64,000 nucleotides of DNA, taken from assembly GCF_004777465.1 (NCBI RefSeq), contig NZ_CP038462.1, positions 372,001 to 436,000 of the forward strand. The letters are read 5' to 3'. The stretch comes from Nocardioides daphniae (GTDB taxonomy: Bacteria; Actinomycetota; Actinomycetes; Propionibacteriales; Nocardioidaceae). Positions 1-64,000 of this stretch are shown one piece after another (the stretch's first letter is position 1; every line of letters starts with the position of its first letter). Below the pieces are notes generated by a model that saw nothing but the letters and a program-made list of their open reading frames with translations, was not told where the DNA came from and made no database searches. The position numbers and the translations under genes are program-made.

Positions 1-486
1 CTCGAGCAGCACCATGAACTCGACGAAGTACGCCTGCCACATCGTCGAGCCGAAGAAGCGGCTGCGGCGGCCGTTGGCCGACGGACGGTTGCGCAGGCGG
101 TAGATGATCAGCGGGACGATCGCCAGCGTGCCGAGGAGGCCGAGGAACTCGGCGATCCAGGTGTAGAGCGGCCAGTGGCCGAAGATCGGGAGCGCGAAGT
201 GCGAGTCGAAGAGCTGCCCGTACGCACCCATGACCGCGGTGGCCAGCACGATGAACGCGGCGAACGCGAACCAGTGCAGGATGCCCACCCACGTCCACTG
301 GAGCATGCGCGTGTGGAGCACCGTCTCCTTGAGCATGGTGAGCAGGCGACCCGTGGGGTTGCCGCTGCGGTTGTAGGCCGGCTGACCGATCTTGATGACG
401 CTCAGCATGTGCCGGACGGCCATCACGGTCATGGCGACACCCACGACCGTGAAGGCCAGTGAGATGACGATCGCTGCGATCTGCAT
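1..486 (-). CDS. Fe-S oxidoreductase, N-terminal membrane part (partial)
   Basis: The gene runs off the left edge of the window, so only the first 162 codons are seen. The ATG (complement of 484-486) follows GAGGAGCTC, an acceptable ribosome site. The protein opens with a membrane segment (about residues 3-25), a cytoplasmic stretch containing QPAYNRSGNPTGR, and further hydrophobic segments near residues 65-90 and 105-125. This is the layout of the membrane domain of actinobacterial heterodisulfide-reductase-like (Fe-S)-binding proteins, whose cysteine clusters would lie beyond the edge. The family call is from recognition of the N-terminus only. The role would be electron transfer at the membrane with an unknown partner. 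Confidence 0.6.
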   Translation of the reverse strand, partial: MQIAAIVISLAFTVVGVAMTVMAVRHMLSVIKIGQPAYNRSGNPTGRLLTMLKETVLHTRMLQWTWVGILHWFAFAAFIVLATAVMGAYGQLFDSHFALPIFGHWPLYTWIAEFLGLLGTLAIVPLIIYRLRNRPSANGRRSRFFGSTMWQAYFVEFMVLLE

Positions 487-613
487 GGTGGGGGAGCTCC
501 TCGTTCGGGCGTGACACGCACCACGAACTCTATGTCGGGGGTCCGACAGTCAGTTCGGTGGCGCGTGGGATGGATACTACCCAGCGGTAACCTTTCTGCG
601 TCATCATGTGGCG

Positions 614-967
614 ATGACCACGCCACCGGTTCGCCCACGCGCCCTCACCCACCAGGCCGTCGCCCTCGCCGTGAGCCTCCTGGACCAGGTCGGCGTCTCC
701 GGCCGGCTGCCCGGCTCCGCAGTCAAGGTCGGGACGCCGATGGAGGTGGTCGGCGACACCAGCACGACGTACCTCTACCCGTTCGGCACCTCCGGTGAGG
801 AGGGCGCCGCCCCCTACCTCCTCGTGCACAACCTGCCGCTCACGTGCGGCGTCGTACGCGTGCCCGAGGGCGAGACCGGTGCCGGTGCCTGGCGCATCGA
901 GCTCGACAAGCCGGTCGCCGACTACGTCGCCTCGGGCGGCCTGCGCGAGTTCACGGTCACGGACTGA
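614..967 (+). CDS. Hypothetical protein
   Basis: A protein of 117 residues (119 if the in-frame GTG at 608 is used) that I do not recognise. It has no signal peptide and no clear membrane segment. The middle contains many aromatic and Gly residues (TYLYPFGTSGEEGAAPYLL), suggesting a small soluble beta-rich fold. No strong ribosome site precedes either start; a TAACCT hexamer at 588-593 could be a -10 element for a nearly leaderless message. Its 3' end overlaps the convergent IclR gene by 11 bases. It is divergent from the Fe-S oxidoreductase gene. Third-position GC is high, as in real genes around it. Confidence 0.6.
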   Translation: MTTPPVRPRALTHQAVALAVSLLDQVGVSGRLPGSAVKVGTPMEVVGDTSTTYLYPFGTSGEEGAAPYLLVHNLPLTCGVVRVPEGETGAGAWRIELDKPVADYVASGGLREFTVTD

Positions 968-1718
968 CGCCCCGCAGCCGCCGCGACAGCAGCTCCGCCG
1001 TGCGTACGACGGCAGCCGCGATCCGCGCCTGCTCGCCTGCCGCGACCTCGTCGGGGTAGGTGACCGCCAGCCCGGCCACCGGCAGGTGGTTGTGGTCGAG
1101 CACCGGCGCGGCCACCGACGCCAGGCCGGGGGTGACCTCGCCCGACTCGGTCGCCCACCCGCGCTGCCGCGTCTCCTGCAGCAGCGGGCGCAGCGCGCTC
1201 AACGACTGCGGCCCCACGCCGGTCCGGTCGACGAAGGCGTCGCGGTCGGGGTAGAGCGCCCGCACCTGGGCGGCGGGCAGTGCCGAGAGGATCGCCCGTC
1301 CGCTCGCGGTGAGGTGGGCGGGCAGGCGTACGCCGACGTCGGTGACCAGCGGCGGCCTACCCGGCGCGCGCTCCTCGATGACGTAGAGGACGTCGCGCCC
1401 GTGCGGCACGGCCAGGTGGGCGCCGTGGCCGACCGCGTCGACCAGCGCCGCGAGCGGGCGGCGGGCCAGCCGCTGCAGCGGCTCCTGCCGGGTGAAGCCC
1501 GAGCCCACCTCGAAGGCCGCGACGCCGAGCCCGTAGCGGTGGTCGTCTGCCAGGTGGACGACGAATCCTTCCTCGATCATCGCCGTGAGCAGGTGGTAGG
1601 CGGTCGAGCGCGGCAGGTCGACCGCGCGCATGATCCGCTCCAGCGGCACCGGGTCGGCCTGCGTGGCGAGGAAGCGCAGGACGCGGAGCGTACGCGTGGC
1701 GGCGGGGACCTGGCTCAT
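957..1718 (-). CDS. IclR-family transcriptional regulator (candidate hut regulator)
   Basis: 253 residues, the usual IclR length. Residues 8-65 form the N-terminal winged helix (RIMRAVDLPRSTAYHLLTAM is the recognition-helix region) and residues about 80-250 the effector-binding GAF-like domain, with the typical HLTASGRAILSALP and ending near LLSRRLRG. The gene is divergent from hutH. The shared 77-bp gap holds a perfect palindrome that recurs upstream of hutU and of the M20-hutF-hutI operon. The palindrome starts 7 bases from this ATG, where a ribosome site should be, so the message may be leaderless and the gene autoregulated. I infer it controls histidine degradation; whether it activates or represses, and the effector (urocanate is likely), cannot be seen. 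Confidence 0.85.
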   Translation of the reverse strand: MSQVPAATRTLRVLRFLATQADPVPLERIMRAVDLPRSTAYHLLTAMIEEGFVVHLADDHRYGLGVAAFEVGSGFTRQEPLQRLARRPLAALVDAVGHGAHLAVPHGRDVLYVIEERAPGRPPLVTDVGVRLPAHLTASGRAILSALPAAQVRALYPDRDAFVDRTGVGPQSLSALRPLLQETRQRGWATESGEVTPGLASVAAPVLDHNHLPVAGLAVTYPDEVAAGEQARIAAAVVRTAELLSRRLRGVSP

Positions 1719-1725
1719 GCGCCGA

Positions 1726-1741
1726 GTCTCGGATCCGAGAC
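1726..1741. promoter_or_regulatory. Palindromic operator, copy 1 (hut regulon)
   Basis: GTCTCGGATCCGAGAC is a perfect 16-bp inverted repeat between the IclR gene (ATG 7 bases away) and hutH (ATG 54 bases away). The inner 14 bp recur exactly at 8111-8124 and 24580-24593, each time upstream of histidine-degradation genes. The right flank is also partly kept (GCCCGGCG here, GCACGGCG at copy 2). Binding by the neighbouring IclR protein is inferred. Confidence 0.8.
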
Positions 1742-1795
1742 GCCCGGCGTCAACGGTGACCCGCCGCGCCCGGGCGCCCGACGCACGATGGAGCC

Positions 1796-3355
1796 ATGCA
1801 GACCACCACCCCCCACGTCCGGGTCGGCACCGGCCCTGTCTCCTTCACCGAGCTCGTCGCCGTCGCCCGCCACGGCGCCGGCGTGACCCTGGCCGACGAC
1901 GCCGTCGCCGCGATCGAGCGGGCCCGCGGCGTCATCGACACGCTCGCCGAGGCCGAGACCCCCTCCTACGGCGTCAGCACCGGCTTTGGGGCGCTGGCCA
2001 CCCGGCACATCCCCGTGGAGCTGCGCGCCCAGCTGCAGCGCTCGCTGGTCCGCTCGCACGCCGCCGGCTCCGGGCCCGAGGTGGAGCGCGAGGTGGTCCG
2101 CGCGCTGATGCTGCTGCGGCTGTCGACGCTCGCGACGGGGCACACCGGCGTACGCATGCCCACCGCGCAGCTGATGGCCGACCTGCTCACCCACGGCATC
2201 ACCCCGGTCGTGCGCGAGTACGGCTCGCTCGGCTGCTCCGGCGACCTGGCGCCGCTCTCGCACTGCGCGCTCGCGCTGATCGGCGAGGGCGAGGTGCGTG
2301 ACGCCGCCGGCGAGCTGATGCCCGCGGCGCAGGCGCTGGCCGCCGCCGGGCTGGAGCCCGTCGAGCTCGCCGCCAAGGAGGGACTGGCGCTGATCAACGG
2401 CACCGACGGGATGCTCGGCATGCTGGTGATGGCGATCAGCGACCTCGACCTGCTGCTGCGCACCGCCGACGTCGCTGCGGCGATGAGCGTCGAGGGGCTG
2501 CTCGGCACCGACCGGGTCTTCGCGCCCGACCTCCAGGCCGTTCGCCCGCACCCCGGCCAGGCGGCCTCCGCCGCCCACCTCCTCGCGCTGCTGGAGGGCT
2601 CCGAGGTTGTCGCGTCGCACCGTACGCCGGACTGCACGCGCGTCCAGGACGCGTACTCGCTGCGCTGCTCGCCGCAGGTGCACGGCGCCGCCCGCGACAC
2701 CGTCGACCACGCCCGGCTGGTCGCCGAGCGCGAGCTGGCCTCGGCCGTCGACAACCCGGTCGTGCTCGGCGACCGGGTCGAGTCCAACGGCAACTTCCAC
2801 GGGGCACCGGTGGCCTACGTGCTCGACTTCCTGGCGATCGTCGCCGCCGACGTCGCCTCGATCTCCGAGCGGCGCACCGACCGCTTCCTCGACCCGGCGC
2901 GCAACCACGGGCTGCCGCCCTTCCTGGCGCACGACCCCGGCGTCGACTCCGGCCACATGATCGCCCAGTACACCCAGGCCGCGATCGTCTCGGAGCTCAA
3001 GCGGCTCGCGGTGCCGGCGTCGGTGGACTCGATCCCCTCCAGCGCCATGCAGGAGGACCACGTGTCGATGGGCTGGTCGGCCGCCCGCAAGCTGCGTCGC
3101 AGCGTCGACGGCCTGACCCGCGTGGTGGCGATCGAGGTGCTGACCGCTGCCCGCGGCCTGCAGCTGCGGGCACCCCTGCGGCCGGCGCCGGCGACCGGCC
3201 GGGTCGTCGAGCTGCTGCGTGAGGCGGGCGTCTCGGAGCCGGGTCAGGACCGCTGGCTGTCGCCCGAGATCGAGGCCGCGGTCGACCTCGTACGCTCGGG
3301 TGCGGTGCTCCGCGCAGCCGGCACCGGGGGCACCGGTGGCGCCCCGCTCGGCTGA
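1796..3355 (+). CDS. hutH: Histidine ammonia-lyase
   Basis: 519 residues. Catalyses the first step of histidine degradation, L-histidine to trans-urocanate plus ammonia, in the cytoplasm. The prosthetic-group region reads GSLGCSGDLAPLSH (around residue 145), so the MIO group would form from Cys-Ser-Gly rather than the more common Ala-Ser-Gly. Other family signatures are YGVSTGFGALA, ALINGTDGML and the C-terminal QEDHVSMGWSAA. The length is normal for the family. The start is the ATG 54 bases after the palindromic operator. hutU and hutF/hutI are elsewhere in the window but share the operator. The last 112 bases overlap the convergent HxlR gene, and both reading frames look genuine there. Confidence 0.95.
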   Translation: MQTTTPHVRVGTGPVSFTELVAVARHGAGVTLADDAVAAIERARGVIDTLAEAETPSYGVSTGFGALATRHIPVELRAQLQRSLVRSHAAGSGPEVEREVVRALMLLRLSTLATGHTGVRMPTAQLMADLLTHGITPVVREYGSLGCSGDLAPLSHCALALIGEGEVRDAAGELMPAAQALAAAGLEPVELAAKEGLALINGTDGMLGMLVMAISDLDLLLRTADVAAAMSVEGLLGTDRVFAPDLQAVRPHPGQAASAAHLLALLEGSEVVASHRTPDCTRVQDAYSLRCSPQVHGAARDTVDHARLVAERELASAVDNPVVLGDRVESNGNFHGAPVAYVLDFLAIVAADVASISERRTDRFLDPARNHGLPPFLAHDPGVDSGHMIAQYTQAAIVSELKRLAVPASVDSIPSSAMQEDHVSMGWSAARKLRRSVDGLTRVVAIEVLTAARGLQLRAPLRPAPATGRVVELLREAGVSEPGQDRWLSPEIEAAVDLVRSGAVLRAAGTGGTGGAPLG

Positions 3356-4002
3356 GCCGGGGCGAGCACCGACTGGCCGAACCACTCCGGCACGCGGCGG
3401 GCGACCGCCGGGAGGGCGTCGACCTGGACGCGTCCGCTGCGCAGCGCCTGCGACCAGCCGAGGTCGCCGCGCCAGACGTGGGTGAGGTCGCGCAGCGAGA
3501 CCCGCACCGTGGCGGTCACCTCGTGGCCGGGGTCGACGTCGCACGACTCCGCCCCGCCGTTCTTCACCACCAGCCACCAGTGGCGACGGCGCGGGGGCAG
3601 GTCGATGAACTCGAGCAGCACGCAGGTGGTGCCCGGCGGCCAGAGGTGGGTGGGCACCGTGCGCTGCACGTCCCACATCAGCAGGTGCGGGTCGAGGTCG
3701 CCGTCGCCGACGTCCTTGATCCACCGCTGCCCCCACATGCCCAGGTGCATGACGGCGGCGTGCAGGTCGCGGCCGCACTCGGTCAGCTCGTAGCCGAGCT
3801 CGGTGCGCGCCACGATGCCGACGCGCTCGAGGGAGCGCAGCCGGGTCGCCAGGAGAGACGGTGACATCCGGGGCACTCCCCGGCGCAGTTCGTTGAAGTG
3901 GGTGCTGCCCAGGAGCAGCTCACGGATCACGAGGACGGTCCACCGCTCGTCAAGGAGCTCCATGGCCTTGGCGACGGGACAGAACTGGCTGTACGTGGCC
4001 AT
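3244..4002 (-). CDS. HxlR-family transcriptional regulator with C-terminal sterol-carrier-like domain
   Basis: 252 residues. Residues 8-100 are the HxlR winged helix: CPVAKAMELLDERWTVLVIR at the N-terminus is diagnostic, followed by HFNELRRGVPRMSPSLLATR. Residues about 110-225 resemble the SCP2-like extension found in many actinobacterial HxlR proteins (VLLEFIDLPPRRRHWWLVV). The tail is Pro/Ala/Ser-rich and extends 112 bases into the 3' end of hutH on the opposite strand, so its last 37 residues are constrained by hutH coding. It is convergent to hutH and has no obvious target nearby. No ligand can be inferred. Confidence 0.85.
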   Translation of the reverse strand: MATYSQFCPVAKAMELLDERWTVLVIRELLLGSTHFNELRRGVPRMSPSLLATRLRSLERVGIVARTELGYELTECGRDLHAAVMHLGMWGQRWIKDVGDGDLDPHLLMWDVQRTVPTHLWPPGTTCVLLEFIDLPPRRRHWWLVVKNGGAESCDVDPGHEVTATVRVSLRDLTHVWRGDLGWSQALRSGRVQVDALPAVARRVPEWFGQSVLAPAQPSGAPPVPPVPAARSTAPERTRSTAASISGDSQRS

Positions 4003-4064
4003 CCCTCATCCTGACCCCGGCGCGACGGGTCGCGCCAGAGCCAGGATGGGGGAGGCGGGCGTCC

Positions 4065-4535
4065 TCAGGCGCGGTGGGTGCCGTGCGAGCCGGTGCCGTC
4101 CGACGTGTCGTCGTGCGGCGTACGGTCACCGGTCTCCTCGGCGACCGCCTGCTCCTGCGCCACGTCGGGGTCGGCCACGCGGTGGGTGCCGGCGGTGCCG
4201 TCGGGGTCGAGCTGGTCGGCCTCACGGAGCCGGTCCTCGTGGCGGGCGGCCTGCTGGAGGTAGTCGGTCTCGGCGTGCTTGGCCCGCTCCTCGGCGTGCT
4301 CCGCCTCGCGGCGCAGCTTCTCCGCCTTGAGCTGCTCCTCCTTGGCCCGCAGCTCGGCGTCGGGCAGGACCTGCGCCTGGCGCTCGGCGTGCTGACGCAG
4401 CTCGGCAGCCCGCTCCCTCCGCTCGGCGTCGGCCTTCTGCTGCTTCTTCCTGTTCGCGAGCCAGGCGATGACCGCGACGAGCGCGAGCACCACCACGACG
4501 GCGACGACGATCCACACGATCTCTGCAGTGTCCAT
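4065..4535 (-). CDS. Single-pass membrane protein with charged coiled-coil tail
   Basis: 156 residues from the ATG at 4535. Residues 5-27 are one strong membrane helix (VWIVVAVVVVLALVAVIAWL) followed by the basic NRKKQQK, so the tail should be cytoplasmic. Residues about 30-105 are rich in Glu, Lys, Arg, Ala and Gln with a heptad-like pattern, a likely coiled coil. The last 50 residues are acidic and disordered. I do not recognise a named family. An in-frame start 38 codons upstream exists but the extra residues are Arg-rich junk without the membrane helix at the N-terminus. Convergent with nothing; lies upstream of the scarred methyltransferase locus. Confidence 0.65.
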   Translation of the reverse strand: MDTAEIVWIVVAVVVVLALVAVIAWLANRKKQQKADAERRERAAELRQHAERQAQVLPDAELRAKEEQLKAEKLRREAEHAEERAKHAETDYLQQAARHEDRLREADQLDPDGTAGTHRVADPDVAQEQAVAEETGDRTPHDDTSDGTGSHGTHRA

Positions 4536-4660
4536 TCCTTCGCCGTACCCCGCCCGGGAGCGCCCTAACCAACGGCGGTACAGATCGTGAACTGGAGGCC
4601 GCGCCCGTCGCGGAGCAGCGTGGGTGGTCCGAACCACTGGACCACGCATGGGGGACCACC

Positions 4661-4865
4661 ATGGACACCACCACCTACACCCTCGACACCGCGCTCATGG
4701 AGCGGCACCGCGCGATGTGGGCGACCGGCGACGACCCGCGGGTGGCCGCGAGGTCGTCGCGCCGCTCGGCGAGGTGCTTGTCGACGCCGTGGACGTACGC
4801 TCCGGCGAACGCGTCCTGGACGTCGCGGCGGGCACCGGCAACGCGGCCGCCCGGGCCGCCCTCGG
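4661..4865 (+). pseudogene. SAM-dependent methyltransferase, 5' remnant (frameshifted and truncated)
   Basis: The ATG at 4661 opens a frame starting MDTTTYTLDTALMERHRAM. After codon 28 a one-base loss in the C run of GTGGCC(C)GCGAG shifts the frame; restoring it gives REVVAPLGEVLVDA and then GERVLDVAAGTGNAA, the SAM-binding motif I of class I methyltransferases. Coding homology stops at about 4862-4870, where the sequence passes directly into the 3' side of an opposite-strand gene. Only about 70 of an expected 250-280 residues remain. The frameshift could be a sequencing error, but the missing body cannot be, unless the assembly has collapsed here. The methyl acceptor is unknown. Confidence 0.6.
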
Positions 4866-5116
4866 GCCCGGTCGGCGACCGCGAGCTCCGCGGGCAGCGA
4901 GGCGAGCTCGCCGGCCGCGACGGCGGCAGCGTACGCGTCGTGGGCGGGCTCGCTCTCCCACAGCTGCACGGCCGCGACCTCCTCGGGCGTCCGCAGCCCG
5001 CCGTACGCCTCGGACTCGAGGCAGCCGGGCAGCGCACGGGTCGCTCGTGCCTCCGCGACCAGGCGCGGGTGCTCGGAGGTGGGCAGGTGGAAGCGCTGCA
5101 GGATCCGCAGGTGCAC
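4866..5116 (-). pseudogene. Antibiotic-biosynthesis-monooxygenase-like (ABM) remnant
   Basis: On the minus strand from a GTG at 5116 the frame reads VHLRILQRFHLPTSEHPRLV, then GCLESEAYGGLRTPEEVAAV and LWESEPAHDAYAAA, the pattern of a small ABM / dimeric alpha-beta barrel protein of about 95-100 residues. After about residue 83 (ELAVADR) the frame runs without a stop into the antisense of the methyltransferase remnant, so the natural 3' end is missing. A convergent methyltransferase/ABM gene pair has probably lost the region between their 5' halves. If the original protein ended close to this point, only the stop codon is lost. Confidence 0.5.
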
Positions 5117-5234
5117 GGGTGGTCCTTCGACGTCGGGAGGCGTGGGCTCCCAGCCTGATCGGGAAGCGCGTCCTGCCAACGGCGGCGTTCTGCCTGCCGG
5201 AACGACCCAGCCCAGTCGACTCAGCCCGGAGGGT

Positions 5235-5857
5235 TCAGCCCAGCGCGCCGAAGATCCTCCGCGCCAGCGGCGCCGGCACCAGCTTCATCGCGCGGTCGAG
5301 CAGCGGGGGGAGGCCGCGTACGGCGGCGATCGGGTCGCCGAGCGGCTGCCCCGGCACCGAGCCCAGGGTCATCATCCCGATCGTCGAGGCGGTCAGCGAC
5401 GCGGTCAGCGCCTCCACGTCGATGGCGCCGCTGAGCTTGCGCAGCGTGAGGATGCGGTCGATGGCCGTCGAGACGGCCTCGTTCCACCGGGCCATGTTGT
5501 CGTGCAGCATCCGGGCCATCGCCTCGTCGGTGTGGGCGGCGGCGATGATCGCGCTCAGCATCGCGGCCGAGCCGTCGGTGCGGGCCTTCTCCGCCATCGT
5601 CGCCCCCACCCGGTAGAGCTCCTCGAAGCTGCGCACCGAGGTCAGGTCGGCGGTGTAGTCGCCGATCATCGTCAGCGTGGCCCGCTCGTAGGCCTGGTGG
5701 AGCAGGCCGTCGACGCCGCCGAAGTGGTAGTGCACCAGGGCCGCGTTGACCCCCGCCTCCCGGCGATGCCGCGGGCGGTCAGCCCCTTGGTGCCGGTGGT
5801 CGACGTCAGTCGCACCGCCGCGTCCATCAGGGCGGTCCTGGTCTCGTCGCTGCTCAT
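5235..5857 (-). CDS. TetR-family transcriptional regulator (frameshifted)
   Basis: Restored length about 207 residues. The N-terminal frame (from ATG 5857) reads [29 protein letters not shown]; after a one-base loss near 5757-5762, in the G run GCCGGG(G)AGGCGGGGG, it continues AGVNAALVHYHFGGVDGLLH, the TetR helix-turn-helix (residues about 10-55). The C-terminal ligand domain (LTMIGDYTADL to RRIFGALG) is intact. The ATG overlaps the stop of the upstream membrane-protein gene (ATGA), so it is the last gene of the 8046-to-5235 operon. The AT-rich inverted repeat at 8055-8073, upstream of the operon, is its likely operator. I read the frameshift as a homopolymer sequencing error. Confidence 0.8.
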
Positions 5858-7134
5858 CGGGGTCCTTGTCGTACGTCGGGTCGTGCGGGGGACAGGTCGC
5901 GCGGTCCGAGGCCGGCGGCGTCCGCCACGAGTTGTAGCACCTGCGCCACACCGGGCAGACGCATCCACCATCCCACCCAGGCCCACACGAGGGTGGTCTG
6001 CTCGAGCGCGCGGGCGAAGGCGGTGAGCCCGGAGTCGGTGCCGTGGCCGTCCTCCCAGGTCATCCGTCGCAGCGGTCGGGGCGAGCTCTCGGCAGCCCTG
6101 CGCTCCAGCCCGGTGGGGTGCAGCGCGTCGAGGGTGGCGCCGGTCGCGGCGCAGAGCTCGCAGGTCTCGCTGACCCACAGCGTCGTCGGGGCCGGCACGT
6201 AGGGTCGCCACCGCGGCAGCCAGTTGCGCACCCGGGCGCGGTAGGCGGCGTACGCGGGCCAGCGCGCGCTGAGCGTGCGGTGCTCGTGGCGCTCGGCGAG
6301 CACCGCCGAGAAGCTGACGGCGAAGACGACCGCGACCCACAGCAGCGCCGACCCGGAGGACAGGGCCAGCAGGGCCAGCAGCCCGGTCATGCCGAGCTGC
6401 ATCGGGTTGGCGACGTACGCGTAGGGGCCGGTGGTCACCAGGCGTGCCGGTGGGTCCCAGGGGAACGGCGTCCCGCCGGCCCTGCCCAGCTCGACGACCG
6501 CCGAGAGCGCCGGGACGGCGAGGAGCACCGCTGCGGTGAGGAGCATCGAGCGCACCGGCAACGAGTGGTCGACCACGTCGCGCCACCCCAGGCCGTCAGC
6601 CTCCAGGGCGAGGTGGGGGAGGAGCCACAGGAAGGTGGCGCCGAAGAGGGCGGCCTGGAGCCCGACGCGCGCCCACAGGCAGCGACGCGCCACGGTCAGG
6701 CGGCCGATCACCAGCGCCGGGACGGCCGTGACCGCCAGCAGCAGCGCCTCGCCGACCAGCCAGGAGTCGCCCAGCTCGAGGCCGTGGATCATGCTCACCG
6801 CCATCAGGTCGACCCAGGCGAAGCCGACCAACCAGGCCCACCACGGACCGCCGGCGACCACCGGCAGCGCGCCCCACGCCAGGGCCCAGCCCAGGGAGAC
6901 CTCCATCGGCATCCCGCCCAGCGCGGTCGGGGTGGGGCCGAACTCCCACCACTGCTGGTGCTGCTCGACCAGGAGCAGGCTGACCCAGGCGGTCAGGCTC
7001 GCCAGGAAGGCGGCCGGGGCGCGGGTCGCGAGCTCCGCCCGCCGGGAGACGGCCATGACGAGGACCAGCACCAGCGGCACGAGCAGGACGGCGTTGCTGA
7101 ACCAGGCCACCAGCGTCCAGCCGAGGATCTCCAC
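5854..7134 (-). CDS. Polytopic membrane protein: isoprenylcysteine-methyltransferase-like domain fused to a DCC-like thioredoxin domain
   Basis: 426 residues. Residues 1-165 hold several membrane helices of unknown type. Residues about 170-325 look like the ICMT/phospholipid methyltransferase superfamily: [18 protein letters not shown], a Glu-His pair in [10 protein letters not shown], and [18 protein letters not shown]. Residues about 330-425 resemble the DUF393 (DCC) thiol-disulfide family: WVSETCELC in place of the usual DGxCxxC, then [20 protein letters not shown] and [21 protein letters not shown]. It is the middle gene of three, 3 bases after the preceding gene and overlapping tetR by ATGA. 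A role in modifying a lipid or thiol compound under TetR control is inference. Confidence 0.6.
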
Positions 7135-7137
7135 GGG

Positions 7138-8046
7138 TCAGTCCAGCCCGGCCAGGAACGCATCGGCCCCGGCGGTCATGAAGAGGTCGCTGACCGGACC
7201 GAACCAGAAGGCCGGGTCGAGGTCGCGCTCGAAGGTGATCGCCACCTCGGCGCGGCACCCCGCGTCGGTCTGCTCCCAGCTCAGGCGCCCCTCCTGCAGC
7301 GTCACCCAGCGGGTGGTGCGGGCGTCGTCGGCGGTGACGTCGAAGAGGATCGTGTCGTCGGCGCGGGCGCGGACCACGGTGCTGATGCCACCCATCGGCA
7401 TGGCGAGCTCCCACGTGTCGCCGACCGCCAGGCCGGTGCCCTCGGCCGACTGCGGGGTGGGGTACTGCGCCAGGCGCAGCAGCCAGCCGCGGTCCTCCTG
7501 GTCGAAGGCGGGGCCGCGCTCGAGCCCCTCGGCGAACTGGGCGCAGTCGTCGGCGACGACGCGCTCGGCGCTCACCTCCTGCACCGGGTTGATGCGGGTG
7601 CCGGGCAGCGCCCCCTCCAGCGCGGCCAGCAGCACCACCCCACCCAGGGCCATCCGGTGGCCGATGCTGCGCGCCGCCTTGACCAGCGCCCAGATCCCGA
7701 AGGCCAGTCCGTAGACCAACGGGCTGACGATCAGCACGCAGAGCGCGCCCTCGTGGAGGAAGGCGGAGACCAGGAGCAAGGTCACCGTGATCACCTGGAA
7801 GAGCTGCGCGCCGCTGTCGTCCGACGGCATCACGCCGACCACCACGGCCAGCAGCACCGGGACGCCGACGAAGAAGAGGGCGGTGTCGAGGCGGCCGATG
7901 GCGCCGGCCAGGAGGGTCGCGGCCACGGCCACGGGGATGGCCGCGGTCAGCATCAGGGTGAGCCGGGCCCGGAACGGGCTGCTCCCGGCGGGCGGCTCCT
8001 CGTGGTCGGGAGCAGGGTACGGGTCGGTGTCGAGGTCGCGTGTCAT
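7138..8046 (-). CDS. Membrane protein with C-terminal SRPBCC-like domain
   Basis: 302 residues. A Pro/Asp-rich N-terminal tail of about 25 residues is followed by four or five membrane helices (about residues 30-155). Residues about 165-300 form a soluble domain resembling SRPBCC/polyketide-cyclase-type proteins ([50 protein letters not shown]). First gene of the TetR operon; the inverted repeat 8055-8073 begins 9 bases upstream of the ATG, leaving little leader, so transcription starts close to or inside the repeat. The function is unknown; a hydrophobic ligand or lipid would fit the fold. An alternative is that only the membrane part is functional. Confidence 0.6.
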
Positions 8047-8054
8047 GGGTTGAC

Positions 8055-8073
8055 CATATGTTTAAAACATATG
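8055..8073. promoter_or_regulatory. Inverted-repeat operator for the TetR membrane operon
   Basis: CATATGTTT-A-AAACATATG is a perfect 9+1+9 inverted repeat in a short AT-rich island in otherwise GC-rich DNA. It is 9 bases upstream of the first gene of the operon ending in tetR, and a partial third half-site (ATATGTT) extends to 8075. Size and place fit autoregulation by the operon's own TetR protein (inferred). It is also 37 bases from the hut operator that serves hutU in the other direction. Confidence 0.7.
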
Positions 8074-8109
8074 TTCAAACAAGTGGAACGCTCGGACTCG
8101 CCCCTACCC

Positions 8110-8125
8110 GTCTCGGATCCGAGAC
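8110..8125. promoter_or_regulatory. Palindromic operator, copy 2 (upstream of hutU)
   Basis: GTCTCGGATCCGAGAC, identical over all 16 bp to the copy between the IclR gene and hutH. It ends 47 bases before the hutU ATG, close to the 54-base spacing at hutH, so it probably marks the same position relative to the promoter. Confidence 0.8.
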
Positions 8126-8172
8126 GCACGGCGCTGGCGACTCACTTCCCCAGCCGCCGCCGGAGCGGTTGC

Positions 8173-9867
8173 ATGGCAGGCATGACCAGCAACCCGCGCC
8201 TCCCGATCCACGCCGCCACCGGCACCGAGCTGAGCGCCCGCTCCTGGCAGAGCGAGGCCGCGCTGCGGATGCTGATGAACAACCTCGACCCGGCCAACGC
8301 GGAGCGCCCCGAGGACCTCGTGGTCTACGGCGGCACCGGGCGTGCGGCGCGCAGCTGGGAGGCGTACGACGCCCTCGTGCGCACGCTGCGCACGCTCGCC
8401 GACGACGAGACCATGCTGGTCGCCTCGGGCAAGCCGGTCGGGGTGATGCGCACCCACGAGTGGGCGCCGCGGGTGCTGATCGCCAACTCCAACCTGGTCG
8501 GCGACTGGGCCAACTGGGAGGAGTTCCGCCGGCTCGAGGAGCTCGGGCTGACGATGTACGGCCAGATGACTGCGGGGTCGTGGATCTACATCGGCACCCA
8601 GGGGATCCTCCAGGGCACCTTCGAGACCTTCGCCGCGGTGGCTGACCGGCTCGCGGCCTCTGGCCGCTTCCCGCACAGCCACGGGACGCTGGCCGGCACG
8701 ATCACGCTGACCGCCGGCCTCGGCGGGATGGGCGGGGCGCAGCCGCTCGCCGTCACCATGAACGACGGCGTCGCGATCTGCGTCGAGGTCGACCAGTCGC
8801 GCATCGAGCGCCGCATCGAGCACCGCTACCTCGACGTGCAGGCCGACTCGTTGGAGCACGCCCTCTCCCTGGCCGAGGCGGCCCGCGACGCGCGGAAGCC
8901 GCTGTCGATCGGCCTGCTCGGCAACGCTGCCGAGGTCTTCCCGCGGCTGCTCGAGATGGGTGCCCCGATCGACGTGGTCACCGACCAGACCTCGGCGCAC
9001 GACCCGCTCTCCTACCTGCCGCTGGGCGTCGACGTGGCCGACTGGCACGAGGAAGCGCGCCGCGACCCGGCCGGCTTCACCGAGCGGGCGCGGGCGTCGA
9101 TGGCCGCCCACGTCGCCGCGATGGTCGGCTTCCTCGACGCCGGCGCGGAGGTCTTCGACTACGGCAACTCGATCCGCGACGAGGCCCGCAAGGGCGGCTG
9201 CGCGCGCGCCTTCGACTTCCCCGGCTTCGTGCCGGCCTACATCCGGCCGCTCTTCTGCGAGGGCCGCGGCCCCTTCCGGTGGGCGGCGCTCTCGGGCGAC
9301 CCGGCCGACATCGCCGCCACCGACCGTGCCGTGCTCGAGCTCTTCCCCGACAACGAGCGGCTGCACCGCTGGATCACCATGGCCCAGGAGCGGGTCTCCT
9401 TCCAGGGGCTGCCCGCCCGGATCTGCTGGCTCGGCCACGGCGAGCGCCACCTGGCCGGCCTGAAGTTCAACGAGATGGTGCGCAGCGGCGAGCTGAAGGC
9501 CCCGATCGTGATCGGGCGCGACCACCTCGACTGCGGCTCGGTGGCCTCGCCCTACCGCGAGACCGAGGCGATGAAGGACGGCTCCGACGCCATCGCCGAC
9601 TGGGCTGTGCTCAACGCCCTGGTCAACACCGCCTCGGGCGCCAGCTGGGTCTCCTTCCACCACGGCGGCGGCGTCGGGATGGGCCGCTCGCTGCACGCCG
9701 GGCAGGTCTGCGTCGCCGACGGCACCGACCTGGCCGCGCAGAAGCTGGAGCGCGTGTTGACCAACGACCCCGAGATGGGCGTCATCCGCCACGTCGACGC
9801 GGGCTACGAGCGGGCCGAGGAGGTTGCGCACGCCCACGGCGTACGCGTGCCGATGCGGGAGTCGTGA
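8173..9867 (+). CDS. hutU: Urocanate hydratase
   Basis: 564 residues. Converts urocanate to 4-imidazolone-5-propionate with tightly bound NAD+, the second step of histidine degradation. Seen: [17 protein letters not shown] near residue 50, [12 protein letters not shown], the Gly-rich [17 protein letters not shown], and the catalytic-cysteine region [20 protein letters not shown] near residue 455. The ATG at 8173 has GGAG seven bases upstream; a second in-frame ATG at 8182 is possible. The open frame extends far upstream of 8173 but only as antisense of the membrane operon. Not linked to other hut genes except through the shared operator. A strong hairpin terminator follows. Confidence 0.95.
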
Positions 9868-9905
9868 GGGCACCATCCGCGCCAGCGCCACGGCCCCGGG
9901 CACGG

Positions 9906-9942
9906 CAGAAGGGCCGCACCCGGGGGGAGTGCGGCCCTTCTG
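9906..9942 (+). terminator. Hairpin terminator after hutU
   Basis: A perfect 14-bp stem, CAGAAGGGCCGCAC with GTGCGGCCCTTCTG, and a 9-base loop, 38 bases after the hutU stop. No T run follows, as is common in high-GC actinobacteria. It also lies downstream of the convergent small membrane-protein gene, so it may act in both directions. Confidence 0.7.
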
Positions 9943-9978
9943 AGGGGGGTGGTCTTCTGACGACCCGATGTTCTGCGA

Positions 9979-10122
9979 CTACCAGACCCTGCGGGAGCTA
10001 CCGCCGATCGGGACGAAGTTCAGGATCAGGCCCACGACGATGAGGATCAGGCCGATCGTGACGAGGATCGACGGGCCGGTGATGAGCCCGAGGATCAGCA
10101 GAATGAGACCGAGTACGACCAT
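9979..10122 (-). CDS. Small hydrophobic membrane protein (47 residues)
   Basis: A 47-residue frame from ATG (complement 10120-10122) to TAG. The ribosome site AAGGAGAG sits just upstream and is among the best in the window. The sequence is almost wholly hydrophobic (VVLGLILLILGLITG, LVTIGLILIVVGLIL) and forms two membrane helices, ending in the basic tail SSRRVW. It resembles the tiny DUF6131-like integral membrane proteins common in actinobacteria, function unknown. Transcribed alone, divergent from the secreted protein at 10337. Confidence 0.75.
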   Translation of the reverse strand: MVVLGLILLILGLITGPSILVTIGLILIVVGLILNFVPIGGSSRRVW

Positions 10123-10336
10123 GGTTCTCTCCTTGGAAAGGTCAGGTGCGCCGGCGGGGACGCCAGCGCTTGACGAGAAGCCTCCCCGTCGCCGAACCGT
10201 TCAAACCTGCGACCTTCGAACGACTTCCCATACCGCATATCGGTCAACTCCCGCCACTGTTTCCCGCTCGTGGCTGCCGAGCGACTGTTGACCCCCGGCG
10301 GAGGGGGTGCGAGCCTCGTCGGCGGGAGGAAGAACA

Positions 10337-11731
10337 ATGAGGGATCACGTACGCGCGCGCCAAGCGTTCGCGGCCGTCGCCACTGGTGTGGTCGCGGCCG
10401 CCGCGCTCCTGCTCACCCCGCACGCCGGGTGGGCGGAGCCGGGCGCCCAGGTCACGGTGAGCAAGGCCCGGGTCTACCTGGGCGAGAAGATCGAGGTCGT
10501 CGGCACCGGGTTCGAGTCGCAGGGCAGGGTCGCGGTCAAGGTCTGCGGCGCCCCCGACGCGTCCGGCCGCCTGGCCTGCAACAAGGGGATCGAGGAGGTC
10601 CGCGTCTCGGCCACCGGACGGGTCAAGCAGGAGCTCAAGATCACCGACCCCGCGGGCCCCTGCCCGTGCACGGTGGTGGTCGACTCCCCGAACGGCCCCC
10701 CGGTCAGCACCCGGATCGAGCTGGTCGGCTACGCGGTCGCCAAGACCGTCAAAGCGCCAGAGATCGTCCTGGACGAGGCCACGATCGAGAAGCCGACAGG
10801 CATCACCCACCTCTTCGGCATGCCCCCGAAGGCGACGCTGAAGCTCAAGCTGCGCAACGCGGGAGCCTCTGCCGCCCAGCCGACGCTCGACCTCGGGTGG
10901 CGCCAGGGCGATGACGACCGCGTGGCGATCACCGACTCCGGTGCCCCCGTCATCGAGCCGGGCGAGTCGGTCGAGTTCAGCATCCCGGTCACCTTCGGCG
11001 CCTTCGCGCAGGGTGAGCACTCGGTCTCCGGCCAGATCGTCGTGGGTGACCTCTTCACCCCCGTCGAGGCCTCCACCAGCGTCGGCCCGTGGGGCCTGTA
11101 CGCACTCGCGGTGGTCGCGCTGGTCGGAGGCGGCGTCCTGCGACTGCGTACGACGTCGGCCCCCGCCGCGCGCCCCGCCCGCAGCCGCGTCGAGGCTCCG
11201 AGCCGTCCGTCGCGCCCGTCCCGCCCGGCGCCGGCCCGCACGGTCCCGACGCCGCGCAGCTCGTCCCGCAGCTCGTCGCGCAGCTCCTCGAGCCGGCGTC
11301 GCAGCTCCGAGCCCGAGTACGTCGGACCCCCGCGCCTCGAGTCGACCCCGATCACGCCTCTGGCGACGCCGCCGACCGGCCCCACGCCCGTCCAGGCGCC
11401 GGAGCCGTCGAGCCCGCTGGGTCGCCTCAGGGCGGCCGGGCCGCACGCGCCGCGCACCGACACGATGGTCGAGGAGGCCCCGGCCCCCGTCGTACCGCGT
11501 CAGCAGCCGGCCGTGCCGCCGGCGCCGACGGTCCCCAGCCACTCCGCCAACCCGGACCGGGACAAGGCGCGGGTGGCGGAGGCACTGGCGGCGATCAAGC
11601 AGCGCAACGACGCCCTGCCGGCCCGGTTGCCCGACAACGACCTGCCGCCGCCGCCGGCCCGTCGCGCCGAGCGGGGTGGCAAGCGCGCCGCCCGTCCGGA
11701 GCGCGGGCAGGGCTGGATCACCCGGCGCTGA
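10337..11731 (+). CDS. Secreted/membrane-anchored surface protein with Ser/Pro-rich tail
   Basis: 464 residues. The ATG is preceded by GGAGGAAG at 10325-10332; in-frame codons further upstream lack such a site. Residues 1-33 are a signal peptide (RQAFAAVATGVVAAAALLL, ending near HAGWA). Residues about 35-240 are beta-rich extracellular repeats (VTVSKARVYLGEKIEVVGTG, KLKLRNAGASAAQPTLDLGW) like neocarzinostatin/Ig-like surface domains. A membrane helix lies at about 250-272 (GLYALAVVALVGGGVL), followed by an Arg/Ser-rich then Pro-rich cytoplasmic tail of 190 residues, probably disordered. I do not recognise a named family. A long perfect terminator follows. Confidence 0.7.
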   Translation: MRDHVRARQAFAAVATGVVAAAALLLTPHAGWAEPGAQVTVSKARVYLGEKIEVVGTGFESQGRVAVKVCGAPDASGRLACNKGIEEVRVSATGRVKQELKITDPAGPCPCTVVVDSPNGPPVSTRIELVGYAVAKTVKAPEIVLDEATIEKPTGITHLFGMPPKATLKLKLRNAGASAAQPTLDLGWRQGDDDRVAITDSGAPVIEPGESVEFSIPVTFGAFAQGEHSVSGQIVVGDLFTPVEASTSVGPWGLYALAVVALVGGGVLRLRTTSAPAARPARSRVEAPSRPSRPSRPAPARTVPTPRSSSRSSSRSSSSRRRSSEPEYVGPPRLESTPITPLATPPTGPTPVQAPEPSSPLGRLRAAGPHAPRTDTMVEEAPAPVVPRQQPAVPPAPTVPSHSANPDRDKARVAEALAAIKQRNDALPARLPDNDLPPPPARRAERGGKRAARPERGQGWITRR

Positions 11732-11742
11732 GCCACCCGGAG

Positions 11743-11782
11743 AACGCCGAAGGCCCCCGGAGGACCGGGGGCCTTCGGCGTT
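11743..11782. terminator. Bidirectional hairpin terminator
   Basis: A perfect 18-bp stem (AACGCCGAAGGCCCCCGG with its complement) and a four-base AGGA loop, between the convergent secreted-protein gene and the CitE-like lyase. AA/TT at the base gives a minimal T tail on both strands. Confidence 0.85.
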
Positions 11783-11793
11783 GCTGGGGGCGA

Positions 11794-12657
11794 TCAGCCC
11801 TGCAGCGCGGTGATCGCCTCGTGGATGGCCAGCGTGCGCTTGGCCGACTCGACGTGGAGGTTCTCGACCATCTTGTTCTTGTAGGTGACCACGCCACCGT
11901 CGGAGGACTCGAAGGCCTCGATCAGGCCGCGGGCGTCCTCGACGGCCTCCTCGGAGGGGGCGAAGGCGGCGTTGGCACCCTCGACCTGGCCGGGGTGGAT
12001 CAGGGTCTTGCCGTCGAAGCCCATCTGACGGCCCTGCTCGCACTCGGCGAGGAAGCCCTCGGTGTTCTTGACGTCGTTGTAGACGCCGTCGATCACCGCG
12101 ATGCCCGCCGCGCGGCCCGCCAGCAGGGCGGTGTGCAGCGACGGGAGGATCGGGGCGCGGCCGGGCACGTGCTCGGCGTACAGCTCCTTGACCAGGTCGT
12201 TGGTGCCGAGCACGAAGGCGCCCAGGCGCGGCGACGCCTGCGCGATGGCAAGGCAGTCGAGGATCGCGATCGGGGTCTCGACCATCGCCCAGAGCTTGGT
12301 GTGCTCCGGGGCGCCGGCGGCCTCCATGGCAGCGACCAGCTGCTGCACCTCGGCGGCGCTGTTGACCTTCGGCACCACGATCGCGGCCGGGCCGGCCTGC
12401 GACGCGGCGACGATGTCGTCGTCGTGCCACTGGGTGCCGATGCCGTTGACGCGGATGGTGACCGTGCGACGGCCGTACTCGCCGGACTTCACGGCGGCGA
12501 CGGCCTTGCCGCGGGCCTCGACCTTGGCGTCCGGGGCGACGGCGTCCTCGAGGTCGAGGATCAGGCCGTCGCACGGGATCGACTTCGCCTTCTCCAGCGC
12601 GCGCTCGTTGGACGACGGCATGTAGAGGACGGACCTCAGGGGGGTGAACTCAGTCAT
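11794..12657 (-). CDS. CitE-like CoA-ester lyase (HpcH/HpaI aldolase family)
   Basis: 287 residues, usual for CitE-like proteins. Signatures: RSVLYMPSSNERALEKAKSI at the N-terminus, LILDLEDAVAPDAK (metal/CoA site), TVTIRVNGIGTQWH, VPKVNSAAEVQ and LWAMVETPIAILD. Such enzymes cleave or form malyl-CoA-type esters, or act as (3S)-malyl-CoA thioesterases. It lies 33 bases downstream of a second, longer member of the same family on the same strand, probably one transcript. I infer a beta-methylmalyl-CoA/malyl-CoA metabolism pair, but the exact substrate cannot be read from sequence. Confidence 0.85.
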   Translation of the reverse strand: MTEFTPLRSVLYMPSSNERALEKAKSIPCDGLILDLEDAVAPDAKVEARGKAVAAVKSGEYGRRTVTIRVNGIGTQWHDDDIVAASQAGPAAIVVPKVNSAAEVQQLVAAMEAAGAPEHTKLWAMVETPIAILDCLAIAQASPRLGAFVLGTNDLVKELYAEHVPGRAPILPSLHTALLAGRAAGIAVIDGVYNDVKNTEGFLAECEQGRQMGFDGKTLIHPGQVEGANAAFAPSEEAVEDARGLIEAFESSDGGVVTYKNKMVENLHVESAKRTLAIHEAITALQG

Positions 12658-12690
12658 CTCGGTTCCTTGTGTCGTGGGGGCGCGGCTGAG

Positions 12691-13765
12691 TCAGTCGAGC
12701 ACGATCGCGTCGTACTTGGCCTTGAGGTCGGGGTCGATCGCGGCGAGCTCCTCGGCCAGGTCGACCATGACCTTGCACTGCTTCACCGAGGCGTCGTCCT
12801 CCATCTTGCCGTCGAGCATGACCGCGCCGGTGCCGTCGCCCATGGCGGCGATGACGCGGCGGGCGTGCTTGACGTCCTCGACGGAGGGCGAGAAGACCTT
12901 GTTGGCGATCTTGATCTGCACCGGGTGCAGCGACCAGGCGCCGACGCAGCCCTCAGGAAGGCGTTGCGGAACTGGTCCTCGCAGGCGACGGTGTCCTTGA
13001 TGTCGCCGAACGGGCCGTAGTAGGCGTAGATGCCGTGCATCGCGCAGGCGTCGACCATGCGGCCCATGGTGTAGTGCCACAGGTCCTGCTGGTAGATCGT
13101 GCGGGCACCCTCGAAGTCGTAGCCGCCCTCGGCCAGCGGGGCCGCGTCCTGACGCACCAGGTAGCCGGGGTGGCCGCCGCCGACGCGGGTGGTCTTCATG
13201 CGACGGTCGGCAGCCAGGTCGGCCGGGCCGAGGGAGATGCCCTGCATGCGCGGGGAGGCGCCGCAGATCTCCTCGACGTTGGCGACGCCGCGAGCGGTCT
13301 CGAGGATCGCGTGGATCAGGATCGGCTTGGTGATGCCGGCCTTGGCCTCGAGCTGGGCCAGGAGGCGGTCGACGTAGTGGATGTCCTCGGCGCCCTGCAC
13401 CTTCGGGACCATGATCACGTCGAGCTTGTCACCGATCGCGGGGACGAGCGTGGTGAGGTCGTCGAGCACCCAGGGGCTGTCGAGCGAGTTGATGCGGGTC
13501 CAGAACTGGGTGGGGCCGAAGTCGACGGACTGGCCGATCTTCACCAGGCCCTCGCGGGAGATCTCCTTGTTCTCGGCCTTGACGGCGTCCTCCAGGTTGC
13601 CCAGGAGCACGTCGACCGTGCCGACCATGTCGGGCACCTTGGCAGCCATCTTGGGGTTGCCCGGGTCGAAGAAGTGGATCGCGCGGCTGGGGCGCGCGGG
13701 GATCTCGCGGACGGGGGCCGGAGCACCGACGGCGAGGGGGCGAAGAAGTCCTTGGCAGTGCGCAT
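12691..13765 (-). CDS. Malyl-CoA/beta-methylmalyl-CoA lyase-like protein (two frameshifts)
   Basis: Restored length about 358 residues. From ATG 13765 the frame begins [10 protein letters not shown]; one C is missing from the run near 13738, after which [20 protein letters not shown] and [18 protein letters not shown] follow. Then come [44 protein letters not shown] and [15 protein letters not shown] second one-base loss (CTG(G)AGGGC, near 12954) separates FRNAFL from [14 protein letters not shown]. Apart from these two indels in short G/C runs the gene looks intact, so sequencing error is likely. An upstream in-frame ATG at 13777 is an alternative start. Pairs with the shorter CitE-like gene downstream. 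Confidence 0.75.
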
Positions 13766-13844
13766 GCGCCGGAACATAACAGCGCAGCAGTACCCGTCGG
13801 TATGACGGACCCCACGGTGGACGGTCCCGAGGTGTCAGAGACCC

Positions 13845-14411
13845 TCAGCGGCGCCGCCACCAGCGCCGGGGAGAGGGCGCCGACGGGGCACGGTCCTGCT
13901 TCGCCTGCTCGGCCAGCAGGGCCCGCTGCGCCTCGCGCCGGGCCACGCGTCGCTCGCGCCAGCGTACGACCTCGGCGTCGACGTCGCGCTGCCGCGTGAC
14001 GACTGGGAACGCGGGGGCGTTGCCGACCGGTGGGGTGTAGAGCGCACGGCGTACGGAGGCGTTGAACTCCTCCACGGCCGTGCGTACGCGGCCCTCGTCG
14101 GAGATGCGGTCGAGCTCGCCGTCGAGCTCGGCGTCGGCCTTGCGGACCTGGAGCGCGGGCGGCAGGACGCCGGTGACCTGCTCACGCTCGACGAGCTTCT
14201 TCACCCACCAGTCGGGGTCGTGCTCGGTGCCCAGGCCCTCCAGCGGCTTGCCGAAGCCGGGCAGGTCGTCGAAGTCGCCGCGCTCCTGCGCGACGCGGAT
14301 CTGCTGCTCGACCCAGTGGGTCTGGTGCTGGATCCGGGCGGCCGCGGCGGACCGTCCGGTGCGCTCGTCGCGCTCCGGCTCGCGGGGTCGGCGGTCGGGG
14401 CTCTCAGCCAT
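13845..14411 (-). CDS. DUF1992 (DnaJ-homologue subfamily C member 28-like) protein
   Basis: 188 residues. The conserved domain occupies residues about 30-100: THWVEQQIRVAQERGDFDDL, GFGKPLEGLG and DPDWWVKKLVEREQ are characteristic of DUF1992. There is no J domain despite the family name. The N-terminus is charged and the C-terminus Arg-rich (SPRRWWRRR), probably disordered. Stands alone between the CitE pair and an MFS gene on the same strand. Molecular function unknown. Confidence 0.8.
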   Translation of the reverse strand: MAESPDRRPREPERDERTGRSAAAARIQHQTHWVEQQIRVAQERGDFDDLPGFGKPLEGLGTEHDPDWWVKKLVEREQVTGVLPPALQVRKADAELDGELDRISDEGRVRTAVEEFNASVRRALYTPPVGNAPAFPVVTRQRDVDAEVVRWRERRVARREAQRALLAEQAKQDRAPSAPSPRRWWRRR

Positions 14412-14445
14412 CGCCTCCGACGATAACCACGCGGGCCAACCGTCG

Positions 14446-15885
14446 TCACACGGTCACGGGCTCCTCGGCGCCCGCCCCCTCGAAGACGTGCTTGGGGGCC
14501 AGCAGCAGCAGGCCGGCGGCGACCAGTCCGGCGACCGAGCAGATCGCCCACACGGTCATGTAGCCCTCCAGCGAGGCGTGCCCTGCCTCGGCGTCCTCGA
14601 TGGACCCGGTGGAGGCCAGCGCGATGGCGAAGATCGAGGAGGCGATCGCGCCGCCGACCGTCTTGGTGCCGTTGGTCATGCCGGTGGCGAAGCCGGTCCG
14701 CTCGGGCGGCGCGGCAGCGGCTGCGGCCGCCGGCAGCGCAGCGACGAGCATGCCGGAGCCCGCCCCGGCCACGCCCATGTTGACCATCGCCTGCAGCACC
14801 GTGTCGTGCAGCGGCAACCAGAGCGCGTACCCCAGCGCCACCAGCAGCGCGCCGAGGACGAGCGCGTTGCGCGCGCCGAGCCAGCGCGACCACAGCGGCA
14901 GGCTGAAGGCACCCGCGGCCATCGAGAGGACGTACACCGCGATCAGGTAGGAGACGGTCTGGGTGTCGACGCCGAGGCCGTAGCCCAGCTCCTTCGGCGT
15001 CTGCGCGAAGGTCGACAGCGGGATCTGCGCGCCCAGCACCGAGAAGCCGAAGAGGAACGCGGTGACCTGGATCGGCCACTGGTTCGGCGAGGCGAGCAGG
15101 CGTACGTCGACGAGCGGCTCGTCGAGGCCGCGCGAGTGACGGGTCAGCGGCACCAGCAGGAGCAGCCCGGCGACGACCAGCAGCCAGGCGATCGGCGAGG
15201 CCGGCCCCTCCAGACGGACGGCGATCAGGCCGGCCATCACCAGCGCCAGGGAGGAGGTGATGAGCACGAAGCCGCGGACGTCGAGACGCCCTGAGGCGGT
15301 CGGCGGCAGGTCGGAGATGCCGAACCAGATCATCACGAAGCAGAGCGTCACGACCACCGCAGGGATGCTCAGCAGGGCCGGCATCGAGAGGCGCTCGGCC
15401 AGCGCGCCGCTGCTCAGCGCCGCGACGATCACGCTCACCTCGAGGACGCCGACCAGGATCGCCGCCGCCCGGCGGGTCAGCAGCCCCTGGCGCCCGGTGC
15501 CGGCGGTGAGCCGGTAGATGATCGCGACCTCGATCGGCAGCCAGACCACGTAGGCGCCCTGCACCGCCCAGCCGATCAGGAAGGTGGTGAAGGAGGGGGC
15601 GAAGGCGACGATCCACGACCCGAGCGCGGTGACCGCGGTCGAGAGCAGCAGCACCTGCTTGTGGCCGATCAGGTCACCGAGGCGCGACAGCAGCGGCACG
15701 CAGAGCGCCGAGACGATCAGTTGCGCGGCCTCGAACCAGTTCAGGTCGCCGTCGCTGATGGAGAGGTGGTCGGCGATCTGGGTGTAGATCGGGGTGTAGA
15801 ACCCCTGCAGCATCCCGCTCGCGAACTCCACCGCCGCCAGGAAGCCGACGACGGCCACCAACCCCTGGACCGTCTGCTTCTTCAT
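14446..15885 (-). CDS. MFS transporter (drug exporter type)
   Basis: 479 residues with about 12-14 membrane helices. The loop motif LSRLGDLIGHKQVLLLST between the second and third helices matches the major-facilitator motif A (G-x-L-x-D-R-x-G-R-K), here with GDLIGHK. The length and the glycine-rich later helices (VNMGVAGAGSGMLVAALPAA) suggest a DHA2-like proton-coupled exporter. Single gene, 34 bases upstream of the DUF1992 gene; substrate unknown. Confidence 0.8.
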   Translation of the reverse strand: MKKQTVQGLVAVVGFLAAVEFASGMLQGFYTPIYTQIADHLSISDGDLNWFEAAQLIVSALCVPLLSRLGDLIGHKQVLLLSTAVTALGSWIVAFAPSFTTFLIGWAVQGAYVVWLPIEVAIIYRLTAGTGRQGLLTRRAAAILVGVLEVSVIVAALSSGALAERLSMPALLSIPAVVVTLCFVMIWFGISDLPPTASGRLDVRGFVLITSSLALVMAGLIAVRLEGPASPIAWLLVVAGLLLLVPLTRHSRGLDEPLVDVRLLASPNQWPIQVTAFLFGFSVLGAQIPLSTFAQTPKELGYGLGVDTQTVSYLIAVYVLSMAAGAFSLPLWSRWLGARNALVLGALLVALGYALWLPLHDTVLQAMVNMGVAGAGSGMLVAALPAAAAAAAPPERTGFATGMTNGTKTVGGAIASSIFAIALASTGSIEDAEAGHASLEGYMTVWAICSVAGLVAAGLLLLAPKHVFEGAGAEEPVTV

Positions 15886-15940
15886 GGGGCATGTGTACCG
15901 GAGAGGCGTGGTCCGGGTCAGCAGAAGGGGCGAACGCAGG

Positions 15941-17290
15941 TCAGTCGAGCGACTCGATGAAGCGCTCGTACCAGCGGACGCCCTCGGCGAAGTCGGCCAC
16001 GCCGATGCGCTCGTCGAAGGAGTGGATCGACTCGCGCTGCGCCTTGCTCATCCGGAAGGGCGCGAACCGGTAGACCCGCTCGCAGATCTCGGTGAAGAAG
16101 CGGCTGTCGGTCGCCCCCATCAGGACGTAGGGCGCGGTGACGGCGTCGGGGTAGACCTCGGCGACGACCCGCTCGACGAGCGCGAACGCCGGCTCGTCCT
16201 CGTACAGCGAGATCGGGCTCGGCTCGGCCGACTCGGCCAGGTCGAGGTGCACGTGGTCGTCGTGGATCGCCTTGGTGAGGTGCTCGCGCACGCCCGCGAC
16301 GGTGTCGCCCGGCATGATCCGCACGTTGACGCCGGCCTTGGCCGTCGAGGCGATGACGTTGAGCGCCGGCGAGCCCGACAGCGTGGTGACCGCGACGGTG
16401 GTGCGGGCCAGTGCCGCGGGCTCGGCGCCGGCGGCGACCAGCGCTCGGGTGAGCAGCGGTGCGAGGCGGGCGGCGTTGGCCATCAGCGGGCGCAACGCGG
16501 CCGGGGCGTGCGGCGCGAGCCGGGCGAAGAGCTCGATGGTCGGCGCGGGCAGCCGGGCCGGGAAGGGCGACTTCTCCAACCGCATGACGGCGCGCGCGAT
16601 CCGCGCGGTCGGGCCCATCTTCGCGGGCATCGACGCGTGGCCGCCGCGGCCCTCGGCGCGCAGCTCGAAGGAGGTGCTGCCCTTCTCGGCCACGCCGACC
16701 ACCGCGACGGGCCGGGTGACGCCGGGGAAGGCGTCGTGGGCGACCGCGCCGCCCTCGTCGAGGACGAGCCACGGGCGTACGCCGCGCTCCCGGAGCACCG
16801 CGGCGGCGTCCTGGGCGTCGGTGCCGAAGACCTCCTCGTTGGCGCCGAAGGAGAGCCAGACGTCCTGGGCGGGGGTGAAACCGCGCGCGAGCAGCTGCTC
16901 GACCGCCTCGCAGATGCCGACCACGCAGCCCTTGTCGTCGAGGGTGCCGCGGCCCCACAGGAAGCCGTCGGCCACCACGCCGTCGAAGGCCGGGTGGGTC
17001 CAGGTGGCGTCCTCGTCGACGGGCACGACGTCGAGGTGCGCCATCAGCACGACCGGACGCTCGGCCGACGCGCCGCGCCAGTGGAGGAGCAGGCCGTGGT
17101 CGCCGACCCGGGTCAGCTCGAGGTGCGCGTGGAGCAGCGGGAAGAGCTCAGCGAGGGCCTCGGTCTGCCGATGGAAGGCCTCGGAGTCGATCAGGTCGGC
17201 GTCGCGGTGCGACACCGTCGGGATGCGGACCAGTCGCTGCAGCTTGGAGATCGCGCCGAGGTCAGCGCCGGAGTCAGTCACGTGACCCAT
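15941..17290 (-). CDS. M20 family metallopeptidase
   Basis: 449 residues from the ATG at 17290 (MGHVTDSG); an in-frame start 20 codons upstream would add an Arg-rich tail. Zinc-site motifs of the M20 family are present: VVLMAHLDVVPVDE (first His/Asp), WGRGTLDDKGCVVG, FGANEEVFGTDA, and GATDSRFF late in the protein. The dimerisation domain lies in the middle (EKGSTSFELRAEGRGGHASM). Substrate is a peptide or N-acyl amino acid, not determinable. Divergent from the mrp operon. Distinct from the M20 enzyme of the hut operon at 24693. Confidence 0.85.
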   Translation of the reverse strand: MGHVTDSGADLGAISKLQRLVRIPTVSHRDADLIDSEAFHRQTEALAELFPLLHAHLELTRVGDHGLLLHWRGASAERPVVLMAHLDVVPVDEDATWTHPAFDGVVADGFLWGRGTLDDKGCVVGICEAVEQLLARGFTPAQDVWLSFGANEEVFGTDAQDAAAVLRERGVRPWLVLDEGGAVAHDAFPGVTRPVAVVGVAEKGSTSFELRAEGRGGHASMPAKMGPTARIARAVMRLEKSPFPARLPAPTIELFARLAPHAPAALRPLMANAARLAPLLTRALVAAGAEPAALARTTVAVTTLSGSPALNVIASTAKAGVNVRIMPGDTVAGVREHLTKAIHDDHVHLDLAESAEPSPISLYEDEPAFALVERVVAEVYPDAVTAPYVLMGATDSRFFTEICERVYRFAPFRMSKAQRESIHSFDERIGVADFAEGVRWYERFIESLD

Positions 17291-17404
17291 TGTGCGAGCA
17301 CGAGCTCGCCGCGTCGACCGCCGCGCCCCGCCGACCGAAATTGTCGACACGACCAGTAGGATTGTGTCAGCCGACCCGCCCGCCCACCGACGAGAGGTCT
17401 GCCC

Positions 17405-20305
17405 TTGCTGCTCGTGATCGCCGCGCTGTTCCTCCTCGCGGCGGTCTGCCCGTGGGCGTTACTGCGAGCGGGTCGTCGAGCTTTCCTGCCGATCGCCGCC
17501 GTGCCCCTGGCCGGGACGGTGTGGCTGGCGACGTACGGGCCCTCGGTCGCCGAGGGCGAGGTGCACACCCAGGTCGTGCAGTGGGTGCCCTCGATCAACC
17601 TCGAGCTCGCCTTCGCGATGGGCACCCTGCAGTGGGTGCTCGCGATGATCGTGCTCGGCATCGGTGCCGTGGTGCTGGCCTACTGCCGATGGTACTTCCA
17701 CGACGACAGCGCCGGGGTGCCGCGCTTCGCGGGCGTGCTGGTCGCCTTCATCGCCGCGATGCTCGGCCTCGTCCTGGCCGACGACCTGCTCCTGCTGTAC
17801 GTCTTCTGGGAGCTCACCACGGTCTTCTCGTTCCTGCTGGTGGGCCACGACCCCACCCGACGCAGCGCCCGCCAGGCCGCGATCCAGGCGCTGATGGTGA
17901 CCACGCTCGGTGGCCTGGCGATGCTGGTCGGAGCCCTTGCGCTGGCCCACCAGGCCGGCACGATGCGGATCAGCGAGATCCTGGCCGACCCGCCCAGCGG
18001 CACGCTGGTCACCGTCGGCGTGATGCTGCTGCTCGTCGGCGCCCTGTCGAAGTCGGCGCTCTTCCCCTTCCACTTCTGGTTGCCCGCGGCGATGGCCGCG
18101 CCCGCCCCGGTGAGCGCCTACCTGCACGCGGCGTCGATGGTGAAGGCCGGCGTCTACCTGGTCGCACTGCTCGCCCCCGCCTTCGCCGACGTGCCCGGAT
18201 GGCGCCCCACGCTCGTCGGGCTCGGCCTGCTGACGATGCTCATCGGCGGCCTGCGGGCGCTGCGGCAGAACGACCTCAAGCTGCTGCTCGCCTTCGGCAC
18301 CGTCAGCCAGCTTGGTTTCATGGTGCTGGTCCTGGGGCTCGGCACCCGCTCGGCGATGCTCGCCGGCTTGGGCTTGGTCGTGGCGCACGCGCTCTTCAAG
18401 GCCACGCTCTTCCTGGTCGTCGGCCTCATCGACCGCACCACCGGAACCCGCGACCTGCGCAAGCTCACCGGCCTCGGCCGCCGGATGCCGTGGGTCGCCG
18501 CGGCCGCCGCGCTCGCCGCCGCCTCGATGGCCGGCATCCCGCCGCTGGTCGGCTACGTCGCCAAGGAGAGCGTCTTCGTGGCGCTCGTCGACGTCGCCGA
18601 CTACGGCGAGGGCACCGGCATGGAGGGCGTGCTGGGCTGGCTGCTGCTGGTCGGCGTCCTGCTGGGCTCGGTGCTCACCGTCGCCTACTCCGCCCGCTTC
18701 GTCTGGGGTGCCTTCGCCGACCGCGAGGTCACCGAGGAGGTGCGGGTCACCGACGTGCCCGTCGGCTTCGCGGCCGGCCCGGTCCTGCTGGCCGCCCTCG
18801 GCCTCGTCGCCGGCTTCCTCGGCAGCGCACTGACGTATGTCCTCGCGCCGCACGCCGAGCTCCTCCCGGAGGGTGCCCACCATGCCGAGCTCTCGCTGTG
18901 GCACGGGGTGGGGCTGCCGCTGGCCGCGACGGTCGTGGCGCTGGGGGTGGGTGCGCTGCTCTTCGTCGCTCGCGGCCCCGTCCAGACCCTCCAGGGCGCG
19001 CTGGCGCTCGACGTCTCCCTGGAGAACGGCTACCGCGCGACCATGCGCGGCCTCGACCGCTTCGCCGTCGAGCTGACCGCCGTCGTGCAGCGCGGTTCCG
19101 CGGCGGCGTACCTCGGCATCACCCTGCTCGTCGTGGTCCTGGTGCCGGGCTCGACGTTGCTGCGCACCTACGACTCCATCGACGTGCGGCTGTGGGACAC
19201 CCCCTACCAGGCGGTCGTCGGCGGCGTGATCATGCTCGCCGCGGTGATGGCCACCCGCTCGCGTCGCCGCCTGCGCGCGGTGCTGCTGGCCGGCGCCACC
19301 GGCTACGGCACCGCGGCGCTCTTCGTGCTGCACGGGGCGCCCGACCTGGCGCTGACCCAGGCGCTGGTCGAGACGCTGACCGTCGTGGTCTTCGTGCTGG
19401 CGCTGCGCCGGATGCCCGAGTACTTCACCGACCGGCCGCTGAGCGCACGCCGCTACTGGCGGGTGGCGCTGGGTGCCTCCGTCGGCCTGGTCGCCGCCGG
19501 TTTCATGCTGGTCGGCGCGAGCGCCCGCATCCACGAGCCCGTCTCCGCGGCCCTGCCGAGGCTGGCGGTCGACTACGGCGGCGGTGCCAACATCGTCAAC
19601 GTCATCCTCGTCGACACCCGCGCGTGGGACACCTTCGGTGAGATCGCCGTCCTGGTCGCCGCCGGCACCGGCGTGGCCAGCCTGATCTTCCTCGACGTCC
19701 GTGGCACCGGCATCCGCCGCGTCCACGAGATCCCCTTCCCCGAGGGTGTCTCCAAGCAGCCGACCGCGCCGGGCCGCCGGGTGTGGCTGCCCGCGCCGCG
19801 CACCATGACCCCGGACAAGCGCTCGATCATCTTCGAGGTCATCACCCGGCTGCTCTTCCACACGATCATCGTCTTCAGCGTCTACCTGCTCTTCGCTGGC
19901 CACAACGCGCCCGGCGGCGGCTTCGCCGGCGGCCTGACCGCGGGCCTGGCGCTGGTCCTGCGCTACCTGGCGGGCGGGCGCTACGAGCTCGACGAGGCCG
20001 CCCCCATCGACGCCGGCAAGGTGATCGGTGCCGGGCTCGCCTTCGCCGCCCTGGCCGCCGTCGTCCCGCTGGCCTTCGGAGGCACCGTCCTGCAGTCCGC
20101 GATCGTCGACCTCACCGTGCCGCTGATCGGCAAGGTCCACCTGGTCTCCTCCGCGCTCTTCGACGTCGGCGTCTACCTGGTCGTGCTCGGCCTGGTCCTC
20201 GACCTGCTGCGCGGCCTCGGCTCGCAGATCGACCGGCAGATCGTGAAGGTCCAGCGCGCGGCTGCCGAAGCAGCGGCCGAGGCGGCCGAGGGGAGTGCCC
20301 GATGA
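17405..20305 (+). CDS. mrpA: Mrp Na+/H+ antiporter subunit A fused to subunit B
   Basis: 966 residues. The first 740 or so form MrpA, a NuoL-like proton channel with about 20 helices; ALFPFHFWLPAAMAAPAPVS and YLHAASMVKAGVYLVAL are the proton-pumping signature and LKLLLAFGTVSQLGF follows. Residues about 800-950 are the MrpB domain (FHTIIVFSVYLLFAGHNAPG, GGFAGGLTAGLALVL). The A-B fusion is common in actinobacteria. The start is a TTG at 17405 after GAGAGG; a GTG three codons later is possible. A TAGGAT -10-like hexamer is at 17357-17362. Heads an operon of six genes with stop/start overlaps. Confidence 0.95.
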   Translation: MLLVIAALFLLAAVCPWALLRAGRRAFLPIAAVPLAGTVWLATYGPSVAEGEVHTQVVQWVPSINLELAFAMGTLQWVLAMIVLGIGAVVLAYCRWYFHDDSAGVPRFAGVLVAFIAAMLGLVLADDLLLLYVFWELTTVFSFLLVGHDPTRRSARQAAIQALMVTTLGGLAMLVGALALAHQAGTMRISEILADPPSGTLVTVGVMLLLVGALSKSALFPFHFWLPAAMAAPAPVSAYLHAASMVKAGVYLVALLAPAFADVPGWRPTLVGLGLLTMLIGGLRALRQNDLKLLLAFGTVSQLGFMVLVLGLGTRSAMLAGLGLVVAHALFKATLFLVVGLIDRTTGTRDLRKLTGLGRRMPWVAAAAALAAASMAGIPPLVGYVAKESVFVALVDVADYGEGTGMEGVLGWLLLVGVLLGSVLTVAYSARFVWGAFADREVTEEVRVTDVPVGFAAGPVLLAALGLVAGFLGSALTYVLAPHAELLPEGAHHAELSLWHGVGLPLAATVVALGVGALLFVARGPVQTLQGALALDVSLENGYRATMRGLDRFAVELTAVVQRGSAAAYLGITLLVVVLVPGSTLLRTYDSIDVRLWDTPYQAVVGGVIMLAAVMATRSRRRLRAVLLAGATGYGTAALFVLHGAPDLALTQALVETLTVVVFVLALRRMPEYFTDRPLSARRYWRVALGASVGLVAAGFMLVGASARIHEPVSAALPRLAVDYGGGANIVNVILVDTRAWDTFGEIAVLVAAGTGVASLIFLDVRGTGIRRVHEIPFPEGVSKQPTAPGRRVWLPAPRTMTPDKRSIIFEVITRLLFHTIIVFSVYLLFAGHNAPGGGFAGGLTAGLALVLRYLAGGRYELDEAAPIDAGKVIGAGLAFAALAAVVPLAFGGTVLQSAIVDLTVPLIGKVHLVSSALFDVGVYLVVLGLVLDLLRGLGSQIDRQIVKVQRAAAEAAAEAAEGSAR

Positions 20306-21027
20306 GCGCCACGACGACCGTCGAGACCCTGGTCCGTGCCGCCGGCGGCGGAGGCGGCACCGTCGCCCCCACCGGCGACGTCAACCTCACCCTCGTCGCG
20401 ATCTCGGCCGGCCTGATCGGCTGCGGGGTCTACCTTCTGCTCGAGCGCAGCCTCTCGCGGGTGCTGGTCGGCCTGGTGATGATGGGCAACGGCGTCAGCC
20501 TCGGCTTCCTGGTCGCCGGGGGACCGGCGGGCGAGGCGCCGATCGTCGACGGCGACGCGGGGACGTACGTCGACCCCCTGCCGCAGGCGATGGTGCTCAC
20601 CGCGATCGTGATCATGCTGGCGACGGTCTCGTTCGTGCTGGCGATGGCCTACCGCTCCTGGCAGCTCGCCGGCCACGACGACGTGCAGGACGACGTCGAG
20701 GACGCCCTCATCCGCCGGATGGCCGCCAAGGACATCGAGTCCGACTCCTTCCGCGCCGAGACCACCGAGGACGTCGAGCAGCTCGACCTGGCCTCCGACT
20801 TCACCGTCGCCGAGCTCGCCGAGGCCGCCGAGGCGGCCGAGCGGGCCGAGGCCCAACGGCTCCTGGCCGAGCAGCACGCCGCCGAGCAGGAGGCCGCTGC
20901 CCGCTGGGCCGAGGAGAAGGCCGCGCAGGAGCGCGAGGCCCAACGGGCCAAGGGCGAGAAGCACGCCGGCCAGAGCGACCCGCACGACCAGCATGACCAG
21001 CCCGGCGACGAGGAGGACGAGAAGTGA
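20302..21027 (+). CDS. mrpC: Mrp antiporter subunit C with long charged C-terminal extension
   Basis: 241 residues. Residues about 25-120 are MrpC, a NuoK-like protein with three helices (GVYLLLERSLSRVLVGLVMM, GVSLGFLV, QAMVLTAIVIMLATVSFVLA). Typical MrpC ends near residue 110-130; here a further 115 residues are acidic, then Ala/Glu/Arg-rich and helical (residues about 175-220, likely coiled coil), ending in an Asp/Glu/His tail. Its ATG overlaps the mrpA stop (ATGA) and its stop overlaps the mrpD GTG. The tail is probably cytoplasmic and may contact other subunits. Confidence 0.9.
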   Translation: MSATTTVETLVRAAGGGGGTVAPTGDVNLTLVAISAGLIGCGVYLLLERSLSRVLVGLVMMGNGVSLGFLVAGGPAGEAPIVDGDAGTYVDPLPQAMVLTAIVIMLATVSFVLAMAYRSWQLAGHDDVQDDVEDALIRRMAAKDIESDSFRAETTEDVEQLDLASDFTVAELAEAAEAAERAEAQRLLAEQHAAEQEAAARWAEEKAAQEREAQRAKGEKHAGQSDPHDQHDQPGDEEDEK

Positions 21028-22714
21028 ACTGGCTCGTCCCCTTCCCCGTCATCCTGCCGCTCCTGGGCGCCGGCCTCTCGCTCGTGCTCTCGGGGCGGCC
21101 GCGCCTCCAGCGCTGGCTCAGCGTCGCGGTCCTGCTGGCGATGGGCGTGGTCGCCGCGGTGCTCATGGTCCAGGCCGACACCTCCGGTCCGCAGACGCTG
21201 TGGGTCGGGGCGTGGCCGGAGACCGTCGGCATCGTGCTGGTGGCCGACCGCCTGGCCTCGCTGATGCTGCTGGTCAGCGCCGTCGTGACGCTGGCGGTCC
21301 TCGGCTACTCCATCGGTCAGGGCATGGTCGAGGACGAGGAGTCGGCGCCGCTGGCCGTCTACCACCCGACCTTCCTGGTGCTGGTGGCCGGCGTCGCCAA
21401 CGCGTTCCTGGCGGGCGACCTCTTCAACCTCTTCGTCTCCTTCGAGATGCTGCTCTTCGCGTCCTACGTGCTGCTCACCCTCGGCGGCACCGACGCGCGC
21501 ATCCGCGCCGGCACGATCTACGTCCTCGTCGCGCTGCTGTCGTCGTCGCTCTTCCTGATCACCCTGGCGGTGACCTACGCGACGACCGGCACCCTGACCC
21601 TGGCGCACCTGGGGGAGCGGCTGGCCCAGGTCGACCCCGACGTGTCGCTGATGATCCAGCTGCTCCTGCTGACGACCTTCGCGATCAAGGCGGCGGTCTT
21701 CCCGCTGTCGTTCTGGCTGCCCGACTCCTACCCGACCGCGCCTGCCCCGGTCACCGCGGTCTTCGCCGGCCTGCTGACGAAGGTCGGTGTCTACGCGATC
21801 CTGCGCATGCAGATGGTGCTCTTCCCCGACTCGCCGCTGACCGACCTGCTGCTGTGGGTGGCGCTGCTGACGATGCTGATCGGCATCCTCGGCGCCATCG
21901 CACAGAGCGACATCAAGCGCATGCTCTCCTTCACCCTGGTCAGCCACATCGGCTACCTGGTGCTCGGCATCGCGGTCAGCGGCCAGCACGGCGTCGCCGG
22001 CACCATCTTCTACGTCGTCCACACATCACCGTGCAGACCGCGCTCTTCCTGGTGGTCGGGCTCGTGGAGCGCCGCGCCGGCTCGACCTCGCTGCTGCGCA
22101 TCGGCGGCCTGGCCCGGATCGCCCCGCTGCTCGCGGTGCTCTTCTTCGTCCCTGCGATGAACCTGGCCGGCATCCCGCCCTTCTCCGGCTTCATCGGCAA
22201 GGTGGGCCTGATCCAGGCGACCATCGACCTCGGCACCCCGCTCGCCTGGGCGCTGGTCGTCGGCGGCGTGCTGACCAGCCTGCTCACCCTGTACGCGGTC
22301 GCGAAGACCTGGTCGGTCGTCTTCTGGCGCACGCCGGAGGAGGCGCACGAGGCGCTGGTCGAGCTCAACGCGCTCGACGCGCAGCCGTCGCTGTCGCGGC
22401 GTACGCGTGCCACCGAGCACCGCGGCCACCTGCACACCCCCGACGGCGTGGTCCCGGCCGCCAACATCGCGGAGGCCCAGCAGGTCACCGACGCCGACGT
22501 CGACGAGATGGACTTCCACCAGCTGATCGCCACCGACCGTGACACCAAGCACCTGCCGATCAGCATGCTCGGCCCCGCCGCCACGCTGGTCGCGGTCACG
22601 GTGGCGCTGACCGTGGTCGCCGGCCCGCTCTACGCCTACAGCGAGCGGGCGGGCGCCGACCTCGTCGAGGGCCGCGCCTACGTCGAGGCCGTGCTGGGCG
22701 GTGACGACCGATGA
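21024..22714 (+). CDS. mrpD: Mrp antiporter subunit D (frameshifted)
   Basis: Restored length about 563 residues; NuoM/N-like proton-translocating subunit. Intact signatures: FNLFVSFEMLLFASYVLL, AAVFPLSFWLPDSYPTAPAP, GLLTKVGVYAILRM. At about 22023 a C is missing: GTCGTCCA(C)CACATCACC, which separates IFYVVH from HITVQTALFLVVGLVERRAG. The rest of subunit D continues normally, with a charged loop of about 80 residues before the last helix. A loss in a core subunit of an otherwise perfect operon is most easily a sequencing error. The GTG start overlaps the mrpC stop and the stop overlaps the mrpE ATG. Confidence 0.9.
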
Positions 22715-23265
22715 GCCCGCAGATGCGCACGACCCGCAGCGGCAAGCTCCGCCCGGCGCGCTACCGCGCGATCCAGCCGTGGCCGATGCTGTGGCTGGTC
22801 CTCTTCTGGGTGGGCCTGTGGGGCACCTGGTCGCCCGGCATCGTGCTGCTCGGCGTGGTCGTCGCCGCGCTGGCGTCGTACGCCTTCCCGCTGCCGCCGG
22901 TCTCGATCGGCGCGCGCGTGCGGCTGCTGCCGCTGGCGTGGCTGGTGCTGCACTTCCTGTACGACGTGGTGAAGGCCAGCGTGCTGGTCTCGATCGTGGT
23001 GCTGCGACGCCGACCGGTGCGCAACGCGATCGTCACCGTCGACCTGCAGTCCGACTCCGACTTCGTGCTGACCGCGGTGGGCGCGATGCTCACGCTGGTG
23101 CCGGGGTCGATCATCGTGGAGGCGCGACGCTCCACGCACACCCTCTTCCTGCACGTGCTCGACGTCGACGACGTCGCCGGCGCGGAGGCATTCCGTCAGC
23201 AGGCCCTGGCCGTGGAGGAGCGCTTCCTGGCCGCCTTCGAACCGATCCCGGAGGAGGCGCGATGA
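22711..23265 (+). CDS. mrpE: Mrp antiporter subunit E
   Basis: 184 residues. Two or three N-terminal membrane helices (MLWLVLFWVGLWGTWSPGIV) followed by the MrpE cytoplasmic domain: FLYDVVKASVLVSIVVL, LTAVGAMLTLVPGSIIVEA and HTLFLHVLDVDD. An N-terminal basic tail of about 20 residues is present. The start ATG overlaps the mrpD stop by ATGA. Structural subunit of the Mrp complex, needed for assembly in characterised systems. Confidence 0.9.
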   Translation: MSPQMRTTRSGKLRPARYRAIQPWPMLWLVLFWVGLWGTWSPGIVLLGVVVAALASYAFPLPPVSIGARVRLLPLAWLVLHFLYDVVKASVLVSIVVLRRRPVRNAIVTVDLQSDSDFVLTAVGAMLTLVPGSIIVEARRSTHTLFLHVLDVDDVAGAEAFRQQALAVEERFLAAFEPIPEEAR

Positions 23266-23576
23266 CCCCGATGGGTGTGGTCCTGCTGGTCTCGGCGGCG
23301 CTGCTCACCGTCGCTGCCGTGCTGGTGGTGGTGCGGATGACCGTCGGCCCGACGATCCTCGACCGCTCGATGGCCCTCGACGTGCTGATGTCGGTGATGG
23401 TCTGCGCGGTCGCGCTCAAGTCGATCCAGCGCGAGGAGACCTGGTCGTTGCCGATGCTGCTGGTGCTGGCGATGGTCGGCTTCGTCGGCGCGGTCTCGAT
23501 CGCCCGGTTCGCCAGCGGCACCGAGGACGAGGAGGCGCGTGACGACGACGACGCCCGTGAGGGGGAGGAGCGGTGA
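23262..23576 (+). CDS. mrpF: Mrp antiporter subunit F
   Basis: 104 residues with three membrane helices. MTVGPTILDRSMALDVL is the MrpF/PhaF signature (conserved Gly-Pro and Asp-Arg). The C-terminal 20 residues are very acidic (GTEDEEARDDDDAREGEE), like the tail of MrpC. Overlaps mrpE by ATGA and mrpG by GTGATG. Confidence 0.9.
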   Translation: MTPMGVVLLVSAALLTVAAVLVVVRMTVGPTILDRSMALDVLMSVMVCAVALKSIQREETWSLPMLLVLAMVGFVGAVSIARFASGTEDEEARDDDDAREGEER

Positions 23577-23953
23577 TGGACGGAGTCGACGCTGCTGCCG
23601 TGATGGACGTCGCCTCGGCGGTGCTGCTGCTGGTGGGCTCGGTCTTCGCGCTCATCGCCGCCATCGGCGTGGTGCGCCTGCCCGACCTGCTCAGCCGGAT
23701 GCACGCCGCCACCAAGCCCCAGGTGATCGGCCTGATGCTGGTGGTCTCCGGGTTGGCGCTGCGCCTGCGTGACCCGTCGGTCCTGGCGATCCTGCTCTTC
23801 GTGGTGATCCTGCAGATGGCGACCAGCGTGGTGTCGAGCCACATGGTGGCGCGGGCCTCCTTCCGCGCCGGCCACGTGCGGAAGGACCTGCTGGTCGTCG
23901 ACGAGCTGAGCGACGAGCTCACCGACGGGTTGGACCACCGCGGCGCGCCGTAG
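23573..23953 (+). CDS. mrpG: Mrp antiporter subunit G
   Basis: 126 residues with three membrane helices; VVRLPDLLSRMHAATKPQVI is the MrpG hallmark, followed by the helix ILLFVVILQMATSVVSSHMV. The start is GTG 23573 or the ATG directly after it, overlapping the mrpF stop. Last gene of the operon, ending 9 bases before the convergent nitroreductase stop with no room for a long terminator. The complex exchanges Na+ for protons for pH and salt homeostasis. Confidence 0.9.
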   Translation: MMDGVDAAAVMDVASAVLLLVGSVFALIAAIGVVRLPDLLSRMHAATKPQVIGLMLVVSGLALRLRDPSVLAILLFVVILQMATSVVSSHMVARASFRAGHVRKDLLVVDELSDELTDGLDHRGAP

Positions 23954-23962
23954 CCCCGCACC

Positions 23963-24562
23963 TCACCACTGACCACGGTGGACGACCTCGTCCACCGGCC
24001 TGCGCGGCCGCCGGGTGGGCGAGCCGCGCCGCGGTGCCTCGGCCGGGTGGCCGATCGCCACGGCGCCGATCGGGGCGTACGCCGCCGGCACGCCGAACTC
24101 GGCACGGAAGGCCTCGACCTGCTCCACCGGGATCCCGAAGAAGCAGGCGCCCAGCCCCTCGTCGACGGCGGTGAGCAACACCATCAGCGACGCCATCCCG
24201 GTGTCGACGAACCAGTACGGCGCGACCCAGCGGCCCTCGTCGCGGTCGGTCCAGCCCTTGTCGGGCTCGGCGTAGCGGTCGAGGTAGGCGTCCTTGTGGG
24301 CCAGCGGCACCACGATCGCCGGAGCGCTGCGCATGCCGCGCAGCCAGGCGTTGTCGGCGTCGGGGTCGGGCGAGGTGGCGCGCCAGAAGCGGGCGACGTC
24401 GTCGGGGGTGTCGAGGCGCAGGAAGGCCCAGCCCTGCGAGAAGCCGGCGCTCGGGGCGCGGGTCGCGTGGTCGAGCATCCGGTCGAGCGCCGCGGGCGGC
24501 ACGGGCTCGGCGGTGAACGAGCGGACCATGCGTCGGCGGCGTACGACCTCGCGGAACTCCAT
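23963..24562 (-). CDS. Nitroreductase-family FMN protein
   Basis: 199 residues. N-terminal FREVVRRRRMVRSFTAEPVP is the usual FMN-contact start (R-x-M-R-x-F), ATRAPSAGFSQGWAFLRLD binds the flavin phosphate, and MASLMVLLTAVDEGLGACFF is the second flavin segment. PIGAVAIGHPAEAPRRGS ends the core, and a basic tail follows. Possibly an NAD(P)H- or F420H2-dependent oxidoreductase; substrate unknown. Divergent from the hut M20-hutF-hutI operon. The hut palindrome lies 17 bases upstream of this ATG, so it may also be under hut control. Confidence 0.8.
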   Translation of the reverse strand: MEFREVVRRRRMVRSFTAEPVPPAALDRMLDHATRAPSAGFSQGWAFLRLDTPDDVARFWRATSPDPDADNAWLRGMRSAPAIVVPLAHKDAYLDRYAEPDKGWTDRDEGRWVAPYWFVDTGMASLMVLLTAVDEGLGACFFGIPVEQVEAFRAEFGVPAAYAPIGAVAIGHPAEAPRRGSPTRRPRRPVDEVVHRGQW

Positions 24563-24579
24563 GCGCCCATCCTCGCCGA

Positions 24580-24593
24580 TCTCGGATCCGAGA
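24580..24593. promoter_or_regulatory. Palindromic operator, copy 3 (upstream of M20-hutF-hutI)
   Basis: TCTCGGATCCGAGA, the same 14-bp perfect palindrome as at hutH and hutU (the outer base pair differs here). The next downstream ATG, at 24650, is 56 bases away, matching the 54- and 47-base operator-to-start gaps at the other two sites, although the gene itself starts later at 24693. Confidence 0.8.
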
Positions 24594-24645
24594 CTCCGGG
24601 CGTGGCCCCGGTCGTTGACCGACGGGGCGGCGGAGGGTTGGCTGT

Positions 24646-24704
24646 GCGCATGAGGTCGAGGCGCATGGGGTCAAGCGCATGAGGTCGAGCGCATGAGGTT
24701 CGAG
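24646..24704 (+). repeat. Four tandem GCGCATGAGGTCGA units at the start of the hut operon
   Basis: Units at 24646-24660, 24661-24674, 24675-24688 and 24689-24704, of 14-16 bases with small changes, each carrying ATGAGG or ATGGGG. The fourth contains the start codon of the M20 gene. Because the period is not a multiple of three, the first and third units open mini-frames of 10 and 5 codons (24650-24682 and 24679-24696) that each end in an ATGA overlap with the next start. Confidence 0.7.
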
Positions 24705-25926
24705 GCGATGTGGAAGGACCTGGCGCCGCTGGGTCGCGCGGCGCACGGGGGCTACTTCCGCCAGCCCTTCACCGCCGTCGACCACGAGCTGCGGCACTGG
24801 TTCCGCACGGCCGCGGAGGACCGGTCGATGACCGTCGAGGAGGACGACTTCGGCAACCTCGTCGCCTGGTGGGGCGGTGTCGCGACCGCCGAGCGGCCCG
24901 GGCTGCTGACCGGCTCGCACCTCGACTCGGTGCTCGACGGAGGGGCGTACGACGGCCCGCTCGGCGTGGTCTCCGCGTTCGCCGCGGTCGACCTGCTGCA
25001 GGCGCGCGGCGTGGTGCCGATCCGCCCGCTCGGGGTGGCCGCCTTCGCCGAGGAGGAGGGGTCGCGTCGGGGTGGCCTGCCTGGGCTCGCGGCTGGCCAC
25101 CGGCGCCTGGTCGTGGGAGGAGGCCCGCAAGCTGCGTGACCGCGACGGGGTCTGGCTGCGCGACGCGATGGCCTCGGTGCTGGCCCACCCGGGTGGCACC
25201 GACGCCGACCACCTCACCCGCCGTGACCCGCACGAGCGGCGACGCGCGTGGGTGGCGCGCGTGGCGGCGTACGTCGAGCTCCACGTCGAGCAGGGACGCG
25301 ACCTCGTCGAGCGGGGGGCCGCGGTCGGGCTCGGCAGCGGGATCTGGCCGCACGGGCGCTACCGCTTCGACTTCACCGGGCAGGCCAACCACGCCGGGAC
25401 GACCCGGATGGAGGACCGCCACGACCCGATGCTGACCTATGCGATGACCGCCCTGGCGGCCAACAAGCAGGCGCGGCTGGGCGGTCACCGGGCCACCTTC
25501 GGCCGGATCGAGGTGGCGCCCAACGGCACCAACGCCGTGCCCTCGCGGGTGACCGCGTGGCTGGACGCGCGCGCCGCGACGACGCCCGCGCTGCAGGAGC
25601 TGGTGGCGACCGTCAGCGACCAGGCCGAGCAGCGGGCCGGGCGCGACGGCACCGCGCTGGTCGTCACGCCCGAGTCGGTGAGCGCGGAGGTCACCTTCGA
25701 TGCGGCGCTGACCGAGCTGGCGGGGGAGGGCCACCGGTGGCCGGTGATCCCGACGGCGGCCGGCCACGACGCCGGCGTGGTGGCGCAGGCCGGGGTGCCG
25801 ACCGCGATGCTGTTCGTCCGCAACCCGACCGGGATCTCGCACTCGCCCGACGAGCGCGCCGAGACCGAGGACTGCCTGGCCGGCGTCGAGGCGCTGGCCG
25901 ACGTGCTGGAGCGGTTGCTGCGGTGA
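24693..25926 (+). CDS. M20 amidohydrolase (allantoate amidohydrolase / N-carbamoyl-amino-acid hydrolase type) of the hut operon (frameshifted)
   Basis: Restored length about 411 residues. N-terminal part: LLTGSHLDSVLDGGAYDGPL (metal-binding His and Asp), then AAFAEEEGSR (catalytic Glu). Near 25057 two bases are missing, after which GVACLGSRLATGAWSW continues; relatives read EEGSRFGVACLGSRL here. The later ELHVEQGRDL, GQANHAGTTRMEDRHDP and TAAGHDAGVVAQ fit the family. First gene of the operon with hutF and hutI, 13 bases before hutF, and preceded by a hut operator. No hutG is present, so I infer it removes formate from N-formylglutamate, or acts on formiminoglutamate. True allantoate hydrolysis is less likely here. 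Confidence 0.8.
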
Positions 25927-25939
25927 GCGGCGTGGGGCG

Positions 25940-27291
25940 GTGAGCGAGGCGTACGTCCTGGAGCGGGCGTGGGTCGACGGCGCGGTGCGCGACGACGTGC
26001 TGGTCGAGGTGGCCGGCGGGCGGTTCAGCCGGGTCGAGACCGAGCCCTCGGGGGAGGGCGACACGTCCCGGGCGGGCGCGACCCGGATCGAGGGGCTGGT
26101 CCTGCCGGGGCTGGCCAACACGCACAGCCACGTCTTCCACCGCGCGCTGCGCGGGCGTACGCAGCGGGGGCGCGGCAGCTTCTGGACGTGGCGCGAGCAG
26201 ATGTACGACCTGGCCGCGCACCTCGACCCCGACCAGCTGCACGCGCTGGCGCGGGCGACGTACGCCGAGATGGTCGCCGCGGGTATCAGCTGCGTCGGCG
26301 AGTTCCACTACCTGCACCACCGGCCCGACGGTGGGCCCTACGACGACCCCAACCTGCTCGGACATGCGCTGGTCGCGGCGGCGGTCGACGTCGGCCTGCG
26401 GATCACGCTGCTCGACACGGTCTACCTGTCGGCCGGGTTCGGCCAGCCGGTCGAGGGGGTGCAGCGGCGCTTCAGCGACGGTGACGTCGACGCGTGGGCG
26501 ACGCGGCAGGCGGCGATGCAGGCCTCGCTCGTGCCCCGGACAGACTCGCGCAGCGGCACCGCCATCCACTCGGTGCGGGCGGTGCACCGAGACCAGCTGG
26601 CCGACGTCGTGGCGGCCGGGGTCGGGCGGCCGCGTCACGTGCACCTGTCGGAGCAGGTCGCCGAGAACGAGACCTGCATGGCGGCGTACGGCGCCAGCCC
26701 GACGCACGTGCTGCACGCGGCGGGGGTGTGGGGGCCGCTGACCAGCGCCGTGCACGCGACCCCCTGACGGCGGGCGACATCGCGACCCTGGGTGACTCGC
26801 GGGCGTTCGTGAGCTTCTGCCCGACGACCGAGCGTGACCTGGCCGACGGCACCGGGCCGGCGCCGGCGCTGCGGGCGGCGGGGGCGCGGTTGACGTTGGG
26901 GTCGGACAGCCATGCCGTGATCGACCTCTTCGAGGAGATGCGCGCGGTCGAGCTGGACGAGCGGCTGGCGACCCGCACCCGCGGCCACTTCACGGCCGCC
27001 ACGCTGCTCGAGGCGGCGACCACCACCGGGCACGGGAGCCTGGGGTGGGACGACGCGGGCGCAATCGCGGTCGGCCACCGTGCCGACCTGGTGGTGCTCG
27101 ACACCGCCTCGCCGCGGACGGCGGGCACGGGCGCCGACGAGCACACCGCGGTCTTCGCGGCGACGGCCGGCGACGTACGCCGCGTGATGACCGACGGGGT
27201 GTGGCGCTTCACCGGTGACCCCGGCGAGGTGGCCGCCGTCGGGCAGCGGCTGGACCGGGTCATCGCGCAGGTGTGGGAGGGCGTCGGATGA
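25940..27291 (+). CDS. hutF: Formimidoylglutamate deiminase (frameshifted)
   Basis: Restored length about 450 residues; amidohydrolase-superfamily enzyme converting N-formimino-L-glutamate to N-formyl-L-glutamate and ammonia. GTG start at 25940. Motifs: [18 protein letters not shown] (metal His-x-His), [27 protein letters not shown] (metal His), and [18 protein letters not shown] (metal Asp). At about 26757 one A is missing in GCGACCC(A)CCTGACG, so AVHAT no longer runs into [11 protein letters not shown]; the lost codon is a conserved His. The gene is otherwise complete, and its stop overlaps the hutI ATG, arguing for a sequencing error. Confidence 0.9.
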
Positions 27292-28457
27292 GCACGACTT
27301 CCATGAGCACCGTCGTCACCGGGATCACCGAGCTGGTCACGAACGATCCTGCGCGCGACGGGCTGCTCGGCGTGGTGGCTGGGGCGGCGCTCGTGGTCGC
27401 GGGCGACCGGGTGGCGTGGGTCGGCCCGGAGGCCGAGGCGCCGGCGGCGGACCTGCGCGTCGACCTGGGCGGTCGCGCCGTGGTGCCGGGCTTCGTCGAC
27501 TCGCACTCGCACATGGTCTTCGCGGGTGACCGCGGTGAGGAGTTCGCGGCCCGGATGGCCGGGGAGCCGTACGCCGCCGGTGGCATCCGCAGCACGGTGG
27601 CGGCGACCCGGGCGGCGAGCGACGAGGTGTTGACGGCGCAGGTCGCGCGGCTGGTGGCGGAGATGCGACGGCAGGGCACGACGACGGTCGAGATCAAGAG
27701 CGGCTACGGGTTGAGCGTGCGCGACGAGGCGAGGAGCCTGGCGGTGGCGCGGCAGTTCACCGAGGAGACGACCTTCCTCGGGGCGCACGTGGTGCCGACG
27801 GGGGTGACGCCGGAGGCGTACGTCGCCGAGGTGACGGGTCCGATGCTCGCCGCGGCCGCCCCGTGGGCGAAGTGGATCGACGTCTTCTGCGAGACGGGTG
27901 CCTTCGACGTCGACCAGGCGCGTGAGGTGCTGGCCGCGGGGGCGGCGGCCGGGCTGCGGGGGCGGCTGCACGCCAACCAGCTGTCGGAGGGCGGCGGGGT
28001 GCAGCTGGCCTGCGAGCTGGGGCTGGTCGCGGTCGATCACTGCACGTACCTCTCGGAGGCCGACGTCGCCGCGCTCGCGGGCTCGGGCACGGTGGCGACG
28101 CTGCTGCCGGGTGTGGAGTTCTCGACGCGGCAGCCCTACCCGGATGCGCGGCGGTTGCTGGCCGCCGGCGTACGCGTGGCGCTGGCCACCGACTGCAACC
28201 CAGGCTCGTGCTTCACCTCGTCGATGCCGTTCTGCGTGGCGTTGGCGGTGCGGGAGATGGGGATGACGCCGGAGGAGGCGCTGTACGCCGCCACGGCCGG
28301 CGGTGCCGCGGCGCTCGACCGCGACGACGTCGGCTGGTTGGGGGTGGGGTCACAGGCGGACTTCGCGGTGCTGGACGCGCCGAGCCACCTGCACCTGGCC
28401 TACCGGCCGGGCGTGCCGCTGGTGAGCCAGACGTGGGTGGGCGGGCGGCCGGCCTGA
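27288..28457 (+). CDS. hutI: Imidazolonepropionase
   Basis: 389 residues from the ATG that overlaps the hutF stop (ATGA). Hydrolyses 4-imidazolone-5-propionate to N-formimino-L-glutamate, third step of histidine degradation. Motifs: [20 protein letters not shown] (zinc His-x-His), [16 protein letters not shown] (substrate loop), [18 protein letters not shown] (zinc His), [16 protein letters not shown] (zinc Asp). Normal length, no frameshift. Last gene of the operon. Confidence 0.95.
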
Positions 28458-28480
28458 CCGTGTCCCTGCGTGCTTTGCCG

Positions 28481-28945
28481 TTACCGCGCTGAGTCGAGGA
28501 TGCGCCGGGTGGTGGCTCGGTCCGGGGTGGAGGCGTTGACCGCGAAGTCGCCCGCGTAGGCGCACCCCGACCAGGACTCGCCGCCCTGCCCGTCGTCGCC
28601 GGCCGTGATCACGTCGGGTCCCACTGCCGCGTCGAAGGTCGCGGAGCCGTAGAACGCGACGCCGACCGCGTCCGGCGCACACGGGTCTGTGCCGGGCGGT
28701 GCCCACCGTTCGAACTGCCACTCGCAGTCGTCCATGTCGAGCCGCTGCCAGTCACCCGGCACGTCGACCTCGACGCTTTCGTAGGCCAAGGTCTTCCACC
28801 CTCCGGGCTCGACCCGGTCGTCGACCACGCGTGCGTGGGGCTCGCGCACCTCCCACCAGACCAGCGCGGCGACGAGCAGCAGCCCGCCGAAGACGCAGAC
28901 CCCTGCGACGATCGCGGTCCGACGTAGGGCGCGGGTCTTCTCCAT
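28481..28945 (-). CDS. Hypothetical membrane-anchored protein
   Basis: 154 residues. A basic N-terminus (KTRALRRT) and one helix (AIVAGVCVFGGLLLVAALVW) suggest a signal anchor with an extracytoplasmic domain of about 120 residues. The domain has five cysteines (CEWQF, DPCAP, SGCAY among them) and many Trp/Gly, and ends STPDRATTRRILDSAR. I do not recognise it. Convergent with hutI (23-base gap); separate from the HNH gene upstream on the same strand. Confidence 0.6.
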   Translation of the reverse strand: MEKTRALRRTAIVAGVCVFGGLLLVAALVWWEVREPHARVVDDRVEPGGWKTLAYESVEVDVPGDWQRLDMDDCEWQFERWAPPGTDPCAPDAVGVAFYGSATFDAAVGPDVITAGDDGQGGESWSGCAYAGDFAVNASTPDRATTRRILDSAR

Positions 28946-28999
28946 GCACGTACGACGTCGCGCGCAGGCAGGTGGTTCCCGCGGGTGGAGCCGGGTCGG

Positions 29000-30328
29000 T
29001 CAGATCGCGGCAGGTGTCAGGTCGGTGGTGCCGTGGCGGTCGCGTCGGAACCGTTGTCCGTGGGGTGAGGTCCACTCGAAGACCCCGTTGGCTGGGGAAT
29101 CGAGGCGCCAGCCGGTGTGGGTCTTGAGCCGGTGGTGGCCGCGACACAGGGTGGCGAGATTCTCGGTGACGGTGTGCCCTGGTTGTGGTCTGCCTTCGGC
29201 TGTCGCGTCGTGGTCGAACGGGACCACGTGGTCGACGTCGCAGCGGCGGCTGGGCCGGGTGCAGTGCGGGAAGACGCAGGTCTCGTCGCGGAGCAGCACC
29301 TGCCGGCGGAGCCGGTCGGTCGGTTCGTAGCGCTCAGTCGCGAGGGAAGAGTTGAGGTCGACCACGGGGAGGATCCGCACGTCGGTGTGGGAAGTGCCGA
29401 CCCAGCGACGGACCTGCTCGAGCAGGACGAGTCGCTGGCGGTTCTCCAGGTGGCCGGTCGCGCCGAAGGAGAGCGACCCGTCGGGCTCCACGTTGGCGGT
29501 GAAGTGCAGCTGCAGGTCGACGCGGCGCGCGGTGGTCCGCTCGACGGTGCTGTCGCCAGCACCTGCGCCGGCGAGGTCGAGCGCGGTCTGGTGCCGTGCC
29601 AGCTCGCCGAGGGCGAGCGAGCGGCGTACGTCCAACGACTCCTCGCAACCTGCCGCCTTCAACCCCGCCGCACCCGCCGCGACGGCCTGCTCCAGGTCCA
29701 GGGCATCGGCGATGTCGAGCTCGGCGTGGACCTGCATCGTCTGGGCGAACGGATCGCGCTCGCCGACGATCGTCACGTGGCGGGTGTCGGAGGGCGCGTC
29801 GTCGTCCCCAGCGGTCGCGAGGCCGTAGAGCTTCATGGCTCGTTCGATGAGCCGGTCGATCGCAGCGCGACCCATCTTCTCGATGAAGGGCGCGACCTGG
29901 GAGTCGATCCACGCGACGCCTTCGGCAGGCAGCGCCGGGTAGGCGTGGATCGTGGCCTCGGCGACGAGCCGGGCTCGCCATACCGGCACCTCCCCGGCCG
30001 TCAGCCGTGCCCAGAGCTTGGGCAGGCGGTGGGCCAGCTCGAGCGCGTGTCCGATCAGCTTCTTCGCTGCGTCGGTCGACAACCCCAGCGCGCCGCCCAG
30101 CTCGGCGACTGCGTACTCGTTGACCTCCGGCGTCCCGTCACCCGAGATCGGCTCGAAACCGACAGGCGAGTGGAAGACCGCGGCGTCCGCACCGTCCTCC
30201 CGGGCCGGGTGCGCAACCGCCCACTCGTACGCGATCACCATGACGTCTGCCTCGGCGCGACGGACGGCCGCACTGCGCTCACGCGCCAGTGCAACCAGGT
30301 CGCGGGGAGTCGCCATCGATTCGAACAT
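29000..30328 (-). CDS. DUF222 / HNH endonuclease-domain protein (13E12 type)
   Basis: 442 residues from the ATG at 30328 (MFESMATPRDL). The DUF222 domain covers about residues 30-330 (EYAVAELGGALGLSTDAAKK, VPVWRARLVAEATI). The HNH nuclease follows at about 345-410: DETCVFPHCTRP, CDVDHVVPFDHDAT and NLATLCRGHHRLKTH hold the His/Asn/His and zinc Cys residues. This is the multi-copy actinobacterial family called 13E12 in mycobacteria, of unknown role. A LexA-type SOS box (30321-30336) overlaps the start codon, so the gene should be DNA-damage inducible. An in-frame ATG at 30316 would place the box just upstream instead. Confidence 0.85.
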   Translation of the reverse strand: MFESMATPRDLVALARERSAAVRRAEADVMVIAYEWAVAHPAREDGADAAVFHSPVGFEPISGDGTPEVNEYAVAELGGALGLSTDAAKKLIGHALELAHRLPKLWARLTAGEVPVWRARLVAEATIHAYPALPAEGVAWIDSQVAPFIEKMGRAAIDRLIERAMKLYGLATAGDDDAPSDTRHVTIVGERDPFAQTMQVHAELDIADALDLEQAVAAGAAGLKAAGCEESLDVRRSLALGELARHQTALDLAGAGAGDSTVERTTARRVDLQLHFTANVEPDGSLSFGATGHLENRQRLVLLEQVRRWVGTSHTDVRILPVVDLNSSLATERYEPTDRLRRQVLLRDETCVFPHCTRPSRRCDVDHVVPFDHDATAEGRPQPGHTVTENLATLCRGHHRLKTHTGWRLDSPANGVFEWTSPHGQRFRRDRHGTTDLTPAAI

Positions 30329-30336
30329 ACATTCGA
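30321..30336. promoter_or_regulatory. LexA binding site (SOS box)
   Basis: TCGAACATACATTCGA matches the actinobacterial SOS box TCGAAC-N4-GTTCGA at 11 of 12 defined positions (A for G at the start of the second half). It overlaps the start of the DUF222/HNH gene. SOS boxes at the starts of 13E12-type genes are known in Mycobacterium tuberculosis. Confidence 0.7.
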
Positions 30337-30529
30337 TTCTAGGGGGCTGTCCGCGACTGCGACAGCCACCATATGGGTGATCCACCGAAGCTCGCAGAGG
30401 GTGGTCCGCCATCACATCTGAGGTACCCACCACCCACATCTAGGGCATCACTCCGATGTCCGCCCCTACCTCAGGCGACGAGTCTCGAGTCATCGAGGCG
30501 CACCGGCGCCGAGCAGGAAAGGGAAGACG

Positions 30530-30679
30530 ATGGAGATGAACGAGACCACCTACCGCGTGGAGATCAACGACCGCGCCCGCCGCATCCGCGAGTCGTGGGG
30601 CACTCGGCGCCAGCAGCGCAAGGTGGCAGCCGCCCGCCGCTGGCAGGGACCGCTCCGTGGCGCAAACGAGATGCGCTGA
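30530..30679 (+). CDS. Small basic protein (49 residues)
   Basis: ATG at 30530 after GGAAAGGGAAG, stop at 30677-30679. The product starts MEMNETTYRVEINDRARRIR and is strongly basic thereafter (11 more Arg or Lys in the last 29 residues), with no membrane segment; a short helical nucleic-acid-binding or ribosome-associated protein is conceivable. Not recognised. It lies 18 bases upstream of the LuxR-type regulator and could share its transcript. Start context and codon use look genuine. Confidence 0.55.
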   Translation: MEMNETTYRVEINDRARRIRESWGTRRQQRKVAAARRWQGPLRGANEMR

Positions 30680-30697
30680 GGCCGCGGCCCCGTCAAG

Positions 30698-33653
30698 ATG
30701 GAGGACGTGTCAAGCAGTCGTAGCGCCCCGTTGGTCGGACGCGTGGCCGAGCTGGAGGACCTGGAGTCCCGGCTCGGCCTCGCCATGTCCGGCCCGGCCG
30801 ACCCCGAGACGCGCGCGCTGCTGCTCGGGGGCGACGCCGGCGTCGGCAAGACTCGCCTCCTGACCGAGCTGCGCGACCGGGCCGTCGCGCGCGGCTGGCA
30901 CGTTGTCGCCGGCCACTGCGTCGACCTCTCCGACGCCGCCCTGCCTTACCTCCCCTTCAGCGAGGTCCTGGGCCGTCTGGCCGCCAGCCACCCCGAGGTC
31001 GTCGAGGCGACCGCAGCCGACCATCCCCTGCTGCGCCGGCTCGAGCCCGGGCGACGGGTCAGGTACGCCGACGGCGACGGCGGCGAGAGCCGGCTGGAGC
31101 GCGCCGACCTCTTCGAGGGCGTACGCGTGCTGCTCGCCCGCGTCGCCGAGGTCGCCCCGCTGCTCGTGGTCGTCGAGGACGCGCACTGGGCCGACCAGTC
31201 CACCCGCGACCTGCTCACCTACCTCTTCAGCCGCGACGTCGGCGGCCCGCACGCCCTCGTCGTCTCCTACCGCCGCCGACGACCTGCACCGCCGTCACCC
31301 GTTGCGCCGTCAGGTCGCCGAGTGGTCGCGGCTGCGGGTCGACCGTTTCCAGCTCGACCCGCTGGACGCCGGCGAGGTCCGCGACCTGGTCCGCGCGCTC
31401 CGCCCCGCGCAGCTCACCGGCGCCGACCTCTCCGAGGCCCAGGTCGCCGACATCGTGGCCCGCGCCGAGGGCAACGCCTTCTTCGTCGAGGAGCTGGTGG
31501 GCGCTGCCGCGACCTGCGACGGCGTGCCCGGCGAGCTCGCCGACGTGCTCATGGTGCGCCTCGACGGGCTCGACGACGACGCGCAGCAAGCCGTGCGTAC
31601 GGCCGCGGTCGCCGGCCGGCGGGTCACCCACGGCCTCCTCGCCACCGTCTCCGGCCTCGCTCCCGAGCGGCTCGACCGCGCCCTGCGCGAGGCCGTCGAG
31701 CGCCACGTCCTCGAGCCCGGCGGCGGAGACTCCTACTCCTTCCGCCACGCCCTGCTGGCCGAGGCCGTCTACGACGACCTGCTCCCGGGCGAACGCATCC
31801 GGCTGCACGCCGCGTACGCCCGGTGCCTGGCCTCCGGCGACGTCGTCGGCACCGCGGCGGAGCTCGCCCGCCACGCCCGGCTCGGCCAGGACCTGCCGAC
31901 CGCCCTGGCCGCCTCGATCGAGGCCGGCGACGAGGCGATGCGCGTCGGCGGGCCCGACGAGGCCGCGCTACACTACCAGCAGGCGCTGGAGCTGGTCGAC
32001 CACCCGTCGCTGCGCGACGCCGACGTCGACCGGGCCGACCTCACCATCCGTGCCGCGCGGGCCCTGACCGGTGCCGGCCACACCGAGCGCGGCAACGCGC
32101 TGCTGCGGGCCACGATCGCCGCGTTGCCCGCCGACGCCTCCGCCGTCGACCGGGGGCTGCTGCTCTCCGAGCTCGCGATGGGACTCTTCCTGGCTGATCT
32201 CGGGGACGAGGACGTCGCCCTCGCCGCGGAGTCGGTGGAGCTGCTCGCCGGCGGCAGCGAGGTGCAGCTCGCCCGGGCCATGTCGACGCAGGCGCGGATC
32301 CTCTCGGGGCACCGCCGCGAGGCCGAGGCGCGGGAGGTCGCCACCACCGCGCTGGCGATGGCCCAGCGTCTCGACATGCCGCGGTTGAGCACCGACCTGC
32401 TCACCACCATCGCCGGGCTGCGGGTCTACCAGCTCGGTGACGACGTGCGCGACGCCTTCTCCGAGGCCGTCGTCCATGCGCGGACCACCGGCGCGGTCAA
32501 CGCCGAGCTGCGGGCGCTCTACGGCCTCGCCCGGCTGCACCAGGACCGCGCGGAGTTCGACGAGGCGATCGCCGTCTTCGACACGGCCCGAGCGCGGGGG
32601 ATCCAGGCCGGCACGCGCTGGGCGCCGTACGCCTTCGACGCGCTCGTGATGACCGTCCAGGTCCTGCTGGCCCAGGGTCGCTGGGACGAGGCACTGGCCC
32701 GGCTCGACGCCGAGGAGCGCGCCCCGTCGGCGCTGCTCGACGGGGTGCTGCGGATGCTCCGGCTGCTCGTCGCGGCCCCTCGGGGCGAGGAGGGCGCGCA
32801 GGCCGAGGGGGCGGCGCTGCACCGCTTCTGGCAGGAGGAGAACGTGGTCGGGCTCCACGTCGCGGGGGCCGAGCTCGAGCTGGCCGAGCAGCGCGCCGAC
32901 GCCGCTGCCGCGTTGGCGACGTACGACGAGGTCGTCGACGTCATCGGCACCACCTGGCGCGAGCTCTTCCAGGCGCGGCTGCGTCTGGCTGCCCTGGCGC
33001 TCGGCGTGCTCGGCACCGCCGCTCGCCAGCAGAGCGCGGTCGAGCGCGCCGTCCACGGGGAGCGCGCTGCCCGCCTGCTCGACGACGGACTGCGCGTCTG
33101 CGCCAACGACCGCGCCCAGGGCGTGGTCCTCGGGCCCGAGTCGCTCGCCTGGGAGAAGCGGCTGGTCGCCGAGCACCTGCGCTGGCGGTGGATCGCCCAG
33201 TCCGAGCCGCCCTCCGCCGCCGAGCTGCGGGAGGCGTGGGAGGAGGCGGTGGCCGCCTTCGAGGCCTACGGCGCCGTGCACGAGCTGGCCCGCGCCCGAG
33301 CACGCCTCGTCGAGGTGCTGCTGGCGCAGGGCGAGACCGCCGCGGCCGGAGCGCTGCGCGACCAGGTCGCCGCGACCGCGCGCGAGCTGCGTACGCCTGC
33401 CCTCCTCAACGGACTCGGCGTCGCGCCCGGCCGGGGGCCCCGGGAGGCGCGACCGGCCAGCGCGCTCACCGCGCGCGAGCGGGAGATCCTGGCGCTCGTC
33501 GCCCAGGGGCGCAGCAACGGCGAGATCGGCAGCCAGCTCTTCATCGCGACCAAGACGGTCAGCGTCCACGTCTCCAACATCCTGGGCAAGCTCGGGGCGA
33601 CCTCCCGCACCGAGGCAGCCGCGGTGGCGCGCCGCGAAGGCCTGCTCGACTGA
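30698..33653 (+). CDS. LuxR-family ATP-dependent regulator, LAL type (frameshifted)
   Basis: Restored length about 984 residues. N-terminal AAA ATPase: LLLGGDAGVGKTRLLTEL (Walker A, about residue 45), PLLVVVEDAHWADQ (Walker B). At about 31268 an extra C turns CGCGCCGAC into CGCCGCCGAC, breaking ALVVSYR from ADDLHRRHPLRRQVAEW. The middle 500 residues are TPR-like helical repeats (AALHYQQALELVD, EFDEAIAVFDTARARG). C-terminal LuxR helix-turn-helix, about 915-975: LTAREREILALVAQGRSNGE and TVSVHVSNILGKLGATSRTE. LAL regulators usually activate nearby biosynthesis or uptake genes; here the next genes are a sucrase/ferredoxin-like protein and an MFS transporter. Confidence 0.85.
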
Positions 33654-33719
33654 GCTGGCCGGCTCGTCCCCGGGATGCTCGTTTCGGAGGCGTCGGGGTC
33701 GCTGCGGCACAATCGCCGG

Positions 33720-34592
33720 GTGGTCGACACCTTCCGCTGCACGGCAGCCGCCCGCGAGTCCGGAGAGCCGATGGTGGGCACCGCGCCGACCGACGCGACC
33801 TACCTGCTCGTCGAGTACGCCGGGGCCTGGGGCCGCAAGGCGCTCGCCGAGTCGCGCCTGCCCGACGCGGTGAAGGCCCACCTCGACTCCGAGGCCGGGG
33901 TGCGGGTCCTGCTCGTACGCCGTCACGGCGGCCTCAGCGGGCCGGGCGTCCGGGTCTTCGCCGTCCAGGTCGAGCCTGCGTCGACGCGCATCGAGACCAC
34001 CGTCCTCGACGACGCCGAGGCGCTGCTGGGCGTCGACGTCGCACTCCTGGCCCGCGGCGAGCTGCCCGGCTGGGAGGCGTACGACGGCGAGCTGCACCTG
34101 GTCTGCACCAACGGTCGGCGTGACCTCTGCTGCGCCGAGCTGGGCCGCCCGGTGGCCGCCGCGCTGAGCGCGCGCTGGCCCGCGTCGACCTGGGAGGTCA
34201 CCCACCTCGGCGGGCACCGCTTCGCCCCGACGCTGCTGAGCTTCCCGAGCGCCGTCTGCCTGGGTCGCCTCGACGCCGAGTCGGCCGTGCTGGCCGTCGA
34301 GGAGCTCCAGGCCGGCCGCCACCCCGTCGGCTTCACCCGGGGCCGGGTCGGCGTGCCCGAGGCCGCCCAGGTCGCCCAGGTGCACGTCGTCGAGCAGACC
34401 AGCCTCGACCGGCTGGGGGAGGTGCGGGTGCTCGGTGAGGACCGCGGCCTCGTCCGGGTCGACGCCGACGGCGAGCAGTGGCAGGTCGCGGTGAAGGCGT
34501 CGAGGTCGGCGCCGCGGCGGCAGAGCTGCGGCGAGACCTTCGAGAAGCCCGCCACGGTCCACGAGGTCCTGGCGGCAGGGCCGGTCGCCTGA
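33720..34592 (+). CDS. Sucrase/ferredoxin-like (thioredoxin-fold Fe-S) protein
   Basis: About 290 residues. FRCTAAARESGEPMVGTAPT and WLL-like YLLVEYAGAWGRKALAES open the family; LVCTNGRRDLCCAELGRPVA carries the cysteine cluster and VTHLGGHRFAPTLLSFPS the conserved His motif of sucraseferredoxin-like proteins, proposed to bind a 2Fe-2S cluster. The C-terminal part is acidic. I chose the GTG at 33720, seven bases after CACAAT, as a leaderless start; an ATG at 33675 is in frame but adds 15 atypical residues. The stop overlaps the ATG of the following MFS gene (TGATG), so the two are coupled. Confidence 0.8.
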   Translation: MVDTFRCTAAARESGEPMVGTAPTDATYLLVEYAGAWGRKALAESRLPDAVKAHLDSEAGVRVLLVRRHGGLSGPGVRVFAVQVEPASTRIETTVLDDAEALLGVDVALLARGELPGWEAYDGELHLVCTNGRRDLCCAELGRPVAAALSARWPASTWEVTHLGGHRFAPTLLSFPSAVCLGRLDAESAVLAVEELQAGRHPVGFTRGRVGVPEAAQVAQVHVVEQTSLDRLGEVRVLGEDRGLVRVDADGEQWQVAVKASRSAPRRQSCGETFEKPATVHEVLAAGPVA

Positions 34593-35873
34593 TGCTCGAC
34601 CGCCTCCGCGCCCTGCGGATGGATACCACGCCCGTGCGCGAGCACCGCGACTTCCGCCTGCTCCTGGTCTCCGGCACCGTCTTCCTCTTCGGCGCGATGA
34701 TCACCTACGTCGCGATCCCCTACCAGGTCTACGCGCTCACCGGCTCCAACCTGATGGTGGGCATGATCGGTCTGGTCGAGCTCGTCCCGCTCGTCGTCTT
34801 CGGCCTGTGGGGCGGCGCGCTCGCCGACCACTTCGACCGCCGGCGGCTGCTCATCACCGCCGGACTGGCCCAAGCCGTGCTCGTGGCCGTGCTCGCCGTC
34901 AACGCCTTCCTCGACGAGCCGAAGATCTGGCTGATCTTCGTGCTCGGCGCGCTGCTGACCTCTGCGAGTGCCCTCCAGCGCCCCAGCCGCGAGGCGCTCA
35001 TGCCACGCACCGTGCGGCACGACCAGATCGCTGCTGCCCAAGCCCTCACCTCCTTCGGTGCCCAGATGGCGATGCTCGCCGGACCGCTCGTCGGCGGCCT
35101 GCTCATCGCCTACGTCGGCATCGGCTGGTGCTTCGTCATCGACGTCGTCGGCATCACCGTCGCCGCCCTGATGTTCGTGGCGATGAAGCCCTACCCCCAC
35201 ACGGTCGAGACCACCCCGCCCAGCCTCCGCTCGATCGCCGACGGCATCGCCTACGGCGTACGTCGTCGCGACCTGCTCGGGACGTACGCGGTCGACCTCG
35301 CCGCGATGTTCCTCGCGATGCCCGTGGTGCTCTTCCCGGCGCTGGCCGAGGAGGTCTACGGGGACCCCGAGGTGCTAGGGCTGCTCTACGCCGCCGGCAC
35401 CGTCGGCGCCGTCCTGGCCACCGTCACCTCCGGCTGGATCACCCGGGTGCACCTGCACGGGCGCGCGATCGTGGTCGCCGCGATGGTCTACGGCGGCTTC
35501 ATCGCGTTGGCGGGACTGGCTCCGAACCTCTGGGTCGCTCTCACGTTCTTCACCCTGGCAGGGGCCGCCGACATGATCCGGGATCTTCCGCGGCACGGTG
35601 TGGAACCAGACCATCCCCGAACACATGCGCGGGCGGCTGGCCGGGATCGAGATGCTCTCCTACTCGCTCGGCCCGCAGATGGGCCAGGTGCGCGGCGGCT
35701 TCGTCGCCGACGCGTGGAGCCCGCGTGCGGCCGTGGTCAGCGGCGGGCTCGCGTGCGTGGGTGGCGTCGCCGTCACGGCGCTCTGGCTGCGCGACTTCTG
35801 GACGTACGACGCCCGCACCGACGAGCACGCCGTCGCCGAGCGCGAGTCGCGGATCCGGGTCGCGCAGGGCTGA
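34592..35873 (+). CDS. MFS transporter, enterobactin-exporter (EntS)-like (frameshifted)
   Basis: Restored length about 427 residues, 12 helices. REHRDFRLLLVSGTVFLFGA at the start and WGGALADHFDRRRLLITAGL (motif A) match the EntS/MFS_3 group, as do LQRPSREALMPRTV and AQALTSFGAQMAMLAGPLVG. At about 35583 two bases are missing between AADMI and IFRGTVWNQTIPEHMRGRL, a conserved loop. The C-terminal helices follow intact to an acidic tail. Translationally coupled to the sucrase/ferredoxin-like gene, suggesting a joint role, possibly iron or siderophore handling (inference). Confidence 0.8.
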
Positions 35874-35914
35874 GCTCGCGGCTGAGCGCGCTGGGCTGAG
35901 CTCGCGGCCGAGCG
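35867..35914. repeat. Short tandem duplication after the MFS gene
   Basis: Two 22-base copies (35867-35888 and 35893-35914) differing at one base, spaced with period 26. The first overlaps the MFS stop codon, so the duplication also copies a TGA. It is probably a small local duplication with no function. Confidence 0.6.
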
Positions 35915-36002
35915 AAAGTGCACACCTGACGTCGGGGTTGTGCCGCGCAGACGCCGGGGTGGAACAATGGCCGCGACCTGCACGACGCCGAGGAGCCCAG
36001 AC

Positions 36003-36616
36003 GTGACCGACCGCCCCACCCCGATCGGGGAACGCCCCGTCCTGGCCGGCCTGCTCGCCCTCACCGGCGTCGCGGTCGTCGTCGGGCTGCTGGCCGGTCT
36101 CACGCTGCTGACCGGCACCAAGATCCTCGGGATCGGCGGCGGTGGCGGTGGCTCCGCCTCCGGCCAGGCGTCGGCGGGCGAGACCCTCTACCTGCCCGAC
36201 CCGGTGGAGACCTCCGGCCCCGACGGCCCGCTCATCACCCTCGACGTCGACCCCACCTCGGCGCCCACGGGCGACGAGGACGAGGCCGAGGAGAAGCTGT
36301 CGGAGGAGGAGCGCGAGAAGCAGCGCAAGAAGCGCGAGGCCGAGCGCGAGAAGATCACCCTCTCGGCCGGTCAGTCGTCGGTGTCGGCGATGCAGCGCAT
36401 CGACCTCACCGGCACCTACCCCGCCGGCAGCGGCGCGATCCTGCAGGTGCAGCGCTTCGAGAACGGCGCGTGGGCCAACTTCCCGGTCACCGTCTCGGTG
36501 AACAACGGCTCCTTCGGCACCTACGTGATGACGGGCCAGAGCGGCGAGACGCGCTCCGGGTGCTCGACACCGACTCGGGCAAGGCGTCCAACGTCGTCAC
36601 CGTGACGATCGGCTGA
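36003..36616 (+). CDS. Hypothetical membrane-anchored protein with Ig-like C-terminus (frameshifted near end)
   Basis: Restored length about 204 residues from the GTG at 36003. One membrane helix at about 17-45 (LAGLLALTGVAVVVGLLAGL), a Gly/Ser linker, a very charged segment of alternating Glu, Lys and Arg at about 95-120, and a beta-rich end (QSSVSAMQRIDLTGTYPAGS, FENGAWANFPVTVSVNNGSF). At about 36553 a T is missing in CGC(T)TCCGG; restored, the end reads RFRVLDTDSGKASNVVTVTI. Not a named family; the helix suggests an extracytoplasmic domain. Convergent with the MFS gene, with one base between the two stops. Confidence 0.65.
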
Positions 36617-36617
36617 C

Positions 36618-37820
36618 CTAGACGCCCGCGGCGCGCCGCCGCACGTCGACCTGGTGCGTCCACCAGCCGACCCACCCGGTGCCGAGCGTCATCACGACGC
36701 CGAGGATGACGGCGACGACGCCCAGCGGCGCGACCGCGGCGATGGCGCTCACCAGGAGCGGCCCTCCGCTGATCCCGACGTCGCCCATCAGGCGCCACCC
36801 GCCGAGGAACTGGGCCCGCCCCTCGACCGGCGCCACGTCGGCACCCAGGGTCATGTTGATGCCCGAGCTGAGCCCGTTGCCGGCCGCCATCAGCACCATG
36901 ACGGCGGTCATCGAGACGATGCCGCCCGCCAGCGGCAGCACGAGTAGGGAGAGCGCGCCGGCGACGATCACCGGCAGGGCGACGACCATCCGGCCGTAGG
37001 TGTCCATCAGCCACCCGCCCGGGTAGACGAAGGCGATGTCGACGAGCGCAGCCGCCGCGAAGACCAACGAGGTCTCGGTGGGGCTCATCCCGATGTGGTC
37101 GGCCCACAGCGGGAAGAGGCTGGTGCGGAAGGCGCGGCAGGCGCCGATCAGCAGGATCGCGGAGCCGAGCGTGAGCAGCGTACGCCGGTGGGCGACGAGC
37201 ACGCTGACGACCGACAGGTGACCGGTGCTCTGGGCGACCTCACGGCCGTCCTGCCCCAGGTCCGGCATGAGGCGGGCCATCAGCGCGCTGGAGGCCGACA
37301 TGGCCGCGCCCAGCACGAAGGCCGCCGGGAGGCCGAAGAGCGCCACCGCGCCCGCGCCGAGCAGGGGGCCGAGGAAGAGGCCGACCCGGTGGCTGCCGCC
37401 GAGGCCGGCCATGGCGCGGGCCATCATCTCCTTGGGCACCGCGTCGATCATGAAGCCCTGGCGGGCCAGCAGGAAGGCTGACCAGCTCAGCCCGCTGACG
37501 ATGATCGCCAGCGAGAGGCCCCACAGGGTGGGGGTCAGGGCGGCGGCCAGCATCGCGGCGCCGTCGACGAACCCGACGATCATCAGGGTGCGGCGCTCGC
37601 CGATCCGGGCGATCAGGGCGCCGGCAGGCAGCGAGCCCAGCAGCATGCCCAGGCCCAGCAGCGCCACCACGGTGGCCGCCGTCGGCACGTCCGCGCCGAG
37701 CGCGCGGGCGTGCAGCGCGATCATCGGCGCGATGGCGCCGTGGCCGATCGAGTTGACGATCGTGGGCCCGTAGGCGACCAGGGCGACGTCGCGGATGCGG
37801 AAGTCGGGGCTGGTCGTCAC
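36618..37820 (-). CDS. MFS transporter
   Basis: About 400 residues from the GTG at 37820 (VTTSPDFRIRDVALVAYGPT); an in-frame ATG 18 codons upstream adds Pro/Arg-rich residues. Twelve helices; PAGALIARIGERRTLMIVGF is motif A, and YPGGWLMDTYGRMVVALPVI is its second-half copy. Substrate unknown. Divergent from dnaK, with a 320-base gap holding an inverted repeat and the dnaK HspR operator. Confidence 0.8.
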   Translation of the reverse strand: MTTSPDFRIRDVALVAYGPTIVNSIGHGAIAPMIALHARALGADVPTAATVVALLGLGMLLGSLPAGALIARIGERRTLMIVGFVDGAAMLAAALTPTLWGLSLAIIVSGLSWSAFLLARQGFMIDAVPKEMMARAMAGLGGSHRVGLFLGPLLGAGAVALFGLPAAFVLGAAMSASSALMARLMPDLGQDGREVAQSTGHLSVVSVLVAHRRTLLTLGSAILLIGACRAFRTSLFPLWADHIGMSPTETSLVFAAAALVDIAFVYPGGWLMDTYGRMVVALPVIVAGALSLLVLPLAGGIVSMTAVMVLMAAGNGLSSGINMTLGADVAPVEGRAQFLGGWRLMGDVGISGGPLLVSAIAAVAPLGVVAVILGVVMTLGTGWVGWWTHQVDVRRRAAGV

Positions 37821-37870
37821 CCGGTCATTGTTCCTGCGGGGTGGGTGGCTGTCGGCGGGCGGGGGTCCCG

Positions 37871-37929
37871 CCACTGGTCACCTGGTGGCCGCGCACGGGC
37901 CGGTGACGGCCACCAAGTGACCACTGTGG
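37871..37929. promoter_or_regulatory. Imperfect inverted repeat with GTGACC half-sites
   Basis: Left arm 37871-37891 and right arm 37907-37929 pair over about 19 bases with a mismatch and a small bulge, with a 15-base loop. The arms contain GGTCAC and GTGACC, and a further GTGACC lies at 37951-37956. In the 320-base gap between the divergent MFS gene and dnaK, 50 bases upstream of the MFS start. It could be an operator for the MFS gene or a leader hairpin; the rest of the gap up to 38027 shows nothing clear. Confidence 0.4.
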
Positions 37930-38027
37930 GCCTGGAGAGCCAGCAGGGGCCCGTGACCACCGTCACCCGGAATCTCCTTCTGAAGCGGAACAACACCCTC
38001 CGTCCCTTCGTTGGAACCCATGAATGA

Positions 38028-38050
38028 AGTTGAGTCGACTGCACTCAACT
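38028..38050. promoter_or_regulatory. HspR operator (HAIR-type) upstream of dnaK
   Basis: AGTTGAGT-N7-ACTCAACT, a perfect 8-bp inverted repeat with 7-base spacer. It fits the HspR-associated inverted repeat CTTGAGT-N7-ACTCAAG except for the outermost pair (G..C in place of C..G). It lies 91 bases upstream of the dnaK ATG; an identical pair of arms precedes clpB. Confidence 0.85.
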
Positions 38051-38140
38051 AGTTTGCTTCTCGACGTGCGACCGACGCAGAATGGGGAGCACCAAGGCTT
38101 ACCCGGCGCCCTGCCGGGTCGTTACAACGGAGGTAAAGCA

Positions 38141-39984
<1,844 letters not shown>

Positions 39985-39988
<4 letters not shown>

Positions 39989-40599
39989 CTGACCCCCACG
40001 AGTCCGACGTGAGCCAGGACGTTCCCGGCGCCGACCCCGCCGCTCCGGCGGCGGGGTCGGACCAGGACGCCCCGGCCGGTGCGCCGGAGGTCGACGGCTT
40101 CGAGGTCGACGGCCTCGAGGCTGCCGACGTGGAGGCCGACGAGGAGGTCCTTCCCGCCGACCCGGCTGCCGCCGTGCAGGCCGAGCTCGACGAGCGGACG
40201 GGCGACCTGAAGCGGCTCCAGGCCGAGTTCCTCAACTACAAGCGCCGGGTCGACCGTGACCGGGAGCTGATCGCCGAGAACGCGACGTACAAGGCGCTGA
40301 CCCCGGTGATCGAGGTCCTCGACACGGTGGCCCGGGCCCGCGAGGCCGGCGAGGTCGAGGGCGGCTTCAAGGCCGTCGTCGACCAGCTCGAGCAGGCGGT
40401 CGTCAAGGCGGGCCTGGTCCGCTTCGCCGACCCGGGTGACCCGTTCGACCCGACGCTGCACGAGGCGCTCAGCAACATGGGCCCCGACCCCGAGGTCAGC
40501 GTCACCACGGTCAAGCACGTGGCTCGTGCCGGCTACCGGATCGGCGACCGCGTCGTGCGGGCCGCGCAGGTCCTGGTGGTCGAGCCGGCCGACGGCTGA
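39985..40599 (+). CDS. grpE: Nucleotide exchange factor GrpE
   Basis: 204 residues, GTG start overlapping the dnaK stop (GTGA). The first 50 residues are acidic and disordered; a coiled coil follows ([20 protein letters not shown]), then the beta domain with [20 protein letters not shown] and the C-terminal GrpE signature [20 protein letters not shown]. Releases ADP from DnaK. Separated from dnaJ by 130 bases carrying a very stable hairpin. Confidence 0.95.
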
Positions 40600-40630
40600 C
40601 CCAGCACCACCCAGCAGCACCGTTCCACCC

Positions 40631-40689
40631 GCAACTGCGGAGTTGATGCGCCCCGCCCCGGCGTGTCGGCGCATCAACTCCGCAGTCGC
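40631..40689. repeat. Stable intergenic hairpin between grpE and dnaJ (dispersed palindrome, copy A)
   Basis: Left arm 40631-40652 and right arm 40668-40689 pair over 22 bases with one mismatch and a 15-base loop. Core of the arm: AACTGCGGAGTTGATG. A related hairpin with core AACTGTCGGGTTGATG occurs at 55641-55707. Here it could lower read-through into dnaJ-hspR or protect the dnaK-grpE message. Confidence 0.7.
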
Positions 40690-40729
40690 AGCAGCAGCAC
40701 CCACAGACCTCAGGAAGGAGGGCGAGCAG

Positions 40730-41893
40730 ATGGCAGCCACCGACGGCATGCGCGCCGACTGGGCGCAGAAGGACTTCTACGCGGTCCTGGGAGTCAGCAA
40801 GACCGCTGACGCCGCAGAGATCAAGAAGGCCTACCGCCAGCTCGCCCGCGAGAACCACCCCGACTCCAACCCCGGCGACGAGGCCAAGGCCGAGAAGTTC
40901 AAGGCCGTCGCCGAGGCGTACGACGTCGTCGGCGATCCCGAGAAGCGCAAGAAGTACGACGAGATGCGCTCCCTCTACGCCTCCGGCGGCTTCGGCGGTG
41001 GCTTCGGCGCAGGGCACCAGGGCGGTTTCGACCTCAACGACCTCTTCGGCGACCGCGCCGGCCGCGGCGGTTCGGGTGGCTTCGGGGACGTCTTCTCCGA
41101 CCTCTTCGGCGGCGCCCGCCAGCGCACCACCCAGCGCCCGCGTAAGGGCCAGGACGTGGAGACCAGCGCCACCATCAGCTTCACCGACGCCATCGACGGC
41201 GTCACCATCTCGCTGCGGCTGACCTCCGACGCTGCCTGCGGCACCTGCCGCGGCACCGGCGGCAAGCCCGGCACCAAGCCGCACGTCTGCAACGTCTGCG
41301 ACGGCGCGGGCACGATCAACACCTCGGCCGGGGCGTTCTCGATGAACGAGCCCTGCCCGGCGTGCGGCGGCCGTCAGCTGCTGTACGACGAGCCGTGCCC
41401 CACCTGTGGCGGCACCGGCCGTGGCTCCTCAGCGCGCACCATCCAGGCCCGCATCCCGGCCGGCGTCAAGGACGGCCAGAAGATCCGGCTCAAGGGCAAG
41501 GGCGGCTCCGGCGAGAACGGTGGCCCCGCGGGCGACCTCTTCGTCACCGTCAAGGTCGGCAAGCACCGGATCTTCGGTCGCTCCGGCGACAACCTGACCC
41601 TCGACGTGCCCGTCTCCTTCGACGAGGCCGCGCTCGGTGCCGAGGTCAAGGTGCCGACCCTGGGCGGCTCGCCGGTCACCCTGAAGATCCCCGCGGGCAC
41701 GCCCACCGGGCGCACCTTCCGGGTCCGCGGCAAGGGCGTCACCCGCCGTGACGGCACCAAGGGCGACCTGCTCGCCACCGTCGTGGTCCAGGTGCCCACG
41801 ACGCTCGATCCGGCTGCGCGCGCGGCCGTTGAGGCCTACCGTGATGCCACGGCCGGCCGTGGCCTGAGGACGAACCTGTTCGAGGAGGAGTGA
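40730..41893 (+). CDS. dnaJ: Chaperone DnaJ (Hsp40)
   Basis: 387 residues. ATG at 40730 after AGGAAGGAGGG. J domain at 12-78 (DFYAVLGVSKTADAAEIKKA, with HPD in ENHPDSNPGD), Gly/Phe-rich region to about 125, then the zinc domain with four Cys pairs (CGTCRGTG, CNVCDGAG, CPACGGRQ, CPTCGGTG) and the C-terminal substrate domain. The third zinc motif has GGRQ in place of GxG, which is common. The longer open frame upstream is only read-through across the intergenic hairpin. Confidence 0.95.
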   Translation: MAATDGMRADWAQKDFYAVLGVSKTADAAEIKKAYRQLARENHPDSNPGDEAKAEKFKAVAEAYDVVGDPEKRKKYDEMRSLYASGGFGGGFGAGHQGGFDLNDLFGDRAGRGGSGGFGDVFSDLFGGARQRTTQRPRKGQDVETSATISFTDAIDGVTISLRLTSDAACGTCRGTGGKPGTKPHVCNVCDGAGTINTSAGAFSMNEPCPACGGRQLLYDEPCPTCGGTGRGSSARTIQARIPAGVKDGQKIRLKGKGGSGENGGPAGDLFVTVKVGKHRIFGRSGDNLTLDVPVSFDEAALGAEVKVPTLGGSPVTLKIPAGTPTGRTFRVRGKGVTRRDGTKGDLLATVVVQVPTTLDPAARAAVEAYRDATAGRGLRTNLFEEE

Positions 41894-42324
41894 TGAGCGG
41901 CTTCGGAGTGCCCTCGCCCGACGCGGCGGTCTACGTCATCTCCGTCGCCGCCGAGCTGACCGGTCTCCACCCGCAGACGCTGCGGACGTACGAGCGGATG
42001 GGCCTGATCACCCCCGGCCGCACCGGCGGCGGTGGGCGTCGCTACTCCCACCGCGACATCGAGCTGCTCCGCGAGATCGCCGAGCTGACCGGCGCCGGCA
42101 TCGGCCTCGAGGGTGTACGCCGCATCCTCGAGCTCGACGCCCGGGCCACCGCACTGGCCGAGGTCAACGCCGACCTGATGGCCGAGCTCCGCGCCACCCG
42201 CGAGGCGCTGCGCGAGGCCCAGGCCGCGCTGGCCGCCCGCTCGAGCATGCCCGGCAGCCGGGTTCCGGCGCTGCGGCAGAGCAGCAACGAGTCGTCGCTG
42301 GTGGTCTGGCGCCGCCAGCGCTGA
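41893..42324 (+). CDS. hspR: Heat-shock repressor HspR (MerR family)
   Basis: 143 residues; ATG overlaps the dnaJ stop (TGATG). MerR-type winged helix at 12-80: VYVISVAAELTGLHPQTLRT, YERMGLITPGRTGGGGRRYS, LLREIAELTGAGIGLEGVRR. A coiled coil follows (RATREALREAQAALAAR). Known HspR proteins bind the HAIR repeats with DnaK as co-repressor; matching repeats precede dnaK (38028) and clpB (48263). Confidence 0.93.
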   Translation: MSGFGVPSPDAAVYVISVAAELTGLHPQTLRTYERMGLITPGRTGGGGRRYSHRDIELLREIAELTGAGIGLEGVRRILELDARATALAEVNADLMAELRATREALREAQAALAARSSMPGSRVPALRQSSNESSLVVWRRQR

Positions 42325-42334
42325 CGTCGCTGAC

Positions 42335-42357
42335 GGGCCGGCCTGGCTGGCCGGCCG
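42335..42357 (+). terminator. Hairpin terminator after hspR
   Basis: GGCCGGCC at 42336-42343 pairs with GGCCGGCC at 42349-42356 across a TGGCT loop, 11 bases past the hspR stop and between convergent genes. Compact and GC-only, without a T run. Confidence 0.6.
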
Positions 42358-42359
42358 AC

Positions 42360-43109
42360 TCAGGCCTGCCGCATCCCACCGCGCTGCACGTGCGTCAGGT
42401 GGAGCGCCCCGTCGAGGAGCGCCCCGCGGCCGTCGGCCCCGCGCAGGTCGGCCCCCAGCAGGTCGGCATCGGTGAGGTCGACCTCTCGCAGGTCGGCACC
42501 GATCAGCAGGGCGCCGCGCAGCGAGGCGCCGCGCAGGTCCCGGCCGCGCAGGTCGGCCCCGGCCAGGTCGGCGCGCGCCAGGTCGTCACGCTCGGCCCAC
42601 CGCTCGGCGGCGGCCCGGCAGACGGCGTCGAAGAGCGGGCGTACGCGGTCGCGCAGCTCGTCCAGGTCGACCGCGAGCAGGTCGTCGACCTCGAGGTGCG
42701 TCAGCGCCACCACCTCCTCGACCAGCGGGTCGATCGCGGCGGCGTACGCGTGCCCCGCCCAGTGCCGCCGGTCGCCGTCGAGCAGCGCCACCACCTCGTG
42801 GAGCTGCTTCACCACCGACAGCACCGCGGCCATCTCGCCGAGGTTGGTGCCGTTGCGCCACCCCTTCCCGCCGTAGGTCACCTGCGTGACGTGCTGGCCG
42901 GCCCCGAAGCAGTCGAAGCGGACGCAGCCGGGCCAGCCCCGGGGGACGAGCTGGTCGTGGATGCCGCACCGGTCGTCGTCCGTCAGGTGGTGGCAGGGGA
43001 CCCCGCCCGGCTTGTCCGCGCCGAAGCCGTCCGACCGCGAGTAGGGGAGCAGGACGCAGCACAGCCCGGAGCACTGCGAGCAGTCGGCCTGGAGGACGGG
43101 CAGGTGCAT
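42360..43109 (-). CDS. Cys-rich YkgJ-like domain fused to pentapeptide repeats
   Basis: 249 residues. The first 75 residues have a cysteine pattern: QADCSQCSGLCCVLLPY, VPCHHLTDDDRCGIHDQL and PGCVRFDCFGAGQ, like the Zn/Fe-binding YkgJ-type cluster. The middle is helical. Residues about 180-240 are pentapeptide repeats of A(D/N)LxG type (LARADLAGADLRGRDLRG, LREVDLTDADLLGADLRGAD), forming a short right-handed beta helix. Convergent with hspR. Function unknown; the cysteine cluster suggests metal binding. Confidence 0.75.
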   Translation of the reverse strand: MHLPVLQADCSQCSGLCCVLLPYSRSDGFGADKPGGVPCHHLTDDDRCGIHDQLVPRGWPGCVRFDCFGAGQHVTQVTYGGKGWRNGTNLGEMAAVLSVVKQLHEVVALLDGDRRHWAGHAYAAAIDPLVEEVVALTHLEVDDLLAVDLDELRDRVRPLFDAVCRAAAERWAERDDLARADLAGADLRGRDLRGASLRGALLIGADLREVDLTDADLLGADLRGADGRGALLDGALHLTHVQRGGMRQA

Positions 43110-43158
43110 GCGGCCATCCTCGCAGTCGCGGCGCGCGGCAGGCTCGGGCTGTGGAGGC

Positions 43159-43698
43159 TCAGGCGTCGAGGGACTTGACCGTCCCGTAGTCCTTCAGCAG
43201 CGGGTAGGGACGCACCGGGCGGACGGCGCCGCCCTCGGCCACCTGGATCAGGTGGTCGGCGATCGTGCGGGCGGAGACGCCCTTCACGATGTAGGCCCAC
43301 GCACCCTCCTGGAGGGCGGCCTCGGTCATGTAGGTGGCGCTGATCGCGGAGCAGACGACCACCTTGGTGGTCGGGCAGTCCTCGTAGATCAGCGGCAGGA
43401 TCTCCAGCCCACCGATCTCGGGCATGTGGAGGTCGAGCACGACGATGTCGGGCTGCAGCGCCTTGACCATCTCGATGGCGGTCTCGGCGTCGCCGGCGTC
43501 ACCGGCGATCCGGAAGCCGGCCGACTCGAGGGCGACCCGCAGGACGAAGCGGACCTCCTCGTCGTCGTCGACCACGACGACCGACACCTGGTGGCCGCGA
43601 AGGTCGCGCACCATCGCGGGCTTCGGCTCGGGCGCGACCGGCGCCTCGACCGGCGTCGGCTCGGGCGTCGACTTCTTCGTGCTGCGGAACAGCTTCAC
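43159..43698 (-). CDS. Stand-alone response-regulator receiver protein
   Basis: 179 residues. A Pro/Glu-rich N-terminal tail of 35 residues precedes a full receiver domain (about 37-155): VVVVDDDEEVRFVLRVALES (acidic pair), DIVVLDLHMPEIGGLEILP (phospho-acceptor Asp), VVVCSAISA (Ser switch position) and AYIVKGVSARTIADHLIQ (conserved Lys). No DNA-binding domain follows, so it acts by protein contact or in a phosphorelay. No histidine kinase is nearby. Stands alone, 110 bases upstream in the genome from the copper/cytochrome genes on the same strand. Confidence 0.85.
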   Translation of the reverse strand: MKLFRSTKKSTPEPTPVEAPVAPEPKPAMVRDLRGHQVSVVVVDDDEEVRFVLRVALESAGFRIAGDAGDAETAIEMVKALQPDIVVLDLHMPEIGGLEILPLIYEDCPTTKVVVCSAISATYMTEAALQEGAWAYIVKGVSARTIADHLIQVAEGGAVRPVRPYPLLKDYGTVKSLDA

Positions 43699-43798
43699 CT
43701 GGGTCCTCCTCTCCCTCGGAGAACGGCCATCTTTTCACGTGGAAACGCTCCGCGTGGCAGGAATCGGACGGTACTACCCGTTCTTGGGGAGATCGCGT

Positions 43799-45832
43799 CT
43801 AGACGTCCTCGCGGTGACGCGTCGAGGGGTCCCGTTCGCCGCGTACGGCACGGTTGTCGGCGATGCGCTGGAGCATCGCGTTGTAGGCCTGCAGCTCGGC
43901 GTCGTCGTCGCGGTCGGCCCGCCGGTCGGCCTGCTTCGCGCGCCGCGTGTCGTCGCGGAACCACTGCGCCAGCAGCACGATCGCGACCAGCAGCAGCGGC
44001 ACCTCGCCCATCGCCCAGGTGAGCCCGCCGCCGAAGGACTGGTCGGCCAGCAGGTCGGTCGCGTAGGGCCGGTCGATCGTCGAGTAGTAGTCGGCGCCGA
44101 TCAGCTGCGTCGTGCTCATCACGGAGATCGCGAAGAAGGCGTGGAAGGGCGCCACGGCGATCAGCAGCCCGAGCCGACCCAGGTGCGGCAGGCGACGCGG
44201 CAGCGGCGAGGAACCGATCAGCACCTCGTAGTAGAGGAAGCCGGCGAGCAGGAAGTGCAGCTCCATCAGGGTGTGGCCCAGGTGGACCGACATCAGCCAG
44301 TCGTAGATGCCGGTGAAGTAGATGGCGTAGAGGCTGCCCACGAACATCACGGTCGCGAAGGCGGGGTTGGTCACCACGCGCGACCACCGCGAGTTGAGGA
44401 AGGCGACCAGCAGCTGGCGTGGTCCGTCGCCGCCGGGGGAGTCCGGCCCCGGCAGTGCGCGCAGCGCCAGCGTGATCGGCGATCCCAGCACCAGCAGCAC
44501 CGGCGCCAGCATCGACAGCACCATGTGGCTGCTCATGTGCACGCTGAACATCACGTGCGACCAGACGCCCAGGCCGCCCATCGTGGCGAAGGCGACGGCG
44601 ACCAGGCCGACGTACCACGCCAGGGTGCGTGCCCACGGCCAACTGTCGCCGCGGCGGCGGAGCGTACGCAGCCCCAGCAGGTAGCCGACCGCCCCGAGGC
44701 CGACGACGGCCAGGCCGAGGCCGGAGAGCTGCCAGGTGGTGAGCATCCCGACGAAGGAGGGCTCGGGCGGCATCGGTCCGCCGAGCAGGCGCTCGGCCTT
44801 CGAGGAGTAGGGGGTGCCGACCGGCGGCGGGGTGCGCGACAGTGCCACGCCCAGGCCGACGGCCGCCGACATCGCGGCCAGCTCGATCCCGGTCAGCGCC
44901 GTGAAGCCGCGCCACGACGGGGCCGTGCCGGTGACGGCGCGCCGCAAACGCACGGCGACGACGCCGAGCAGCGCCAGCACCACGACCTTGGCCAGCGCCG
45001 CGCGACCGTAGCCGCTGGTGACGAAGCCGGCCAGGCCGTCGAGGCGGACGTACGCACTGATCAGCCCCGAGGCCGCGACCAGGCCGAAGCACCACGCCGC
45101 GAGTGCGGAGAAGCGCCGGGCGGCGCGGACGCGCAGCTCGTCGTCGGCGCGCAGGTGCCACCAGAGCGCCAGGACGCCGGCGCTCCACACGACCGCGGCG
45201 AGCACGTGGAAGCCGATCGCCACCACGGCGGTGGAGTGGCTGCCCGACGAGGCGGAGTGGCCGGTCAGCAGGGTCGGGACCAGCGCGGCGAGCGCGAGCA
45301 GGAGGGCCAGCGCCGCGCGCCAGGCGGTGGTGACCAGCAGGGAGCCCACGGCGAGCGCCGCGAGCAGCCCGAGCTGCCACGCCAGCGAGACGCCCTGGGA
45401 GAAGTCGGTGAGCAGGGTGCTGACGTCGCCGGGGCCGACGCGGCCGACCGGGACGGCGAAGATGTCGGAGGCGGTCAGCCAGATCTCGGCCAGCGTGAGC
45501 AGCAGCCACGTCGTGGCCGACCAGCGCGCGGTGCCCACGGCCGTACGCTGCAGCCCGCCGAGCCCGTCACGCAGCTTGACCGCGGTGAGCAGTGGGACGA
45601 CCAGGCCCGCGACCGTGACCACGGCGGCGGCGTCACCCAGGAACAAGACGACCGGCAGCGCCCAGGCGGTGAGGGCGCCGGCGTACGGCAGCCCGGGCAG
45701 CGGCGACTCGACCCCGCCGGCCAGGGCCAGGACGAGCGCCATGACGCCGAGGCCGAGCAGTGCGACGAGTGCGCCCGGGCCGACCGGGCCGAGCATGCCG
45801 GGGGTGGTGCTGCGGGGAGCGGGAGTGCTCAT
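43799..45832 (-). CDS. CopD-CtaG fusion: copper-resistance D domain and cytochrome c oxidase assembly factor
   Basis: 677 residues, about 15 membrane helices. The N-terminal half (to about residue 330) holds CopD helices (AVVWSAGVLALWWHLRADDE, GLISAYVRLDGLAGFVTSGY). The C-terminal half is CtaG_caa3: FSVHMSSHMVLSMLAPVLLV, YFTGIYDWLMSVHLGHTLME and LAGFLYYEVLIGSSPLPRRL carry the conserved His residues. Proposed to import or hand copper to cytochrome c oxidase. Its ATG overlaps the copC stop (ATGA), so both are one operon. The C-terminal 50 residues are charged. Confidence 0.85.
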   Translation of the reverse strand: MSTPAPRSTTPGMLGPVGPGALVALLGLGVMALVLALAGGVESPLPGLPYAGALTAWALPVVLFLGDAAAVVTVAGLVVPLLTAVKLRDGLGGLQRTAVGTARWSATTWLLLTLAEIWLTASDIFAVPVGRVGPGDVSTLLTDFSQGVSLAWQLGLLAALAVGSLLVTTAWRAALALLLALAALVPTLLTGHSASSGSHSTAVVAIGFHVLAAVVWSAGVLALWWHLRADDELRVRAARRFSALAAWCFGLVAASGLISAYVRLDGLAGFVTSGYGRAALAKVVVLALLGVVAVRLRRAVTGTAPSWRGFTALTGIELAAMSAAVGLGVALSRTPPPVGTPYSSKAERLLGGPMPPEPSFVGMLTTWQLSGLGLAVVGLGAVGYLLGLRTLRRRGDSWPWARTLAWYVGLVAVAFATMGGLGVWSHVMFSVHMSSHMVLSMLAPVLLVLGSPITLALRALPGPDSPGGDGPRQLLVAFLNSRWSRVVTNPAFATVMFVGSLYAIYFTGIYDWLMSVHLGHTLMELHFLLAGFLYYEVLIGSSPLPRRLPHLGRLGLLIAVAPFHAFFAISVMSTTQLIGADYYSTIDRPYATDLLADQSFGGGLTWAMGEVPLLLVAIVLLAQWFRDDTRRAKQADRRADRDDDAELQAYNAMLQRIADNRAVRGERDPSTRHREDV

Positions 45833-46443
45833 CGATCCCTGCGCTGACGCTTCATCGCCCGCGCCCCCAGCGCCCCGCCGGCCAGGAGGAGCACGAGCAC
45901 CAGCAGCACGCCGCCGGCCACCAGCCAGGAGACGGACCAGGTGCCGTCGGTGCCGTCGGTGCCGTCCGTGCCCTCGTCAGCCGCGTCGGCCGCGTCGGCG
46001 CTCGGGTCGGCCGACGGCGTCGCGTTGGGCACGCCCACCTCGGAGCCCTCGCCCTCGAGGGTGAAGCGCACCTGACCGGTGATGGGGTGCCCGTCGGAGG
46101 AGATCACCCGGTAGGCGATCGTGTGCTCGCCGGCGGCCCGGCCGCGCTCGACCGGCTGGCGCACCTCGTCACCCTCGACGGTCGCCTCGCCGCTCTGGAG
46201 CCCGGCGCCGTCGGGGCCGGTGACGACCACGGTGGCAGGCGTACGCACCTCCTCGCTGAAGGTGAGCACGACCTCGGTGGGCAGCTCGGTGAGCGAGGTG
46301 CCGTCCTCGGGGCTCGACCCGGTCAGCCCGGCGTGGGCCAGGGCCGGTGCGGCACCGAGCAGCACGGTCGCCGCGGCGGCGACGACGGCGACGACGGTGG
46401 CGCCGACACGGGGGCGCGCGGAGGGACGGCGGGTGCGGGTCAT
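45829..46443 (-). CDS. copC: CopC-domain copper-binding secreted protein
   Basis: 204 residues from the ATG at 46443; the open frame continues upstream without a start of merit. Signal peptide at about 10-36 (TVVAVVAAAATVLLGAAPAL, cleaved before AHAG). The mature protein begins with the copper-ligand His (AHAGLTGSSPEDGTSLTELP) and carries CopC beta motifs (VVLTFSEEVRTPATVVVTG, AYRVISSDGHPITGQVRFTL, second His). An acidic Asp/Ala linker and a C-terminal membrane anchor (WLVAGGVLLVLVLLLAGGAL) follow. Feeds the downstream CopD-CtaG protein. Confidence 0.88.
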   Translation of the reverse strand: MTRTRRPSARPRVGATVVAVVAAAATVLLGAAPALAHAGLTGSSPEDGTSLTELPTEVVLTFSEEVRTPATVVVTGPDGAGLQSGEATVEGDEVRQPVERGRAAGEHTIAYRVISSDGHPITGQVRFTLEGEGSEVGVPNATPSADPSADAADAADEGTDGTDGTDGTWSVSWLVAGGVLLVLVLLLAGGALGARAMKRQRRDR

Positions 46444-46520
46444 CGGGTCTCCCGGTGGTGGGGCTGGGCCTTCGGCCCATGCTACGGAGGCCGGGGCACC
46501 GCCCACGCCCTGCACGAGCG

Positions 46521-46563
46521 ACCGCCCGCCGCGTTGTGGCCGCAGCCACACGCGACGGGCGGT
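46521..46563 (-). terminator. Hairpin terminator after the secreted jelly-roll gene
   Basis: ACCGCCCGCCGCGTTGTGGC (46521-46540) pairs with GCCACACGCGACGGGCGGT (46545-46563) with one or two mismatches and a four-base loop. Just downstream, on the minus strand, of the gene ending at 46598, and before copC. Confidence 0.65.
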
Positions 46564-46597
46564 CCCGTGCTGTCAGGAGGGGTCAGGTGCTAGGGGC

Positions 46598-48151
46598 TCA
46601 GCAGCCGCCGTACGCCTTGCCCTTCTTGAGGGCGATCTTGCTGGTCGGGCGCTCGCCGTACTTCAGCGAGTAGCTGCGGGCCCAGTCGAGCTGGCCCTTG
46701 GCGCTGTCCATGGTCCTGTTGCCGTCGCCGACGAAGGTGAGGCGCAGGGTCATCGGGCCCTTGGGCAGCGCGGCCTTGTCGCGCACGGTGCCGACCGGGT
46801 TGCCGTTGACGAACCAGGTGATGTGCTTCTGGGTGACCTGCACGGCGACCGACACGGCACCGGAGGGGAACTTGCCGATCGTGCGGCCCCACTTGGTGCC
46901 CTTGGCGTTGCGGACACCGAAGGTGAAGGGCGAGTTGGGGCCCTTCGACTCGCCGAGGATGATGCTGGCCGTGCCGCAGGCGCGGGAGGCCTGGGCGACC
47001 GGGACGAGCTCGTAGCGCATCTTGTACTTGCGGCCCTTGCGGGAGTTCTGCGTCGTCACGCCACGGACCTCCCAGCGGCCCCAGCGGTCGGAGGCGCCGT
47101 TGAGGGTCGCGGTCGTGGTGCCGTAGGTGCCGTCGGGCGCGCTGGCGTAGCCGTCGCTGGCGAAGAGCATGCCGCCGTTGCGCGTGGTCACGCGGCCGGT
47201 GCCGGTGCTGGCCTCGCTCCAGGTGCCCTTCGACTTGGTGCCGAGCAGCGGCGGCGAGGAGAGCGACTCGCCGAACTCCCACTCGTAGCGGAAGCGCGGG
47301 TCGCGGCCCCAGCCGTAGCGGGACCAGGCGTGCTGGCGGCTGCCGCCGTGCGATCCGCCGGCGGTCGGTACGCCCGGGGCGAGGCCCGCGGCGACGGCCG
47401 AGGCGGCGACGGTGGCGCGGCGGTGCGGGAAGGTGCCCTCCTTGATGCGGGACGCCTTGGAGGTGACCCGGTGCGGGAAGGAGGCGTGCCAGCCGATGGC
47501 GTCGCCGTTGAGGGTCCACTCTGAGAGGCGGACGCGGTAGAAGTCGCCGACCGCGCGGTGCGTGGTGGTGAAGGTGGCCAGGCCGTAGGCGTCGGAGGTC
47601 GCGGTGGCGACGTCCTGCCAGCTCGTGGGGGAGACGCGACGCTGCAGCGTCATCGCGCGGCCGGCGAGCACGGCCGACGGGAGGTCGCGGTAGCCGGTGT
47701 AGGCGCGGCCCACGGTGTCGGCGAGGAAGGTGAGCTGGCCACCGACCCTGGCGTCGGAGGTCTGGGTGAGGATGACTTCCTGGGCGCGGGCGCTGGTGTC
47801 GCGCGCCGGGCTGGCGTAGTTGCCGGCCTTGACGCGGTACTTGAGTCCCCACATCGCCGAGGCGGGGGCCTGGACGGCGAAGGAGCCGTCGGCGTTGGTG
47901 TAGCCGTTGGTGCCCGGCACGTCGATCCAGTCGTCGCCGGCGCGGCCCATGTGCCGCTGCACGACGAGGGCCCGGCGGCCCGAGACGCCGACGTGGCCGT
48001 CGAGCGTGAGGCGCGAGCCCCCGACGAACTGGCCGTTGCCGGGCGTGATGGTCAGCGTCGGGTCCGCTGCTTGGGCGGGGGAGGCCTGCAGCAGGGTCGC
48101 GGACAGCACGGCTGCCGCGACGGTCGAGGTGATGCGGAGGACGGTCTTCAC
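46598..48151 (-). CDS. Secreted protein with glycoside-hydrolase-16/LamG-like jelly-roll domain
   Basis: 517 residues from the GTG at 48151. Signal peptide 1-29 (LRITSTVAAAVLSATLLQAS, cleaved after PAQAA). Residues about 30-215 are Ig-like repeats (TITPGNGQFVGGSRLTLDGH, GGQLTFLADTVGRAYTGYRD). The C-terminal domain (about 285-505) looks like a concanavalin-type jelly roll: YEWEFGESLSSPPLLGTKS, RWEVRGVTTQNSRKGRKYK, QVTQKHITWFVNGNPVGTV. I cannot find the GH16 catalytic E-x-D-x-x-E, so it may bind rather than cleave glycans. A palindrome CCAAATTTGG lies 53 bases upstream. The frame stays open antisense through clpB, which is chance. Confidence 0.75.
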   Translation of the reverse strand: MKTVLRITSTVAAAVLSATLLQASPAQAADPTLTITPGNGQFVGGSRLTLDGHVGVSGRRALVVQRHMGRAGDDWIDVPGTNGYTNADGSFAVQAPASAMWGLKYRVKAGNYASPARDTSARAQEVILTQTSDARVGGQLTFLADTVGRAYTGYRDLPSAVLAGRAMTLQRRVSPTSWQDVATATSDAYGLATFTTTHRAVGDFYRVRLSEWTLNGDAIGWHASFPHRVTSKASRIKEGTFPHRRATVAASAVAAGLAPGVPTAGGSHGGSRQHAWSRYGWGRDPRFRYEWEFGESLSSPPLLGTKSKGTWSEASTGTGRVTTRNGGMLFASDGYASAPDGTYGTTTATLNGASDRWGRWEVRGVTTQNSRKGRKYKMRYELVPVAQASRACGTASIILGESKGPNSPFTFGVRNAKGTKWGRTIGKFPSGAVSVAVQVTQKHITWFVNGNPVGTVRDKAALPKGPMTLRLTFVGDGNRTMDSAKGQLDWARSYSLKYGERPTSKIALKKGKAYGGC

Positions 48152-48262
48152 GTGGGGGGTCCGTTTCCCTGTTTCGAGAGGTGCGGTCCTCTCCAGAGTA
48201 GGACCAAATTTGGGTATGTACTCCATTTTGATGAAGAACAAGTGACCTGCAGCACGCCACTG

Positions 48263-48285
48263 AGTTGAGTGGAACAGACTCAACT
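48263..48285. promoter_or_regulatory. HspR operator (HAIR-type) upstream of clpB
   Basis: AGTTGAGT-N7-ACTCAACT, arms identical to the dnaK copy, with a different spacer (GGAACAG). It ends 112 bases before the clpB GTG, in the gap shared with the divergent secreted-protein gene. Links clpB to HspR, as known in Streptomyces. Confidence 0.85.
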
Positions 48286-48397
48286 TTTCTGACGTTGAGA
48301 TGTGTGGGCCGCAAGGACGGTCCACAGTCCTCGCCACGGCTCGCGGGTGCGGGAGACTGCCACCAGATCCCCCGCCGGGACGACACAGGAGGACACC

Positions 48398-50998
<2,601 letters not shown>

Positions 50999-51024
50999 GG
51001 GCGTACGCCTGGCTGGTGGGCAGG

Positions 51025-51069
51025 CCCCCTGCGGAGATGAACGGTCGTTCGATCATTCTCTGCAGGGGG
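51025..51069 (+). terminator. Hairpin terminator after clpB
   Basis: CCCCCTGCGGAGA (51025-51037) pairs with TCTCTGCAGGGGG (51057-51069) with one mismatch and a 19-base loop, 27 bases past the clpB stop. Confidence 0.65.
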
Positions 51070-51137
51070 TCGACCCCGGTCCGGGGCGCGGCCTGCGGCC
51101 GTCCGGCCGAGTTGGCTCCCCATGATGGAATGACCGC

Positions 51138-52352
51138 GTGAGCAAGCCAGAAGCACTGCCCCGTCCGCCCCAGGTGACCATGCTGGGTTGGATGATCCTC
51201 GTCGGGTCCGTCTTCGTGGTGGTCAACATCTTCGAGACCCTGACGGGCCTCCGCTCCCTCGAGACCCGCGAGATGGTCGAGGACTACCTCGGCTCGGGGC
51301 CGGGCGCCGACCTCGGCTGGAGCGTCGAGACCGGTCTCGGCGCGCTGCGGATCACCGCGATGGTCGCCGCGGTGGCGGCAGCCGCCTCGGCGGTGCTCGG
51401 CTGGTTCGTGCTCAAGCGCAACACCGGGGCCCGGATCGCGCTCACGGTGCTCGCCGTGCCCCTCTTCCTCGCCGGCGTCGTGGCCGGCGGCTTCATGTCG
51501 TCGCTGGTCGCTGCCTCCATCGCACTGCTGTGGATGCAGCCGTCGCGCAACTGGTTCAACGGGATCGCGCCGCCGCCCCCGACCCCGCTGGGTCGCGACG
51601 ACTCCGGCGCCCGCAACCCCTTCGCCCCCCGGGAGGAGGGGCCGCGTACGCCGCAGGTCACCGGCGCTCCTGACGAGCCGACCGACGCCCGCCCGGTCGA
51701 CGGCTTCGGCGACCGCCCCACCTGGGGTGCCCCGGTCGACCGGCCGGCCGAGCAGCCGGCACCGCCCGCCGCACCGACCAGCCCCTACGGACACGCGCCC
51801 GGCACGCCCTACGGCGCCCCCGTGGCCACGGCTCCGCAGCAGCAGCCGCAGTACGGGCAGCCGCAGTACGGCCAGCAGCAGTGGGGCCCGCAGCCGCCGG
51901 CAGGCAAGCGTCCCGCGGCCGCCCTCTGGGCCGCCCTGCTCACCTGGCTCTTCGCCGGCTTCGCCTTCGTCTCGTCGGCCTTCGCCGTGGTGGCCCTGAT
52001 GGTCAACCCCAGCCAGATGGATGCCGAGATCGACCAGGTCCTCAAGGACGTCGAGGGCCAGCAGGGCGCCGAGGCCATCACCTCGGACATGCTGATCGGC
52101 ACGATGATCGTCTTCGGCGTTGGTCTGGCGATCTTCAGCCTGGTCGCGATGCTGGCCGCCGGGCTCGTCCTGGCCCGCCGCAAGCAGGGCGCGATCATCC
52201 TGATGATCACCTCGGCCTTCACCGCCGCCTTCTGCGTGCTCGGCACCCTCGCCGCCGCCCAGGTGCTCCTGCTGCCCCCGGGCCTGGCCGCGATCGCCGT
52301 CCTGGTGCTGCTGCGACGCCCCGAGGTGCGCGCCTGGCTCGGCAACCGCTGA
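51138..52352 (+). CDS. Membrane protein with Pro/Gln/Tyr-rich linker
   Basis: 404 residues, GTG start. Three or four helices in residues 15-140 (MILVGSVFVVVNIFETLTG, IALTVLAVPLFLAGVVAGGF), a long low-complexity linker at about 145-260 with repeats PQYGQPQYGQQQWGPQ, then three further helices (LLTWLFAGFAFVSSAFAVVA to VLLLPPGLAAIAVLVLL). It ends with RRPEVRAWLGNR. Not a named family; similar proteins with Pro/Gln/Tyr linkers are common in Nocardioides-type genomes. No operon partner. Confidence 0.65.
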   Translation: MSKPEALPRPPQVTMLGWMILVGSVFVVVNIFETLTGLRSLETREMVEDYLGSGPGADLGWSVETGLGALRITAMVAAVAAAASAVLGWFVLKRNTGARIALTVLAVPLFLAGVVAGGFMSSLVAASIALLWMQPSRNWFNGIAPPPPTPLGRDDSGARNPFAPREEGPRTPQVTGAPDEPTDARPVDGFGDRPTWGAPVDRPAEQPAPPAAPTSPYGHAPGTPYGAPVATAPQQQPQYGQPQYGQQQWGPQPPAGKRPAAALWAALLTWLFAGFAFVSSAFAVVALMVNPSQMDAEIDQVLKDVEGQQGAEAITSDMLIGTMIVFGVGLAIFSLVAMLAAGLVLARRKQGAIILMITSAFTAAFCVLGTLAAAQVLLLPPGLAAIAVLVLLRRPEVRAWLGNR

Positions 52353-52412
52353 GTCGCTGACGGGGGACCGCCCCGGTCGCTACGGTGGCGGCTCCGCACC
52401 TGAGGAGTCCCC

Positions 52413-53681
52413 ATGAAGCGCAGCCGCCCCCTGCTCGCGGCCACCGTGGTCGCGCTCGCGACCTCGCTGGCGGCCTCCGGCTGCAGCCAGGTCGTGGACC
52501 TCTTCACCGGGGACGACCCGGTCTTCGACTCGGCCCTCCCGGCCGACGAGCGCGAGGTCCCGGGGCCGGCGTACGTCCTCGACGCCGACCGAGCCCGCCT
52601 CGCCACCCCGAGCGGGTCGGTCACCCTGGGCGCCCTCTCGGCCGGCGCCTGGACCCGCGACGGCCACTTCCTCGCGGTGGGGGCTGACGACCTCCGGCTG
52701 GTCGCCCCGACCGGTCGTGTGGTCCGCACCGTCGAGCGTGACCCCGCGGACCCCGAGCTGGGCGACCTGCGCTGGGACAGCTTCTCGCTCACGCCCAACG
52801 CTGCGTCCTTCCTCTCGTACGCCGCCCCCTTGCGCATCGAGCTCTACGCGCCCGACCTCACCGGGCACCGCGTCATCGACGTCCCGGCGGACGCGATCGC
52901 GACCGACCAGCTCGACCCCGGCTCCGTCTCCGACGCCGAGCTGCACCTGCACGGCGACCCGATCACGCTCGACGGGGTCACCTGGGTCGAGTGGAGCATC
53001 AACTCCGAGGACGACACCAAGACCGACCACGGCGTCCTGCGCATCACCGGCGAGGGTGAGGACCTCGAGGTCACTGAGGTGCTCCGCAACGAGCCGGTCG
53101 TGCGGCTCCTGCCCGCCCACGACGGCTCCGCGCTGCTGGTGCTGCGCCAGCGCAACGGCAGCAATGAGGACTGCGGTGGTTGCGTGGTCGAGCAGGACCT
53201 CGTCGAGCTCGACCCGGCCACCGGCGAGGTCGCCGCCGAGTACGGGATGCCGCCCGGCTACGACAGACACTGGCGGGTCGACGCCGTCGACAAGGTCGGC
53301 GACACGGTCGCCGTGCGGTTCGAGCGCCGCATCCGTGAGGTCGAGGAGGACCTCGCCGACGACGACGTCGAGGACCAGGACGTCCACGAGCTGCAGCTGT
53401 GGACGTACGACGGCGAGTGGACCCACGTCCAGGCGCAGGACGGCACGGCGGTGCGGTGGCTCGAGGGGGGTGCGCTGGTGCGCACCGTGCTGCCCGGGGC
53501 GGGGCGCTCCGAGGCCGGCGCCTACCGGTTGCACTGGCTCCCCGACGGGGTGGAGACCGTCGACGACGCGGGCGCGGAGCTGCTCTTCGACGGCCGCTCC
53601 GACCGCCGGTGCGAGCGCTTCGAGGAGCGCAGCTGGTGCCCCGCGGCGATCACGCCCGGGACGCTGCTGCCGCGAGGATGA
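52413..53681 (+). CDS. Putative lipoprotein with beta-propeller-like domain
   Basis: 422 residues. Signal peptide with lipobox LAASGC at about residue 24 (LLAATVVALATSLAASGCSQ), so the mature protein should be lipid-anchored outside. The rest is a series of beta-rich segments of 40-50 residues with Trp/Asp motifs (LDADRARLATPSGSVTLGAL, FSLTPNAASFLSYAAPLRIE, LWTYDGEWTHVQAQDGTAV), suggesting a WD40/TolB-like propeller. Two Cys pairs occur (NEDCGGCVVEQD, DRRCERFEERSWC). No named function; a sensor or scaffold is possible. Confidence 0.7.
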   Translation: MKRSRPLLAATVVALATSLAASGCSQVVDLFTGDDPVFDSALPADEREVPGPAYVLDADRARLATPSGSVTLGALSAGAWTRDGHFLAVGADDLRLVAPTGRVVRTVERDPADPELGDLRWDSFSLTPNAASFLSYAAPLRIELYAPDLTGHRVIDVPADAIATDQLDPGSVSDAELHLHGDPITLDGVTWVEWSINSEDDTKTDHGVLRITGEGEDLEVTEVLRNEPVVRLLPAHDGSALLVLRQRNGSNEDCGGCVVEQDLVELDPATGEVAAEYGMPPGYDRHWRVDAVDKVGDTVAVRFERRIREVEEDLADDDVEDQDVHELQLWTYDGEWTHVQAQDGTAVRWLEGGALVRTVLPGAGRSEAGAYRLHWLPDGVETVDDAGAELLFDGRSDRRCERFEERSWCPAAITPGTLLPRG

Positions 53682-53685
53682 GGTA

Positions 53686-53708
53686 GGCGGCGCCCGGTCG
53701 GCGCCGCC
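53686..53708. terminator. Hairpin terminator between convergent genes
   Basis: GGCGGCGCC pairs perfectly with GGCGCCGCC across a five-base loop, just after the lipoprotein stop and upstream of the convergent aminotransferase end. Confidence 0.6.
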
Positions 53709-53819
53709 CACGGCGATCCCCCTGTTTGGGTGATTCGTCGGCTCGTCCTGGCTGCCTACTCTTCTCGCGCCGAGGTGGGCCCGGCGTTCGGGGGAAGCCG
53801 GACCTGCCTCCGGCTGCGG

Positions 53820-54986
53820 TCAGGCGCGCAGGTCGGCGGCGCCCAGCCGCCGTAGCCCCTCCTCGAGGACGCTCTCCTGCTTGCAGAACGCCCACCTCAC
53901 CAGGTGACGGCCGGCCTCGACGTCGTCGTGGAAGACGCTCGTCGGGATCGCCACCACCCCAGCCCGCTCGGGCAGCGCCTCGCAGAAGGCCATGCCGTCG
54001 GCCCAGCCCAGGCCGGAGACGTCCGAGAGCGCGAAGTAGGTGCCCTGCGGCATGTAGGTCTCGATCCCGAGCCCGTTGAGCCCGGCGACGAGGTGGTCGC
54101 GGCGCGCACGCAACGACGTACGCAGTGTGGCCGGGAAGTCGTCCGCCTCGTCGAGCGCGACGGCCGCGGCAGGCTGCAACGGCGCACCGGAGGTGTAGGT
54201 GAGCCACTGCTTGGCCGTGGTCAGCGCGGTGACCAGGTGCTCGGGACCGGTGGCCCAGCCGATCTTCCAGCCGGTCAGCGACCACGACTTGCCCAGGCTC
54301 GACAGGGTCAGCGTGCGCTCGGCCATCCCCGGCAGGGTGCAGAGCGGGACGTGCTCGGCGGCGACGTCGAGCACCAGGTGCTCGTAGACCTCGTCGGTGA
54401 CCACGACCAGGTCGTGGGCGATCGCCACCTCGGCGACCACGTCGAGCTCGGCGCGGGTCAGCACCGTGCCGGTCGGGTTGTGCGGGGTGTTGAGCAGGAT
54501 GAGCCTGGTCCGCGGCGTGACCGCGGCCCGCAGCGCCTCGGCGTCGAGCCGGAAGTCGGGGGCGCGCAGGGTGACCGGTCGGCGTACGCCCCCGGCCATC
54601 TGGATCATCGCGACGTAGGAGTCGTAGTAGGGCTCGAGCACGACGACCTCGTCGCCCGGGTCGACCAGCGCGAGCAGTGCGGCGGCGATCCCCTCGGTCG
54701 CACCGGTGGTGACGACGACCTCGCTGGCGGGGTCGAGGGTGATCCCGTAGTGGCGCCACTGGTGGGCGGCGACCGCCTCGCGCAGTGCCGGGATGCCGAT
54801 GCCGGGGGCGTACTGGTTCTGCCCCGCCATCAGGGCGCGCTCGGCGGCGTGCAGCGCCAGCGCCGGGCCGTCGACGTCAGGCGCGCCCTGGCCGAGGTTG
54901 ACCGAGCCGCTCCGGGTGGCGAGGGCCGACATCCGGGCGAAGATCGTCTCGCCGATGCCGGCGATGCGGGACGCGGGAGGACGCAT
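53820..54986 (-). CDS. Class I/II PLP aminotransferase (DapC / kynurenine-aminotransferase type)
   Basis: 388 residues. VNLGQGAPDVDGPALALHAA and NQYAPGIGIPALREAVAAHQ at the N-terminus, LVDPGDEVVVLEPYYDSYVA, LNTPHNPTGTVLTRAELDV (conserved Asn-Pro), DEVYEHLVLD and SSLGKSWSLTGWKIGWATG (PLP lysine) fit the I-gamma subgroup that includes N-succinyl-diaminopimelate and kynurenine/glutamine aminotransferases. The substrate cannot be fixed by sequence. Divergent from pyrE with a 92-base gap. Confidence 0.85.
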   Translation of the reverse strand: MRPPASRIAGIGETIFARMSALATRSGSVNLGQGAPDVDGPALALHAAERALMAGQNQYAPGIGIPALREAVAAHQWRHYGITLDPASEVVVTTGATEGIAAALLALVDPGDEVVVLEPYYDSYVAMIQMAGGVRRPVTLRAPDFRLDAEALRAAVTPRTRLILLNTPHNPTGTVLTRAELDVVAEVAIAHDLVVVTDEVYEHLVLDVAAEHVPLCTLPGMAERTLTLSSLGKSWSLTGWKIGWATGPEHLVTALTTAKQWLTYTSGAPLQPAAAVALDEADDFPATLRTSLRARRDHLVAGLNGLGIETYMPQGTYFALSDVSGLGWADGMAFCEALPERAGVVAIPTSVFHDDVEAGRHLVRWAFCKQESVLEEGLRRLGAADLRA

Positions 54987-55078
54987 GGCAGCGAGCGTAG
55001 CGCCGGCGGGCGAACGGCCGGGTCCGTCGCGGGACCGGCCGCCCGGCGCCGTCGGCGGGGTCTGGGATGATCAGGGCC

Positions 55079-55633
55079 ATGTCTGACGCCACGCACCCCA
55101 CCGACCCGACGCTCGCCGCCGACATCGACGCCTGCTGCCGCCTGAGCGGCGAGTTCACGCTCCGCTCCGGCCAGGTCTCCCACGAGTACTTCGACAAGTA
55201 CCTCTTCGAGTCCGACCCGGCGCTGCTCGCCCGGGTCGCCGACCAGATGGTCGCGCTGGTGCCCGAGGGCACCGAGCTGCTCGGTGGCCTCGAGCTGGGC
55301 GGCGTGCCGATCGCCACCGCGCTGAGTGCCCGCACGCTGCACCCGACGCTCTTCGTCCGCAAGAAGGCGAAGGAGTACGGCACCTGCAAGCTCGCCGAGG
55401 GCCCGGACGTGGCCGGCAGGCGCATCACGCTGGTCGAGGACGTCATCACCACCGGCGGTGCCGTGCGTGACGCCGTGCGCGAGTTGCGCGCTGCAGGCGC
55501 TGTGGTCGAGGTCGTCATCTGCGCGATCGACCGCTCGCCCGAGGGCGAGAACCCGCTGGCCGACGTGGGCCTCGAGGTGCGCCCTGTGCTGACCAAGGCC
55601 GACCTGGACGCTGCGCGGGCTGCCGCCTCCTGA
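55079..55633 (+). CDS. pyrE: Orotate phosphoribosyltransferase
   Basis: 184 residues from the ATG at 55079 (MSDATHPTDPTLAADIDACC); an ATG four codons upstream is in frame. Converts orotate and PRPP to OMP in pyrimidine synthesis. FTLRSGQVSHEYFDKYLFES near the N-terminus, LLGGLELGGVPIATALSA and the PRPP motif ITLVEDVITTGGAVRDAVRE are diagnostic. Followed immediately by the dispersed hairpin repeat. Confidence 0.93.
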   Translation: MSDATHPTDPTLAADIDACCRLSGEFTLRSGQVSHEYFDKYLFESDPALLARVADQMVALVPEGTELLGGLELGGVPIATALSARTLHPTLFVRKKAKEYGTCKLAEGPDVAGRRITLVEDVITTGGAVRDAVRELRAAGAVVEVVICAIDRSPEGENPLADVGLEVRPVLTKADLDAARAAAS

Positions 55634-55640
55634 CGCCCCT

Positions 55641-55707
55641 GACGCAACTGTCGGGTTGATGGATGGAGTCGCCGAGCGAGCCCTCATCAACCCGACAGTT
55701 CTGCGTC
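55641..55707. repeat. Stable intergenic hairpin after pyrE (dispersed palindrome, copy B)
   Basis: Left arm 55641-55661 and right arm 55685-55707 pair over 21 bases with a two-base bulge and a 23-base loop. The core AACTGTCGGGTTGATG resembles AACTGCGGAGTTGATG of the grpE-dnaJ hairpin. Lies between convergent pyrE and the DedA gene, so it can also serve as a terminator. Confidence 0.65.
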
Positions 55708-55721
55708 GTGGGGGTGTGTCG

Positions 55722-56498
55722 TCAGTGGCGGTGGCGCCGCTCGCCGTCGACGTCCTGACCCATGATGTCGCGGTCGGGGCCACCGTCCTGCGGGCCGATC
55801 TCGGCGCCGGGGGCGTTGGTCCGACGGTGGCGGACCCACTCCCACGCCATCGGGATGAGCGAGAAGGCGATGATCGCGAAGATCGCGTAGTCGATGTTCT
55901 CGCCGAGCGCCGGGAAGACGGTGCCCAGGAGCGCGCCGAGCAGGGTGATCGAGACGACCCAGGCGACTGCGCCGACCATGCTCCACTTGAAGAAGCGGCC
56001 GCGGTCCATCTGGGTGACGCCGGCGACGACGGTGATGTACGTGCGTACGAACGGCACGAAGCGGCCGATCACCAGGGCCTTGTTGCCGTGCTTGTCGAAG
56101 AAGGCAGTGGTCTGGTCGAAGTACTTGCGCTTGAGGACCTTGCCGTCACGCTCGTAGAGCGGCGGCCCGATCTTGCGCCCGATCTCGTAGCCTGCCACGT
56201 TGCCGCCGAAGCCGGCGACGACGAAGAGCGCCATCCCGATCACCAGCTCCAGCCACACCGGGCCGGGGAAGATGTCGATCCCGGTGTCGGGGTGGGCCAG
56301 GAAGATGCCCATCGCGAAGAGCAGCGAGTCACCGGGCAGGAACGGGAAGAAGAGCCCGCACTCCACGAAGATGATGAGCAGGCTCAGCCAGAAGAGCTCG
56401 GCCCCGAACTGCGACAGCAGCCACTCGGGATCCATCCACTTCATCCCGAACAGCATCGGTTCGAGCATGACGGACTGCAGGTGATGAAGGGGGCTCAC
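55722..56498 (-). CDS. DedA-family membrane protein
   Basis: 258 residues, five or six helices. PFLPGDSLLFAMGIFLA is the family's amphipathic re-entrant segment, VAGFGGNVAGYEIGRKIG and RFVPFVRTYITVVAGVTQMD carry the conserved Gly and Arg residues, and SMVGAVAWVVSITLLGALL follows. DedA proteins are membrane transporters, some of them undecaprenyl-phosphate flippases needed for envelope balance. C-terminal tail of about 40 charged residues. Divergent from the TrmH-type gene with 37 bases between. Confidence 0.9.
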   Translation of the reverse strand: MSPLHHLQSVMLEPMLFGMKWMDPEWLLSQFGAELFWLSLLIIFVECGLFFPFLPGDSLLFAMGIFLAHPDTGIDIFPGPVWLELVIGMALFVVAGFGGNVAGYEIGRKIGPPLYERDGKVLKRKYFDQTTAFFDKHGNKALVIGRFVPFVRTYITVVAGVTQMDRGRFFKWSMVGAVAWVVSITLLGALLGTVFPALGENIDYAIFAIIAFSLIPMAWEWVRHRRTNAPGAEIGPQDGGPDRDIMGQDVDGERRHRH

Positions 56499-56535
56499 GC
56501 GCGTCAGCGTACTTGTCCCCGCCTAACCTGACGGA

Positions 56536-57249
56536 ATGGACGACACCGTGGACACCGTGGACGTGAGCAGCCAGGAGCGGGCTCCCTACGACCCGATGCC
56601 GCACGGGCAGCCCGAGGTGGGGGTCGGGCCGTGGCCCGGCGGGCGCGAGGAGTGGCCGAACGGCGCGCAGTACGACGTCGAGCTGCTCGAGCACGGCGAC
56701 CGCCGCAACGTCGTCGACCGCTACCGCTACTGGTCGGTGGAGGCGATCGTCGCCGACCTCGACACCCGCCGGCACACCTTCCACGTGGCCATCGAGAACT
56801 GGCAGCACGACTTCAACATCGGCACGATCGTGCGCACGGCCAACGCGTTCCTGGCCGCCGAGGTGCACATCGTCGGCAACCGCCGCTGGAACCGTCGCGG
56901 CGCGATGGTCACCGACCGCTACCAGCACGTGCGGCACCACGAGGACGTGCCGGCCCTGGCTGCGTACCTCCACTCCCTCGAGCAACCGGTGCGGCTGCTG
57001 GGCATCGACAACCTGCCCGGCAGCGCCCACCTCGAGACGATGGAGATGCCCGAGCGGGTCTGCTTCCTCTTCGGGCAGGAGGGCCCGGGGCTCTCCGCGC
57101 AGGCGCACGCGGTGGTCGACGGCACCTTCTCGATCGCCCAGTTCGGCTCGACGCGCTCGATCAACGCGTCGTCGGCGGCCGCCATCGCGATGCATTCGTG
57201 GATCCGGGAGCACGCCGACCTCTCCGGCGAGGACGCCTGGCGCGGCTGA
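56536..57249 (+). CDS. TrmH/SpoU-family RNA 2'-O-methyltransferase
   Basis: 237 residues. An 80-residue N-terminal part precedes the SPOUT domain: motif 1 FNIGTIVRTANAFLAAEVHI, motif 2 VCFLFGQEGPGLSAQAHAV and motif 3 IAQFGSTRSINASSAAAIAM form the knotted SAM site. Arg in motif 1 and Asn in motif 3 are the catalytic residues. Target (tRNA or rRNA ribose) unknown. Confidence 0.85.
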   Translation: MDDTVDTVDVSSQERAPYDPMPHGQPEVGVGPWPGGREEWPNGAQYDVELLEHGDRRNVVDRYRYWSVEAIVADLDTRRHTFHVAIENWQHDFNIGTIVRTANAFLAAEVHIVGNRRWNRRGAMVTDRYQHVRHHEDVPALAAYLHSLEQPVRLLGIDNLPGSAHLETMEMPERVCFLFGQEGPGLSAQAHAVVDGTFSIAQFGSTRSINASSAAAIAMHSWIREHADLSGEDAWRG

Positions 57250-57334
57250 AGCTCCGCTGTGTGACTGCGCCCTGTGACTCCGCTGTGGGCGAACGCCCCT
57301 CCCGGTTGTCAGCGGCTGCCGCCACGATGACGTC

Positions 57335-58316
57335 ATGGACCTCCTCGTGCTCGGTGGCACCCGTTTCGTCGGACGGGCGCTGGTCGCCGACGCCCTGGCG
57401 CGTGGCTGGCGGGTGACGGCGCTGCACCGCGGCGTCACCGGCCGCCTCCCCGACGGTGTCGAGGTGCTGACCGCCGACCGCACCGACGGCGCAGCCCTCG
57501 CGGCGGCCGCCGACGGGCGTACGTGGGACCTCGCCATCGACACCTGGGCGGGGGCGCCGCGGGTGGCCACCGCGACCGCGGCGGCGCTGCAGGGCCGGGT
57601 GGGGCACCTCGGCTACGTCTCGAGCGAGTCGGTCTACGTGTGGGGCGAGCACGTCGACGAGTCGTCCCCGGTGGTCGACTCCGACACGCGGCTCGGCGAC
57701 GAGGCCGCCTACGACGTCGCCAAGCGCGGCTCCGAGCTGGGGATCGTCGCCCACTTCCCGCACGCGGTGCTGGCCCGTGCCGGCCTGATCCTCGGCCCCC
57801 ACGAGGACATCGGCCGCCTGCCGTGGTGGCTGGGCCGGATCGCCGCCGGCGGTGAGGTCGTGGCGCCCGGGCGCCCGGACCGCCCGTTGCAGTCAGTACG
57901 TCGACGCGCGCGACCTCGCTGCCTTCCTCCTCGACGCGGTCGCCGGCGACGTCGCCGGGCCCGTCGACGTGGTCTCCCGCTCGGGCCACGCCACCACGCG
58001 GACGTTGCTTGAGGCCTGCATCGCCGCCACCGGCTCGGATGCGACCCTGCGCTGGGTCGACGAGTCCACGCTCGCTGCGGCCGGGGTGCAGCCGTGGATC
58101 CAGCTGCCCTGCTGGGTGCCCGAGTCGGGGGAGTACGCCGGCTTCCTCGAGGGCGATCCAGCGCGCGCCGCGGCCCTGGGGCTGCGCTGTCGCCCGGTGG
58201 CGGAGACCGTCGCGGACACCTGGGCGTGGATGCAGACCGAGGGCGTGGCGCCGCAACGGCCCGACCGTCCCGTGCACGGTCTGCCGGCCGAGCTGGAGCG
58301 GGAGCTGCTCGGATGA
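57335..58316 (+). CDS. NAD-dependent epimerase/dehydratase-family protein (frameshifted)
   Basis: Restored length about 325 residues. N-terminal Rossmann motif LLVLGGTRFVGRALVADALA, then YVSSESVYVWGEHVDES and AAYDVAKRGSELG (Tyr-x3-Lys). Near 57888 the sequence reads CAGTCAGTAC where CAGTAC is expected: either a four-base CAGT duplication or a two-base loss. It separates GRPDRPLQ from YVDARDLAAFLLDAVAG. The second half continues normally. Similar to short nucleotide-sugar-type epimerases of unknown substrate. The stop overlaps the ATG of the beta-helix gene (ATGA). Confidence 0.8.
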
Positions 58317-59476
58317 GGGGCGCACTCGCTGCCCTGGCCCTGGTGCTCGCACCCGTGCTCGCCCTCGGCCCCGCCGTGGCCGTGCCGGTGCCGTCCGCGG
58401 AGGCGAAGCCCCGCACCCTGCGTGTGGGGCCCGACCGCGCGCTCACCACCCCCAGCGCGGCCGCGGCGGTGGCCCGCGACGGGGACACCGTGCTGATCGA
58501 CGCAGGCGTCTACTCCGGTGACGTCGCGACCTGGCCGCAGGACGACCTGACGTTGCGTTCGGTCCGGTCGGGCAAGGCCGTACGCGCGCACCTCAAGGCC
58601 GCCGGTCGCCACGCCCAGGGCAAGGCGACGTGGGTAATCTCCGGCGACCGCGTACGGGTCGAGGGCATCGAGTTCTCCGGCTCCGTCGTGCCCGACCGCA
58701 ACGGCGCCGGGATCCGCAGCGAGGGCACCGACCTGGTGGTCGTGCGCAGCTGGTTCCACCACAACCAGATGGGCCTGCTCACCGTCGCCGACGACCGGAG
58801 CGACATCGTGGTGCGCGACTCCCGCTTCTTCCGCAACGGCGCGGGCGACGGCCTCAGCCACAACCTGTACGTCGGTGCCGTGCGCTCGCTGACCGTCACC
58901 GGCAGCTGGCTGTGGGGTGCCTCCGTGGGCCACCAGCTCAAGTCCCGCGCGGCCCGCACGACGCTGCTCGCCAACCGCTTCGACGACGCCGACGGCACCG
59001 GCTCCTACTCGGTCGACCTGCCCAACGGCGGCGACGCGCTGCTCGTCGGCAACCTGGTCGTCCAGGGGCCGCGCTCGCAGAACACTGGCCTGGTCTCCTA
59101 CGGGGCCGAACGGCTCACGCACTCGTCGCGGCGGCTGCGGCTGGTCAACAACACCTTCGTCAACCGCCAGCAGGTCGGGACCTACCTCCGCCTCGCGGCG
59201 GGCTCGGGTGCGGTGCTCCGCAACAACCTCTTCCACGGACCCGGCGCCCTCGCCGACCGGCCGGTGGACGCCCGGGCCAACCGCCGCGTCGGCCCGCGTG
59301 CCTTCCTCGCCGCCGGACGCGGCAACTTCCGGCTGCGCAAGGGGTCGGTGGCCATCAACCGTGGCGTCGCCGTGGGCCGGGGGGCACGGGCGCGCTGGGA
59401 GTACGCTCACCCCGCGCACCGCGTACGCCGACCGGTGAAGGGTCGCGTCGACCTCGGCGCGTACGAACGTCGGTAG
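58313..59476 (+). CDS. Secreted right-handed parallel beta-helix protein
   Basis: 387 residues; ATG overlaps the epimerase stop. Signal peptide 1-31 (ALAALALVLAPVLALGPAVA). The mature part has repeating beta coils of the pectate-lyase type: LIDAGVYSGDVATWPQDDLT, VRVEGIEFSGSVVPDRNGAG, LVVVRSWFHHNQMGLLTVAD, DIVVRDSRFFRNGAGDGLSH, TTLLANRFDDADGTGSYSVD. It ends with GRVDLGAYERR, a common close for such proteins. A polysaccharide-binding or -degrading role is possible; catalytic residues cannot be assigned. Confidence 0.8.
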   Translation: MRGALAALALVLAPVLALGPAVAVPVPSAEAKPRTLRVGPDRALTTPSAAAAVARDGDTVLIDAGVYSGDVATWPQDDLTLRSVRSGKAVRAHLKAAGRHAQGKATWVISGDRVRVEGIEFSGSVVPDRNGAGIRSEGTDLVVVRSWFHHNQMGLLTVADDRSDIVVRDSRFFRNGAGDGLSHNLYVGAVRSLTVTGSWLWGASVGHQLKSRAARTTLLANRFDDADGTGSYSVDLPNGGDALLVGNLVVQGPRSQNTGLVSYGAERLTHSSRRLRLVNNTFVNRQQVGTYLRLAAGSGAVLRNNLFHGPGALADRPVDARANRRVGPRAFLAAGRGNFRLRKGSVAINRGVAVGRGARARWEYAHPAHRVRRPVKGRVDLGAYERR

Positions 59477-59485
59477 CGTGAGGCC

Positions 59486-60148
59486 ATGATCGGCACGCCC
59501 GGCGGCACCCCCGAGAAGCCGGCCCTCTTCTTCAGCGGGCCGGAGGAGTTCCGCGCCTGGCTCGAGGCCAACCACGCCACGGCCCCCGAGCTGTGGATGG
59601 GGCTGCGCCGCAAGCACGTCGAGAACCACGGGCTGACCTGGGCCGAGGCGGTCCCCGAGGCGCTCTGCTTCGGGTGGATCGACTCCGTCTCCCAGGGCAT
59701 CGACGCCGACACCCGACGCCAGCGTTGGACCCCGCGTCGCCGCGGCAGCAACTGGAGCAAGGTCAACGTGGCCCACGTCGAGCGGCTGCTGGCCGAGGGC
59801 CGGATGCACCCGGCAGGGATCGCCGCGTACGAGCTGCGCAGCGAGGCGCGCACCGGGATCTACTCGTTCGAGAGCGAGGTCGCCGACGAGCTGCCCGCGC
59901 CGCTGCTCGCCCGTCTCCAGGAGGACCCGGTCGCGGCCGCGTTCTGGGCCGGCGCCGGCCGCTCCTACCGCAAGGTGGTGGTGCACTGGGTGACGTCGGC
60001 CAAGCGGGAGGCCACCGTCGAGACGCGGATGGCTGCCCTGGTCGACGACTGCCGCCACGGCCGGTTGGTCAAGCACCAGCGGTACGGCGGCGAGCCGGCG
60101 TGGGCGCGCCGGTTGCGCGCCGAGCTGGGGCTGGGCGACAGCGACTGA
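59486..60148 (+). CDS. YdeI/OmpD-associated family protein
   Basis: 220 residues. FFSGPEEFRAWLEANHATAP, LWMGLRRKH, TWAEAVPEALCFGWIDSVS and RRQRWTPRRRGSNWSKVNVA are characteristic of the YdeI family, linked to envelope stress and peptide resistance in some bacteria. The YdeI C-terminal region (FWAGAGRSYRKVVVHWVTSA, KREATVETRMAALVDDC) follows. Starts 10 bases after the beta-helix gene, probably the same transcript. Confidence 0.85.
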   Translation: MIGTPGGTPEKPALFFSGPEEFRAWLEANHATAPELWMGLRRKHVENHGLTWAEAVPEALCFGWIDSVSQGIDADTRRQRWTPRRRGSNWSKVNVAHVERLLAEGRMHPAGIAAYELRSEARTGIYSFESEVADELPAPLLARLQEDPVAAAFWAGAGRSYRKVVVHWVTSAKREATVETRMAALVDDCRHGRLVKHQRYGGEPAWARRLRAELGLGDSD

Positions 60149-60170
60149 GGTCGAGCCCCCAGCCCTGTCC

Positions 60171-60377
60171 TCACCCCAGGGCGCGTAGGTGGCGCAGGTG
60201 CAACCAGACGCCGACCGCGAGGATGCCGAGCGGCCCGATGAGCGGGACCAGGAAGGTCACGATGACTCCGCAGACCACGTGCGGCACCCACGGCACGACC
60301 TTGAGGGCGCCGAGGACGACGACGTACAGCGCGACCACGATCGCGACGTAGGTGTCGACCATCAGCACCGTCTCCAT
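60171..60377 (-). CDS. Small membrane protein (68 residues)
   Basis: ATG at 60377 with GAGAGG about ten bases upstream. Two hydrophobic helices (TYVAIVVALYVVVLGALKVV, VVCGVIVTFLVPLIGPLGIL) and a short basic end. Not recognised. Convergent with the YdeI-family gene. Composition and ribosome site favour a real gene; no homology can be claimed. Confidence 0.5.
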   Translation of the reverse strand: METVLMVDTYVAIVVALYVVVLGALKVVPWVPHVVCGVIVTFLVPLIGPLGILAVGVWLHLRHLRALG

Positions 60378-60499
60378 GCCGCCCAGCCTCTCAGAGGCGG
60401 GGCGGAGGTGGTCCGCCTGCCCCCGGAGGGGTAGGAGGCGCCGGGCCGGATGGCGACTAGGATGCGAGCCGAGCAGGTCCTGTCTACCGAGGAGATCCC

Positions 60500-61534
<1,035 letters not shown>

Positions 61535-61552
61535 GCCCCAGACGTACGACGG

Positions 61553-61583
61553 ACGGCCGGTTCCCCTCGGGGAGCCGGCCGTT
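61553..61583. terminator. Hairpin terminator between fbaA and a convergent MFS gene
   Basis: ACGGCCGG..CCCC at 61553-61566 pairs with GGGG..CCGGCCGT at 61569-61582, with one internal mismatch and a two- to four-base loop. Confidence 0.65.
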
Positions 61584-61618
61584 CGGCATGTCAGGGTCCG
61601 TGCGCTGCGCGGCTGACC

Positions 61619-63120
61619 TCAGCCCGGCTCGTCGAAGTGGCGCGGGCGCTCGAAGAAGAGGACGGCCACCAGGCCCAGGGTGAAGGCCACCGGCAGGGCC
61701 CACAGCGACTGGGCGAGCGCGGCGGAGTAGTCGACGGCCAGCGCGGGGTCGAGCGGCCCGGCCGCCCGCACCGCCTCTCCTCGCCGTTGGGGGTGGGCAG
61801 GTCGTAGGCCTCCAGTCGCCACTCGATGACGAGGGCCGCGACGGCGGCGCCCAGAGTCGAGGCGACCTGGCGGGTGCTGTTGTAGACGCCTGACCCGGCT
61901 CCGGCCTGGTGCATCGGCAGGTTGCGGTTGGCGGTCGCGGAGAGCGGACCCCACAGGAAGGCCGAGCCGACGCCGAGCAGGCTGATCGCGGCGACGGCGA
62001 CCCAGACGGGAGTGGTGGCGTCGAGCGCCAGGGCCAGTGCGGCCGTGGCCACGACGGCGCACGCGAAGCCGAAAACGGTGAGCGTACGCGGGTGCTCGCG
62101 GTCGGTCAGCCCGCCGACGAGGCGCGCGAGCACGATCGAGCCGACGGCGAGCGGCGTCATCAGCATGCCGGCCTGGAAGGGCGTCCACTCACGCACGGAC
62201 TGGGCGTAGAGCATGAGCGGGAAGCCCATCGTCATGAACGAGAACGAGACCGTGGCGATCGCCAGGTTGGCCACCGAGAAGTTGCGGTCGCGGAAGAGGC
62301 TGAGCGGGAGCAGCGGCTCGGCCCGGTTGCGCGACTGCCAGAAGACGAAGAGCGCCAGCAGGCCGACGCCGCCGATGATGAGCCGCCACACGGTGACCGG
62401 GCCGTCGATGCGGCCCCAGTCGTACTGGTGGCCCTCCTGGATGCCGAAGACGAGCCCGAACATGCCGCTGCCGAAGAGCAGGACGCCCAGCCAGTCGAAG
62501 CGGTGCTGGTGGGTGGTCAGGTCGGGGAGCAGCCGGGTCGCGGCGACGAAGGCGACCACGCCGACCGGCACGTTGATGAAGAAGATCCACTCCCAGCCCC
62601 ACGCCCCGACCAGGAAGCCGCCGAGCAGGGGGCCGACCATGGTGGCCACGCCGGCCGTCGCGCCCCACAGGGCCATGGCCTGGCCACGGTGGGCGGCCGG
62701 GAAGATCCGGGTGATCATCGCCATCGTCTGCGGCGACATCAGGGCGGCACCCAGCCCCTGCACGGCGCGCGCCGCGACGAGGCTGGTGACGTCGTCGGCC
62801 AGCCCGCACCACAGCGACGAGGCGGTGAAGACGACTAGGCCGACGAGGTAGATGCGCTTGGGGCCGTACCGGTCACCGAGGCGGCCGGTGATCAGCAGCG
62901 GCACCGCGTAGGTCAGCAGGTAGGCGCTGGTCACCCAGATCGCCTCGTTGACCTCGGCGCCGAGGTCGGAGATGAGCGCAGGGGTCGCCACGGTGAGGAT
63001 CGAGGCGTCGACCATGATCATGAAGAACCCGAGGACCAGCGCCCACAGCGCCGGCCACGGATTGTCCAGTGTCTCGTCGAGCCCGTCCCTCGCCCTGACG
63101 TCCCCCTGCGCCCGACTCAC
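61619..63120 (-). CDS. MFS drug exporter, DHA2 (EmrB/QacA) type (frameshifted)
   Basis: Restored length about 500 residues, 14 helices. FFMIMVDASILTVATPALIS (motif D1-like), ITGRLGDRYGPKRIYLVGLV (motif A) and GATAGVATMVGPLLGGFLVG (antiporter motif C) identify a proton-coupled DHA2 exporter. At about 61778 one base is missing in GAGGAG(G)AGGCG: LPTPNGEE should run into AVRAAGPLDPALAVDYSAAL and the last helix, ending at the stop at 61619. Without the fix the frame continues to 61591 as Arg/Ser-rich nonsense. Its start lies 3 bases before the DUF3151 gene's stop. Confidence 0.85.
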
Positions 63121-63123
63121 GAC

Positions 63124-63537
63124 TCAGCCCAGCAGGGCGTCGTACGCAGCAGGGCTCGAGTCGCGCAGGAACTCCGAGCAGCGCTCCCACTCGCCGGTCT
63201 CGCCGATGGCGCGGGCGGAGAGGGCGAGCAGCGCGAGCGCGCGCAGGAAGCCGCGGTTGGGCTCGTGCTCCCACGGCACCGGGCCGTGGCCCTTCCAGCC
63301 GTTGCGGCGCAGCATGTCGAGCGAGCGGTGGTACCCGACGCGTGCGTAGGCGTAGACCGTGACGTCGTCGGCGCCGGCGTCGCGGGCCTGCTCGGCCAGC
63401 GTCGCCCAGGCGACGGGGGACTCGGGGTGGCTGCGGACCACCGCAGCAGGGGTGGCGCCGCCCTCGAGCTCGGCGGCAGCAGGGTCAACGGGGAGGTGCG
63501 TGGGCGGGGGTCCCGCCATCAGGTCGACGTGAGGCAT
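63124..63537 (-). CDS. DUF3151 protein
   Basis: 137 residues from the ATG at 63537 (MPHVDLMAGPPPTHLPVDPA). The conserved features of this actinobacterial family are present: the N-terminal GPPPTHLP, AWATLAEQARDAGADDVTVY, YARVGYHRSLDMLRRNGWKG and the end FLRDSSPAAYDALLG. Function unknown; the gene is often near fba in this group, and here it lies within 2 kb of it. The upstream DUF1275 frame runs into this one without a stop; I treat them as separate genes. Confidence 0.8.
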   Translation of the reverse strand: MPHVDLMAGPPPTHLPVDPAAAELEGGATPAAVVRSHPESPVAWATLAEQARDAGADDVTVYAYARVGYHRSLDMLRRNGWKGHGPVPWEHEPNRGFLRALALLALSARAIGETGEWERCSEFLRDSSPAAYDALLG

Positions 63538-64000
63538 GCCGACAAGCCTGCCACGGCGCTCCGACAACCGGGCGAGGGCGACCGGGACGAGCCGCTCACC
63601 GGGAGGGCGCCCCCGTCCCTTCAGGTCGGCGAGCAGCAGCGCGCTCGCCGCGGCCAGCAGGCACAGCGCGAGCGGGACGACCACGGCGAAGCCGAACTCG
63701 AGGTAGCCGAGCGTGCCCAGCACGCCGCCCACGAAGAAGAGGCCGACGAGCAGGGAGAGCACGCCGAGCTTGCGGACGTCGGCGACCACCGGGTCGAGGT
63801 CGTGGCGCCGGTGGCGGTAGGCGAGCTTGCCCAGCTCGATGCCGATGTCGGTGACCATGCCGGTCACGTGCGTGGTGCGGATCTGGGCGAACGAGATCTT
63901 GGTGATCACCGCGTTCTGCATGCCCATCGTGAAGCACAGCACCCCGATGAAGACGAGCTCGCGCCGCTCCCACGTCAGCTGGTCGGCGAGCAGCCCGAAG
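63538..64000 (-). CDS. DUF1275 (YoaK-type) membrane protein, C-terminal part (partial)
   Basis: Runs off the right edge. The visible 150 codons contain LCFTMGMQNAVITKISFAQI, RTTHVTGMVTDIGIELGKLA and three helices (VLSLLVGLFFVGGVLGTLGY, VVVPLALCLLAAASALLLAD), the hallmark of DUF1275/YoaK proteins. The helices end near 63620, where relatives end, but the frame stays open to the DUF3151 ATG. A one-base change in the G run near 63605-63615 would bring a TGA at 63596 into frame. So the true end is probably 63596, unless a natural fusion exists. Confidence 0.7.

What the first reader, a model, noticed from the sequence alone, without database searches (positions are those of the whole stretch)
1726..28457. 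Dispersed histidine-utilisation regulon marked by an exact 14-bp palindrome
TCTCGGATCCGAGA occurs at 1727-1740, 8111-8124 and 24580-24593 and I saw it nowhere else in the window. The sites precede hutH, hutU and the M20-hutF-hutI operon respectively, and the first lies in the divergent gap next to an IclR-family gene. Operator-to-ATG distances are similar (54, 47 and 56 bases to the first ATG). This defines a hut regulon spread over 27 kb with an IclR-type regulator rather than the classical HutC or HutP. The link of site to regulator is inference from position.
Basis: partly seen in the sequence, partly recalled or inferred. Interest (0 to 1): 0.72.

Follow-up and report, generated by a model that had tools for sequence, protein, structure and literature searches.

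The report
Histidine-breakdown switch shared across actinomycetes
Three identical short DNA palindromes mark the start of three separate groups of histidine-breakdown genes, and comparison with related genomes indicates that they are very probably docking sites for one IclR-type protein, HutR, which most likely switches the genes on; it is a well-supported new case of a known kind of control.

Summary
TCTCGGATCCGAGA occurs exactly three times in the 3.56-Mb genome, before hutH, hutU and the M20-hutF-hutI unit. In a 118-genome sample of the genus a box close to GTCTCGGATCCGAGAC precedes hutH in 91 of 91 genomes that keep the IclR orthologue and have DNA held, and in 0 of 18 hutH genomes that lack it or have only a 59% homologue. 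It also precedes the hutI unit in 61 of 63 split layouts. None of the 118 has the regulator without hutH. An IclR protein beside hutH in a Corynebacterium-like genome finds this protein as its best match here (one-way), and the known HutR motif of Corynebacterium resistens has the same layout. The kind of control is therefore known. Comparison adds geometry: core promoter elements at fixed distance put the box near -62, which suggests activation, and the box follows hutH, not the regulator gene. Transporter genes carry boxes in some relatives. Binding, inducer and activation remain untested.

The parts
957..1718 (-). HutR: IclR-family regulator (253 aa), divergent from hutH
   Evidence: Pfam IclR_C and HTH_IclR; best match in the window genome of an IclR gene that lies beside hutH in a Corynebacterium-like genome (one-way)
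1726..1741 (.). HutR box 1, GTCTCGGATCCGAGAC, upstream of hutH and 7 bp from the hutR start codon
   Evidence: box at hutH in 91 of 91 genomes with the orthologue and DNA held
1784..1789 (+). predicted -10 element of hutH (CACGAT), at the conserved offset from the box; no clear -35
   Evidence: by comparison
1796..3355 (+). hutH, histidine ammonia-lyase
   Evidence: NCBIfam TIGR01225, above cut-off
8110..8125 (.). HutR box 2, GTCTCGGATCCGAGAC, upstream of hutU
   Evidence: genomes with detached hutU have a box there in 10 of 14, with adjacent hutU in 1 of 73, window included
8169..8174 (+). predicted -10 element of hutU (TTGCAT)
8182..9867 (+). hutU, urocanate hydratase (start 8173 also possible)
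   Evidence: NCBIfam TIGR01228, above cut-off
24579..24594 (.). HutR box 3, ATCTCGGATCCGAGAC, upstream of the M20-hutF-hutI unit
   Evidence: box at this unit in 61 of 63 genomes with split layout
24615..24620 (+). predicted -35 element (TTGACC)
   Evidence: TTGAC at this offset in 47 of 61 genus promoters of this unit
24638..24643 (+). predicted -10 element (TTGGCT)
   Evidence: TGGACT at this offset in 51 of 61
24693..25926 (+). M20-family amidohydrolase gene, frame broken near 25,072
   Evidence: two pieces together span profile NF006770
25940..27291 (+). hutF, formimidoylglutamate deiminase gene, frame broken near 26,763
   Evidence: two pieces together span profile NF006681
27273..28457 (+). 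hutI, imidazolonepropionase
   Evidence: NCBIfam TIGR01224, above cut-off

Best explanation
The IclR-family protein at 957-1718 is HutR, the actinobacterial regulator of histidine utilisation. A dimer (or a pair of dimers) binds the palindrome GTCTCGGATCCGAGAC, present once in front of each hut transcription unit, so one regulator controls three units spread over 27 kb. Most likely it activates: the box is centred about 62 bp upstream of the predicted transcription start, 18-20 bp before a -35 element that is weak at hutH, where a bound protein could contact RNA polymerase, and at hutH the start codon follows the -10 almost at once (short or no leader). Where hutR lies divergently next to hutH, as here, the same box overlaps the hutR start region and probably also represses hutR. 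Shown: sequence, positions, counts, co-occurrence, joint absence, spacing of sequence elements. Inferred: binding by this protein, transcription starts, activation, the inducer (histidine or urocanate) and autorepression.
For: Exactly 3 copies genome-wide, all at hut units. 118-genome sample: 95 genomes have the regulator and hutH, 15 have hutH only, 0 the regulator only, 8 neither. Box at hutH with at most 4 mismatches in 16: 91 of 91 with the orthologue, 0 of 15 without any match, 0 of 3 with only a 59% homologue. Both traits need 8 changes on the hutH tree, in the same rows. hutI unit: 61 of 63 split genomes have the box at 2 mismatches or fewer; 0 of 23 compact operons and 0 of 9 regulator-less split genomes do. 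hutU: 10 of 14 detached genes have a box, 1 of 73 adjacent ones. Geometry: TTGAC at +34 to +36 in 47 of 61, background 0; TGGACT at +57 to +59 in 51 of 61, background maximum 1; hutH -10-like hexamer in 87 of 91, background mean 11.4; promoters outside the genus 22 of 29, background mean 2.4. A Corynebacterium-like IclR protein beside hutH has this protein as best match in the window genome: 45%, E 8e-49, next hit 5e-9. HutR motif of C. resistens GTCTGWWATWCCAGAC; [quoted passage not shown]
Against: No binding or expression data for this protein. Orthology to corynebacterial HutR rests on a one-way best match; the reverse search was run only with a Mycolicibacterium homologue. The two Corynebacterium-like loci held lack the palindrome. 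G009 and G087 keep the regulator but show no box upstream of the hutI unit; 4 of 14 detached hutU genes lack one. The looser word GTCTNNNATNNNAGAC occurs in 7 of 23 genomes without the regulator, against 92 of 95 with it; its reversed control occurs in 11 of 118. The window's own hutH and hutU promoters have no good -35 at the conserved offset. Conserved columns partly reflect shared descent. On well-supported tree branches only one independent pair remains. Nine Streptomyces loci with a homologue show no box. One relative has a box before a tryptophan dioxygenase gene.
Confidence: 0.85

Rival explanations
1. HutR binds the boxes but acts as a classical repressor of the hut units, released by histidine or urocanate, as HutC does.
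For: IclR-family proteins include repressors and dual regulators (PMC8222616, passage). In 24 of 25 genomes with hutR within 300 bp of hutH (window included) the box lies 7-130 bp from the hutR start, fit for autorepression.
Against: The box lies 18-20 bp upstream of the -35 at a fixed spacing in two different promoters, not over the core promoter. A secondary source states that C. resistens HutR activates.
Confidence: 0.15
2. The palindrome is the site of a different regulator encoded elsewhere, and the IclR gene is a bystander.
For: The orthologue can lie hundreds of kb from hutH (4 genomes). In the 49 genomes with a distant or unlinked hutH and DNA held, a box never stays with the regulator gene (of those 4, two were held).
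Against: Presence of the orthologue predicts the box perfectly in 109 genomes. The known HutR motif has the same layout. GTCTG-type boxes occur near 51-59% homologues in G005, G080 and G001, though two 49-50% homologues (G014, G085) showed none.
Confidence: 0.03
3. The three copies are a repeat or a restriction-type word with no regulatory role.
For: The core contains GGATCC, a common restriction word (recalled).
Against: 3 copies against 0.007 expected, all at hut promoters; strict spacing to promoter elements.
Confidence: 0.01

Closest known systems
HutR of Corynebacterium resistens DSM 45100 (IclR family; Schroeder et al. 2012, primary paper not held)
   Same: IclR-type protein beside hut genes; 16-bp palindrome GTCT-N8-AGAC with central AT; an IclR gene beside hutH in a Corynebacterium-like genome has this protein as its best match here
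   Different: Here GTCTC/GAGAC half-sites instead of GTCTG/CAGAC; three dispersed units instead of one cluster; hutF plus an M20 gene instead of hutG (hutG in C. resistens)
HutC (GntR family) hut regulator of Pseudomonas (family named in the listing)
   Same: Local control of histidine-use genes
   Different: Different protein family: the window regulator has IclR domains, no GntR domain
IclR-family regulators of the GTNCG-N5-6-CGNAC motif group (PobR, PcaU, MhpR and others)
   Same: Motif group to which PMC8222616 assigns HutR; tandem sites about 20 bp apart, which that paper reports for many IclR-family proteins, also occur in relatives here
   Different: Mostly other pathways (aromatic compounds)

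Membership tests
HutR (IclR-type hut regulator) | IclR-family domains: helix-turn-helix plus IclR effector domain | tested here: met
   Pfam PF09339 and PF01614 above cut-off
HutR (IclR-type hut regulator) | Gene linked to hut genes | tested here: met
   About 78 bp divergent from hutH here; found only together with hutH in 118 genomes
HutR (IclR-type hut regulator) | Orthology to corynebacterial HutR | tested here: inconclusive
   One-way best match only, 45% identity, large gap to the second hit; source genomes unnamed, 2.0-3.0 Mb, in the family of Mycolicibacterium xanthum; the C. resistens protein itself was not compared
HutR (IclR-type hut regulator) | Binding motif GTCTGWWATWCCAGAC upstream of hut genes | tested here: met
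   Same layout with C for G at position 5 and its mirror; the G form is found in other genera. Two Corynebacterium-like loci lack it
HutR (IclR-type hut regulator) | Demonstrated DNA binding and activation of hut genes | not testable with these tools
   Needs gel shift and expression assays
HutC (GntR family) | GntR-type DNA-binding domain | tested here: not met
   IclR domains only
Class I activator promoter (recalled concept) | Activator site centred near -61 to -62 upstream of a promoter | tested here: inconclusive
   Consistent predicted spacing; transcription starts not mapped

The most novel reading that the evidence does not exclude
HutR is an ancient activator of the class Actinomycetes that works from one fixed position (box centre near -62) on near-leaderless hut promoters. 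The regulon is held together by one box per transcription unit as the cluster breaks up, has been lost together with its boxes several times, and also includes NCS1-family permeases that would be unrecognised histidine or urocanate importers.
Probability: 0.5. Interest if true: 0.5.

Novelty: new member of a known kind. Interest (0 to 1): 0.42.

Why it matters
It turns a positional guess into a testable regulon for a widespread pathway. In the listings and passages I saw IclR-type hut control in this class was described only for Corynebacterium. It gives a clean example of a regulon that follows its genes as an operon breaks up, with regulator and sites missing together, and it names candidate transporters.

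Tried and rejected
A regulator replacing HutR in the regulator-less genomes: ORFs upstream of hutH were listed in 10 loci of such genomes, and 10 of those ORFs, from 6 of the loci, were scanned with Pfam. Six had no family; hits were an MFS and an EamA transporter, an M48 peptidase and, in G111, a LuxR-type response regulator about 3.9 kb from hutH. No shared candidate; open.

A conserved box at the regulator's own promoter: rejected, 0 of 49 genomes with a distant or unlinked hutH and DNA held; 18 further orthologue genomes had no suitable DNA.

A single recognition-helix residue that separates GTCTC from GTCTG readers: looked at by eye, none clean, not computed.

A fourth box in the window genome (1,864,966): set aside, inside a long ORF.

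Script error: I mis-oriented minus-strand loci of L063-L092 (14 rows read wrongly); found and corrected, whose numbers are used. Rows dropped for lack of DNA: G047 at hutH; G008, G010, G037, G065, G011 and G071 at hutU; G008, G020, G075, G115 and G030 at the hutI unit. 19 of 100 IclR genes were not held.
Full report
OBSERVATION. TCTCGGATCCGAGA is at 1727-1740, 8111-8124 and 24580-24593 and nowhere else in the window. In the whole 3,558,816-base genome there are exactly these 3 copies and 0 of the reversed control, against about 0.007 expected from base composition. hutH, hutU and hutI pass curated NCBIfam cut-offs; hutF and the M20 gene each match their families in two pieces that together span the profile. 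Genes between the hut units that were scanned and matched a family belong to other functions, e.g. an Mrp-type Na+/H+ antiporter set at 17,405-23,953, an MFS transporter and HpcH/HpaI-type lyases.

GENUS-LEVEL TEST. In 118 genomes of the genus (the tool's even draw, window genome included) the exact 14-mer occurs in 35 genomes, 49 copies. All 35 have the IclR gene (Fisher P 2e-4). 44 of 49 copies lie at hut units: 19 within 140 bp of the aligned start of hutH, 3 within 110 bp of hutU, 22 at 2.3-3.6 kb upstream of hutI. The IclR gene (E up to 1e-30) is in 95 genomes, hutH in 110, hutU in 107, hutI in 107. 95 genomes have IclR and hutH, 15 hutH only, 0 IclR only, 8 neither. The looser word GTCTNNNATNNNAGAC occurs in 92 of 95 genomes with the IclR gene and 7 of 23 without; its reversed control in 11 of 118 (my tally).

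Allowing mismatches to the 16-mer GTCTCGGATCCGAGAC in the 300 bp upstream of the aligned hutH start, the 91 genomes with the orthologue and DNA held (of 92; G047 lacked DNA) give 0 mismatches in 17, 1 in 48, 2 in 18, 3 in 6 and 4 in 2, at a median of 64 bp for those with 3 or fewer. The 15 genomes without the gene give 5-7 mismatches, as do 3 genomes with only a 59% homologue; shuffled sequences average about 6.2-6.3. Fisher P is 6e-21, but rows are related. On a hutH tree both traits need 8 changes and coincide in every row; many nodes are weak, and only one independent pair lies on strongly supported branches, so the number of losses is uncertain.

ONE BOX PER TRANSCRIPTION UNIT. Where hutI is far from hutH, 61 of 63 genomes with the orthologue have a box (2 mismatches or fewer) in the 4.5 kb upstream of hutI; the exceptions are G009 and G087. 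In compact hutH-to-hutI operons 0 of 23 have such a second box (one 3-mismatch hit), and in split genomes without the regulator 0 of 9. In 60 of those 61 the M20 gene lies downstream of the box: 38 with a gap of 54-98 bp, 21 with about 0.7 kb (room for one more gene) and 1 with 1.8 kb; G106 has hutF but no M20 match. hutU carries its own box (3 mismatches or fewer) in 10 of 14 genomes where it is detached from hutH and in 1 of 73 where it is adjacent. The window is an extreme case, with three units and three boxes.

THE BOX FOLLOWS hutH, NOT THE REGULATOR. When the regulator lies within 300 bp of hutH (25 genomes), 24 have the box in the gap as seen from the regulator (G079, with another orientation, does not). 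In the 49 genomes with DNA held where they are farther apart or on different contigs, 0 keep a box within 300 bp of the regulator's start. Autoregulation is therefore probably a by-product of adjacency, though likely in the window, where the box is 7 bp from the hutR start codon. An exception outside this genus: 13 loci of two genera in the mycobacterial family have a further box before hutR.

PROMOTER GEOMETRY. Aligned on the box (positions 0-15), downstream columns reveal core promoter elements at fixed spacing, in sequence that is 72.5% G+C in the window. At the hutI unit TTGAC starts at +34 to +36 in 47 of 61 promoters (background 0) and TGGACT at +57 to +59 in 51 of 61 (background maximum 1). 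At hutH CTGG near +34 occurs in 58 of 91 (background mean 1.4) and a -10-like hexamer at +57 to +59 in 87 of 91 (background mean 11.4). In 29 loci outside the genus, all chosen because they have a box, 22 show T....T at +57 to +59 (background mean 2.4), and the next ATG or GTG is at +69 to +71 in 20 of the 27 that show one. With a -10 at 58-63 the start falls near +70, placing the box centre near -62. That position suits an activator touching RNA polymerase, and start codons near +70 imply very short or no leaders. The comparison with class I activators is recalled knowledge. In the window the third promoter fits well (TTGACC, 17 bp, TTGGCT); hutH and hutU have a -10-like element but a poor -35.

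WIDER DISTRIBUTION. In 345 genomes of the class the IclR gene (E up to 1e-45) is found in 112 and hutH (E up to 1e-130) in 212. Of 34 class loci examined, 23 have a box of the form GTCY-N3-AT-N3-RGAC within 450 bp of the regulator, 15 of these with a GTCTG left half. Of 80 named loci returned by a collection scan (best 80 of 581), 56 have hutH within the DNA held, 50 a box within 500 bp of the regulator, 41 both, 15 hutH without box, 9 box without hutH, 15 neither. Genera with a box include Amycolatopsis, Saccharopolyspora, Actinomadura, Kribbella and Mycolicibacterium; the nine Streptomyces loci show none.

KNOWN RELATIVE. PMC8222616 (passages and one section read) lists HutR of Corynebacterium resistens with motif GTCTGWWATWCCAGAC. 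PMC3350403 (passages) reports hutR, an IclR-family gene, in all corynebacterial hut clusters it compared. [quoted passage not shown] resistens. The primary paper is not held. A regulator adjacent to hutH in an unnamed Corynebacterium-like genome (genus g128, 2.0-3.0 Mb; the label is my inference from family and size) finds the window protein as its best match in the window genome (45%, 8e-49; next 5e-9). The reverse direction was run only with the Mycolicibacterium protein. The two Corynebacterium-like loci held lack the palindrome, so the site has diverged or been lost there. I conclude that the window protein is most likely HutR; binding is inferred.

EXTRA TARGETS. Of the 5 exact copies not at hut enzymes, two precede NCS1-family permeases (77% identical to each other) in G060 and G066; one precedes an amino-acid ABC transporter set in G080; one lies before a tryptophan 2,3-dioxygenase gene in G115; one in G068 lies between regulator and hutH and was not resolved. 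A third NCS1 gene, in G001, has a GTCTG-type box. These loci were looked at because they have a box or lie near the regulator, so frequency is unknown.

MECHANISM AND PATHWAY. By established chemistry hutH, hutU, hutI and hutF lead from histidine to N-formylglutamate; the M20 gene is the natural candidate for the last cleavage, but its family name (allantoate amidohydrolase) rests on similarity only. HutR sensing histidine or urocanate is inference.

VERDICT. The finding is real and the regulator assignment is strongly supported. It is a new member of a known kind (HutR regulon), with a useful new description of its geometry, its dispersal and its joint loss.

Noticed in passing
window 22,000-26,770: Three genes in under 5 kb show single frame changes (an mrpD-like gene near 22,010-22,050, the M20 gene near 25,072, hutF near 26,763), which looks more like assembly indels than three pseudogenes.
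   Followed up: partly
window 24650-24706: Four near-copies of a roughly 14-bp unit (ATGAGGTCGAGCGC-like) between the predicted transcription start and the M20 start give a chain of tiny ORFs overlapping as ATGA; read by eye.
   Followed up: no
window 8053-8080: A separate A/T-rich inverted repeat (around CATATGTTTAAAACATATG) lies before the divergent gene 7138-8046, near box 2; it may be a site of another regulator (by eye).
   Followed up: no
L279 near 1902-2016, L168 near 8403-8548, L356 near 7490-7609: HutR-type boxes about 94-108 bp before NCS1-family permease genes in three genomes suggest these are histidine or urocanate importers.
   Followed up: partly
L280 near 2565-2580: A box (ATCTCGGATCCGAGAA) precedes an amino-acid ABC transporter set, with a -10-like TAGAGT just before the binding-protein gene.
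   Followed up: partly
L281 near 2001-2014: An exact palindrome about 55 bp before a tryptophan 2,3-dioxygenase gene, at the end of the upstream ORF.
   Followed up: no
L472-L484: In two genera of the mycobacterial family, pairs of boxes 20 bp apart stand before hutH and a further box before hutR, with both genes on one strand.
   Followed up: no
loci upstream of hutI in 21 split genomes (among L203-L278): About 0.7 kb, room for one more gene, lies between the box and the M20 gene in 21 of 61 split genomes; the gene was not identified.
   Followed up: no
L133, L139, L145, L150, L161, L163, L169, L188, L200, L202: Loci of genomes with hutH but neither HutR nor box; what controls hut there was not found.
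   Followed up: partly
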